Under the pieces are notes generated by a model. That model ran no database searches, was not told where the DNA came from, and saw only the letters and a list, made by a program, of their open reading frames with translations. A stretch of DNA of 46,153 nt from Terriglobia bacterium (GTDB lineage Bacteria; Acidobacteriota; Terriglobia; Terriglobales; Acidobacteriaceae), in contig JAJPJE010000009.1 in the NCBI GenBank assembly GCA_021324365.1, positions 1 through 46,153 on the forward strand, given 5' to 3'. Numbering within the stretch: position 1 is the stretch's first letter; each line of letters starts with the position of its first letter. The position numbers were made by a program, and so were the translations under genes. Shown in pieces: positions 1-46,153 of the stretch.

Positions 1-91
1 CTCGGCTCCTTTCCTCCGAGCCTTGGTGCTCGAGCGTTCCAAGTCTACTCAGAGGCTCTGGAGCCGACACGGTTATCTAATCAGGCAGTAA

Positions 92-149
92 ATCAGCAAC
101 TTGCCAATCTGTCCCTAACTGACCCTTGGGGTTAACCTGAGTTGCTGAT
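92..149. repeat. 10-bp inverted repeat beside the tRNA gene
   Basis: ATCAGCAACT at 92-101 is repeated in inverse orientation as AGTTGCTGAT at 140-149, with 38 bases between. It lies just past the 3' end of the CAU tRNA gene, which is on the - strand. It could be a hairpin in the tRNA transcript, or an old integration-site remnant because tRNA 3' ends are common attachment sites. No integrase is visible in the window. The rest of 1-164 holds no gene that I can support. Confidence 0.4.
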
Positions 150-164
150 CGCAAGGCAGATACT

Positions 165-240
165 TGGTGGGCCCGGTAGGATTCGAACCTACAACCAACA
201 GATTATGAGTCTGCTGCTCTAACCGTTGAGCTACGGGCCC
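165..240 (-). tRNA. tRNA with CAU anticodon, probably tRNA-Ile2
   Basis: Read on the - strand the gene folds as a cloverleaf. The acceptor stem is GGGCCCG/CGGGCCC, the D arm contains AGCTCA and GGTTAGAGC, the anticodon loop is CTCATAA with anticodon CAU, and the T arm contains GGTTCGAATCC. The discriminator is A and the 3' CCA is encoded (165-167). CAU is used by elongator Met, initiator Met and the lysidine-modified Ile2 tRNA. The acceptor stem and the GGTTAGAGCAG and ACTCATAATC blocks resemble bacterial Ile2 (E. coli ileX-like) more than elongator Met, but this was judged by eye. The first base pair is G-C, which argues against an initiator. Confidence 0.93.
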
Positions 241-355
241 AAAGTGAAGCGGAAATCTCTGTGCCAAGTATAACCTGCGCAGCAGCTCGAATCGCGGTCG
301 CTGGGTGCGACATCGCAGTTCGGCTCCGGAGCGAACCTGCCGCAATGTGTAAAAC

Positions 356-377
356 ACGCGGGCGGGGGCGCCCGCGT
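356..377. other. GC-rich hairpin in the tRNA-porin gap
   Basis: CGCGGGCG (357-364) pairs with CGCCCGCG (369-376) around a GGGG loop, and one outer A-T pair extends it. There is no T run on either side, so if it terminates transcription it is not a classic intrinsic terminator. It sits between the porin stop (447) and the tRNA 5' end (240), both on the - strand. Confidence 0.45.
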
Positions 378-410
378 TACGACTTGCCGGGGGTGCCAGT
401 TGTTTCTGTT

Positions 411-435
411 GGGGAACGGCAGGGAGCCGTTCCCC
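411..435 (-). terminator. Hairpin after the porin gene
   Basis: A perfect 10-bp stem, GGGGAACGGC (411-420) with GCCGTTCCCC (426-435), has a 5-base loop. It starts 11 bases past the porin stop codon on the - strand. The stem is strong, but the bases that follow in that direction are A-rich rather than T-rich. Termination is therefore inferred from position and stability. Confidence 0.55.
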
Positions 436-446
436 ATAGACATTGG

Positions 447-2495
447 TTAGAAGGAGAAGGTAGTCGCGAATTCGGAGCGGAGGTCACGAGCTTCGCGAGA
501 GTGGTATCCCTGCCACAGGGGATATACGCCCTCGGAGCCTGTGATCGCCGTGGTCCAGTACAGAGATTGTTCATAACCAAATCCAACCCAGGTGTTCAGC
601 TTGTACTGCAGGTTGCCGAAAACCCATTGACTTCGTTGGCGAGCGCCGGCGGGATTGAATACGCGGACATCGCGAGAATACGCCTGATCCTCGCCGTAAT
701 GGAAGTTTGCAGTCCAGCCAGACATGCGCCCTTCGGGATTCGCATTGAACCAGCGTGAGAGTGGCAAACCGATTTCCGCGAACCCGCCTGTTGTGCGCAC
801 GGGTTCCTGTGGCGCAATGGTTGGGACGCCGTTACGCAGTCCGAAAACGACTGCCGCGGAGCCATCGATTGAAGGAGCGGTAGCCGTGCCGGTCAGCCCG
901 GCGGTGTTGTTGTAGAAGGAGAAGAGCTGGCCAGCGAAGTACCATCTCAGGTCAGCTCCGCGATACCAACTCGTCAGCAGTGTTGCCCATCTCGTTGGTA
1001 ATTGCGCCTGCAGGTTGATGCCATATTTATCGCTGCTAACGGTTGCACCACGTGGATAGGTGGATTTAAACGCGGTGGGAATGCTTCCGGCTATCACAAT
1101 GGCGTCTCGCTGCGCTTGCATGCCGCTGACGATCAATTGAGCGGGCAATACTCCAGGCGCTTTGTCGAGTTGCCATTCGAAGACTGCACGTCCCTGAAGT
1201 TCCGGACGCCCAGAATCTGCTCCCTGGCGTTCGCCAAAAGCAAGCTGATTCTGTAATCCAAGTCCGGTGTTGGGCGTCTGCGGGATAGCGACCGTACCGA
1301 TCACAGTTCCAGTGGGCGAGAGTACGTTGACGACATTGCTGCCCGGGTTGGTGCCGGGTATCTGGAAGTTGGTAGCAGAAGGCACGTTGCCAAATGAAGG
1401 CATGGCAGCTGCGATTTCACCGGAAATCTTATAGCCACCATCGAACTTGTGGATGATGCCTCCACGAACCTGCGGGTCGCGTTCATAGAGAGTGCCGAAA
1501 GCGATTCCGAGGCCGGTTGTCTCCAGGCTGTTTGGGAGAGTGCTGGATCCGAATACTGTCCAGTCCTGTCCGAACAGGCCGAAGATTGTGGTTTTATCCG
1601 TTTTCGCGAAGTCGATGCGACCGTACGCGAGGCGTAGTTGCAGAGCAGGTGAGCGGTAAGAGGAAATGTTACGATTATCGACCGCGCTGAAGTTTCCTTC
1701 GAAATCGGCTTCGACCTTCCCGGTGACGGTGACGCGTTTCGACTTGTCGAGCCACTCGAAGTTGCTACCAAAGCGTGAACTGCGGGCTTTCACGTGAAAT
1801 TCTGGAGAGGGATTAGGCCCCGTGTCGCCGAAAAGAAATTGGGGCAAGGGGAAATCGTCGCCGCGCGGCGACGAACTATCGTGTATGGCGCTGGTCTTCA
1901 GGAAACCATACGGGGTCATGCTGACCCCGCCAACCTTGATTGCAGGCACAAGGCCTTCGCGTTTTGCTGGCCCAACAGGCAAGACACGAATGGGTGCAAC
2001 GGCTGCGATTACCATCTGACCGGGGGCTGTTTTCAAGGTTTGCGGAACCGGATCTAACGGGGCATCCGGCGCCATCGGAGAATCGGGGGTGAAGGGAACG
2101 GCGGTAGCGAGTACTGAATGCGCCGAATTAACCGCTGCGACCGGGGCTATCGGCGCAGTGAAACCGCCGGTACTGGCGGTCCCGGTATTCAGCGAACCCA
2201 CATCAGAATCGGTGATTACGCCCTTCTGCTTCAGGAGAAGAACGAGTTGGCTGACTTGCTGATCGGGAGGCGCAGCCCGCAAAGCCGAAACATCGTTCGG
2301 GCTGAGAATACCCTTGGTTGCGAGAACGTTCACGATTGAGTCCAGCATTGCGTTGGCGCTGGATGCTGGAGTTGTCGCGGGAGAGGCAGCCGAAGTGGTC
2401 GACCGCGTCGTTGGTTCTGGTGAAGGGGCCGACCCTGCATAGAGGGGTACAACGAACAACAACCAAGCGAGAAACAGATGTTTCAGGTTCTTCAC
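447..2495 (-). CDS. DcaP-like outer-membrane porin
   Basis: A 682-residue outer-membrane protein. Residues 1-22 form a signal peptide (MKNLKHLFLAWLLFVVPLYA). A Ser/Thr/Ala/Pro-rich stretch follows, then a short helical segment with two similar pieces (LATKGILSPNDV and LLKQKGVITDSDV), often seen before porin barrels. From about residue 190 the segment PYGFLKTSAIHDSS with a following DDFPLP resembles DcaP-family porins, and the chain ends ...FATTFSF with the terminal Phe typical of beta-barrels. The gene starts with GTG, with GAGGAG about 10 bases upstream, which supports this start. By family it is probably a passive channel for small, possibly acidic, solutes; the substrate cannot be read from the sequence. 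It lies downstream of the two-component genes on the same strand, 372 bases away, so it probably has its own promoter. Confidence 0.82.
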   Translation of the reverse strand: MKNLKHLFLAWLLFVVPLYAGSAPSPEPTTRSTTSAASPATTPASSANAMLDSIVNVLATKGILSPNDVSALRAAPPDQQVSQLVLLLKQKGVITDSDVGSLNTGTASTGGFTAPIAPVAAVNSAHSVLATAVPFTPDSPMAPDAPLDPVPQTLKTAPGQMVIAAVAPIRVLPVGPAKREGLVPAIKVGGVSMTPYGFLKTSAIHDSSSPRGDDFPLPQFLFGDTGPNPSPEFHVKARSSRFGSNFEWLDKSKRVTVTGKVEADFEGNFSAVDNRNISSYRSPALQLRLAYGRIDFAKTDKTTIFGLFGQDWTVFGSSTLPNSLETTGLGIAFGTLYERDPQVRGGIIHKFDGGYKISGEIAAAMPSFGNVPSATNFQIPGTNPGSNVVNVLSPTGTVIGTVAIPQTPNTGLGLQNQLAFGERQGADSGRPELQGRAVFEWQLDKAPGVLPAQLIVSGMQAQRDAIVIAGSIPTAFKSTYPRGATVSSDKYGINLQAQLPTRWATLLTSWYRGADLRWYFAGQLFSFYNNTAGLTGTATAPSIDGSAAVVFGLRNGVPTIAPQEPVRTTGGFAEIGLPLSRWFNANPEGRMSGWTANFHYGEDQAYSRDVRVFNPAGARQRSQWVFGNLQYKLNTWVGFGYEQSLYWTTAITGSEGVYPLWQGYHSREARDLRSEFATTFSF

Positions 2496-2867
2496 GTCTC
2501 TTTTTCTCCTCTCACGAAATCATTCCAGGTCCCATCCTCCATTGCTTGTTATGTCGTGTCCGGTATATTCCTATTCGTACGGGTGCGGCGTTTTAACACA
2601 ACACGTCCTCCACTACAAGCTGAATCTCAGCTCGAAACGCTCGCAAAGCGTGAACCACCTGGTTTTGGGAGTACCGGTTCCAGAAGTTCACAGAAATTTC
2701 TGAAAATACCCGGGGTGCGCGCATGTTGCGCCGGAATGCCTCATGGGTCAGTGATGGAGATCACTCATGGCCTGTGACAGGGTGCGGTACCTGGGTCGGA
2801 AAGAGAGCCAAAAACAGGCAAGATCGTGCCACGCCTTGCTGAGAAGCAAAGCTTCTACCTGTCGCGA
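2496..2867. other. Intergenic region between kinase and porin genes
   Basis: This holds no supportable gene. It must contain the end of the kinase transcript and the porin promoter, both on the - strand. Two short palindromes are visible: AGAAGC-AAA-GCTTCT at 2842-2856, just past the kinase stop and without a T run, and AGTGAT-GGAG-ATCACT at 2750-2765. I could not pick a convincing -35/-10 pair for the porin on the - strand. Confidence 0.5.
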
Positions 2868-4268
2868 TCAGTTTGCAGTAGTGACTTTTTCCGCAACAGC
2901 GGACTTGGGGGCAGCTTTGGTGACTGCCCGAGGAATGCGGATTTGTACGGAAAGTCCGCCAGACTCCTGATTGGTAGCACTGATGCTGCCACCGTGGAGC
3001 GATACCGCGCGCTCAGCAATGGCCAAGCCAAGGCCGGTGCCACCGGTGCTGCTCACACGGGAGTCGTCGACCCGGTAGAAGGGTCGAAACAGGAGAGGGA
3101 GCGACGCGGGCGGAACACCTGGGCCGTGATCTCGGACAGACAAGATCGCGTGATCGATGTCCTCTGTAAGAGAGACGCTTATCGGCTGGCTACCCCTGGT
3201 GTAGTAAACGGCATTGCGGACGACGTTCTCAATAGCGCTGGCCAGCAGGTCCTTGTTTCCGCGAACGAAAATCTCACGATCAGCGCGATATTCGATGGCA
3301 TGCCCTGCCCGGGCGGCTTCGTATTCGGCGTCGGCAACTATCTTCGATATCAACTGGTTCAAGGAGAATTCTTCCATTTTTGGATGAAGCTCTCCACTCT
3401 CCAGCCGGGCGAGGGTAAGAATGCGGCCAATCATGGAATCGAGACGGGCAATCTCGGATTCCATGCGATCCAGGGGACCGCTTTGAGAAGGTTCTTCCGC
3501 ACGGCGAGCAAGTGCGAGAGCGACGCGCATGCGCGCCAAGGGCGATCGCAACTCGTGGGATACGTTCCCGAGCAGCCTCCGCTGGCTGTAGACGAGGTCC
3601 CGGATGCGTTCAGCCATGCGATCGAAGTCGCGCACAAGGTCGGCGATTTCATCCTTGCGTCCGCCGAGTTTAGCCCCGGCCCGGGCGTTCAAGTCTCCTT
3701 CCGCCAGTGCGTGGGTTGCACGACGTAAGCCGATAATCGGCCGGGTCAAGTAGAGTGCCAGGAGAAGGCAGGTGACGCAAGACATGCCCGCACTGATGTA
3801 AACGAGGCGCAGCAGTCCCGGACCGCGAAGGAGGTATTGGAGGTGATACTCGGCAACCAGGCGGTAGGGTCCATTCGTTCCGGGAACTTCGGTAGAAAGC
3901 AGCGAGAAATCATCTTCGTGATACTGCTGCACTCCTGAGGCAGGTCCCAGATGCGGGAGCCATTTGGAGACCTCCGGCGTTTGCGCGCATCCGGAAAGTT
4001 CGTTTCCCCTGGAATCGTAAAACCAGAACTGCAACCGGTCGGGCACCGATTGCTGGTCCATCTCCGCGCGAAGAGCTGTCTGACCTCCGATCTCGTAGCG
4101 TTCCAGAACTTCCTGGGCGACCAGCGGCATGGTTTTTTCGGCGGTTGCGAGCCACAGAGGCCCGGGATTTTTGGAAAGGATGTGTGCCTTGTAGCCGAGA
4201 TAGCTGATAAAGATGATCTGCGTGATCCAGAAGGAGAGGAAGATTTTCCAGAATAGACGCCGGTGCAT
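2868..4268 (-). CDS. CpxA/BaeS-like sensor histidine kinase
   Basis: A membrane sensor kinase of 466 residues. A transmembrane helix at about 7-27 is followed by a periplasmic sensor region to about 150 and a second helix at about 152-175. A HAMP linker (RPIIGLRRATHALAEGDL) follows, then the HisKA dimerisation/phosphoacceptor helix with His238 in NVSHELRSPLARMR. The C-terminal HATPase_c domain has the N box (ENVVRNAVYYT), the G1 box (DHGPGVP) and the G2 box (GGTGLGLAIAERAV). All catalytic motifs are present. It should phosphorylate the response regulator whose stop codon lies 2 bases before this ATG, so the pair is translationally linked. The domain order matches CpxA and BaeS envelope-stress kinases. 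The signal is unknown, but the divergent RND pump points to envelope stress or toxic compounds. Confidence 0.93.
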   Translation of the reverse strand: MHRRLFWKIFLSFWITQIIFISYLGYKAHILSKNPGPLWLATAEKTMPLVAQEVLERYEIGGQTALRAEMDQQSVPDRLQFWFYDSRGNELSGCAQTPEVSKWLPHLGPASGVQQYHEDDFSLLSTEVPGTNGPYRLVAEYHLQYLLRGPGLLRLVYISAGMSCVTCLLLALYLTRPIIGLRRATHALAEGDLNARAGAKLGGRKDEIADLVRDFDRMAERIRDLVYSQRRLLGNVSHELRSPLARMRVALALARRAEEPSQSGPLDRMESEIARLDSMIGRILTLARLESGELHPKMEEFSLNQLISKIVADAEYEAARAGHAIEYRADREIFVRGNKDLLASAIENVVRNAVYYTRGSQPISVSLTEDIDHAILSVRDHGPGVPPASLPLLFRPFYRVDDSRVSSTGGTGLGLAIAERAVSLHGGSISATNQESGGLSVQIRIPRAVTKAAPKSAVAEKVTTAN

Positions 4269-4270
4269 TA

Positions 4271-4972
4271 TCAGTGCTCGCTGGGCGAGGCTGCGTAAAT
4301 GTATCCCGAGCCTCGAACGGTTTTAATGCGGTTCTCAGATTCTTCGCTGCCGCCCAGCTTGCGCCGCAGCTTGCTTACGTGGACATCCACACTTCGATCG
4401 AAAGCCGCCAGTGGACGGCCGAGAGCCACCTGCGCAAGTTCCTCGCGGGGAACCACTTTACCGGCGTGGCGAAGCAATACCTCCAGGATGTTAAACTCGA
4501 CGGTGGTGAGATCGACGGGATCGCCGTTCAGAGTAACGGTTCGCGTACCAAGATAGAGTGAGACGTCGCCCACAGTGATTTCATCTGGCGGACCCTGCTC
4601 TTCGGCAGCACTGCGCGTCCGCCGCAGAATCGCTCGAATGCGAGCCACCAGTTCTCTCGGGTCGAAAGGTTTGGGCAAATAATCGTCGGCGCCGATCTCC
4701 AGGCCCACAATGCGATCTACTGCGTCACCACGAGCCGTGAGTAGCAGTACCGGCAATTCGGAACTGGTGCGCAACTCCTTGAGCAACTCGAAACCGGAAC
4801 CGCCCGGCAACATCACATCGAGCACGATGAGTTCGTGCTCATTTTTCATGGCTTCGCGCAATCCGCTTGGCTGATCGTAGGCAGCATCCACGTGAAAGCC
4901 TTCCGGGACGAGATACTCCCGCAGCAACTCGACCAGGTCGCGATCGTCGTCGACCACCAGCAGATGGTTCAT
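4271..4972 (-). CDS. OmpR-family response regulator, CpxR/BaeR-like
   Basis: A 233-residue DNA-binding response regulator. The receiver domain (about 1-118) has the acidic pocket Asp8/Asp9, phospho-acceptor Asp52 in VLDVMLPG, Thr79 and Lys101 in LPKPFD. A winged-helix DNA-binding domain follows (about 135-230), with RSVDVHVSKLRRKLG and IKTVRGSGYIY typical of OmpR/PhoB members. I chose the ATG that gives MNHLLVVDDD because receivers start there; an in-frame GTG at 5044 would add 24 unrelated residues. It is cotranscribed with the kinase (2-base gap) and divergent from the mdtABC-like operon. Three GTAAA-like half-sites in the divergent region are its most likely targets, as expected for CpxR-type regulators. 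Confidence 0.93.
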   Translation of the reverse strand: MNHLLVVDDDRDLVELLREYLVPEGFHVDAAYDQPSGLREAMKNEHELIVLDVMLPGGSGFELLKELRTSSELPVLLLTARGDAVDRIVGLEIGADDYLPKPFDPRELVARIRAILRRTRSAAEEQGPPDEITVGDVSLYLGTRTVTLNGDPVDLTTVEFNILEVLLRHAGKVVPREELAQVALGRPLAAFDRSVDVHVSKLRRKLGGSEESENRIKTVRGSGYIYAASPSEH

Positions 4973-5049
4973 CGCCTTTATTTTCTTTTGGCGAGAGGAG
5001 TCTGGCGGTAAAGAAGTGTTATGGCTTGTATCTTTCGGCTTCACAAAAC

Positions 5050-5074
5050 TTTACAGTACCTAACCACACTTTAC
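5050..5074. promoter_or_regulatory. Triple CpxR-like box in divergent control region
   Basis: On the - strand the order is GTAAA (5070-5074), GTTAG (5060-5064) and GTAAA (5050-5054), with exactly 5 bases between half-sites, giving a 10-bp period. E. coli CpxR binds GTAAA-N5-GTAAA, and other OmpR-family regulators also bind direct repeats at 10-11 bp. The array ends 6 bases upstream of the candidate -35 of the efflux operon, a position suited to activation. It also lies upstream of the regulator gene itself, so autoregulation is possible. Assigning it to the adjacent regulator is an inference. Confidence 0.6.
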
Positions 5075-5080
5075 GGCGTC

Positions 5081-5108
5081 TTGTTCTTGGACGGGATATC
5101 TCTATAAG
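5081..5108 (+). promoter_or_regulatory. Candidate promoter of the efflux operon
   Basis: TTGTTC (5081-5086) and TATAAG (5103-5108) are 16 bases apart. The -35 matches the sigma-70 consensus in three of six bases, as expected for a promoter that needs an activator, and the triple box lies directly upstream. The leader to the adaptor start would be about 65 bases. A further pair of arms, GTGTCA (5108-5113) and TGACAC (5142-5147), lies in the leader. Confidence 0.45.
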
Positions 5109-5180
5109 TGTCAGGATAAATGTTCTACTAATTATCTATTTTGACACCTGCTCTCCAGCAGTTCCTTCATGAGGAGCGAA

Positions 5181-6359
5181 ATGAGAAGGAAATTAGTATT
5201 CGTAGTCATACTAGCAGTTCTTGCCGGTTTGATCCTGTTCGGTTACACCCGAACGCGGAGTAAAGCCGAAGCAGCAAATACTCCGCAAAGAGGTATGGGG
5301 CAGATGGTAGTTCCGGTTGCCATCGCCCAGGTCAGCCAGAAGGATATGCCCGTCTATCTGGATGGGCTCGGATCGGTCCAGGCTTTTAATACGGTTACTC
5401 TGAAGACCCGGGTTGATGGCGAAGTTACGGAGGTCGCTTTCCGGGAAGGACAGGATGTAAGAAAGGGTGAGTTGCTGATCGTAATCGATCCTCGTCCTTA
5501 CAAAGTTGCGCTCGAACAAGCTCAGGCCACTCTGTTCCGAGATCAGAGCCAGCTCACGATCGCCAAGCGGAACGTCCAGCGCTATTCCGAACTTTTTAAA
5601 GAAGGCGTGGTTTCCCAGCAGGATCTGGATACGCAGCAATCCACCGAAGGAAACCTAGAAGGAATGGTTCGTGCCGATCAGGCTGCGGTAGATAACGCCA
5701 AGCTGAACCTGACCTACACGCACATTACCGCACCATTCGACGGGCGCGTCGGATTGCGCCTGGTAGATCCTGGGAATATCGTCCACGCGACGGACACCAG
5801 TGGAATGCTGGTGCTGACGCAAATGCATCCGATAGCCGTGATTTTTACTCTTCCGGAGGACAGCCTGCCCCCGGTGCTGAAGCGCTTACGCCAAGGCCCG
5901 ATGAGTGTGGACGTTTACAGCCGCGATAACCGGACCCATCTTTCCACGGGAAGCCTGCTGACCGTGAACAATCAGATTGACCAAACTACCGGCACGGTGC
6001 GACTGAAGGCGGTTTTTGAAAACCGCGATTCCATGTTGTGGCCGAACCAATTTGTCAACGCCCGTCTGTTGCTGGATACCCAAAAGAACGCGACCGTGGT
6101 TCCCGCTGCGGCTGTGCAGCGTGGGGCCGAAGGCACCTATGCCTACGTGGTGAAGCCAGACAACACGGTGGAAGTTCGGCAGGTGAAGGTAGGAGTGACC
6201 GACGGAAATCTGATCGCCGTGAACCAGGGACTGGAACCGGGAGACAAAGTGGTGACCGATGGGCAGGACAAACTGCAGGCAGGCAGCAGAGTGCGCCCAA
6301 TCTCGCCGGCAGCTTCCAGCAACGACGCAGCCAGGTTTTCACAAGTGGTAGGGATGTAG
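5181..6359 (+). CDS. mdtA: RND efflux periplasmic adaptor, MdtA-like
   Basis: Membrane-fusion (adaptor) subunit of a tripartite RND efflux pump, 392 residues from this start. An N-terminal membrane anchor or signal ([21 protein letters not shown]) is followed by the barrel-sandwich (lipoyl) half motif ([20 protein letters not shown]), a coiled-coil hairpin (about 105-165) and the second lipoyl half ([17 protein letters not shown]). The beta-barrel and membrane-proximal domains end with [17 protein letters not shown]. The family links the inner-membrane RND pump to an outer-membrane channel. GAGGAG at 5171-5176 supports this ATG; another in-frame ATG at 5169 would put the ribosome site inside the gene. 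It is the first gene of a tight three-gene operon, with 1 base before the next ATG. The symbol rests on operon layout, one adaptor plus two different pumps. Confidence 0.88.
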
Positions 6360-6360
6360 G

Positions 6361-9300
6361 ATGAGTCCCTCCCGGATATTCATTGAGCGGCCGATCGCCA
6401 CGACACTGCTGGTGATTGCCCTGGTGCTGGTGGGCGTTGTTGCGTACCGCGAGCTACCGGTTTCCGCTCTGCCGCAAGTCGATTACCCCACTATTCAAGT
6501 GATGACGTTCTATCCGGGAGGGAGTCCGGAGGTAATGTCATCGTCCGTCACAGCTCCGCTCGAGCGGCAGTTCGGGCAAATTCCCGGGCTTAGCCAGATG
6601 ACGTCGACGAGTTCGTTTGGCAGTTCGCTCATCACGCTTCAATTCAGTCTGGATCAGAACATCGATGTTGCCGAACAGCAGGTGCAGGCCTCCATCAATT
6701 CCGCGGGCACCTATCTGCCGCGAGACTTACCCAATCCTCCGATTTACAGCAAGGTCAATCCCGCCGACCCGCCCATTTTGACTTTGGCTGTCACCTCTGA
6801 CACCTTACCGCTGCCGAAACTCGAGGACCTGACTGATACACAGTTGGCACAGAAGATTTCGCAGCTGACCGGAGTTGGCTTAGTCACGATCAGCGGCGGC
6901 CAGAAGCCTGCGGTACGGATCCAGGTGAATCCGGTGGCGCTGGCAGCAAATGGTTTGAGCCTCGAGGACGTGCGGTCCGCCTTGGCGTCGGCCAATGTCG
7001 ATCAGGCGAAGGGGCAACTCGATGGTCCGCGGCAATCGTTTTCGATCGGCGCCAACGATCAGCTCTATTCGAGCAAGGACTACAAGAACGTCATCATCGC
7101 CTATAGGAATGGCGCTGGGATTCGGCTGCAGGACGTTGCCAACGTCATCGATAGCGTGGAGAACTCGCAACAGGCGGCATGGATGAACATGCAGCCAGCG
7201 GTGATTCTCAACATTCAGCGGCAGCCGGGTGCAAACATCATCAGCGTTGTCGATCGCGTAAAGAAGGTCTTGCCGCAGTTGCAGGTCTCGCTACCCGCGT
7301 CAGTGAAGGTCACGGTATTGACGGATCGCACGCAGACGATACGCGCTTCCGTTGCGGATGTTCAGTTCACGCTGGTGCTGACCATTGCACTAGTGGTCAT
7401 GGTCATATTCCTGTTTCTTCGGAACCTGCCCGCGACCGTGATTCCCAGTGTTGCCGTGCCGCTGTCGCTGGTGGGCACCTTCGGCGTGATGTATCTCGTC
7501 GGGTATTCATTGGACAACCTGTCGCTAATGGCATTAACCATTTCGACAGGATTCGTCGTAGACGACGCGATCGTGATGATCGAGAACATCGATCGTTACC
7601 TGGAGCAGGGGTACTCGCCCCTCGAGGCCGCGCTTAAAGGTTCTGGACAGATTGGCTTCACGATTATTTCGCCGACGGTGTCTCTGATTGCGGTGCTGAT
7701 TCCACTTCTGTTCATGGGAGACATCGTAGGGCGCTTGTTCCGCGAGTTTGCAGTAACACTGGCGACGACCATTCTGGTGTCGGCCGTAATTTCGCTCACC
7801 GTTACGCCTATGATGTGCTCGAAGCTGCTGAAGCAAAAGGATGAGGAGCATCAAGGGCGGTTCTACCGGGCTTCCGAAAACGCCTTCAATGCGGTAATCA
7901 AGAAGTATGGCGAGACGTTGCAGTGGGTATTGAAGCACCAGACGGCCACACTGCTGTTGACAATCGGCACGCTGGTTCTGACGCTGTATATGTTCTGGAT
8001 TGTGCCCAAGGGCTTCTTCCCGGTGCAGGACACGGGCGTGATCCTGGGCATTTCCGAGGCGCCGCAGAGTGCATCTTTCGCCGACATGGAGCAGCGGCAG
8101 CAGGCGCTGGCAAAGGTCATTCTCCAGGATCCAGCTGTCGCGAGCTTATCTTCCTTCATTGGCATTGACGGCACGAATGTCACGACAAATAGCGGACGCA
8201 TTCAGATCAATCTGAAACCGAGAGATCAGCGAAAGGACGATGCGCTCCAGGTGATCCGGCGATTGCAGCCGAAGTTGAACCAGGTGCCGGGGATCACGCT
8301 GTACCTGCAACCGGTCCAAGACCTGACAGTAGAAGATCGCGTGAGCCGGACGCAGTATCAATACAGCCTGGAAGATCCAAGCGCGAAGGAACTGGGGTAC
8401 TGGGTACCGCGCGTTCTGGAGAAGCTGAAGACCCTGCCCGAGTTGCGCGACGTTACGAGCGATCAGTTGAATAACGGATTACAGGCGGCGCTGGTAGTGG
8501 ATCGAGACACGGCTTCGCGTTTTGGGATTACTCCCCAGGCAATCGACGACACGCTCTACGATGCATTTGGTCAGAGACAGGTCTCGACTATCTTCACGCA
8601 ACTGAATCAATATCACGTAGTGCTGGAAGTTGATCCGCAATATCAGCAGGATCCTAATGCGCTGAAGAGCTTATATGTGAGGTCGTCGACGGGCGATCAG
8701 GTTCCGCTCAGCGCGTTCACTCATTTTGAACCGGAAACCGCACCATTGGCACTGAACCACCAAGGCCAGTTCCCGGCAGTGACGGTTTCTTTCAACCTGG
8801 CTCCGGATGTGTCGCTCGGCGATGCCGTGAAAGCGATTCAGGCGGCGGAAGATCAGATCGGAATGCCGGCGAGCGTGCAAACGAATTTTGAAGGGACGGC
8901 ACATGCGTTCCTTGCTTCGTTGAAAAATGAACCATGGTTGGTGCTGGCGGCGATCATCACGGTTTATATCGTGTTGGGTGTGCTTTATGAGAGCTACATT
9001 CACCCGCTGACGATTCTTTCGACGTTGCCGTCGGCCGGCGTGGGCGCGATCCTGGCGCTAATGCTGTTCCACATGGATTTGGGTGTAGTGGCGCTGATCG
9101 GGATCATCCTGTTGATCGGCATCGTGAAGAAGAACGCCATCATGATGATCGACTTCGCACTTGAGGCTGAGCGCCAGGAAGGGAAGCCTCCGGTGGAAGC
9201 CATTTATGAAGCTTGTCTGCTACGGTTCCGACCCATCATGATGACAACCATGGCGGCTTTGCTGGGCGGATTACCGCTGGCACTGGGATCGGGAACGGGA

Positions 9301-9483
9301 TCCGAGTTACGGCGTCCATTGGGGATTACGATCGTCGGGGGGCTGCTGTTCAGCCAGGTGCTGACACTCTATACGACGCCGGTCGTTTACCTGGCGTTCG
9401 ACCGCCTGTCGCGACGCTTCCGCCGGCTGAAGATTACAAATCCCACTATCGAGGAGCCAGTTCCGGCTGAGCAGGTGCGATGA
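6361..9483 (+). CDS. mdtB: RND multidrug pump subunit, MdtB-like
   Basis: Inner-membrane RND (AcrB/HAE1 family) transporter of 1040 residues, the usual full length. It begins with the family start [16 protein letters not shown] and has two repeats, each with a large periplasmic loop and six membrane helices. Proton-relay residues are present: Asp401/Asp402 in [14 protein letters not shown] and a Lys at about 924 in [13 protein letters not shown]. It should use the proton gradient to export drugs, bile-like or other toxic compounds through the adaptor encoded just upstream. It starts 1 base after the adaptor stop and overlaps the next pump gene by 4 bases, so the three are cotranslated. In E. 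coli MdtB and MdtC form a mixed trimer, and the paired paralogues here suggest the same. Confidence 0.9.
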
Positions 9484-12400
9484 ACATCTCTGCTCCATTC
9501 ATACGGCGTCCGGTTGCAACCTCGCTGCTGACGCTTGCTTTGCTGCTGGCGGGCGCTCTTGCCTATACGCGCTTGCCAGTGGCGCCTCTGCCACAAGTTG
9601 AGTACCCGGTTATATATGTTGGGGCGAGTCTGCCGGGTGCGAGTCCGGAAACGATGGCGTCGTCGGTGGCGACGCCATTAGAGAGACAGTTTGGACGGAT
9701 CGCCGGCGTGAATGAGATGACCTCAACGAGCCAGTTAGGCTCGACGAGCATCGCTCTGCAATTCGATCTGACGCGGAACATCGATGCCGCTGGCCGCGAT
9801 GTACAAGCTGCCATCAATGCAGCGCGTGGCCAGTTACCCGCGAATCTGCCTTACAACCCTTATTATCGCAAGGTAAATCCGGCGGACGCGCCGATCATGA
9901 TCCTGAACCTGACATCGCCGGTCCACACACTGCCGCAGATGTACGACTCTGCGGATTCAATTCTGGCGCAAAAGATCGCGCAGGTGGAAGGCGTAGGCCA
10001 AGTGTTCGTCGGCGGAGGTGCACAACCGGCGGTCCGGGTGGAAGCGAATCCGACTGCCCTGGGTCAGTATGGAATCAGCCTGGAGCAGATACGTACAGCG
10101 CTGGCGAATGCGAACGCAAACACGCCGAAGGGCGCATTCTCGAACACGAATAAGGCATGGACAATCACGTCGAACGATCAGATCAAAGAGGCGTACCAAT
10201 ACCGGCCATTGATTGTCGCGTACAACAATGGAAATACCGTTCGCTTAAGCGACGTTGCGAATGTGAGAGATTCGGTTGCCGACATTCGGACTGCGGGATT
10301 GTCGAATGGCGATCCGGCGGTTCTAGTCATCATCTTCCGCCAACCGGGCGCAAATATCATTGATACAGTTGATCGCCTCTATGCGGAACTGCCGACCCTG
10401 CAGGCCTCGATTCCCCCCTCGATGCATATCGGGGTAGTGATGGATCGTACTACGACGATTCGTGCATCGGTGCATGACGTCCAAGTCACGCTGCTTGTTT
10501 CGATTGCGCTCGTCGTGATGGTCGTATTTCTGTTCCTGCGAAAACTGAGCGCAACCATCATTCCCAGCATTGCAGTGCCACTGTCATTGGTAGGCACGTT
10601 CGGGGTGATGTATCTGCTGGGCTATTCGCTCGACAATCTGTCGCTGATGGCGCTCACGATCTCCACGGGATTTGTCGTTGACGATGCGATCGTTGTGATA
10701 GAAAACATCACGCGACACATCGAGAGCGGCATGCGGCCCTACGATGCGGCGATGCGCGGTTCGCGGGAAATCGGATTTACGGTGCTTTCTATGAGCACGT
10801 CGCTGGTGGCGGTGTTCATTCCTATCCTGCTGATGGGAGGACTAGTTGGACGGCTCTTCCGCGAGTTTGCAGTGACGTTAAGCATTGCGATCACGGTGTC
10901 GTTGGTCGTATCGCTAACGACAACCCCGATGATGTGCGCGAAGTTCTTGAAATCGGATGATCACAAAAAACGCGGCGCGATTTACCGCGCAGGCGACAGG
11001 TTTTTCGACTGGATGCTGGCGACCTACCGCGGCGGGCTGAGCTGGATTCTGCGTCACCAACCGCTAACGCTCGGCATCACCGGCGTTGCCATCGCGCTCA
11101 ACATTTTCCTGTTCATCGTCATTCCGAAGGGGTTTTTTCCACAGCAGGATGCCGGGCGCCTGATGGGCATGATCCAGGGCGAGCAGGATATTTCGTTTAC
11201 CGCGATGCGCGAGAAGTTGGTTCAATACGTGAATATCGTTGATCACGATCCCGCGGTGCAGAACGTGGTGGCATTTACGGGAGGCAACACGGCGAGCAAT
11301 CAGGGCCGGATGTTCATCACCTTGACACCAATGAATGAGCGGAAGATTTCCGCGGATGAAGTGATCGCGAGGCTACGGCCGAAACTGGCGCACATTCCGG
11401 GTGCCACTTTATACCTGCAGGCGGCGCAGGATCTGCATATCGGCGGGCGCATGAGCAATGCGCAATACCAGTACACTCTGCAGGATGAAAACCTGGACGA
11501 GCTGAATACATGGGCACCAAAGATGCTGGCGAAGTTGAAAACGGTGAAGCAGTTGAAGGACGTTTCCAGCGACCAGCAGGATCGCGGGCTGCAAACGCAA
11601 CTGGTGATCGACCGCGACAGTGCAGCGCGATTCGGCATTACCGCACAGGCGATCGATAACACGCTGTACGACGCTTTTGGACAGCGGCAGGTCTCGACGA
11701 TTTACATGCCGCTAAATCAGTATCACGTGGTAATGGAGATAGATCCGCAGTTTCAGGGTAAGCCGGATTCGCTGAAGTACATCTATGTGCCGGCTTCGGA
11801 TGGTTCACAGGTGCCGCTATCTGCGGTCGCGCATTACGAACTGAGAAACACATCCCTGGCAGTGAATCACCAGGGACAGTTTCCATCGGTGACGCTTTCG
11901 TTCAATTTGGCTCCCGGTGAATCCCTGAGCGAAGCAACGCGGGCTATTGATTTGGCAGGCCAACAGATTGGACTGCCGGCGACTGTGCATGCAACGTATC
12001 AGGGCACCGCAGCGGCTTTCCGGGATTCGTTGCGCAGCGAACCTTACCTGATCCTGGCTGCTTTGGTTGCCGTCTACATCGTGCTTGGAGTTCTATACGA
12101 GAGCTTCATACACCCGATCACAATTCTCTCTACGCTGCCTTCCGCGGGTGTGGGCGCCTTTCTAGCGTTGCTGCTATTTCACACCGAATTCAGCGTGATT
12201 GCGTTAATCGGCGTGATTCTGCTCATCGGCATTGTGAAGAAGAACGCCATCATGATGGTAGATTTCGCGCTGATGGCGGAGCGCACGGAAGGGAAGGACC
12301 CCGAGGGCGCGATCTTTGAAGCCTGTCTATTACGATTCCGCCCCATCATGATGACGACGATGGCTGCGATGTTTGGTGCGCTTCCACTTGCGCTGGGGAC

Positions 12401-12614
12401 GAATGTTGGCGCTGAGTTAAGGCGACCGCTGGGCATTGCTATTGTGGGTGGTCTGATTGTCAGCCAAATGCTGACGCTGTTTACAACACCTGTGATCTAC
12501 CTTTACCTCGACAGGTTCCAATGGCGGCTACGACGCCGAAAGGCAGAGCGGCGAGCTGCTAAAGAAGCGAAAGAACCTGTACCGGCAGTGCACGACCACG
12601 CGCCCACATGGTAG
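9480..12614 (+). CDS. mdtC: RND multidrug pump subunit, MdtC-like
   Basis: The second RND transporter, 1044 residues, is clearly paralogous to the one before it over its full length. It starts [20 protein letters not shown], as RND pumps do. The proton-relay pair Asp401/Asp402 lies in [14 protein letters not shown], and the Lys motif is [13 protein letters not shown]. The ATG overlaps the upstream TGA (ATGA, 9480-9483), a classic coupling signal. The C-terminal tail is basic and cytoplasmic ([17 protein letters not shown]). With the adaptor and MdtB-like pump it should form one complex. No outer-membrane channel (TolC/OprM type) is encoded nearby, so the pump must borrow one from elsewhere in the genome. 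Confidence 0.9.
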
Positions 12615-12631
12615 GCGAGTAGAATCTAGCA

Positions 12632-13291
12632 ATGCCTGCCATTGATGCTCCTGCTAAGCCGCCAGGTACCGTCCGCGTGTTGCCGCTCGTCCTGATCGGA
12701 GTGATCGGAGCGATTCTCGGCGCGGCCGGCATCTTGATCGCATCGCGCGCAAGTGAAGATTCGGGCGCACAGGGTTTTTGGCATGCTCTTACAGCGCGCT
12801 CCAGCGGCATTGATCTGTCTCAACCCGCGGTGGTTAACCGAATTCAGCAGTTGCAGAGACTGGAAACGGTTTCCTACAACATGGACAAGATCGTGGTCGG
12901 GCAGAAAGAAGGAAAAATCTTGCCTGACTTTCTCGTGGGGGACCGACTGCTGCTGTTAGCGCAAGGGCAGGTAGTCGCCGGCGTCGATTTTTCCAAGCTG
13001 CAACTTTCGGATGTTTCTCTCGACGGCAAACGCGTGCGGGTGCACTTGCCCGATGCTGAAATTTTCTTCACGCGCCTCGACAATCAGAGCACGCGAGTTT
13101 TTTCACGCGAAACCGGGCTCCTGGTGCCGGTCGACCCAAACCTGGAGACGGAAGTCCGGCAGGCGGCGGAGCAGCAACTACACGATGCGGCAGTACAGGA
13201 CGGAATTCTGAATACAGCTCAGCAGAACGCGAGATCAACGGTGACAGGCATTCTGAAGGGGCTGGGTTTTGAAGTTGTGAAATTCGATTAG
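12632..13291 (+). CDS. DUF4230 membrane-anchored protein
   Basis: A 219-residue protein with one membrane helix at about 16-38 (VLPLVLIGVIGAILGAAGIL) and a soluble remainder. The segment VNRIQQLQRLETVSYNMDKIVVGQKEG and the following beta-rich part match the DUF4230 family as I know it: a single-pass protein of unknown function with the pattern LETV.Y...KI. The C-terminal third is a long amphipathic helix (VDPNLETEVRQAAEQQLHDAAVQ). The gene begins 17 bases after the mdtC-like stop on the same strand, so it is probably read with the efflux operon. Whether it helps the pump is unknown. Its stop codon overlaps the stop of the convergent PilZ gene. Confidence 0.78.
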   Translation: MPAIDAPAKPPGTVRVLPLVLIGVIGAILGAAGILIASRASEDSGAQGFWHALTARSSGIDLSQPAVVNRIQQLQRLETVSYNMDKIVVGQKEGKILPDFLVGDRLLLLAQGQVVAGVDFSKLQLSDVSLDGKRVRVHLPDAEIFFTRLDNQSTRVFSRETGLLVPVDPNLETEVRQAAEQQLHDAAVQDGILNTAQQNARSTVTGILKGLGFEVVKFD

Positions 13292-13590
13292 AAAAGACGC
13301 AAGCCGGTTTCCAGCGACTCGCCGCTGGGGGTACTCCACATCACCTTGGTCGTAATTTCTCCCCAAACGAAAAAGACGCGCACTTCCTGACCAGAGGTGA
13401 GTTCCTTGTAGTCGTGACGAACGCGGAGGCCGTGCAGGCTAAAGTCGAGTAGTTTGCCGCGAAATTCAACTTCTCCGGCTGGGGTTCCGACGACCAGTGT
13501 GACCTCGCCCTCGGCGCCAAATCGCGGCTCTGTCCGGCGTTCCGATTCCAATTGGTGTTGGCGTTGCAGTCGTTGGATTTCGCGCAACAT
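13288..13590 (-). CDS. Single-domain PilZ protein
   Basis: A 100-residue protein consisting almost entirely of a PilZ domain, the receptor fold for cyclic di-GMP. Both ligand motifs are present: RxxxR as Arg19-TEP-Arg23, and (D/N)xSxxG as Asp49-Phe-Ser51-LH-Gly54 in LLDFSLHGLRV. It should therefore bind the second messenger and pass the signal to a partner, which cannot be read from the sequence. I see no ribosome site. A possible promoter on the - strand (TTGTTG, 18 bases, TAGTAT) would put transcription start only a few bases before the ATG. The stop overlaps that of the DUF4230 gene (13288-13291). The next gene upstream on the same strand is glgP, but the order gives no proof of a shared role. 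Confidence 0.85.
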   Translation of the reverse strand: MLREIQRLQRQHQLESERRTEPRFGAEGEVTLVVGTPAGEVEFRGKLLDFSLHGLRVRHDYKELTSGQEVRVFFVWGEITTKVMWSTPSGESLETGLRLF

Positions 13591-13674
13591 GACTAACTTG
13601 ACAATACTAGTGTCTGCGGAGTGGATGCAACAAACTAAGGTAATATCGAGTACTTTACAGACGGCAAATGCAGG

Positions 13675-16182
13675 CTATTCACCTACCATGACCGGCGAGT
13701 TCATCTCCTGCGCCGAGTCGTGGATAGTCTCGATTTTCCAGATCTCGCGCGCATATTCCTGAATGGTGCGGTCGCTGGAAAACTTGGCCATGCGGACAGC
13801 GTTCAGAATGGCCTTGCGTGCCCATGTGGCGGTGTCGACAAAATCGCGTTCCGCACGCGCGGAGGCATCCAGATAAGAAGGCAAATCTGCGAGGTGGAAG
13901 TAACGATCTCCGTGGTGGATGACGGAATCGTAAAACCAGCGGAAGAGATGAGGTTGATCAGGGGAAAGGGGTCCGGAAACGAGTGTATCCATTGCCCTTT
14001 TGAGGCGGGGATCCTGCCAGTAGAGGGCGGAAGGATCGTAGAGCCCCTGCTCACGCATTGTCTTTAGCTCTTCCACGGTGCAACCGAAAATGTAGATATT
14101 CTCTTCGCCGGCTTCCTGCATGATCTCGACATTGGCGCCATCCAGGGTGCCGAGAGTAAGAGCGCCGTTCATGGAAAGCTTCATATTTCCCGTACCAGAG
14201 GCTTCCATGCCGGCGGTCGAGATTTGTTCGCTGATGTCGGCTGCTGGCATGATCACTTCGGCGAGAGAGACGCGGTAATCGGGTATAAAGATCACCTTCA
14301 GGCGATCTTTCACCCGCGCATCATTATTAATGAGCGTGCCGACACTATGGATCAGCTTGATAATCTGCTTGGCGGCCCAGTATCCCGGCGCCGCTTTACC
14401 TGCGAAGATATAGGTGCGCGGAGCCAGTAAGTCTTCTCCATCCTCGATAAGGCGCTGGTACTCGGCGATGATACGCAGCACGTTAAGCGACTGCCGCTTG
14501 TACTCATGGATGCGCTTGACCTGCACGTCAAACAGGGATGCGGGATCAACGTCCGTACCAGTGGTCCTGCGAATGACTTCGGCAAGACGGACCTTATTCT
14601 GCTGCTTGATGGCAAGGAAGTCGCTTCGGAAGCCCGCATCGTCGGCAAAGCGCTCCAGTTCACGGAGGCGGCCGATATCCGTGATCCAGTCGTCGCCGAG
14701 CGCATCGGTGTACAGGCGCGAGAGTCCAGGATTTGACTTCAGCACCCAGCGGCGTGGTGCGATTCCGTTGGTTTTATTGTTGAATTTCTCCGGCCAAAGC
14801 GCATAAAAATCGGGCGCCAAGGTGGTTTTACAAAGCTCGGTATGAATCGCCGACACGCCATTGATCGAGTGGCTGCCGACCATCGCCAGGTTCGCCATGC
14901 GCACCTGCTTTTCTGCGCCTTCCTCGATGATCGACATCTTGCGCAGTTTTTCCAGATTGCCCGGCCACGAGATTTCCACCTTGCGCAGGAATTCCAGATT
15001 GATCTCGGAGATGATCTGCATATGTCGCGGCAAAACATGCGACATCAGCGACATCGGCCACTTTTCCAGCGCTTCCGGCAGCAGCGTGTGATTTGTGTAA
15101 CCGAGGGTAGCTTCGGTGATCTCCCAAGCCTGCTTCCATTCCAGATTGTGGCCGTCGACGAGAACTCGCATCAGTTCCGCTACGGCAAGGCTCGGATGGG
15201 TGTCGTTCATCTGGATGGCGACGTTGGAAGCGAAGGCATCGAAATTTTCGTGCTGTGCGCGATAGCGGCGGACGATATCCTTGATGGAACAAGCGACCAG
15301 GAAGTATTCCTGGAGCAGACGAAGCTCTTTGCCGGCTGGCACGGCGTCGGAGGGATAGAGCACGCGCGAAATATTCTCGGCAGAAATCTGCTCTTCTACT
15401 GCTTTGAAATATTCTCCGTTGTTGAAGGCCTGCAGGTTGAAGTCCGCAGAGGAGCGCGCTCCGAACAGGCGCAGCCAGTTGACCGTTTTGCCAGCGTAAC
15501 CGGCGACTGGCAAGTCGTGGGGAACACCGATGACTGCTTTGTAATCGACCCAAATGCGCTTCGAGGTGCCATTCGAGCCGCTATTCTCGATGCGACCGTA
15601 AAGGGGAATCAGAAAGGGCTCGTCGATACGCTCGAAGTAGAAGGGGAATCCGGTCTCTTTCCAGCGATCAGGCTTCTCGACTTGATACCCATCCACGATG
15701 TCCTGCTTGAAGAGGCCGTAGTCATAGTCGATACCGTAACCGAAGCCGGGCATGCCGAGGGTCGCAAGAGATTCCAAAAAACAAGCAGCAAGGCGCCCCA
15801 AGCCTCCATTGCCGAGAGCCGCGTCGGGCTCCGCGTCGAGAACTTCGTTCAAGTCTGTGCCAAAGTCGGCAACTGCCTGACGAGCCTCTTCTACCAGTTT
15901 AAGGTTGTAGAGGGTGTCACCGAGGGTACGCCCGATGAGAAATTCCATGGAGAGGTAATACAGGCGCTTGGCGGATGCCGTTGTGTAGCGCCGCTCAGTC
16001 TCGAGCATGCCATCGATGAGGATGTCACGAATGGCCAGCGAGACCGGACGCAGCAATTCCTTCGGCCCGAGCCCCTGTGCGTCACGTCCCAGGGAGTAAC
16101 GGATATGCCGGTAAATGGATTCCCGCAGCAATTCCTTTTTACCAGAGTCCCCGTTTACATTCTGCACTAGAAAACGCCCCAC
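13675..16182 (-). CDS. glgP: Glycogen/alpha-glucan phosphorylase
   Basis: A cytoplasmic GT35 enzyme of 835 residues, the normal length. It splits terminal alpha-1,4-linked glucose from glycogen or maltodextrin with phosphate, giving glucose-1-phosphate. Seen in the sequence are the N-terminal block YYLSMEFLIGRTLGDTLYNL, the glucan/active-site segment FGYGIDYDYGLFKQ, the phosphate/PLP region KAAPGYWAAKQIIKLI, and the pyridoxal-phosphate lysine Lys668 in EASGTGNMKLSMNGALTLG, followed by DGANVEI. The predicted start is GTG; another GTG five codons later has a similar claim, because neither has an ideally placed ribosome site. No glycogen-branching or synthase genes are adjacent. The long open frame on the opposite strand is a codon-usage shadow. 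Confidence 0.95.
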   Translation of the reverse strand: MGRFLVQNVNGDSGKKELLRESIYRHIRYSLGRDAQGLGPKELLRPVSLAIRDILIDGMLETERRYTTASAKRLYYLSMEFLIGRTLGDTLYNLKLVEEARQAVADFGTDLNEVLDAEPDAALGNGGLGRLAACFLESLATLGMPGFGYGIDYDYGLFKQDIVDGYQVEKPDRWKETGFPFYFERIDEPFLIPLYGRIENSGSNGTSKRIWVDYKAVIGVPHDLPVAGYAGKTVNWLRLFGARSSADFNLQAFNNGEYFKAVEEQISAENISRVLYPSDAVPAGKELRLLQEYFLVACSIKDIVRRYRAQHENFDAFASNVAIQMNDTHPSLAVAELMRVLVDGHNLEWKQAWEITEATLGYTNHTLLPEALEKWPMSLMSHVLPRHMQIISEINLEFLRKVEISWPGNLEKLRKMSIIEEGAEKQVRMANLAMVGSHSINGVSAIHTELCKTTLAPDFYALWPEKFNNKTNGIAPRRWVLKSNPGLSRLYTDALGDDWITDIGRLRELERFADDAGFRSDFLAIKQQNKVRLAEVIRRTTGTDVDPASLFDVQVKRIHEYKRQSLNVLRIIAEYQRLIEDGEDLLAPRTYIFAGKAAPGYWAAKQIIKLIHSVGTLINNDARVKDRLKVIFIPDYRVSLAEVIMPAADISEQISTAGMEASGTGNMKLSMNGALTLGTLDGANVEIMQEAGEENIYIFGCTVEELKTMREQGLYDPSALYWQDPRLKRAMDTLVSGPLSPDQPHLFRWFYDSVIHHGDRYFHLADLPSYLDASARAERDFVDTATWARKAILNAVRMAKFSSDRTIQEYAREIWKIETIHDSAQEMNSPVMVGE

Positions 16183-16404
16183 CTTCTCGGAGCTGCGGCA
16201 CGCTTCCTAGTCTCCGATGAGTTCTTTCGGCTTCAGGTTAGCCCAAGCTTTCCTAAAGCTTCTGTCGGGTTTCGTGCTATCAGAGTACCACGAATTATTA
16301 TTGGAAATCCTGATCGGTGCGATAGGTAACGGTGGTCCAGCGCAAGGGGTTGCGTTTCTTGATTCCTGTTGAAAATCAGGCGGCCAGGCGAACAAGACAA
16401 GGGT

Positions 16405-17712
16405 ATGGGCAAGATAGCAGCGTTCTTCGAGTTCGAAAAACATGGCACGACGGTCCGGCGTGAAATTCTTGCCGGACTGACCACGTTCATGACGATGTCG
16501 TACATCCTCGTCGTGAATCCGGCGATTTTGAAAGCTGCAGGCATCCCGGCCGGAGCTTCGCTGGTGGCAACCATCATCACCGCCACTGCGGGAACGTTGT
16601 TAATGGGACTTTACGCACGGCGTCCCTTCGCGATCGCACCGTATATGGGCGAGAACGCATTCATCGCCTACACCGTGGTGCAAGTGCTCGGCCTCTCGTG
16701 GCAGGCTGCGCTTGGAGCAGTATTCGTGGCCGGCGTCGTTTTCCTGCTCATGACAGTCCTGAACCTGCGGCAATGGCTGGTGGGCGCGATTCCAAAATCG
16801 CTGCGCTACAGCTTCGCGGTTGGCATCGGCCTCTTCCTGACGTTTATCGGCCTGAACGACAGCGGTATCGTGGCCCTGGGAGTTGCGGGCGCTCCGGTGA
16901 AGCCGGGTCCGCTGACGTCAGCTCCCGTGCTGCTGGCGATATTAGCCTTCGTGCTCATCACAGTATTAATCATTCATAAGTTTCCTGGAGCGATCCTCGC
17001 CGGCATTCTTGTGGTCACCGGGTTATCGATGCTGCTGGGAGTATCGCCGCCCCCACACGGACTGGTGAGCGCTCCGCCAAGCATCGCTCCGATTTTTCTG
17101 AAACTGGATCTCAGGCATGTGTTCACGTGGAGTTTCTTCCCGGTGGTGCTCACGATTTTTGTGATGGCCTTCGTGGACACCATGGCGACGCTGATCGGAG
17201 TTTCTGCGCGGGCAGGTTTGCTGGACGAGGAAGGGAACTTGTCGCAGATCGAGCGGCCAATGATGGTGGACGCGATCTCGACGATGCTGGCGGCTTTGGT
17301 TGGCACAACGACCTCGGGAGCGTTCCTTGAATCGGCAGCGGGCGTCGAAGCAGGAGGCCGCACCGGACTGACTTCTGTCGTCACGGCATTGTGCTTTGTG
17401 CTCGCGTTATTCTTCTCGCCATTTGTGGCGTCCGTTCCGCCACAGGCCTATGGACCGGCGCTGATCATCGTGGGCTTGATGATGTTCTCGCCAGTCGTGA
17501 AAATTCCTTTCGACGACTACACCGAGGTGGTGCCGGCTTTCTGCGTGGTGGCGCTCATGAGTTTCACCTTCAATGTCGGCATTGGAATGACCGCCGGTTT
17601 CGTGCTGTATCCGGTTTGCAAGCTGGCGGCTGGGCGGTGGAGGGAAGTGCGTCCAGGACTGTGGGTGATGGGAGGACTGTCGCTGCTGTTCTTTATCTTT
17701 TATCCGTACTGA
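16405..17712 (+). CDS. NCS2-family purine permease, AzgA-like
   Basis: An inner-membrane transporter of 435 residues with 12-14 hydrophobic segments. The N-terminal motifs (FFEFEKHGTTVRREILAGLTTFMTMSYILVV shortened here, and APYMGENAFIAYTVV) match the AzgA branch of the NCS2 xanthine/uracil permeases, which carry adenine, guanine or hypoxanthine with protons. The motif SGAFLESAAGVEAGGRTGLT near the middle of the second half is the conserved substrate-site region. I chose the ATG giving MGKIAAFFEF because family members begin there; an upstream TTG at 16369 would add 12 residues. The gene is alone on its strand, with glgP divergent. The 222-base divergent gap contains a small AAGCTTT/AAAGCTT palindrome but nothing like a purine riboswitch. 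Confidence 0.88.
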   Translation: MGKIAAFFEFEKHGTTVRREILAGLTTFMTMSYILVVNPAILKAAGIPAGASLVATIITATAGTLLMGLYARRPFAIAPYMGENAFIAYTVVQVLGLSWQAALGAVFVAGVVFLLMTVLNLRQWLVGAIPKSLRYSFAVGIGLFLTFIGLNDSGIVALGVAGAPVKPGPLTSAPVLLAILAFVLITVLIIHKFPGAILAGILVVTGLSMLLGVSPPPHGLVSAPPSIAPIFLKLDLRHVFTWSFFPVVLTIFVMAFVDTMATLIGVSARAGLLDEEGNLSQIERPMMVDAISTMLAALVGTTTSGAFLESAAGVEAGGRTGLTSVVTALCFVLALFFSPFVASVPPQAYGPALIIVGLMMFSPVVKIPFDDYTEVVPAFCVVALMSFTFNVGIGMTAGFVLYPVCKLAAGRWREVRPGLWVMGGLSLLFFIFYPY

Positions 17713-17800
17713 TGTGTTGCGGCCAGAACTGTGAATTAAGCCTCGCGTCTGCCACTCATGCAGCGGCGGTTTTTACTGTGTAGAAGATTGCGAGTCTGTT

Positions 17801-17830
17801 TTGACCTTAGTGGTTCGTGGCTGATAACAT
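17801..17830 (+). promoter_or_regulatory. Promoter of the tRNA-Glu gene
   Basis: TTGACC (17801-17806) and TAACAT (17825-17830) are separated by 18 bases. The tRNA begins 35 bases further on, a normal distance for a processed 5' leader. Confidence 0.5.
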
Positions 17831-17864
17831 CAAAGATTCGAACGACGTAGCCTTCCTGATAAGC

Positions 17865-17942
17865 GTCCCCGTCGTCTAGCCCGGCCTAGGACATCGCCCT
17901 TTCACGGCGGTAACACGGGTTCAAATCCCGTCGGGGACGCCA
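17865..17942 (+). tRNA. tRNA-Glu (UUC)
   Basis: A cloverleaf with acceptor stem GTCCCCG/CGGGGAC, anticodon loop CTTTCAC (anticodon UUC, stem TCGCC/GGCGG), T arm CGGGTTCAAATCCCG, discriminator G and an encoded CCA at 17940-17942. The length is 78 bases with CCA. It decodes GAA/GAG. Confidence 0.97.
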
Positions 17943-18042
17943 ACGTATCTTGTCTTGAGATCAGACGCCACCCAAGAACTCCCATTACTTTAGTTGTCCT
18001 ACTTTCCGTCTCTTACCAAATAGGCACGTCTGAAGCAAGATA

Positions 18043-19539
18043 TTGCGCGTGAATTCCTCGTCCACAAGTGCGGGCGCCAAAGCCGTGGCGGTATTTTTTG
18101 TCATCGTCGGGTTGCCGTTTGCCTGCTTTGGTCTGTGGGCGTACTCGCAGGCATTTCGGCTGATTGGTGGGCCTGCGGGAAGCCAGAGCTTCTGGTATCC
18201 GTTCGTGTTTGGCACGATCTTCAGCACCGTCGGTTTTGGCTTCGTGTTTCTCGCTATCGCCGGAAGCCGCAAGTATTCTCAGAAATTGCAAGTGCAGGCG
18301 GAGCATCCGGGGGAGCCCTGGCTTTGGCGCGATGATTGGGCAGCAGGCCGAGTAAAAAGCAATACTAAAGGCAGCATGGTGACCGCCTGGGTGTTTGCCA
18401 TCTTCTGGAACCTGGTCTCCTGGACTGCAACTATTTTCGCGCTGCCCAACGCGATGAGAGAGAAGGGCGCGAGCAGCTACTTTTTAATCATCTTTCCTGC
18501 GGCCGGAATTGTCTTGCTGATCTACGCGATCCGTCGGACACTGGCATTCGTAGAATTTGGCAAGACCTGCTTTGAAATGGCCAGTGTTCCCGGAGTGATC
18601 GGACGTGACCTGAAAGGCTCAATCCAGGCGCGATTTTCACATTCGCCAGATCACGGTGTGCAACTGCGGCTTTCGTGTGTGCACCGATATCGCACCGGTA
18701 CAGCCAACAACAGATCGACGAACGAAACGATCTTATGGCGAGAGGAAGCAGAAGTAAGCGCAGGCCAGCTTTTTCCGGGCCCGGCTGGCACGACGATTCC
18801 AGTCTCTTTCCACATTCCGCCCGACGCGCAGCCGACGGACCAGCGCACTCCTAACGATGAACTTATTTGGCAATTGGAAGCAATTGCGAAGCTGCCGGGT
18901 GTGGACTATCACGATGTCTTTGAAGTTCCGATCTTCCGCACCGCACAGACGCCAACGAGCGAGCGGGAAGAGAAATCGCAAAAGCTTACTTCCGGATTCG
19001 GCGCTCCAGAAACGTCACGCCCGCAGCATCTGACGGTTCGGGTGCAGCAGGTTGCGGGTGGCACAGAGTTCTACTTCCCTGCCGCCCGCAATAAGGTTTT
19101 TGCCGCTTCTATCACGTTTTTTGCAGCAGTCTTCAGCACTATCGGCTACTTCCTGGCGCACTCGCGAGTATCCATCATTTTTCCCATGGCCTTTGGCGGT
19201 TTCGGATTACTTATCAGCTACTTCGCCTTGCAGATGTGGCTCGGTACCACCCGCGTGGTGATTGGATCGTCTGTCTGCTACCAATCGGGGCTTCTGGGCG
19301 GAGGCAGGATACGAGAGATTGCGCTGTCCGACATTACGGCGATCTCGGACCGGATCGGAGCGCAATCGGGCAACGGAACGGGAACTCCGTATTACGACAT
19401 CGAAATGAATCTCACTAATGGAAAGAAACTCACCCTCGGGCGAAACATCCGCGACAAAAATGAAGTCGAATGGCTGGAAAGAGAAATGAGCCGACTGGCG
19501 GGCATCAGCAAGAGGGAAATGACCGTCACCGCCCGGTAG
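18043..19539 (+). CDS. Multi-pass membrane protein of unknown function
   Basis: A 498-residue protein that I cannot name with certainty. Hydrophobic segments lie at about 13-35, 48-72, 112-133 and 146-166. A soluble region of about 180 residues follows (about 168-345), then two more helices at about 347-393. The C-terminal cytoplasmic part (TRVVIGSSVCYQSGLLGG to the end) has the short-strand pattern of a bacterial PH-like domain. The soluble middle, with PAGTTIPVSFHIPPDAQPT, looks beta-rich and somewhat arrestin-like, and the first half recalls DUF3592-type proteins. These are impressions, not assignments. The start is uncertain: TTG at 18043 and GTG at 18049 are both possible and neither has a clear ribosome site. 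The gene stands alone 100 bases after tRNA-Glu. Confidence 0.72.
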   Translation: MRVNSSSTSAGAKAVAVFFVIVGLPFACFGLWAYSQAFRLIGGPAGSQSFWYPFVFGTIFSTVGFGFVFLAIAGSRKYSQKLQVQAEHPGEPWLWRDDWAAGRVKSNTKGSMVTAWVFAIFWNLVSWTATIFALPNAMREKGASSYFLIIFPAAGIVLLIYAIRRTLAFVEFGKTCFEMASVPGVIGRDLKGSIQARFSHSPDHGVQLRLSCVHRYRTGTANNRSTNETILWREEAEVSAGQLFPGPAGTTIPVSFHIPPDAQPTDQRTPNDELIWQLEAIAKLPGVDYHDVFEVPIFRTAQTPTSEREEKSQKLTSGFGAPETSRPQHLTVRVQQVAGGTEFYFPAARNKVFAASITFFAAVFSTIGYFLAHSRVSIIFPMAFGGFGLLISYFALQMWLGTTRVVIGSSVCYQSGLLGGGRIREIALSDITAISDRIGAQSGNGTGTPYYDIEMNLTNGKKLTLGRNIRDKNEVEWLEREMSRLAGISKREMTVTAR

Positions 19540-19939
19540 CTAAACGGCTGCGTGTGCCGATTCCGCAGAGATCCAAAAATAGAGAGACTCCCTTTACCGG
19601 CTGGAACACGAGTCTGCATACCGCCGAGAATAGCAAACAATTCCAACGACTTGCGACAGCCGCAGATTGTCACGCGGAATCCCGGTTTCGCACCTGCTTC
19701 TACTAATTTCAACTCAATGACAAGGTGTCCCATACGACTTTTTCGTTCGACTGGCGTTATTTTTAGCAAGGCTTAAAACATTTGTACCCGAAAGTGATTC
19801 GGAATCAGTAGATGTGCGCTGGCGGGCTTAGCTGTTTCCCGGAGGATTGGGGGAATGAAGAGTCCAGATGCTTTAGACAGATAGTTCAAATCGAATTTGA
19901 CACCCAGTGAAGACACCAGTTGCACACAAAGGACATTCG
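19540..19939. other. Intergenic region without a clear gene
   Basis: Short open frames occur on both strands, but none has a ribosome site or plausible protein character. A purine-rich ribosome site, AAAGGA at 19928-19933, belongs to the next gene. I see no convincing terminator or promoter. Confidence 0.5.
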
Positions 19940-21028
19940 GTGCTTCATCGATTCAGAGATGCTTCTTTCGGATGCATTCTGGCACTCGCGATTACGTTAC
20001 CCGTTCCGCTGCTTGCACAGCAGAGTGTTACCCGGGCTGCCACTCAGGTAATACTGCCGGCCGCTCCTTCGCAGGCGTTCCCTCAATCATCACAACCGGA
20101 GAGCAATGCGACATTACTGGGAACCGTACTCGATAAGCATGGAGACGTGCTGCAAGGCGCACGGGTGACGTTGTACGGTCCGGATGGTTCCGCTGTGAAG
20201 ACTTTGCAATCCGGCAGTGACGGTCAGTTCGAATTCGAAGGCCTGCCGCCGAATGTTTACAAGCTCACCGTCAGCGCTCCGGGGATGAGCACTCTCACAT
20301 CTTCGAACATACGACTGCAGCCAGGCGAGTACCACATCATGCCGCGTCTCACGCTGTCCGTTTCACCAGTGAATACGACTGTGGCCGTAAGTGGCAGCAG
20401 CGAGCAACTATCAAGGCAGCAAGTACGGATCGCGGAGCGGCAACGCGTCATAGGTGTTATCCCAAATTTCTATAGTTCATACGATTGGAATGCGCCACCG
20501 ATGCTGGCAAAACAGAAATTTCAGCTGGGCATTCGTTCGATTATCGATCCGGTTTCGTTCCTGAGCGTTGCCGGAATCGCAGGTGCCGAGCAATATGAAA
20601 ACATTTTTCCGGCGTACGGCAGCGGGATTGAGGGATATGGAAAACGATACGCGGCCGCGTTGACGAATCATGTATCCAGCACTTTGTTGGGCAGAGCTGT
20701 TTATCCATCGATCTTCCATCAGGACCCACGTTATTTCTATAAAGGCACGGGTAGTATCCGATCGCGTGCGCTATACGCGATCGCTGCCGCAGTCATCGCC
20801 AGAGGTGATAACGGGCGCTGGGAACCCAACTATTCGCGAATACTGGGCAATTTCTCGGCCGCAGCCATTTCGAATGCGTACTATCCAGCAAGCGACCGGG
20901 GAGCTTCTCTGGTTGGCGTGAACGGTTTGGCTGGTATAGGCGGAGATGCGGTGGCGAATCTTATCCGCGAATTCGTCCTGAAGCGCTTCACATCGCACGT
21001 TCCGAAAGGAGTGGACAGCAAGCCATGA
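19940..21028 (+). CDS. Exported carboxypeptidase-regulatory-domain protein
   Basis: A protein of about 362 residues with an N-terminal signal (FGCILALAITLPVPLLAQQ). A single carboxypeptidase-regulatory-like beta-sandwich follows (about 55-140: LLGTVLDKHGDVLQGARVTLYGPDG to LTSSNIRLQPGEYHIMPRLTLSV). The remaining 220 residues contain conserved-looking blocks such as IPNFYSSYDWNAPP, ILGNFSAAAISNAYYP and GDAVANLIREFV. This resembles a protein type common in Acidobacteriota with no known role. It lacks the 700-residue barrel that usually follows this domain in Oar-like receptors, and lacks carboxypeptidase catalytic motifs. I chose GTG at 19940 because AAAGGA lies 6 bases upstream; an in-frame GTG at 19907 would add 11 residues without a ribosome site. 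Periplasmic or outer-membrane location is inferred. Confidence 0.75.
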   Translation: MLHRFRDASFGCILALAITLPVPLLAQQSVTRAATQVILPAAPSQAFPQSSQPESNATLLGTVLDKHGDVLQGARVTLYGPDGSAVKTLQSGSDGQFEFEGLPPNVYKLTVSAPGMSTLTSSNIRLQPGEYHIMPRLTLSVSPVNTTVAVSGSSEQLSRQQVRIAERQRVIGVIPNFYSSYDWNAPPMLAKQKFQLGIRSIIDPVSFLSVAGIAGAEQYENIFPAYGSGIEGYGKRYAAALTNHVSSTLLGRAVYPSIFHQDPRYFYKGTGSIRSRALYAIAAAVIARGDNGRWEPNYSRILGNFSAAAISNAYYPASDRGASLVGVNGLAGIGGDAVANLIREFVLKRFTSHVPKGVDSKP

Positions 21029-21124
21029 TGGCCAGCGCTTCCACATATCAGCCGCAGCGAAATTAAAGAGGACGGTACTTGTCTCTGTAACCGTGCCTCA
21101 ACATGTGGGGACTAAGATAATTCA

Positions 21125-21415
21125 ATGCCCATTTCCGAAGATGTCACGCGGGAGCTGTTGTCTGTGTTCGCGGATGGGACGCGTCTCCAGAAGAATTTCG
21201 TCGACCTGACAGCGTCTGCTGTGCTCAACCGGGTGGATACAAGTGCGGATCTCCCGGATACCCGAGTGCATCGCGGCCAACTGGCGGTTTGCCGATCCGT
21301 GATGCTCACTGCCCTCAACGTGAGTCACGGCGATCGCATACTGGTGGACCATCCAGAAGACTTGGCGATCCGTTTTGTTCTTCCACGGCCAGGGCCACCT
21401 CAGCCACCTGATTAA
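21125..21415 (+). CDS. Small hypothetical protein
   Basis: A 96-residue open frame, unrecognised. It is rich in charged and aliphatic residues (ISEDVTRELLSVFADGTRLQ), has no signal peptide or membrane helix, and ends in a Pro-rich tail (LPRPGPPQPPD). The composition looks like a soluble protein rather than a shadow frame, but there is no good ribosome site. Opposite-strand frames of similar length exist, so it may not be real. Confidence 0.4.
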   Translation: MPISEDVTRELLSVFADGTRLQKNFVDLTASAVLNRVDTSADLPDTRVHRGQLAVCRSVMLTALNVSHGDRILVDHPEDLAIRFVLPRPGPPQPPD

Positions 21416-21484
21416 AATGCACGGACGGAGTTTTTCGCGGCCGCTGCAGTCGCGTCCGTTCCAATCGCATCGTTCAAATGTGTT

Positions 21485-21670
21485 CTACTTGCAATTCCTC
21501 AGCAGTAACTGCAATTCGTCGGGTTTCTTTCCCAGCAGCAGGGTTGCGTGGTCGTTGGTGAAGCGAATCTCGGTGCCGCCGGCCTCGTGTTGCTTGATCC
21601 AAACGATGTGGTCGGGATTGATGTAGACGTCTTCCTTCTTAATGTTCGTTACCTTAATCAGCAGGCCCAC
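21485..21670 (-). CDS. Small FlbD-like protein
   Basis: A 61-residue protein starting with GTG. A strong ribosome site, GGGAGG (21676-21681 read on the - strand), lies 5 bases before the start and is the main evidence that it is real. The pattern LIKVTNIKKEDVYINPDHIVWIKQ, then TEIRFTNDHATLLL and KPDELQLLL, resembles the small FlbD/YlzI-type fold: beta strands with an INPDHI turn, then a C-terminal helix. FlbD proteins are linked to flagella, but no flagellar genes are near, so that role should not be assumed. Confidence 0.6.
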   Translation of the reverse strand: MGLLIKVTNIKKEDVYINPDHIVWIKQHEAGGTEIRFTNDHATLLLGKKPDELQLLLRNCK

Positions 21671-22103
21671 ATGGTCCTCCCGCGCTAAAGAGTTTCGAGC
21701 GGAAGAATCTTGCCTAAGAAACCGGCCGCCGTCAAAGGTATGTAAGACGATGCCACGCTTGGCTAGGAATTCGGATTCACCGGTACTTTCCAGATCTACA
21801 AATGCGTGTCGTCGCTGGCAGGTGGAGACGACGTGTCCGGTATCTGCGGATCGTCCGCCTCAGCGAGGTCAAAGATCGAAGTAAACCGGAATGTGGAGCG
21901 CCCTTATTGCGAATCGAAAAGAGCTGCAAATCAGTATCGAGGTATTGAAAAAAGTCTTCCACGGGGACGAGAACTGCGCGGCCTTTCCCCTAGGATAAGC
22001 GAATCGTGCAGCAACCTGGGCCGGGTGTCGAGAGCCGCAGAGCCCAGAATTTTCGAAAAGTTTCAGTGCGCGGTTACAATCGGAGCCGCGGACCTAACAC
22101 GAA
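21671..22103. other. Intergenic region upstream of manD
   Basis: No complete gene can be supported. On the - strand, from the GTG at 21962, a short frame begins with the coding-like run VEDFFQYLDTDLQLFSIRNKG. It loses that character where another frame (FTSIFDLAEADDPQIP, ending at the stop 21796-21798) takes over. This could be a small gene with a frameshift, or chance. The manD control region lies at the right end. Confidence 0.4.
22055..22080 (+). promoter_or_regulatory. manD operator and -10 element
   Basis: GAAAAGTTTC (22055-22064) matches the GAAACGTTTC palindrome found at the GH3 promoter in 9 of 10 bases. It lies just upstream of a candidate -10, TACAAT (22075-22080), so a protein bound there would overlap the core promoter. 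No good -35 is visible. The ATG of manD lies 23 bases past the -10. Confidence 0.45.
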
Positions 22104-23312
22104 ATGAAGATTGTCGACGCGAAAGTAATCATCTGCTGTCCCGGTAGAAATTTCGTTACCCTCAAAATCACCACTGAAGATGGTCTTTACGGCCTGGGTG
22201 ATGCCACGCTGAATGGCCGCGAGTTGGCGGTGGCCAGCTATCTTTCGGACCACGTCGTTCCGCTGTTGATCGGACGCGATGCGCGCCGCATCGAAGACAA
22301 TTGGCAATACTTCTACAAGGGAGCTTATTGGCGCCGCGGGCCAGTAACGATGGCATCCATAGCTGCTGTCGATGCTGCGCTCTGGGACATTAAAGCCAAG
22401 TCGCTGAATACCCCGCTTTACCAATTGCTCGGCGGGGCGTCGCGAGATGCGGTGCTGGTTTATGGTCATGCCAGCGGGCACGACGTCGAGGACACGGTAA
22501 AAGCAGTCGCGCAGTTTCAGAAATCGGGATACAAGGCGATTCGCGCACAGTCCGGAATTCCTGGCCTTGCGAGCACATACGGAGTTCACTCAGGTTCGGG
22601 TCACTATGAACCGGCAGAAAAGGATGCGCCGCCTGAAAATGTGTGGTCGTCAGAAGCGTACATGACTTTCATTCCGACGCTCTTTGCGCGCCTGCGCAAA
22701 GAGTTCGGAGAGGAGCTTCACCTACTCCACGATGTTCATCACCGGTTGACTCCCATCGAAGCTGGGCGGGTAGGCAAGTCGCTGGAGCCATATCATCTCT
22801 TCTGGATGGAAGATCCGACGCCCGCCGAATTGCAGGAAAGCTTCCAGTTAATCCGCCAGCACACAACGACGCCGATTGCGGTTGGGGAAGTGTTCAATTC
22901 CATCTTCGATTGCCAGCAACTCATCCAAGAGCAGTTGATCGACTACATTCGCGCAACCGTCGTACATGCGGGAGGCATTTCGCATCTTCGCCGCATCGCG
23001 AATTTCGCCGAACTGTACCAGGTAAGAACGGGCTGCCACGGCGCGACGGATCTAAGTCCCGTGTGTATGGGGGCAGCTCTGCATTTTGATCTCAGCGTGC
23101 ACAACTTCGGAATCCAGGAATACATGCCGCATACATCGGAAACCGATAAAGTATTTCCCCATGCATATTCTTTCAGAGATGGAGTGATGCATCCCGGAGA
23201 CGAACCGGGTCACGGGGTGGATATCGATGAGGCGCTCGCGGCAAAGTATCCGTACCAGCGCGCCTATTTGCCAGTGAATCGGAAATCAGACGGCACGATG
23301 CACAACTGGTAG
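22104..23312 (+). CDS. manD: D-mannonate dehydratase, ManD/RspA type
   Basis: A cytoplasmic enolase-superfamily enzyme of 402 residues that removes water from D-mannonate to give 2-keto-3-deoxy-D-gluconate, a step in hexuronate breakdown. The Mg2+ ligands are Asp210, Glu236 and Glu262, in the motifs [20 protein letters not shown] and VGEVFNS. Arg147, Tyr159 and His212 match the ManD catalytic residues in both type and number as I recall them for the characterised 402-residue ManD of Novosphingobium. The end [13 protein letters not shown] is also typical. The family includes members with low activity and dual mannonate/gluconate specificity, so substrate is likely but not proven. The gene lies 94 bases before the GH3 gene and begins the xylan locus, where GH67 would supply glucuronate-type sugars. 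Confidence 0.9.
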
Positions 23313-23336
23313 GTGGAAGTTGCGCTGCGCGATGCA

Positions 23337-23378
23337 TTGACTGGTATCCCGCTCTGATGATATCTACTGAAACGTTTC
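23337..23378 (+). promoter_or_regulatory. GH3 promoter with downstream palindromic operator
   Basis: TTGACT (23337-23342), an 18-base spacer and TATCTA (23361-23366) form a promoter. Directly after it lies the perfect 10-bp palindrome GAAACGTTTC (23369-23378), where a bound repressor would cover the transcription start. A central CG with A/T-rich arms is typical of LacI-family operators. The 12 bases ATGATATCTACT (23357-23368) and the 12 bases AAACGTTTCTTT (23370-23381) both recur upstream of the GH10 gene. Confidence 0.6.
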
Positions 23379-23406
23379 TTTGCTCAACGCCTACACTGGC
23401 AGGAAC

Positions 23407-26067
23407 ATGATTTCCAAGACGACGCTGCTTTCGGCTCTCATTGTTGGTTTGTTTTCGCTCACCGTTAGTGCACAGGAAAGTTCAACTTCAGCCGACTACA
23501 AGAACCCTAATCTTCCGCTGGAGCGGCGCGTACATGATCTTGTCTCGCGCATGACGCTGGAGGAAAAGATTTCGCAACTGGGCCACACAGCTGATGCGAT
23601 TCCGCGGCTCGGCGTGCCGGAATACGAATGGTGGAATGAAGGACTGCACGGCGTTGCGCGCGCGGGTATCGCGACCGTATTTCCCCAGGCGATCGGCATG
23701 GCTGCTACGTTCGACCAGTCGCTGATGCATGAGATTGCCGACGTCATTAGTACCGAATTTCGCGCGAAGTATGTCACGACCCTCCATCCGGATGGATCGA
23801 GCGATCAATATCGCGGGCTGACGGTGTGGTCGCCGAATATCAACATTTTTCGTGATCCGCGGTGGGGACGTGGACAGGAAACATACGGCGAAGACCCTTA
23901 TCTTACGTCGCAAATGGGTGTGGCATTTGTCACCGGTCTGCAAGGGGACGATTCGAGGTATTTGAAGACGGTAGCGACTCCCAAACATTTCGCGGTGCAC
24001 AGCGGACCTGAGCCGACCCGGCACACGGTTGATGTCCAGGCATCACGGCACGACATGGAAGACACCTATTTGCCGGCATTTCGCGCCACTGTCATGCAAG
24101 GGCAGGCCGAATCGGTGATGTGCGCCTACAATTCCCTTAATGGCGAGCCCGCGTGCGCGAATACGGATCTGCTCGAGCAGCATCTTCGGCAGGACTGGGG
24201 ATTCCACGGCTATGTAGTGTCCGATTGCGCAGCTATTTCTGACATTTTTACCGGGCACCACTACACACACTCGATGGAGGAAGGCGTTGCTGCCGCCTTC
24301 AAGGTAGGAACTGACCTGGTCTGCGGCTCCACGATAACTCGTGTCAAGACAGAGCGTGATGCGCTGTTGAAAGCAGTGCAGTCGGGAATGTTGCCGGAAT
24401 CGGTGATCGATCGATCGCTGGAGCGCCTCTTCACCGCACGTTTTCGTCTGGGCATGTTCGATCCGCCCGGGATGAATCCTTATTCCAAGATCAATCCATC
24501 GCAGAATGATACTCAGGCGCATCGAGTGCTGGCGCTGCGAACAGCTCGCGAGTCAATCGTCCTGCTCAAGAACCAGAACCGATTACTGCCGCTGAAGAAG
24601 ACGTATGCGACGATCGCGGTCATTGGTCCAAATGCCGACAGTCTCGACGCGCTGGAAGGGAACTACAACGGAACCCCCTCGAGGCCAGTCACGGTTCTTG
24701 CGGGAATTCGCAAACGCTTCGCGAAGTCGAAGATCTTATACGCGGAAGGAACGGGTCTGATCGGTCCCGTGATTAAGCCGATTCCCGAAAGTGCCATTTA
24801 CACAGACCCCTCGCGTAACACGCATGGCCTTACCGCCGAATACTTTCCGAATACGAAGCTCGAGGGGAAACCTAGCCTGAGCCGGATAGATAAGACCGTT
24901 GACTTTGCATGGGGTTTCAACGGAGTCAACCCAGATCTGTCTAAAAACTATTCAGTGCGATGGAATGGCGTGATCGTACCTCCGGAGACGGGCGATTATC
25001 TCGTCGGGTTCGCCGGGCAGGATGGCTATCGCGTATGGCTCGATAACCAACTAATTGCCGAGGATTGGACTACGCATCGACCATCTACAACGCAAACGAA
25101 GAAGGTGCACCTGCTGAAGGGGCGCCCCTATGCGGTGAAGATTGAGTACTTCCAAACCATTCGTGGAGCGGAGGCACGGTTGGTTTGGAGCATGTCCCAG
25201 TGGGCACAGCAGCCGATCGATGTCGTCAAGCGCGCTGATCTGGCGATCGTCGTAATGGGTCTTTCGGCGCGCGTCGAAGGCGAAGAGATGAACGTACATG
25301 CGGAAGGTTTCGCCGGTGGCGATCGGACGAGAATTGATCTTCCGGAACCGCAGGAGCAATTACTGAAACAGATCGCAGCACTACACAAGCCCACCGTGCT
25401 GGTGCTGATGAATGGAAGTGCTCTGGCGGTGAACTGGGCCGATCAGAACGTCCCAGCGATTTTGGAAGCCTGGTATCCGGGCGAGGATGGTGGAACCGCG
25501 GTTGCGGAAGCGCTCGCGGGAGACTTCAGCCCAGGCGGCCGCTTGCCGGTAACATTTTACAAGTCGGTTGACCAGCTTCCGCCATTCGAGGACTACTCGA
25601 TGGCGAAACGCACATACCGCTACTTCGATGGAGATCCTCTTTACCCGTTTGGATACGGCCTGAGCTACACCAGGTTTACGTATTCGAATGCGAGGGCAGA
25701 CCACTCGAGCGTTGCGGCCGATGGCTCGGTGACACTGAAAGCGGATGTTACGAATTCCGGTGCGATGGCTGGCGACGAAGTGGTTCAACTGTATCTGACA
25801 CATGATGGCGTTCCTGGAGCTGCGTTACGTCAGTTGGCTGGTTTCGAGCGGCTACACCTTAAGCCGGGCGAACGCAAAACAGTTTCGTTCTTTCTACGAG
25901 ATCGCGATCTTGGCATTGTCGACGAAGCGGGCAGGCACCGTATCGTTCCCGGCCGGGTCGAGGTCTGGATCGGCGGAGGACAACCGACGGTTCGCGATGG
26001 TCTGCCGAAACCTGCCGGAGTAATGAGTAACTTCACAATAACCGGCGAAGCCACGCTGCCGGACTAA
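23407..26067 (+). CDS. GH3 beta-xylosidase/beta-glucosidase with PA14 domain
   Basis: An exported glycoside hydrolase of 886 residues. A signal peptide (MISKTTLLSALIVGLFSLTVSAQ) precedes the GH3 N-terminal barrel, with KHFAVHSGPEPTRH and the catalytic Asp273 in GYVVSDCAAI. The alpha/beta sandwich domain is interrupted by a PA14 domain (about 460-600, GLTAEYF to KIEYFQ). The C-terminal fibronectin-III-like domain follows (from about 760; GDEVVQLYLTH, LKPGERKTVSF). The HSGPE variant and the surrounding xylan genes favour beta-xylosidase, which cuts xylose from xylo-oligosaccharides with retention. Beta-glucosidase cannot be excluded. PA14 insertions in GH3 enzymes often shape the sugar pocket. 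I chose the ATG before the signal peptide rather than the TTG at 23380. A promoter and palindrome precede it. Confidence 0.92.
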   Translation: MISKTTLLSALIVGLFSLTVSAQESSTSADYKNPNLPLERRVHDLVSRMTLEEKISQLGHTADAIPRLGVPEYEWWNEGLHGVARAGIATVFPQAIGMAATFDQSLMHEIADVISTEFRAKYVTTLHPDGSSDQYRGLTVWSPNINIFRDPRWGRGQETYGEDPYLTSQMGVAFVTGLQGDDSRYLKTVATPKHFAVHSGPEPTRHTVDVQASRHDMEDTYLPAFRATVMQGQAESVMCAYNSLNGEPACANTDLLEQHLRQDWGFHGYVVSDCAAISDIFTGHHYTHSMEEGVAAAFKVGTDLVCGSTITRVKTERDALLKAVQSGMLPESVIDRSLERLFTARFRLGMFDPPGMNPYSKINPSQNDTQAHRVLALRTARESIVLLKNQNRLLPLKKTYATIAVIGPNADSLDALEGNYNGTPSRPVTVLAGIRKRFAKSKILYAEGTGLIGPVIKPIPESAIYTDPSRNTHGLTAEYFPNTKLEGKPSLSRIDKTVDFAWGFNGVNPDLSKNYSVRWNGVIVPPETGDYLVGFAGQDGYRVWLDNQLIAEDWTTHRPSTTQTKKVHLLKGRPYAVKIEYFQTIRGAEARLVWSMSQWAQQPIDVVKRADLAIVVMGLSARVEGEEMNVHAEGFAGGDRTRIDLPEPQEQLLKQIAALHKPTVLVLMNGSALAVNWADQNVPAILEAWYPGEDGGTAVAEALAGDFSPGGRLPVTFYKSVDQLPPFEDYSMAKRTYRYFDGDPLYPFGYGLSYTRFTYSNARADHSSVAADGSVTLKADVTNSGAMAGDEVVQLYLTHDGVPGAALRQLAGFERLHLKPGERKTVSFFLRDRDLGIVDEAGRHRIVPGRVEVWIGGGQPTVRDGLPKPAGVMSNFTITGEATLPD

Positions 26068-26129
26068 GGCTATGTTGGGGTACGGCTCGCGTCATTTTTG
26101 TCCGGGCACAAGCTAGCCCAAAAAAATCT

Positions 26130-26178
26130 AAAACGTTTCTTTAAAGGGCTTGACTTCAGGAATTCCGAATGATATCTA
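26130..26178 (+). promoter_or_regulatory. GH10 promoter with upstream operator
   Basis: AAAACGTTTCTTT (26130-26142) repeats the operator core seen at the GH3 gene. It is followed by TTGACT (26150-26155), a 17-base spacer and TATCTA (26173-26178). The 12-base -10 segment ATGATATCTACT (26169-26180) is identical to that at GH3. Here the operator lies upstream of the -35 instead of after the -10. The rest of 26068-26305 holds no gene. The leader to the ATG is about 120 bases. Confidence 0.6.
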
Positions 26179-26305
26179 CTTTGGCCGACTTAAGTTGTCG
26201 TGCCCAACAAACCATCGACTACGAGTCATAGTGCCCTTCAGATCGCCGTTTCCATCGTTGTAGGTCCTGCTCTTTGTGGACCCCGCATGTGCCTAAGGAG
26301 GAGTT

Positions 26306-29245
26306 ATGCGTCGTGCCGCCAGCCTGTTCACCAGTCGTAAAACTATGTCTCTGGTCATCATTGCCCTGATCGCTCTTGTTGCGACATCTGCCTGGGCGCA
26401 AGTGGTAACGAGCGATTTTGAAGATGGGCTGGATAACTGGACCGGATTTGCCGGCGCGAATGTCGCGGTCAGCACGAATCAGGCGAATACCGGGACGCAT
26501 AGCCTGTTGACAACGAATCGTTCGCAGACCTATCAGGGACCAAGCATCGATCTGACACAGGCACTGACGGCGGGGCAGCCATACATTTTTAAGGTTGCGG
26601 TGCGTTTGGCAGAAGGATTCGCCGGTCCAGATACGGTTAACATGACCATGCGAAGCACGGTGAACGGTTCGCAGACCTATACCACGGTGGCGACCGGTAC
26701 AGTGACCGATACAGGCTGGGTGGTATTACAAGGCTCTTTTGCTCCCGCAGCAAGCGGTCTGACCGATCTGCTGCTGTACATCGAAGACGACACCAATGCC
26801 AGCGCTTCATACTACATCGACACATTTAGCGTAACCGCGACCAGCGGCGGATGCAGCGTTCCTCCCGACAACTCCGGTTTCTCCAGCAACTTTGAAGATG
26901 GCACCGCCGACGGATGGGTATCACGCGGGGGCGGCTCTCCAGTCGTGCTTACGCCGACTCAGGCAGACGCTCACAGCGGAGCATGGAGCCTGCTGGTAAC
27001 CGGGCGTACGGCCACCTGGAATGGACCGACGCATGACATCAGCGGAAAGATGTGCAACGGTTCTCAGTACTGGATAGAGGTTTGGGTCAAGATGGCGCCC
27101 GGGCAACCGGACACGTCGATGAACCTGAGCCTGCAACTCACGGATCAGTTCGGCAATAACAGCTATCCGGGTGTGACGAATGCAACCGTGACTTCTGGCG
27201 GATGGGTACGCCTGAAAGCCAAGCCGTACACCTTCTCAGGCACGTATTCGACGCTCCAGATCTACGTGCAGTCGAATGACAATCCTGACGCATCCTTCTA
27301 CATCGACGATGTGAGCGTCACGTATATGCCGCCGCCAGTCATCGAGAACATCACACCCATTAAGCAGGTATACGCAAATGACTTTCTGGTTGGCTTTGCC
27401 GCGGGCCAGCAGGACATAATCGGCCCACACGGCCAGCTTGCGGCCTTGCACTACAACAGCGTGACTCCAGGTAACGATCTAAAGTGGGACACGACGGAAC
27501 CAACGGAAGGCAACTTCAACTTCGGTCCTGCGGACAATATCCTTGCCTTTGCGCAGGCGCATAACATCCAGATGCGCGGGCACAACTTCGTATGGCACAA
27601 CCAAGTACCTGCCTGGGTGTTCCAGGATGCGAACGGCGTCGATATGTCAACCGAACCGTTCAGCGAGGCAAATAAAGAGTTGTTGCTGTCGCGTTTGAAG
27701 AATCACATCACAACGTTGATCAACCACTACCAAGACAAGATTTACGTCTGGGACGTGGTTAACGAGGCAATTGATGAATCGCAGCCCGATGGATTCCGTC
27801 GGAGCAAGTGGTACATCATCACCACCGATCCGAATAACAATCCGGGTTATCCGGAGTACATGGACGATGCATTTATCTATGCTCGCCAGGCTTTGGACGC
27901 TCTGGGAATCCCACGCGAAAAAGTAAAGCTGTGCTACAACGACTACAACACGACGATCCCGAATAAGCGCACCTTCATTTACAACTGGTTGCAAGGTGCG
28001 ATTGCTCGTGGTGTGCCTATCGACTGCATCGGTAATCAGTTTCATAACACGATTAATTTCCCGATCGACGACCAGGGCTCTGCGGCCTCAAAGCAGAGCG
28101 TCATCGATACCATCAACCTGTTCTCCGGGCTCATATCGACGGCGAAAGTTCCGATCATCAACGAAGTTACCGAGTTCGACATGAGTCTGTATCGCTACGG
28201 ACAGTGCTCGCAGAAGTTTTACTTCGATTACGATGACTTGCTGGCCAATGACACAACAGACCTGATCAACCAGGGCTATCGTTATCGTGACTACTTCCAG
28301 ATCTTCAAGAACATGCACGACAAGATCGACAGCGTGACGATCTGGGGCCTGGGTGACGATGACAGCTGGCTCAACCCTTCGACGAACACAGCAGGGTGCT
28401 CAGGAATTAATGCGAACGATTCCCCGCTGCCGTTCGACGCATACTTGCAACACAAATATGCGTACACGGGAATCGTAGATCCTCTTGACTTGCCGGGAGC
28501 AGACCTGGCGACCACGGTAACTGCCAACTCAAGCACCATTCTGAGCGGGCAGAATGTTACCTACACGATCACGGTCACGAACAACGGTCACGATTCCGCG
28601 GCCAACGTATCGCTCACCGATGTACTGCCGGGCGGGACGGTGTTCGAGTCCCTGACGCCGGCTTCGGGATGGACATGTACGACTCCGGCGGTAGGCAGCA
28701 ATGGAACGGTGAATTGCACGGTAGCTTCCATGAGCGACGGAACGGTTGCTCCATTCACGCTCGTCGCGATGGTGGCCTGCCCCACGCCGAACGGAACGCA
28801 AATCACGAATACTGCGTCGGTGACGTCGACCACGCTCGACCCGAATCCGACGCCGAACACGACGGCTTCGGTTGCCATCAATGTGTCGAACCCCCCGCCA
28901 GTTATCACCGGGTTGAGCGCGACGCCGTCAGCTTTGTGGCCGCCATTTAATCAACTTGTACCGGTGAGGCTGTGGTATACCGTAAGCGACAATTGCGATA
29001 CATCAATCGTCCCACTGGTCACCGTTAGCAGCAATGAACGTCCAGAGCGGCATGAGTGGTGGCCGGACTGGAAGGTCATCAATCCGCGGCTGGTCCTGCT
29101 GCGAGCGGAGCGGTCGGGCGAGGATCGCAATGGGCTCGTCTACACTATTACGGTCACCGCCGCCGATTCTGCCGGGTACTCTACGAGCAGTTCGGTGAAT
29201 GTGGCTGTTCCGCACGACCATCACGATGATCACGGTGGACATTAA
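26306..29245 (+). CDS. Multidomain GH10 endo-beta-1,4-xylanase
   Basis: A secreted xylanase of 979 residues that cuts the beta-1,4-xylan backbone. Order: signal peptide to about 31 (ALVATSAWAQ); two carbohydrate-binding modules of the CBM4/9/22 type (about 35-178 and 190-340, each ending with a YYIDTFSV/FYIDDVSV strand); and the GH10 barrel (about 350-745). The barrel has RGHNFVWHNQVPAWVF, acid/base Glu487 in WDVVNEAID and nucleophile Glu623 in VTEFDM. A DUF11 immunoglobulin-like repeat follows (about 750-868; ATTVTANSSTILSGQNVTYT), then a last beta domain with the tail HDHHDDHGGH. AAGGAGG 4 bases upstream fixes the start. DUF11 is common in surface-bound proteins, so the enzyme may stay on the cell. 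It leads the GH67 and GH35-like genes. Confidence 0.95.
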   Translation: MRRAASLFTSRKTMSLVIIALIALVATSAWAQVVTSDFEDGLDNWTGFAGANVAVSTNQANTGTHSLLTTNRSQTYQGPSIDLTQALTAGQPYIFKVAVRLAEGFAGPDTVNMTMRSTVNGSQTYTTVATGTVTDTGWVVLQGSFAPAASGLTDLLLYIEDDTNASASYYIDTFSVTATSGGCSVPPDNSGFSSNFEDGTADGWVSRGGGSPVVLTPTQADAHSGAWSLLVTGRTATWNGPTHDISGKMCNGSQYWIEVWVKMAPGQPDTSMNLSLQLTDQFGNNSYPGVTNATVTSGGWVRLKAKPYTFSGTYSTLQIYVQSNDNPDASFYIDDVSVTYMPPPVIENITPIKQVYANDFLVGFAAGQQDIIGPHGQLAALHYNSVTPGNDLKWDTTEPTEGNFNFGPADNILAFAQAHNIQMRGHNFVWHNQVPAWVFQDANGVDMSTEPFSEANKELLLSRLKNHITTLINHYQDKIYVWDVVNEAIDESQPDGFRRSKWYIITTDPNNNPGYPEYMDDAFIYARQALDALGIPREKVKLCYNDYNTTIPNKRTFIYNWLQGAIARGVPIDCIGNQFHNTINFPIDDQGSAASKQSVIDTINLFSGLISTAKVPIINEVTEFDMSLYRYGQCSQKFYFDYDDLLANDTTDLINQGYRYRDYFQIFKNMHDKIDSVTIWGLGDDDSWLNPSTNTAGCSGINANDSPLPFDAYLQHKYAYTGIVDPLDLPGADLATTVTANSSTILSGQNVTYTITVTNNGHDSAANVSLTDVLPGGTVFESLTPASGWTCTTPAVGSNGTVNCTVASMSDGTVAPFTLVAMVACPTPNGTQITNTASVTSTTLDPNPTPNTTASVAINVSNPPPVITGLSATPSALWPPFNQLVPVRLWYTVSDNCDTSIVPLVTVSSNERPERHEWWPDWKVINPRLVLLRAERSGEDRNGLVYTITVTAADSAGYSTSSSVNVAVPHDHHDDHGGH

Positions 29246-29256
29246 GATTGGAGCTT

Positions 29257-29285
29257 CCGGTGGGCGCCACTGCGGTGCCCACCGG
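29257..29285 (+). other. Strong hairpin between GH10 and GH67 genes
   Basis: CCGGTGGGC (29257-29265) pairs perfectly with GCCCACCGG (29277-29285), and the 11-base loop can form a small inner stem. It starts 12 bases after the GH10 stop and ends 17 bases before the GH67 start. There is no clean T run, so it may act as a partial terminator or as an mRNA stabiliser that sets the ratio of xylanase to the two downstream enzymes. Confidence 0.6.
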
Positions 29286-29302
29286 TCGTTCTTCGGGCCC
29301 TC

Positions 29303-31822
29303 ATGAAAAACAGCTCTGCTGTCTGCTGTGTTGTGCTGCTCTTATGGCTATGTGCCCTCGTTCATGCCGAGAGCGGGTATGACGCATGGCTGCGGTACGC
29401 TCCTCAGACCGGCGCCGTGCGCGCAGGGGCCGGCACAGTTCCCGAGAACCTTACGATTCTGGGCGATTCGCCTGTCATTGAGTCCGCAAAGTCGGAACTG
29501 ATACGCGGAGTTCACGGCATGCTGGGCCACGACATCGCCTCCTCGAAGAATGTCGGAGGCCGACCGGCCATTGTTTTAGGGACGATTGCGGATTTGCGGA
29601 AAGCGGGCGTAAATCTTTCCGCTCCACAGGATCTGACCGGCGATGGGTACTGGCTGACATCGGCGGAAGTGGATGGCAATCGTGACACGATTATTACCGG
29701 GCTCACGGATCGTGGCGTTCTCTACGGGTCATTCGCATGGCTGAACCGCGTTGCCCGCGGCCAGACAGCTCGCGGCGCGGATGAGGTAAGTAGCCCGCAC
29801 ATTCTGCTTCGCTGGATCAATCAGTGGGACAACCTCGACGGCAGCATCGAGCGCGGTTATGGTGGGCGCTCTATTTTTTTCGATGGCGGGGCGGTGCGCA
29901 GCGACCTGAGCCGCGTTCGTGATTATGCGCGTCTTCTTGCGTCGGTAGGGATCAACGGCTGTGTTGTCAATAACGTGAACGCCAGTCCCAACGTGCTGGC
30001 CGACGACTTCATTCCTCAACTGGCGCGAATTGCTGATGAGTTCCGTCCATGGGGCATTCGAATCGGGCTTTCCGTTAACTTCGCCAGCCCAAAACTCATT
30101 GGCGGATTGGACACCTTTGATCCCGTTGATCCGAAGGTCGCTGCCTGGTGGAAGAGTAAAGTCGACGAGATCTACCATACGATTCCTGACTTCGGTGGAT
30201 TCGTCCTGAAGGCGGATTCAGAAGGCCAACTCGGCCCGGCATCTTACGGACGTACGCCCGCTGATGCCGCCAATGTTGTCGCGCGCGCTCTCAAGCCGCA
30301 TGGCGGTTATGTCTTTTACCGCGCCTTCGTCTACAACCATCATCTGGATTGGACAAACCTGAAGAACGATCGCGCGAAAGCGGCCTACGAAAACTTTCAT
30401 CCGCTCGACGGAAAGTTCGACGATAACGTGATCATCCAGATCAAGAACGGACCGATTGATTTCCAGGTACGCGAGCCGGCTTCGCCGCTGTTCAGCGGAT
30501 TGGAACACACCAACGAAGCCATAGAGTTGCAAATCACGCAGGAATACCTGGGGCAACAGCGTCATTTGGTGTTTTCCGTTCCACTCTGGAAGGCGACGCT
30601 CGACTTCGATATGCGGGTGAACGGGCAACATACGCCAGTGAAAGACATTGTTGCCGGGAAGACTTTTCATCGATCCCTCGGCGGGTTTGCGGGCGTGGCG
30701 AATGTCGGGTTGGACGATACCTGGCTAGGCAGCATCTTGTCGATGGCGAACCTATACGGCTTTGGGCGGCTTTCATGGAATCCTGATCTGAGCGCTCCCA
30801 ACATCATCGACGAGTGGACACGCCTCACGTTCGGAAATGATCCACAATTGGATCGCACAATCGATGACATGCAGTTGGGCGCGTGGCGTGTTTACGAGAA
30901 CTACACAGGACCACTCGGCTTGCAGACACTGACGAATATTGTGGGGCCACACTACGGACCCGGTCCTGAGTCGGCTGATCACAATGGGTGGGGGCAATGG
31001 ATTCGCGCAGATCACGACGGTGTAGGTATGGACCGTACGATTGCAACGGGAACCGGATTTATCGGCCAATACTGGCCCGAAGTGCAAAAGGAATTTGAGC
31101 CGCTCGCAAAGTGTCCCGACGATCTGCTTCTATTTTTCCATCACGTGCCATATACGTATCGCTTGCATTCTGGCAAGACGGTGATCCAGGAGATCTACGA
31201 TCTGCACTACGAGGGCGCTGCGAGCGCGCAGAAATATGTCCCCCAGTGGGAGTCGCTCAGGGGGCAGGTTGACGAGCAGCGTTACGCTTCGGTGCTTGCC
31301 ATGCTGAAATATCAGTCCGGACACGCGATCGTGTGGCGCGATGCGATTACGAAATGGTTTAGGAAGCTTTCTGGCATCGCGGATGCTCAAGGCAGAGTGG
31401 GACATTATCCGGATCGCGTCGAGGCTGAATCGATGCAACTGCAGGGATACAAACCGATTGATGTTGTCCCCTGGGAAATGGCTTCGGGCGGGAAGGGAAT
31501 TGAGTGTCCCGCTCAGCTGCAGACTTGCAGTGCGACGTTTCAGTTCCAAGGCGATCCGGGCCGTTACAATCTCGAAGTTCAATACTTCGATCAGAATAAC
31601 GGCGTCTCGCGCTATCGAGTTTATGCAGGAGGGAAACAGGTGAGCGAATGGCTGGCGGACGCGCATCTTCCTGCGAACCGGCCGAATGGGGATTCAAGCA
31701 CGCGCAGGGAGATCAATGATGTAACACTTCATGCAGGAGAGGAAATTCGCATTGAAGGGATACCCGATAGCGGGGAGCGCGCTCCGCTTGATTATGTGGC
31801 GATTAAGCCTGCGGTGAATTAG
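29303..31822 (+). CDS. GH67 alpha-glucuronidase
   Basis: An exported enzyme of 839 residues that removes (4-O-methyl)-D-glucuronic acid from the end of glucuronoxylo-oligosaccharides. A signal peptide (about 1-22, ending CALVHA) is followed by the N-terminal GH67 domain and the catalytic barrel with the hallmark LRWINQWDNLDGSIERGYG. The general acid is Glu307 in KADSEGQLG. The proposed base pair is Asp386 (KNGPIDFQ) and Glu414 (ITQEYLG), spaced 28 apart as in characterised GH67 enzymes. The C-terminal helical domain follows. A final segment (YPDRVEAESMQLQGYKPIDV onward, about 690-839) resembles a carbohydrate-binding beta domain and makes the protein longer than compact GH67 enzymes of about 700 residues. 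The next gene starts 3 bases after the stop. Confidence 0.95.
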   Translation: MKNSSAVCCVVLLLWLCALVHAESGYDAWLRYAPQTGAVRAGAGTVPENLTILGDSPVIESAKSELIRGVHGMLGHDIASSKNVGGRPAIVLGTIADLRKAGVNLSAPQDLTGDGYWLTSAEVDGNRDTIITGLTDRGVLYGSFAWLNRVARGQTARGADEVSSPHILLRWINQWDNLDGSIERGYGGRSIFFDGGAVRSDLSRVRDYARLLASVGINGCVVNNVNASPNVLADDFIPQLARIADEFRPWGIRIGLSVNFASPKLIGGLDTFDPVDPKVAAWWKSKVDEIYHTIPDFGGFVLKADSEGQLGPASYGRTPADAANVVARALKPHGGYVFYRAFVYNHHLDWTNLKNDRAKAAYENFHPLDGKFDDNVIIQIKNGPIDFQVREPASPLFSGLEHTNEAIELQITQEYLGQQRHLVFSVPLWKATLDFDMRVNGQHTPVKDIVAGKTFHRSLGGFAGVANVGLDDTWLGSILSMANLYGFGRLSWNPDLSAPNIIDEWTRLTFGNDPQLDRTIDDMQLGAWRVYENYTGPLGLQTLTNIVGPHYGPGPESADHNGWGQWIRADHDGVGMDRTIATGTGFIGQYWPEVQKEFEPLAKCPDDLLLFFHHVPYTYRLHSGKTVIQEIYDLHYEGAASAQKYVPQWESLRGQVDEQRYASVLAMLKYQSGHAIVWRDAITKWFRKLSGIADAQGRVGHYPDRVEAESMQLQGYKPIDVVPWEMASGGKGIECPAQLQTCSATFQFQGDPGRYNLEVQYFDQNNGVSRYRVYAGGKQVSEWLADAHLPANRPNGDSSTRREINDVTLHAGEEIRIEGIPDSGERAPLDYVAIKPAVN

Positions 31823-31825
31823 CGG

Positions 31826-33490
31826 ATGTTCGGAGCAAGAGGGATTGAAATCACGTTCACGCTGAAAAAATCTGTTCTCCTGCTTGGAATTGCTGCTGTG
31901 ATCTGCTCGACAGCAGCGGCGGAGCAGCCCCCAACTATCAGTTTCACGAGCGGCACCGGCCAGTTGATCGTTCGCGGCAAGCCCTTCCTAGTGCTCGGCG
32001 GTGAACTTGCCAACTCTTCGGCTGGGACCGCCGCTCAGGCTGACACCATACTTCCTAAACTCGCGCAGATGCACATCAACACGGTGCTCATGCCAGTGGC
32101 TTGGGAGCAGATCGAACCAGCAGAGGGCCATTTCGATTTTTCCATCCTCGATCGCTGGACTGAGGTTGCGCGGAAGCAAAATCTCCATCTTGTAATTCTG
32201 TGGTTCGGAAGTTGGAAGAACGCTTTTTCGGAATACGCGCCAGACTGGGTGAAGTCCGATACTGCAAGATTCCCTCGCGCCATTTCTGCGGAGGGGCTCC
32301 CCACCGAAATTCTTTCGACTTTTGGGGGGGAGACGGTGCGCTCTGATGCCCGGGCATTCGGGGCGCTTATGCGCCACATACGCGAGATTGATGCCGAACA
32401 ACAAACCGTCGTAATGGTGCAGGTGGAAAACGAGATCGGGTTTTTGGGACGCGGCGGCCGCGATCGCTCTGCCGCAGCGAATCGCGCGTTCCAGGGCACG
32501 GTGCCTTCGGAATTGACTCGCGGACTCGAACAACATCGGCTGCAACTGTCCCCAGAATTGGCGGAATCATTTAAGTCTGGCGGCCACACCTGGAGCGAAG
32601 TATTTGGTGCTAATGCCGACGAAGTCTTTATGGCATGGCATTACGCCGTATTCGTCAACAAAGTCGCGCAGGCGGGGAAGAAGGAATATGCGCTGCCAAT
32701 GTATTTGAATGCACAGCTTCCGGCTCCCCTGGAGCGTGCTGGTGAGTATCCAAGTGGTGGTCCGCACCCCTATTATCAGGAGGTCTACCGGATCGGTGCG
32801 CCCTCGATCGACTTCTATTCACCGGACATCTATTGGCCGAACTTTGACTACTGGGTTCAGCGATATCAGAGTGCACGGAATCCGGTTTTCGTTCCGGAAG
32901 CACGGCTTGATTCGGCTCCCTACAACGCGCTCTATGCTTACGGGCAGGCGCGAGCCTTCGGATTTTCTCCGTTTGGTGTGGACTCGGAATCCCGGGCCTC
33001 AAAACAATCTGATGCCAAGCCTGAATTGTCGGACTTCTACGCGGTCCTGGCCGACCTGAGCGACGTCATTCTCGATAAGCAAGAGCATGATCAGTGTCGT
33101 GGCCTGGTGGTTCATGCGAACAGTTCACGTCCGACTCAGACGGTTGCCCTTGGCGGATATCTCTTCGAAGCTACTCTGTCGCGCTCATGGCCAGCCAAGT
33201 CTCTGCTTACCGATGACGGCGCAGTGATGGTCCTCGAGATGAAGCCAGACGAGTTCTACCTTGTGGGCGCGGGCCTTACTGTGTCTGTCTTCCGCGATCC
33301 GGACACGGATGACCGTACAGCCGGCATCGCAAGCATCGAGCAAATCTCAAAAGCAAATGGACAATGGGTCGTAGATCGGCGGTTGAATGGAGATGAGAGC
33401 AATCAGGGTCGGCAACTACTTATGGATGCTCGCACGATCCATGTCTATCGCGTAAAGCTCTACACGTATTCCGACGTGCGCTCTCATTAA
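31826..33490 (+). CDS. GH35-like beta-galactosidase, DUF5597 type
   Basis: An exported glycosidase of 554 residues. After an N-terminal hydrophobic signal (KKSVLLLGIAAVICSTAAA) comes a clan GH-A barrel: FLVLGGELANSS, TVLMPVAWEQIEPAEGHFDF, acid/base Glu203 in MVQVENEIG and probable nucleophile Glu358 in FVPEAR. The C-terminal beta domain (about 400-554, with FYAVLADL and DEFYLVGAGLTVS) corresponds to the DUF5597 region found in GH35-like proteins of Proteobacteria and Bacteroidota. Beta-galactosidase is the family name, but in a xylan operon the natural target may be a galactose- or arabinose-type side group. The ATG follows the GH67 stop by 3 bases and lacks its own ribosome site, so translation is probably coupled. 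Confidence 0.85.
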   Translation: MFGARGIEITFTLKKSVLLLGIAAVICSTAAAEQPPTISFTSGTGQLIVRGKPFLVLGGELANSSAGTAAQADTILPKLAQMHINTVLMPVAWEQIEPAEGHFDFSILDRWTEVARKQNLHLVILWFGSWKNAFSEYAPDWVKSDTARFPRAISAEGLPTEILSTFGGETVRSDARAFGALMRHIREIDAEQQTVVMVQVENEIGFLGRGGRDRSAAANRAFQGTVPSELTRGLEQHRLQLSPELAESFKSGGHTWSEVFGANADEVFMAWHYAVFVNKVAQAGKKEYALPMYLNAQLPAPLERAGEYPSGGPHPYYQEVYRIGAPSIDFYSPDIYWPNFDYWVQRYQSARNPVFVPEARLDSAPYNALYAYGQARAFGFSPFGVDSESRASKQSDAKPELSDFYAVLADLSDVILDKQEHDQCRGLVVHANSSRPTQTVALGGYLFEATLSRSWPAKSLLTDDGAVMVLEMKPDEFYLVGAGLTVSVFRDPDTDDRTAGIASIEQISKANGQWVVDRRLNGDESNQGRQLLMDARTIHVYRVKLYTYSDVRSH

Positions 33491-33914
33491 GAAAGCGAAG
33501 CAGACCACAAGCAAAGTGATATTGGTTTCGCGAACCAACAGTTTCTGTTTGCGACAAGATACTTAAAAAGTGAAAAAACGTGTTTTCGAGCTTGACACCA
33601 GATGCGAAACTACATATAGTTCGTGCCGCGAATTAATGTTGACTCGCCTGCCATTTCGAAGTAGGCCTTCTGCGGGGATCACTCGTACGAAATAGGTGCG
33701 CACCGTTTCCTGCCGTAGCTAAGAGCAATTCGCAAAGCAGCTATTTTGTTTGAGTGCTGAATTAACACAAGCTTAATCGGGCGACGTCCCGGGTCGCATC
33801 CAGACACACTTTTGCCGAGTCGGACATTACTGACGAAGCAGTGTTGCCGTTGCAGTGCATCCGCCAGCGGGCGGGTGTTGCATTGAATCTGGCGTTCTCG
33901 GAGGAGGCGTACCC
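33491..33914 (+). promoter_or_regulatory. Long control and leader region of the TonB receptor
   Basis: No gene. From left to right it holds a palindromic site TTGGTT-TCGCG-AACCAA (33522-33538), an operator-like AAAAC-GT-GTTTT (33575-33586), the promoter listed separately, and a leader of about 290 bases with a small GCGAC/GTCGC hairpin (33781-33797). The ribosome site GGAGGAGG (33900-33907) lies 7 bases before GTG 33915 and decides that start. Confidence 0.6.
33592..33620 (+). promoter_or_regulatory. Near-consensus sigma-70 promoter of the TonB receptor
   Basis: TTGACA (33592-33597), a 17-base spacer and TATAGT (33615-33620). The -35 is a perfect match, the -10 matches in five of six bases, and the spacing is ideal. 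Strong promoters of this kind usually need a repressor. The AAAACGTGTTTT element ends 5 bases before the -35, in the same relative place as the operator at GH10. Confidence 0.75.
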
Positions 33915-36900
33915 GTGCTCAGATTTTTGCGTACTATTACGACCAATCGAAACCACCTAACCGCAAGACTGTTCCTGCCGGTATTTCTCTCGTTGCTGCT
34001 GGTAATGTCATTTGGCGCGGCAGCGTCAGCTCAAGTTTTGTACGGTTCGCTAACCGGAACGGTCACCGATACTTCAGGCGCCGCGATTGCGAATGCAGAT
34101 GTAGAAGCGCTGAATGACGCGACCGGAGTGAAGTTGACGGGGAAGACGGATGCCAGCGGAATTTATCGGTTCAGCAACCTGCAACCTGGCGTTTACAAAA
34201 TCACAATCAAGGCCCCGAACTTCACGACTTCGGTTTCGGACAACGTGCCGGTTCGAGTAAACGAGGTGCGGCGCGTCGATGCACAACTATCCGTGTCAAC
34301 CCAGACGCAGAACATTCAGGTGACGGCGGAGGCTCCCCTCCTGCAGACGGACAAGTCCGATGTTCACACCGATCTGACGTCGACCGAGGTTTCGCAACTG
34401 CCAACTGCCGGCTCACAAGGAAGAAACTTCCAATCGCTGTTGCGAGTGATCCCTGGGTCAGGAGGGATTGCAGAAACCAACTCGCTTTCCGGGAATCCAG
34501 AACGAGCGATCAATGTCAACGTGAACGGCCAGTCGAATCAGGGCGTGAACACGCGAATTGACGGCACACAGGACGCTTACCCGTGGCTACCGGCGAACAT
34601 TGCTTACGTTCCGCCTGCGGACGCCATCCAGGAAGTTAACGTCACTACAAACTCCTTCGACGCCGAGCAAGGCATGGCGGGCGGCGCTGCAGTGAACGTG
34701 CAGATCAAGTCCGGCACCAACCAGTTTCATGGAACTGCCGATTGGTTCCATACCGACCAGAACTTCGCGGCACGAAATTACTTTCAGCCTAAGACTCTGC
34801 CTCCCATCAACAGGAACAACCAGAATCAGTTTGGCGGAACGTTAGGTGGCCCGATCATAAAAAACAAGCTGTTCTTTTTCGGAGACTGGGAGCGCACGAC
34901 GCAGCGCAACAAAGCCGGACCGGACCTTCGCAGCGTGCCTACTGCAGCCATGTTAACGGGTGACTTTCGCAATTTGCCCGGAAATCCCATTATCTACGAC
35001 CCGGCGACAGGAGGTCCGACCGGAGCGGGCAAGCAGCAGATATCATGCAACGGCGTGTTGAACGTGATCTGCCCGAACCGTATCGATGCAGCGAGTGCGG
35101 TGATGGCCCAACTGCTGGCACCAGTTGTTGCGCAGGAGTATGCCACAAGTAACGGCCTCAACAATTTTGCGGGCAGCGGAACGGCGGCATTTACTCGCGA
35201 CAACATCGACGCAAAGATCAACTGGATTCCGACTCAGAAGTCCACGATGTTCGGACGGTACAGCTTCTCGCGCGGTACGGTGTTCGATCCACCGCTGCTA
35301 GGCGCCGCAGGTGGCGACGCAACCAATGGCGGACAACTCGGCAGCGCTCCCTTTTTCATTCAAAGCTACGCGCTGGGTGCGACTTATACGTTTACGCCAA
35401 ACCTGCTGCTGGACTGGAACTTCGGCTACACACGCCAAAGGATTGCGGCGCAGTTCGATTTGGGCACTCCGAAAGGCCTCAACCTCCTTGGGATTCCAGG
35501 CACGAATGGTGCAGGCGTTCCAGGGGCGGGCGACCTCTATAACGGACTCCCTGCATTCCAGATCAATTCTGGAGCTGCCAGTCTGAATCTCGGAAATCCC
35601 AACACTGGTAACCCATTTCTCTTCCGCGACAATCAGTTTGTGACAGGAGCCAACCTGAGTTGGACGCACGGAAAGCACAATCTGCGTGGCGGGATCGAGT
35701 GGAACCACTCGGGGCTAAACCACTTCCAACCGCAGGGTGGGGCTTTCCAGACCGCACGCGGCAGCTTCCTGTTTAATGGTGACGTTACGTCCCTGCCCGG
35801 TACTACTCCGACCTACTTCAATTCGGTTGCAGATTTCCTGTTGGGCCTGCCGAGCCAGACCGGCAAGGTCTACCAGCTCTTCAATCCCATCGCGTTGCGA
35901 TGGTCGCAGTGGGCCTGGTATGTGCGAGACCAATGGCAACTGACGCCAAAACTGACGCTGAATCTAGGCCTGCGCTGGGAATACTATCCTTTCGGCTACA
36001 GCGATAACGGACTGGGCCTGCGCTGGTTTAATCCGGCAGATGGAAATGTGTATATCGGCGGCTTGGGTAATGTTCCCACTAACGACGGCATCGATGTCGG
36101 GCATGGGCAATTCCTCCCTCGAGTCGGAGCCGCATATAGGCTTACCTCTTCCACGGTCATTCGCGCCGGCTATGGCATGAGCGCGGATCCGAACAACTGG
36201 CGCTACTTCCGGAACGCATATCCATCCGCGGTGATTTCCAACAACGTATTGCCGAACACCTCGTACTACATCCCGGTCGCCAGCCTGACTGGTACGAACG
36301 GCACTGCGTTGGGAGGCGGCACTTATTCCGTTCCCACCGGATTGGTGAACCTGCCCCCGCCGAATATAAGCTCCGGTGTTGTTCCTCTTCCGACATCTGC
36401 TTCGACAACGACGATCCCCAACCCATTCCATCGCGGCTACATCAATTCGTTCAATGTCATGGTGGAACAGCAGTGGAAAGGATTCACATTCCAAACCGGT
36501 TATGTGGGTAGCCGCGACGTTCGGCCCTTGGTAAACATGAACCTTAACGCATCCGCGCCGGGCACAGGTGCGGCGGGAGGGCTCATCAGCCAGGCTTTGG
36601 GCAAGACGTACACAGGCACGATCAACGGCTTGGTACCGTTCCAGAACAGTCTTTATGATTCCTTGCAGACTCAGATCAGGCGCAACTTCTCGCATGGTGC
36701 GTCATTTGGATTTGCGTGGACATGGTCGAGAGCGCTCGACTACGAGGACAATGAAGATCTGAACGCTTTGTCATACCCGTATCCTACGTACTGGCAGAAG
36801 AACTATGGACCAGCAGGTTTCGACCGCACACAGAACTTCGAGATCTACGGCGTGCTGCAGTTGCCATTCGGAAAGGGACAGCCGTGGCTGAAGGAAGGTG

Positions 36901-37448
36901 TAGGGAACTGGATCCTTGGTGGTTGGCAAATCAGCCCTGTGGTCAGCATTATGAGCGGCTTGCCTTTTACGGTAACCGGCAACGGCTCTTCGCTGAACGC
37001 GAACGGTTCGGCCCAAACCGCCAATCTCGTGGGCCCGTATAGCGTGTCCAACGGTCAGCCATATCAGACCTACAACACGTGTACGAGCGCAAGCTGCCGC
37101 TACTTCGACCCGAGCGCTTTTGCAGCTCCAGCGGCAGCCACCTATGGCAACACGAACCGCAATCAGTTTCGCGGGCCCGGCTACTTCAACATGAACCTGA
37201 GCATCTCGCGGGAGTTCAAGCTCACCGAGAGGTTCAGGTGGCAGATTCGTGCAGATGCCTTGGGATTCACCAATACGCCCCACTTCGCCAATCCAAATTC
37301 GTCGTGCGGGAATACGGCGACGAATCCGAGTTGTACAGCGACTAACCCGAACTTCGGGGTAATCACCAGCACACTTCAACCGGGAGGCTTCTTCGGTCCA
37401 GATCCTGGAAGCCGCGTTGTGTGGCTGGGAACGCGATTGGTGTTCTGA
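33915..37448 (+). CDS. Oar-like TonB-dependent receptor
   Basis: An outer-membrane receptor of about 1177 residues. A signal peptide (about 1-39, ending FGAAASAQ) precedes a carboxypeptidase-regulatory-like domain (about 42-125: LYGSLTGTVTDTSGAAIANADV to RVDAQLSVSTQTQ). A plug domain follows (about 130-250, with FDAEQGMAGGAAVNVQIKSG and NQFHGTADWFHT). A long beta-barrel then runs to the C-terminus (LGTRLVF, terminal Phe). Proteins with this order are abundant in Acidobacteriota and Myxococcota and are thought to import large substrates using TonB energy. Its place between xylan hydrolases and a ROK regulator, and its operator-like element, suggest it takes up xylan fragments. No SusD-like partner is present, unlike Bacteroidota systems. 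The start is fixed by GGAGGAGG, and an intrinsic terminator follows the stop. Confidence 0.92.
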   Translation: MLRFLRTITTNRNHLTARLFLPVFLSLLLVMSFGAAASAQVLYGSLTGTVTDTSGAAIANADVEALNDATGVKLTGKTDASGIYRFSNLQPGVYKITIKAPNFTTSVSDNVPVRVNEVRRVDAQLSVSTQTQNIQVTAEAPLLQTDKSDVHTDLTSTEVSQLPTAGSQGRNFQSLLRVIPGSGGIAETNSLSGNPERAINVNVNGQSNQGVNTRIDGTQDAYPWLPANIAYVPPADAIQEVNVTTNSFDAEQGMAGGAAVNVQIKSGTNQFHGTADWFHTDQNFAARNYFQPKTLPPINRNNQNQFGGTLGGPIIKNKLFFFGDWERTTQRNKAGPDLRSVPTAAMLTGDFRNLPGNPIIYDPATGGPTGAGKQQISCNGVLNVICPNRIDAASAVMAQLLAPVVAQEYATSNGLNNFAGSGTAAFTRDNIDAKINWIPTQKSTMFGRYSFSRGTVFDPPLLGAAGGDATNGGQLGSAPFFIQSYALGATYTFTPNLLLDWNFGYTRQRIAAQFDLGTPKGLNLLGIPGTNGAGVPGAGDLYNGLPAFQINSGAASLNLGNPNTGNPFLFRDNQFVTGANLSWTHGKHNLRGGIEWNHSGLNHFQPQGGAFQTARGSFLFNGDVTSLPGTTPTYFNSVADFLLGLPSQTGKVYQLFNPIALRWSQWAWYVRDQWQLTPKLTLNLGLRWEYYPFGYSDNGLGLRWFNPADGNVYIGGLGNVPTNDGIDVGHGQFLPRVGAAYRLTSSTVIRAGYGMSADPNNWRYFRNAYPSAVISNNVLPNTSYYIPVASLTGTNGTALGGGTYSVPTGLVNLPPPNISSGVVPLPTSASTTTIPNPFHRGYINSFNVMVEQQWKGFTFQTGYVGSRDVRPLVNMNLNASAPGTGAAGGLISQALGKTYTGTINGLVPFQNSLYDSLQTQIRRNFSHGASFGFAWTWSRALDYEDNEDLNALSYPYPTYWQKNYGPAGFDRTQNFEIYGVLQLPFGKGQPWLKEGVGNWILGGWQISPVVSIMSGLPFTVTGNGSSLNANGSAQTANLVGPYSVSNGQPYQTYNTCTSASCRYFDPSAFAAPAAATYGNTNRNQFRGPGYFNMNLSISREFKLTERFRWQIRADALGFTNTPHFANPNSSCGNTATNPSCTATNPNFGVITSTLQPGGFFGPDPGSRVVWLGTRLVF

Positions 37449-37465
37449 TTGTCAGTACCTCCGGT

Positions 37466-37500
37466 GCGAGCACGTCAAGCAAGGGCGTGCTCGCTTTTTA
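37466..37500 (+). terminator. Intrinsic terminator after the TonB receptor
   Basis: A perfect 9-bp stem, GCGAGCACG (37466-37474) with CGTGCTCGC (37486-37494), is followed at once by TTTTTAT. It starts 18 bases after the receptor stop. This is the clearest terminator in the window and separates the receptor from the ROK gene. Confidence 0.9.
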
Positions 37501-37577
37501 TCTCATTCGCTGCGGTGTTATCTGTCGCCACACTCAGGCAAGGACCGAAAGACGCAAGCTACCGGGTTGCGAAACAT

Positions 37578-37592
37578 AACGGGAAACCGTTT
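37578..37592 (+). promoter_or_regulatory. Palindromic site upstream of the ROK gene
   Basis: AACGG-GAAA-CCGTT (37578-37591) overlaps AAAC-C-GTTT (37584-37592). The latter resembles the locus operator AAACGTTT with one base added at the centre. It lies about 100 bases before the ROK start, a place suited to autoregulation. A possible -10, TATAAC (37642-37647), follows, but no clear -35 is present. Confidence 0.4.
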
Positions 37593-37694
37593 GGGGCATG
37601 CAGTTTTCCCGGATTTCTGGCGAAAGACAGGTGTTTCGAGCTATAACAGCTGTACACGCATCTTCAAAAAAAACGCAGTTGCCTGGCCTGAGCG

Positions 37695-38930
37695 ATGGCA
37701 AGAATCAGTTTTACCAATACGCAAGTAGCCTCGAGCGAAATCGCGCGTAATATCAACCGCGGCGTGCTTCTTAATCTCATTCGCCGACGGCAGCCCATCT
37801 CGCGTGCGGACCTAGCGCGGATCTCCGGATTGCAGCGCAGCACCGTTTCACTAATCACCGAACAGCTTATTGCAGAAAATTGGGTAGTTTATGGTCCTGT
37901 CGGCAGACTTCCCCGCGGCCGTCGGCCCACATTTCTGCGACTGAACGACCGCCGCGCGATTCTGGTTGCCGACCTTAGGCCCAGCCTCACGACTGTGGCA
38001 GTCGCGGACGTCAACGGAAAATTCCTGTCACAGGAATCGATCACGACAATGGAAGATCCGGAGAAGACCGCCGCAAAGCTGGCAGCGGCCGTCAGCCGAC
38101 GAATGGAGGCTCACCCCGATCTGCTGTTTGAGGGTGTGGGCATCAGTCTTCCGGGTCGTATCGACCCGATCACCCGCCGGATTATGTTTGCCCCCAATCT
38201 CAAGTGGTCAAACGTCGATCTGAAGGAAATGGTTGAGAAGGCCACCGGGATGCCAGTGGAACTGGAGAACGCGGCGAATGCCTGCGTACTGGCAGAAGTG
38301 TGGTTCGGAAATACCGAACACGTTCGAGACATGGTAGTGGTGACGGTATCAGAAGGAATCGGCACCGGACTTTTTATCAATGGACACCTGGCACGTGGAC
38401 TGCACGGTATGGCGGGTGAGTTCGGGCACGTTTCGCTGGACCCGGATGGCCCACCCTGTTCGTGCGGCGCACGTGGCTGCTGGGAAGTTTTCGCGTCCAG
38501 CCGCGCAGGATTGCGTTATTACGCCGAACTGACCAAGAGTCCCGCTCCGTCCACCTTCCAGGAACTCCTCGGGTTTGCGGAAAGCGGTGATCGCTTTGCA
38601 TTGAAGGCTCTGGACAAAATGGCTCATGCTATCGGTCGGGGTATCCGCATGGTGGTTACCGGTATCGCGCCCGAGGAGATCGTGGTTGTAGGCGAATTCA
38701 CGCGCATGTGGGACCGGTATGGCCCGGTCGTAGAGGCCGAAGCGAAGCCGGCCACGGTTTCAGGAAAAACGCCGCGCTTGCGGCCAGCGCCGGATCCGCG
38801 TATGGCGCGGCTTCGGGGAACTGTAGCCCTGGTCTTGCACAAGCGCTTTGGGGTAACGCAGACACCGGTCAACGATCGCCAAAATCGAAAGCAGCCAACT
38901 AACGGAGCCAAGGCCGTAATCCACAGCTGA
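37695..38930 (+). CDS. ROK-family transcriptional regulator, XylR/NagC-like
   Basis: A cytoplasmic regulator of 411 residues. An N-terminal winged helix (about 20-80) with the HTH SRADLARISGLQRSTVSLIT and the wing GRLPRGRRPTFLRL precedes a ROK sugar-binding domain. The ROK zinc site is present: His245 in GEFGHVS and CSCGARGCWE with Cys255, Cys257 and Cys262. The phosphate-binding DxGxT motif is replaced by ADLRPS, and the catalytic Asp of the kinase motif (ENDAN type) is Ala193 in ENAANA. It therefore should bind a sugar but not phosphorylate it. Such proteins usually repress sugar-use genes until the sugar binds. At the end of a xylan locus, a xylose- or xylo-oligosaccharide-responsive repressor is the best guess. 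It has its own upstream palindrome. Confidence 0.9.
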   Translation: MARISFTNTQVASSEIARNINRGVLLNLIRRRQPISRADLARISGLQRSTVSLITEQLIAENWVVYGPVGRLPRGRRPTFLRLNDRRAILVADLRPSLTTVAVADVNGKFLSQESITTMEDPEKTAAKLAAAVSRRMEAHPDLLFEGVGISLPGRIDPITRRIMFAPNLKWSNVDLKEMVEKATGMPVELENAANACVLAEVWFGNTEHVRDMVVVTVSEGIGTGLFINGHLARGLHGMAGEFGHVSLDPDGPPCSCGARGCWEVFASSRAGLRYYAELTKSPAPSTFQELLGFAESGDRFALKALDKMAHAIGRGIRMVVTGIAPEEIVVVGEFTRMWDRYGPVVEAEAKPATVSGKTPRLRPAPDPRMARLRGTVALVLHKRFGVTQTPVNDRQNRKQPTNGAKAVIHS

Positions 38931-39038
38931 CGCCAACGGAACGATTACTGCATTCAGCGAGGCTGCTCGGGCTCCGTGTTTGGGCTACAACCAGCCTCCG
39001 AATGCGACTGAGCACGGTTGTCTTTCTTGCGAGGCAGC

Positions 39039-40358
39039 CTAGGCTACGGCAACATTGAAGTACGCAGGATATCGCCGCTCAAAGAGCTTCTTTTCGCTGT
39101 AGGAGCGTACCAGTTCCATGTAGATACCGAGATCGCGGTCGAGATCGGACTGCGTGCCATCGAAGTAGAAGTTACGAATTGGAATCCCGCCGTACTGTTT
39201 GCTCAGCTTGGGGTAAATAGCCTCGCTGACAATTCCATTCATGCAGGTGAACGGGCTGATATCGATGATGCCATCGGCACCGTGCTTTGCGAGGTACGCA
39301 GCTTTGCCTACACTGAGCACCATCTCTCCCATAGAGCCGCAAACTGGAAGGTAGGGCTGCGCGAGTTCAAGAATCTCCTGTACAGGTGGTTCTTCACAGC
39401 CGACAAAGTCTTCTTCGAACGGCTGCTGTAGTGCATGCTCGTCGGCGTGCTGAATGTGATCGCGAATCTTGGATTTCAGCATGTTGAGCGAAATCCCCTT
39501 ACCGAGCAGACGGAGACGGCGTTCCTGCTCGGAATTGGTGTAAGCGATCCATTCCGCGATGTCACTAAGCCAGGACGCAGCGCCGTAGCCTTCCAGCTTC
39601 CTGATGAGGTCCTCATTGCTGAAGTTATTCAGGCGGCAGAAGATCTCGCCAACCACGCCGATGAGAGGAATCGAGGAATCGTAAGTGGCAGAGACGCGAC
39701 GGAATCGCTCGCGGCTGCGCTTCATGGACTGGACAAGAGCCTCGAGTTGGCATGCAGGGTCGGCGCAACTCGATTCCATGGTGTCGCAAAAATCGCTAAG
39801 ACAGAGATGATAGGCGGCATCGGTCCACCCTGGATTGTTCTCGTAGGGGCGAACGCGGTGAAGCGCCTTCCGTAAGGTGTCGCCGGCAACCAAAGCGCGC
39901 CATCCGGCACGAATGAATGGCGTGGCAACTTCGCCCATTTCTGCGTAGCCGTTCCGGCTGCTTGGAGAAAGGATACGAATATCCTTATATCCGAGCGTAT
40001 CGAGAACCTTGCGGAGGTAAGGAGCGTATTGGCCGAAGCGGCATGGACCCTCTGCGGTAGGCATGAAGAAGGCAGTGCGCTTTGGATCGAAGCCGGGCTG
40101 TTCGATGATGCGAAGAAAGTCACCGATAGTGACTTTCGCCGGATAACACTCGTCTCCATTGGTGTATTTCGCACCGAGTTCCCGGGTGCGTTCGTCGGAC
40201 GCGGGCGTGGCGTATGCCTCAATGCCCAACCAGCGAAAAACAGAAGCAAAGGCCTCGGAGCTGCCCTGAGCCATCGCCGGTATGTAGACGATGGAGTTCG
40301 TCAGCGGATTTTCCGGACTGATCTTGCGGGTTACACAACGGTGGCTGAAGGTGCGCAT
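39039..40358 (-). CDS. HgdB-like component related to 2-hydroxyacyl-CoA dehydratase
   Basis: A 439-residue protein resembling the C-terminal part of large activase-dehydratase fusion proteins. The 2-hydroxyglutaryl-CoA dehydratase (HgdB/FldC-like) character appears in NGDECYPAKVTIGDFL (Cys71), TAEGPCRFGQYAPYL (Cys106), LIGVVGEIFCRLNNF and ISPFTCMNGIVSEA; these cysteines could hold an iron-sulphur cluster. It is probably the electron-accepting partner of the ATPase encoded just upstream. The ATG chosen has AAAGGA 8 bases upstream and overlaps the end of the upstream gene by 28 bases in another frame, so translation is coupled. An in-frame TTG at 40394 is less likely. The chemical substrate is unknown. 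True dehydratases need two subunits, and only one such chain is here. Confidence 0.78.
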   Translation of the reverse strand: MRTFSHRCVTRKISPENPLTNSIVYIPAMAQGSSEAFASVFRWLGIEAYATPASDERTRELGAKYTNGDECYPAKVTIGDFLRIIEQPGFDPKRTAFFMPTAEGPCRFGQYAPYLRKVLDTLGYKDIRILSPSSRNGYAEMGEVATPFIRAGWRALVAGDTLRKALHRVRPYENNPGWTDAAYHLCLSDFCDTMESSCADPACQLEALVQSMKRSRERFRRVSATYDSSIPLIGVVGEIFCRLNNFSNEDLIRKLEGYGAASWLSDIAEWIAYTNSEQERRLRLLGKGISLNMLKSKIRDHIQHADEHALQQPFEEDFVGCEEPPVQEILELAQPYLPVCGSMGEMVLSVGKAAYLAKHGADGIIDISPFTCMNGIVSEAIYPKLSKQYGGIPIRNFYFDGTQSDLDRDLGIYMELVRSYSEKKLFERRYPAYFNVAVA

Positions 40359-43300
40359 CTGAGAAATCCTTTGCTGTCCAGGTAAGCTTCGCAACGCGTG
40401 ATAAAGCCGGCATCATTGGAGTGTCCGTCGAATTGCAGTACCAGCCCGGGTTTTCCGGCGGCTTCGTCGACGAATGACTTGATGTAGGAGTCCGGGCCAC
40501 ACTTGAAGTTCGAGATATAGACCAAGTGCAGATTGGGATAACGCTTGGTGATCTGCGCGGCAGCGAGAATGCGGCGTCCTGAGTTCCAGTACATGTTGCC
40601 ATTGATTTCCGAAACGTCTTCCATTTCGAGGGGAAGGAAGTCGAGCGGGAGGACGTTAACCCCATATTGCGAACGCAGCTTGCGTGGAATATCGCAGTTG
40701 ATGCTGCGATCGTAGATGTTGTAAGGACGGCCGATGAGAACGAGTGCAGGTTCGCCAGTGTGCTTCAGTCGATCGAGAGCTTGGGCACCGGAATCGAGTA
40801 GTGCATTATTGAAGGCATCTTGCGCTGCGTAGGCCGCAGCGATGGCGCGCTCGTTATCACGACGAGAGACACCAAGACGGGCAGAAACGAACTCGGCAAG
40901 CGATTTCTGTACGTGCTTGCGACCGTACTGAAAATAGACAGTAGGTGCAAGGATCTTGTCGCTGCTACCCTGTAATTGCGGAAGAGCGCGGATAACAAAG
41001 GGAAGTGTCTGGTTCCAAGGACAGAGATGCGCGTCCTGTACGTTCTCGGGGGCTTCCATGTTCAGGACGTTCGGCAGTAGAACGTAGTCGACACCTTTTT
41101 TAATAAGGTGCTCCACGTGGCCGTGCGCGACCTTTACTGGATAACAGGGCTGCGCAATGGCAAGTTCATCGCCGGCAACGGAGATGGCGCGATCGGTCTG
41201 TGGGGACACAAGAATGTTGAAACCGAGTTCCTGAAAATAGGCGCACCAGAATGGAAACCGATCGTAGAAGAACATCGTGCGCGGCACGCCTACAATCGGG
41301 CGGCCGGCAATCGGCGGCTGAAGGATCTCCTCCAATAGCCTATCCCGATGTGTAATCAGGTCATCGATAACGGGCTTGCGATCGGCGCGGGCGCGTTTGC
41401 GGAACTTGTCTGAACACTTGTCGCCCCAGTAACTCTTTTGGCCCTCAATGTTGAATTCCTTGATATCACAATAATTTGAGCAGGCCTGGCAAACGAATTC
41501 ACGCGTGGTGAAATTGACTCGTTGCATGTCGTAGCCGCGAAACTTGCTGGCCTGGCCGCTGTTTTGCATCCGGTCCTGCGCGATAAGAGCCATGCCGATG
41601 GCGCCGATCACGCCGTTATGCGGAGGAACGATGATTCGCTTACCGAGTATCTGGGAAAAAGCGGCCGCGACTGCATCGTTATATGCCGTGCCCCCCTGAA
41701 AGAAGATCACGTTGCCAATCTTGCGGCCACGAACGACACGATTCAGGTAATTCAACGCAACCGAGTAGGCGAGGCCTGCCGAGAGATCGCCGACCTCGGC
41801 GCCCTTAAGCATGAGTGCGGTCACGTCGCGTTCCATGAACACGGTACAGCGTTCTCCCAGTCGCGCGGGCTGTTTTGAGGCAAGAGCTTTCGCAGCGAAC
41901 TCACCCTTGATCGAAATGCCAAGTTTCTCGGCTTGCTCTTCGAGAAAGGATCCGGTTCCGGCAGCGCAAGCCTCATTCATGGTGAAGTCGACGACAACAC
42001 CCTTGTCGAGGCGTATGAATTTCGAGTCTTGCCCACCAATTTCGAAGATGGTGTCGACCGTGTCCATGCCAAGCATATTGGAGACGTGCATGGCGCCAGT
42101 CTTATGCGCAGTGATCTCATCATTGACCGTGTCGGCGCCGATCAGTTCACCAATCAATTCGCGCCCGGAGCCAGTCGTACCGACACCCAGAATCTTGAGG
42201 CGATCGCCGAGTTCCGCCTCGATTTCAGCCAGGCCACGTTGCACAACTTCAACCGGTCGCCCCTGAGTACGCAGGTAGATCTCGTGAAGCAGATTTCCGG
42301 CTGTGTCGATGACGACAAGGTTCGTGGAGACAGAGCCGATGTCGATACCGAGATATGCGTCAATGCGGCTGCCGTCCACCGGAAGTGAGACATCTTTGAC
42401 GTGATCGCGTAGCAGCAGTACCTGTTCCATGCTGAGCGGGTCGGTACAGGCGAACGACTGCTTTCCCGTGTGCTGTTTAAGCTGGTGAATGCGTTTAAAT
42501 GTGCGTTTGCGCATTTCGGCGGATTCGAACATTGCAGCGCCAAGCGCACCCAGCCAGGCGTGGAACTCAGGCACAAAAAGCTCATCATCTTTCAGCTTGA
42601 ACGCCTGTTGCATGGCATTGCGAACTGCCTGGTTCTGGGAGACACCGCCGATGAATGCTACAGGCGGGATGACATGCCGACCTTTTACGATTGCTGACTT
42701 GAAATTGCGGGCGACCGCGTCGCAGAGCCCACGTAAAATCTGGTCAGTGGAGTATCCCTTCTGCTGGGCATGAATCATGTCGGACTTAGCAAAAACGGAA
42801 CAGCGCCCGGCAATGCGAGCCGCGCAACTGGCCTCGCACGCAGTGGGGCCGACTTCTTCGACGGAGTAGCAGAGACGCGAAGCCTGCTGATCGATGAAGG
42901 AGCCAGTGCCGGCGGCACAGTCACCGCTGGTAGAGTAATCGACGATTCCGAGATATTTCGAATGGCTCGCGGCCTCTTCCAGATGGATGTATTTGGAGGA
43001 CTCGCCCCCCATTTCGAACACGGTGCGCACGGCGGGATAGAAGACGCGCATGCCCTTTGCGACGGCGCGAAATTCGTTTTCAAAGTAGATCCCAAGAATC
43101 TTCGCGATGAGCTGGCTCCCAGAGCCGGTTACGCGGATGCCTTCTACGTTTTCCTCGGGGACTTTGTCATAGAACTCGCGAAGCAGATCGAAGGTCGATT
43201 GTATTGGGCTGCCATGAATCCTTCGATAGCGCGAGAGGACGAGAGGGCGTCCTGCCATTTCACTGGCGTCCGGGAACTGTGCCGCAAAGAACGTATCGCT

Positions 43301-43402
43301 GTGCGACGTGAGATAGGACAGCAATTCGCGGTCGCCGGTATCTCCCATGGCGGCCAGCTTAAGGCTGACTGCACCGATGTCTAACCCAATATTTATGCTC
43401 AT
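40331..43402 (-). CDS. Two-domain BadF/BadG-type activase with DUF2229
   Basis: A cytoplasmic protein of 1023 residues. It contains two tandem ASKHA ATPase domains of the 2-hydroxyacyl-CoA dehydratase activator type: about 1-295 (start INIGLDIGAVSLKLA) and about 348-612 (start YLGIDIGSVSTNLVV). Each keeps the two cluster cysteines: Cys162 (GDCAAGTGSF) and Cys201 in the first, Cys479 (EACAAGTGSF) and Cys519 in the second. A cysteine module follows (Cys638, 641, 645, 663), then a DUF2229 region to the end with QPCYPVKVAHGHVEHL and CGPDSYIKSF. Known activators are homodimers that bridge one [4Fe-4S] and use ATP to push an electron to a very low potential; here both halves are in one chain. AAAGGA 4 bases before this ATG sets the start. 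Its 3' end overlaps the partner gene. Confidence 0.88.
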   Translation of the reverse strand: MSINIGLDIGAVSLKLAAMGDTGDRELLSYLTSHSDTFFAAQFPDASEMAGRPLVLSRYRRIHGSPIQSTFDLLREFYDKVPEENVEGIRVTGSGSQLIAKILGIYFENEFRAVAKGMRVFYPAVRTVFEMGGESSKYIHLEEAASHSKYLGIVDYSTSGDCAAGTGSFIDQQASRLCYSVEEVGPTACEASCAARIAGRCSVFAKSDMIHAQQKGYSTDQILRGLCDAVARNFKSAIVKGRHVIPPVAFIGGVSQNQAVRNAMQQAFKLKDDELFVPEFHAWLGALGAAMFESAEMRKRTFKRIHQLKQHTGKQSFACTDPLSMEQVLLLRDHVKDVSLPVDGSRIDAYLGIDIGSVSTNLVVIDTAGNLLHEIYLRTQGRPVEVVQRGLAEIEAELGDRLKILGVGTTGSGRELIGELIGADTVNDEITAHKTGAMHVSNMLGMDTVDTIFEIGGQDSKFIRLDKGVVVDFTMNEACAAGTGSFLEEQAEKLGISIKGEFAAKALASKQPARLGERCTVFMERDVTALMLKGAEVGDLSAGLAYSVALNYLNRVVRGRKIGNVIFFQGGTAYNDAVAAAFSQILGKRIIVPPHNGVIGAIGMALIAQDRMQNSGQASKFRGYDMQRVNFTTREFVCQACSNYCDIKEFNIEGQKSYWGDKCSDKFRKRARADRKPVIDDLITHRDRLLEEILQPPIAGRPIVGVPRTMFFYDRFPFWCAYFQELGFNILVSPQTDRAISVAGDELAIAQPCYPVKVAHGHVEHLIKKGVDYVLLPNVLNMEAPENVQDAHLCPWNQTLPFVIRALPQLQGSSDKILAPTVYFQYGRKHVQKSLAEFVSARLGVSRRDNERAIAAAYAAQDAFNNALLDSGAQALDRLKHTGEPALVLIGRPYNIYDRSINCDIPRKLRSQYGVNVLPLDFLPLEMEDVSEINGNMYWNSGRRILAAAQITKRYPNLHLVYISNFKCGPDSYIKSFVDEAAGKPGLVLQFDGHSNDAGFITRCEAYLDSKGFLRCAPSATVV

Positions 43403-43467
43403 ACTGTCCTTTACGCTTGTACGGGTTGCATGCCGTAGGGGTCTGTGATGAAGCACACGAGCGGGTG

Positions 43468-43492
43468 TGAGGTGCCCAAAATGAGCACCTCA
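43468..43492. other. 8-bp inverted repeat before the activase gene
   Basis: TGAGGTGC (43468-43475) and GCACCTCA (43485-43492) flank a 9-base loop. It lies in the 151-base gap between the decarboxylase stop and the activase start, 66 bases upstream of the latter. There is no T run on either strand, so an operator or an mRNA hairpin is as likely as a terminator. Confidence 0.5.
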
Positions 43493-43553
43493 TTGAACTG
43501 CGCTTAAGGAAAGGGAAGAGCTCGATTGGATCAGCGATCGGGCCCTGCTCGCA

Positions 43554-45038
43554 TTAAGCGGAAGTGGAGTGCGGCTGTTGAATTTTTTGCGCGGCAGCAA
43601 TAAGCGCGTTCTGTAAGGCGAGCAGATGGCGCTCTTCGGTGAGATAGCTGATCACCATCATGCGTAGCACGCTGCGGCCGCCGGCCATGGTGCTCGAAAT
43701 CCAGCGCTGTCCGTCAGCCGTGATTTCTTCGACGAGCCGGAGGTGTGCAGCGGTGAGTTCGGCTTCGGAGAGGCTCCGGTCCTTGAGTCGAAAATTCACA
43801 ATCGTCAGCTGAGGATTGAGAGTCAATTCAAATTGATCTGAGCTGCGAACCCAATTTGCGAAGCTGCGCGCGAGTCTCAACTGACGATTGATCAGCTCTT
43901 CGTAAGCGTTGCGGCCGTGAATCTTCAGTGTGAGCCAGACCTTCAAAGAGTTCATGCGGCGCGACCACTGCGCGCTGACTTTGAAGTTGTCGATCATAGC
44001 GGCACCGGCAACCTTCGGCATGTAAGGTGTGCTGATACCAAATGTTTCCTGCAGGCTGGCTGGATGTCGCGTCAGAATAATGCCTGCCGCAAACGGCATG
44101 GCCAGCCACTTATGCGGATCGATGGTGATGGAGTCAGAGAGTTCGATTCCGCGAACAACATCGCGATGCTGGTCGGAGAGAATGGCGGCGGCCCCGTAAG
44201 CTCCGTCAACATGGAACCAGAGATTGTGGCGCTGAGCAATTTCGCCGAGACCCACGAGATCGTCTACCGCTCCGGAGTTGGTGCTGCCCGCAGTTCCAAC
44301 GATCGCGAAAGGCTTGTAGCCCATCGCGAGATCTTCAGTAATGGCTCGGTCAAGTGCGCCGAGATCAAGCTGCATCATCGAGTTGACGGGAATACGGCGA
44401 AGTGCGCGGCGCCCCAGTCCGAGAAGGCCAACGGACTTATCCAGCGAGTGATGACTCTCTGCAGAGGCGTAAAGCACCGGGTGTGCACCTATAGAGGCTA
44501 CACCTTCCTCCACTGCGCTCGGAAATTGGGAGGTGAGGGCCATGGCCAGCCCCGAAAAGTTTGCTTCATTGCCTCCACTGGTAAAGGTGCCGTCAAATGG
44601 GTTGTTCCAGCCGACGCGTTCGCCGATCCAGCGCACGGTTTCGGCTTCAATTTTCGAGGCCAGCTGAGAGCGCGCCAGACTGGCAAGCTGCGGATTGAGG
44701 GCAGCCACGAGCGCTTCAGCGAGCACGGCGATGTAGGTTGGCGTGGGATTCATCAGGCCGAAGTAGTTGGCGGCAGGAACGTGAAAGCCTTTGTCGATTA
44801 GTTCGGTGGAGATGTCGTCGAGTACGCTTGCTGCATTTGCGCCCACATCGGGCATGGAATCCGTGAGCTGGCCGAACGAGCGTTTCCCCGCTGCAAGCTG
44901 AACAGGACGGTCTGAAAGCGAATCAAAGTAGGAATTAATCCGGTCGATGAGCTGGTATCCCAATCGACGGCGGGTTTCGTGGTCCAGAGCGAAGTTGGCT
45001 TCCGGCTTTATATCTATTTTCTTTTGGAAATTGTCCAT
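43554..45038 (-). CDS. Group II PLP-dependent amino-acid decarboxylase
   Basis: A cytoplasmic enzyme of 494 residues in the family of aromatic-L-amino-acid, glutamate and histidine decarboxylases. The PLP lysine is Lys310 in TIDPHKWLAMPF. Asp278 (WFHVDGAYG) contacts the pyridine nitrogen, and His197 in ESHHSLDKS stacks on the ring. The segment FTSGGNEANF is also typical. The substrate cannot be told: the pattern is nearer to aromatic-amino-acid/L-DOPA-type enzymes than to short glutamate decarboxylases. The start is unusual, because the first 104 bases overlap the end of the ada-like gene in another frame, and the ribosome site AAAGGA lies 11 bases upstream. No later Met gives a complete family N-terminus. 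It may be cotranscribed with ada. Confidence 0.9.
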   Translation of the reverse strand: MDNFQKKIDIKPEANFALDHETRRRLGYQLIDRINSYFDSLSDRPVQLAAGKRSFGQLTDSMPDVGANAASVLDDISTELIDKGFHVPAANYFGLMNPTPTYIAVLAEALVAALNPQLASLARSQLASKIEAETVRWIGERVGWNNPFDGTFTSGGNEANFSGLAMALTSQFPSAVEEGVASIGAHPVLYASAESHHSLDKSVGLLGLGRRALRRIPVNSMMQLDLGALDRAITEDLAMGYKPFAIVGTAGSTNSGAVDDLVGLGEIAQRHNLWFHVDGAYGAAAILSDQHRDVVRGIELSDSITIDPHKWLAMPFAAGIILTRHPASLQETFGISTPYMPKVAGAAMIDNFKVSAQWSRRMNSLKVWLTLKIHGRNAYEELINRQLRLARSFANWVRSSDQFELTLNPQLTIVNFRLKDRSLSEAELTAAHLRLVEEITADGQRWISSTMAGGRSVLRMMVISYLTEERHLLALQNALIAAAQKIQQPHSTSA

Positions 45039-46095
45039 GCGAAGACTTGTCCTTTGTGGTCGATTCCGCGGCCTCGCGCGCGAGGATTGCTTCCTTGCGC
45101 GCGACGCCCCAGCGGTAACCGCCGTGGTATCCGTTCTTTTGGATGACTCGATGACACGGAATGGCTAAACAAACTGGATTCGAAGCACAGGCCCGGGCCA
45201 CCGCACGCACGGCACGCGGTTTCCGAATGGCCTTCGCTACTTCAGAATAACTGGCCGTAGCGCCGTAGGGAATCTGCTGAAGCGCTTGCCAGACCTGGCG
45301 CTGGAACGCGGTGGAACGCACGTGCAATGGCAGTCGGAGGTCCGGCTCACGTCCTGCCAGATGTTGCAGAACGTGAGTGAGCCAGGAATGCAGTTCCCGG
45401 TCATCACAGGCGATCTGCGCATTGGGAAACTCGTGTTCGAGTTCTGAGATCAGCTGAGCCGGATCGCCGAGCTTGATGGCGCAGACGCCCTTGTCTGTGG
45501 CTGCAAGGAGAACCTGACCAAAGTCGCTCTGGCCGATGGTGTAGCGAATCGAGAGCCCTTCGCCGCCATTACGGTATGTAAGAGGTGTCATACCGAGCCG
45601 CGGGGCAGCGTTCTCGTAAACACGGCTAGAGGAGGAGTATCCGGCAGCATAGAGGGCGTGAGTCACATTGGGGTTGTTCTTCAACTGATGCTTGAAGTTT
45701 TTCAGCCGCAACGAATCGGCATATTCTCGCGGTGTCACGCCCAGCAGTTTCTGAAAACTACGTAGCAAATGGTGCGGGCTGAGCGAAACAGAGTTGGCAA
45801 GTTCGCCGAGTGCAGGCGTTTCTTCCGCAGATTCGATGAGCTTAATAGCGGCCAGAACTTTAACCGTCGCGGGATCGGCTCCGTTTGTCTTTGGACAACA
45901 ACGCCGGCAGGCACGGAATCCAGCACGCTCGGCTTCGTTTGGGTCCGTGAAGAACTCCACCCGGTCGCGCTTTGGACGCCGGCTCGGGCATGAGGGGCGA
46001 CAATAAACGCCGGTAGAGCGCACGGCATAAACGAAAGTACCGTCAAAGCGAGCGTCACGAGCCAGGACAGATTGCCATTGGAGATTCTGCGACAT
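44935..46095 (-). CDS. ada: Ada: methylphosphotriester/O6-methylguanine repair and activator
   Basis: A DNA alkylation repair protein and transcription activator of 386 residues. The N-terminal zinc domain has Cys32, Cys36, Cys63 and Cys66, with the same spacing as E. coli Ada (38, 42, 69, 72); Cys32 should take methyl groups from phosphotriesters. An AraC-type DNA-binding part follows (about 80-175: LGELANSVSLSPHHLLRSFQ, then RLGMTPLTYRNGG). The O6-alkylguanine transferase domain has the acceptor Cys314 in IPCHRVIQKNG and the segment VWQALQQIPYGATASYSEVA. The family usually ends near residue 345 here, so the last 40 residues, basic and Pro-rich, are an extension lying over the decarboxylase start. 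GGAGG 9 bases before this ATG is better than the in-frame ATG at 46119. Confidence 0.94.
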   Translation of the reverse strand: MSQNLQWQSVLARDARFDGTFVYAVRSTGVYCRPSCPSRRPKRDRVEFFTDPNEAERAGFRACRRCCPKTNGADPATVKVLAAIKLIESAEETPALGELANSVSLSPHHLLRSFQKLLGVTPREYADSLRLKNFKHQLKNNPNVTHALYAAGYSSSSRVYENAAPRLGMTPLTYRNGGEGLSIRYTIGQSDFGQVLLAATDKGVCAIKLGDPAQLISELEHEFPNAQIACDDRELHSWLTHVLQHLAGREPDLRLPLHVRSTAFQRQVWQALQQIPYGATASYSEVAKAIRKPRAVRAVARACASNPVCLAIPCHRVIQKNGYHGGYRWGVARKEAILAREAAESTTKDKSSHGQFPKENRYKAGSQLRSGPRNPPSIGIPAHRPD

Positions 46096-46153
46096 TGGTT
46101 CTTTCCTCCGATGGCTCATAGTAGGTGGTCGGCTCCGTCCACATCTATCCGGC

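Follow-up and report, generated by a model that had tools for sequence, protein, structure and literature searches.

A CG-centered palindrome as a predicted LacI-family operator at xylan genes of a Terriglobia bacterium, with a candidate repressor

Described LacI-family systems and the palindrome

Operators of described LacI-family regulons are even palindromes with a central CG, lying mostly 30 to 140 bases before the start codon, and 72% of the regulators have a site at their own gene (PMC4052901). The word Acidobacteri is absent from the main text of that study, and our literature search, which covered the open-licence part of PubMed Central, turned up no description of a LacI-family regulon from the Acidobacteriota. 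The Cra/FruR operators of Escherichia coli contain GCTGAAACGTTTCA (PMC11157272), where Cra controls more than 100 genes of central metabolism. The predicted RbsR core in Serratia is AAACGTTT (PMC5601083), and AraR and XylR are LacI-family repressors that co-regulate arabinanase and xylanase genes (PMC10766802).

The palindrome analyzed here, from the xylan locus of a soil Terriglobia bacterium (Acidobacteriaceae, a family in which LacI genes are common), has a core of this familiar LacI-family form (Cra, RbsR), and the system is predicted to be a further case of a known operator type. We give a probability of about 0.6 to the reading that a LacI-family repressor uses the palindrome as its operator and has targets in pentose and uronate use; the likeliest such repressor is the one that we call LacI-74. 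The outcome is a named candidate regulator, a candidate operator, and a short target list. Purine repressor PurR has the helix STTTVSHVI and a AAACGTTT-core operator, which is a reason why an STTT helix might read the AAACGTTT core.

The locus resembles each of the described systems in part. Its GH3 site, ACTGAAACGTTTCT, is like the Cra operator; unlike in Cra, the site marks a few pentose and uronate genes and adjoins an ara-linked LacI gene. Among the 51 of 55 AAACGTTT sites examined, kdgK-kdgA was the one central-metabolism case seen. The RbsR core recurs here, and LacI-74 finds its best NCBIfam match in the RbsR model (NF047341), but it scores 178.6 bits where the cut-off is 382 and has ara rather than rbs neighbors, and on both grounds it does not pass as an RbsR ortholog. 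With AraR and XylR the likeness, drawn from their description with operators aside, lies in the same kind of gene set, whereas the palindrome here comes from another phylum. As in LacI-family regulons generally, the palindrome is even with a central CG and occurs at the gene of LacI-74 itself, and also at that of a LacI protein in a relative (G015); the GH10 and kdgK sites fall outside the usual 30 to 140 bases (site center to start codon, about 171 and 19 bases, with about 33 for GH3).

Copies in the xylan locus

The window, meaning the whole stretch of 46,153 nucleotides that was analyzed, is about 10% non-coding by our own ORF calling. An earlier note had assigned a single palindrome to the majority of the locus promoters. 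All five of its strings are present at the coordinates below, but the claim is not supported in that breadth: we retain two good copies (GH3, GH10), one weak (TonB receptor), and one doubtful (manD), with the fifth (ROK) rejected. Ranks are over all window positions and come from a matrix of eight sites outside the window; these sites were chosen partly by their core, so the ranking orders the copies and is not a free significance test.

22055..22064, no strand: doubtful candidate GAAAAGTTTC at the manD promoter TCGAAA-16-TACAAT; central CG lost; matrix rank 10
22104..23312, + strand: manD, D-mannonate dehydratase (NCBIfam NF043051, 730 bits, cut-off 550; Pfam MR_MLE)
23337..23366, + strand: candidate GH3 promoter TTGACT-18-TATCTA, by eye; absent from automatic scan
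23369..23378, no strand: predicted operator GAAACGTTTC, perfect 10-base palindrome at GH3, 2 bases after its -10; matrix rank 2; 12-mer common to five other places
23407..26067, + strand: GH3 with PA14 domain (Pfam); start picked by eye
26130..26139, no strand: predicted operator AAAACGTTTC, 10 bases ahead of the GH10 -35, with one outer pair mispaired; matrix rank 1; with the 12-mer
26150..26178, + strand: candidate GH10 promoter TTGACT-17-TATCTA, by eye; absent from automatic scan
26306..29245, + strand: GH10 with CBM4/9 domains (Pfam)
29303..31822, + strand: GH67 alpha-glucuronidase (Pfam), after a 57-base gap from GH10
31826..33490, + strand: GH42/GH35-like gene with DUF5597 (Pfam), in the presumed GH10-GH67 operon
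33575..33586, no strand: weak candidate AAAACGTGTTTT at the TonB receptor, 5 bases before the -35; one mismatch to AAACGTTT; matrix rank 4
33592..33620, + strand: candidate TonB-receptor promoter TTGACA-17-TATAGT (automatic scan, 11/12 matches)
33855..37448, + strand: TonB-dependent receptor (Pfam OMP_b-brl_4, CarboxypepD_reg); true start perhaps GTG 33915
37584..37592, no strand: AAACCGTTT before the ROK gene, an odd 9-mer, rejected as a copy; matrix rank 200
37695..38930, + strand: ROK-family regulator with winged-helix N terminus (Pfam); unsupported as binder

GH67 and GH10 probably form one operon. The automatic promoter scan found the TonB and manD promoters and missed those of GH3 and GH10, and it returned fewer promoter-like sites than in shuffles (6 versus 9.7).

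As the earlier note had claimed, the GH3 and GH10 copies have the 12-mer AAACGTTTCTTT in common, and a repressor-type operator shared by these two genes is a prediction that our analysis supports. Exactly three places in the window match GAAACGTTTC with at most one mismatch (manD, GH3, and GH10), each just upstream of a locus gene, and none of 200 shuffles had two positions matching the quality of the GH3 site in the matrix scan. The relaxed motif is not enriched in the window (AAACGTTT at one mismatch or less, 16 versus a shuffle mean of 16.4), so weak copies alone mean nothing; GAAACGTTTC at up to two mismatches gave 28 matches versus 23 in shuffles. The TonB copy has one wrong base inside the palindrome, and TTCGCGAA before the TonB gene is not conserved. 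Chance probably accounts for the ROK copy and may account for the manD copy.

Recurrence across the genome

The best statistic for the reality of the motif is the 12-mer, which occurs at six or more places in the organism's own genome against 0.53 expected, every one outside genes called by a greedy longest-ORF rule, by which coding and non-coding labels are approximate. These places are at GH3, GH10, and kdgK-kdgA (a perfect 12-base site), in the gap that separates a GH52 gene from a GPH symporter gene, before an RND pump, and at one orphan position. With GH3 and GH10 set aside, the remaining four places give P = 0.002; the reversed 12-mer occurred twice in the DNA covered. The even palindrome with its central CG is intact at GH3, kdgK, and GH52/GPH and has one outer pair broken at GH10 and ara.

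The core AAACGTTT is not special in its whole-genome count (55, versus 55 for the reversed control TTTGCAAA), and it differs from the control in placement and in neighbors. Promoter-proximal sites made up 18/51 versus 9/50 of the places examined (51 and 50 of the 55 each; Fisher P = 0.04), and carbohydrate genes stood at 7 of those 18 sites versus none of the 9: GH3, GH10, kdgK-kdgA, GH52/GPH, LacI-74/araD, an SSS symporter, and GH20. "Carbohydrate" is our reading of Pfam names, with 19 of 23 (AAACGTTT) and 10 of 15 (TTTGCAAA) flanking ORFs put to Pfam; the SSS symporter was counted whatever its substrate, and a YdjC gene (L058) and a TonB receptor (L056) were left out. GH52 members are known as beta-xylosidases. 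The perfect palindrome GAAACGTTTC occurs 11 times in this genome, just 4 times in a promoter-proximal position, and several others of the 150 family genomes counted also have 10 to 12 copies; AGAAACGTTTCT at one mismatch or less occurs 18 times versus 11 for controls, many of them inside genes.

Enrichment upstream of xylan, xylose, and uronate genes, the check named in the earlier note, is partial: it is seen at xylan, arabinose, and KDG genes, but xylBA and uxaC of this genome have no site, and a regulon spanning the whole pathway is rejected for that reason. Against the operator reading, genes without a sugar link by Pfam stand at 4 of the 18 promoter-proximal AAACGTTT sites, and the 12-mer copy before the RND pump has no place in it.

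LacI-74 as a candidate repressor

A LacI-family protein encoded elsewhere, the second guess of the earlier note, gains support; like palindromes lie beside several LacI-74 orthologs. LacI-74 (G000:C74, about 40923 to 41999, minus strand, 358 aa, helix STTTVSVVI) is encoded on a contig other than that of the xylan locus, adjoins araD-isomerase-araB, and has the LacI helix-turn-helix PF00356 above cut-off. A shorter palindrome copy, GAAACGTTTA, lies in the gap between LacI-74 and the divergent araD, some 108 bases ahead of the LacI-74 gene. It was this site that first drew attention to LacI-74, so it is not independent evidence.

Among 30 LacI loci of the family, non-coding AAACGTTT was found at 4 of the 8 nearest LacI-74 (its own included) versus none of the 22 others. 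When all 1,024 palindromes were ranked in the flanks of these 8 loci, GAAACGTTTC came first at one mismatch or less, and AAAACGTTTT came first (7 of 8 loci) at two mismatches or less. The set of 8 was cut by BLAST identity (at least 54%); a tree with very long branches backs six of them as one clade, with G015 and G126 outside, and in the flanks of these six GAAACGTTTC does not lead and AAAACGTTTT only ties at one mismatch.

As we picture it, without a sugar signal a LacI dimer would hold the CG-centered palindrome. At GH3 and araD, where the site is just behind the -10, initiation would be blocked, and in the GH52/GPH gap the putative operator lies 2 bases before a -10 TACAAT; at GH10, where it is upstream of the -35, it may act by looping or interference, or may even help activation. 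A ligand arising as pentoses or uronates are broken down would release the repressor, and GH3, GH10-GH67-DUF5597, GH52, the GPH symporter, kdgK-kdgA, and the ara genes would rise together.

Alternative explanations

The site could instead be the operator of another LacI protein (LacI-123 beside zwf, LacI-71, LacI-65, or one that the assembly, 95% complete, lacks), perhaps a Cra- or CcpA-like central-carbon regulator. We regard this as rather unlikely. It draws on the kdgK-kdgA site, which adjoins pentose-phosphate and glycolytic genes (read by eye) on the contig of LacI-123, and on the GH3 site CTGAAACGTTTC, which equals the inner part of a Cra operator (PMC11157272). The flanks of LacI-123-like genes, however, favor TTATCGATAA (8 of 29 loci) and contain GAAACGTTTC in none of the 29, for which LacI-123 was dropped as first-choice binder; these relatives do not exceed 50% identity, and the exact count, of 30 loci, includes one (L303) with non-coding AAACGTTT. 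The flanks of 22 other paralogs, of LacI-71 type, favor AAATCGATTT (5 of 22), with GAAACGTTTC in none.

Chance, with AT-rich promoter palindromes simply picked out by eye, is an improbable account. The relaxed matches in the window, no commoner than in shuffles, the equal genome counts, and the lack of conservation of the literal motif in relatives would all fit it, but against it stand the 12-mer, its extragenic placement, the functions of the genes it marks, and its presence next to genes like LacI-74. The local ROK protein, the earlier note's first guess, is tied to GH67 in relatives (orthologs of 49 to 72% identity at 11 loci in 10 genomes, among 41 loci searched), but we give it very little credence as the binder, since none of the 11 ortholog loci has GAAACGTTTC at one mismatch or less in the 400 bases upstream, the window copy ranks 200th, and the good sites also occur a long way from the ROK gene of the xylan locus.

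Operator and regulator changes in relatives

LacI-74 remains the preferred repressor, and its relatives bear on how the operator may have changed. Conservation upstream of orthologous genes, whose absence the earlier note had named as refuting its idea, did not hold for the literal motif: among 40 GH67 neighborhoods of relatives, non-coding AAACGTTT occurred three times, none that we could tie to xylan genes, and a changed version lies beside the LacI-74 ortholog or GH67 in some relatives. The best GH67 identity in the named-genome scan was 60%, and several gene names in relatives, as well as xylA, were read by eye from sequence. In G107, G032, and G015, genomes with a LacI-74 ortholog or like gene, the matrix found no match at the GH67 loci, and AGAAACGTTTCT at one mismatch or less showed no excess across seven genomes that carry LacI-74-like genes (e.g., 6 versus 13 for controls in G032 and 11 versus 10 in G015).

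Several LacI-74 orthologs are adjoined by the same or a slightly changed palindrome, which is not at the regulator gene itself in every case. In our genome LacI-74 (STTTVSVV) lies beside arabinose genes, and CTGAAACGTTTCTTT is found at dispersed genes for xylan, symporter, and KDG functions. The LacI-74 orthologs of G054 and G107 have the helix SPTTISVV and face CTAAATCGATTTAG; that of G054 (65% identity) lies inside the xylan cluster, together with GH3, TonB, ROK, and GH67 genes. The LacI protein of G015 falls outside the clade but shares the STTTVSVV helix, and its gene is preceded by AGAAACGTTTCT and AGAAACGATTCT. G032, G015, and G062 have sites whose halves are mixed (GAAACGATTT and AAAACGATTT, for example). 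Across the relatives, the changes in operator and recognition helix can be read as a series, which is of use for studying drift in LacI specificity.

From these sequences we tentatively consider it possible that regulator and operator changed in step, with xylan use remaining the object of the regulon, and that two LacI regulators may have swapped parts of the pathway. Site L221:9208 is labelled inside a short ORF, as are the CGTTAACG sites of L096 and L098. A second LacI regulator, with a SIGTVDR helix and the site CGTTAACG, is found at GH67/GH3 in some relatives and at xylBA here.

Palindrome copies in the glucuronoxylan locus

A LacI-type operator, ordinary in kind, is predicted at GH3, GH10, and a small number of other genes of matching function, and this site is probably real; judged from sequence, its most likely reader is LacI-74, a LacI-family protein encoded beside ara genes. 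The earlier note had proposed control of most glucuronoxylan-locus promoters through a single palindrome, a claim that is too wide. In the source genome (4.44 Mb in 125 contigs), the window is one contig (G000:C110), and its locus, encoded entirely on the + strand, comprises manD, GH3, GH10, GH67, a GH42/35-like gene that carries DUF5597, a TonB-dependent receptor, and a ROK regulator. The relatives of this GH67 point to an Acidobacteriota species as the likely source. Sequence lookup confirmed all five strings at their positions, given here with their matrix ranks among window positions:

22055-22064, manD: AG in place of the CG expected of LacI-type sites; rank 10
23369-23378, GH3: perfect 10-base palindrome; rank 2
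26130-26139, GH10: palindrome with one outer pair broken; rank 1
33575-33586, TonB-dependent receptor: CG retained, a single mismatched base in the right half; rank 4
37584-37592, ROK: odd 9-mer; rank 200

Among the five, only the GH3 and GH10 copies are good. The matrix was built from eight sites outside the window, chosen partly by core; it orders the copies and is no proof of them. Relaxed motif matches were not enriched in the window (16 versus 16.4 in shuffles; 28 versus 23 at a second setting). Upstream of the TonB receptor, positions 33522-33538 hold an inverted repeat, TTGGTTTCGCGAACCAA, whose core TTCGCGAA was not found at relatives' receptors.

Recurrence in the genome

The GH3 and GH10 copies do share the 12 identical bases reported for them, AAACGTTTCTTT, which occur at no fewer than six places in the genome, all outside called genes, where a first-order model of the window predicts 0.53; the reversed 12-mer turns up twice, and P is 0.002 for the four places besides GH3 and GH10. 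The places are as follows:

GH3
GH10
kdgK
GH52-GPH symporter
Before an RND pump gene, L062:5614-5627 (G000:C66:53614): TTAGAGAAACGTTTCTTTA, almost the same sequence as the kdgK site; it directly follows a GntR/UTRA gene and lies ~290 bases before the pump gene
Orphan, L031:1501 (G000:C42:15915), minus strand: TCTAAAACGTTTCTTTAGAAGG, in a 1-kb stretch with tRNA-Thr as its only called gene and no evident target gene

The GPH symporter (373 bits versus a family cutoff of 231) adjoins a GH52 gene (436 bits), and the pair therefore looks like xyloside uptake plus cleavage. Before the RND pump gene, a 34-base unit, AATAGTAAGTGAATGCTTACAATTTGCCCCGCGG, which includes the inverted repeat GTAAG...CTTAC, stands twice in tandem (L062, ~5770-5840).

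The palindrome GAAACGTTTC occurs at 11 places in the genome (reversed control, 2), only 4 of them promoter proximal, and several other family genomes also have 10 to 12. The core AAACGTTT is not in excess (55 places, its reversed control being equally frequent) and differs from that control, TTTGCAAA, in placement rather than number: 22 of 51 examined sites versus 13 of 50 lie outside called genes, and promoter-proximal placement is seen for 18 of 51 versus 9 of 50 (P = 0.04). Carbohydrate-linked genes stand at 7 of these 18 sites (GH3, GH10, kdgK-kdgA, GH52/GPH symporter, LacI-74/araD, SSS symporter, and GH20); among the others are genes without a sugar link by Pfam, e.g., AhpC/TSA, PilZ, ACT/HAD, and the RND pump (19 of 23 flanking ORFs scanned). 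No carbohydrate genes were seen behind the nine control sites (10 of the 15 flanking ORFs were scanned, and 4 gave no Pfam match).

Candidate binder

Even palindromes with a central CG are described as the rule for LacI regulators (PMC4052901); the Cra operator, as presented in PMC11157272, encloses GAAACGTTTC, and AAACGTTT is the core predicted for RbsR in PMC5601083. PMC10766802 lists AraR and XylR, both of the LacI family, as coregulators of arabinanase and xylanase genes. Our search of open-license PubMed Central literature found no such regulon described for Acidobacteriota.

Five LacI-domain genes are present in the genome. The gene for LacI-74 is oriented divergently to araD and to the genes for a FucI-type isomerase and a ribulokinase, and GAAACGTTTA at LacI-74/araD lies 7 bases behind a TTGACA-18-TATTTT promoter (read by eye). 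Among 30 LacI loci taken over the family, noncoding AAACGTTT is found at 4 of the 8 loci closest to LacI-74 (its own among them) versus 0 of the 22 others, which favors, as predicted binder, the LacI-family protein encoded elsewhere that the earlier note had considered. When all 1,024 ten-base palindromes were scored in LacI gene flanks, GAAACGTTTC came first in the eight-locus set at up to one mismatch (2 loci, 3 places; nine other palindromes at 2 loci, 2 places) and AAAACGTTTT at up to two (7 of 8 loci). In the six-member LacI-74 clade (support, 100/100), AAAACGTTTT leads at two mismatches (5 of 6 loci) and is only tied with five other palindromes at one.

Around 22 LacI paralogs (L161-L182), AAATCGATTT-like palindromes lead (5 of 22 loci). 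Flanks of genes like LacI-123, another LacI-family gene of the genome, were sampled at about 42-50% identity to it (L281-L309); TTATCGATAA-like palindromes lead there (8 of 29 loci), and GAAACGTTTC is found at 0 of 29. The local ROK protein, the other binder suggested, is less likely, as none of 11 ROK-ortholog promoters has a copy within one mismatch.

Relatives

Conservation upstream of orthologous genes did not hold: AAACGTTT is not kept in 40 GH67 neighborhoods drawn from the 46 of 150 genomes in which GH67 was matched. A noncoding matrix match of at least 11 bits was found at 9 of the 40 loci, and none at those of G107, G032, and G015. In G054, a single cluster contains the LacI-74 ortholog together with GH67, ROK, GH3, and a pair of TonB receptors (the GH3 and receptor genes were identified by eye); CTAAATCGATTTAG lies at the receptor adjoining this ortholog, and also in G107, and CTAAATCGCTTTAG lies ~550 bases before GH67 in G054. 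G097, which has no close LacI-74 ortholog, carries TTAAATCGATTCAG 67 bases upstream of GH67, a predicted site that a LacI paralog may read. Beside the LacI-74 orthologs of G032 and G062 are AAAACGTTTT and mixed sites. The G015 regulator falls outside the LacI-74 clade and yet has the STTTVSVV recognition helix, with AGAAACGTTTCT and AGAAACGATTCT, 21 bases apart, in front of its own gene.

A second LacI-type site

Another LacI-type site, CGTTAACG(TTAACG), is present in the genome at the gene of LacI-84 (a LacI-family protein with an SIGTVDR helix), before xylB-xylA, and at the SSS symporter:

L033:9352-9365, second LacI-type site
L238:2280-2291, second LacI-type site
L039:2755-2766, second LacI-type site

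LacI-84 has CGTTAACGTTAACG at its own gene, xylB-xylA carries GTTAACGTTAAC, and the SSS symporter has a site similar to the LacI-84 type plus one AAACGTTT site. In some relatives (L095, L098, and L103), the second site precedes GH67 or GH3. The LacI protein encoded between GH67 and a GH3 gene in G054 and G107 groups with LacI-84 (support of 100/100 among the LacI proteins used in the tree), and CCGTTAACGTACACG lies before the GH3 gene adjoining it.
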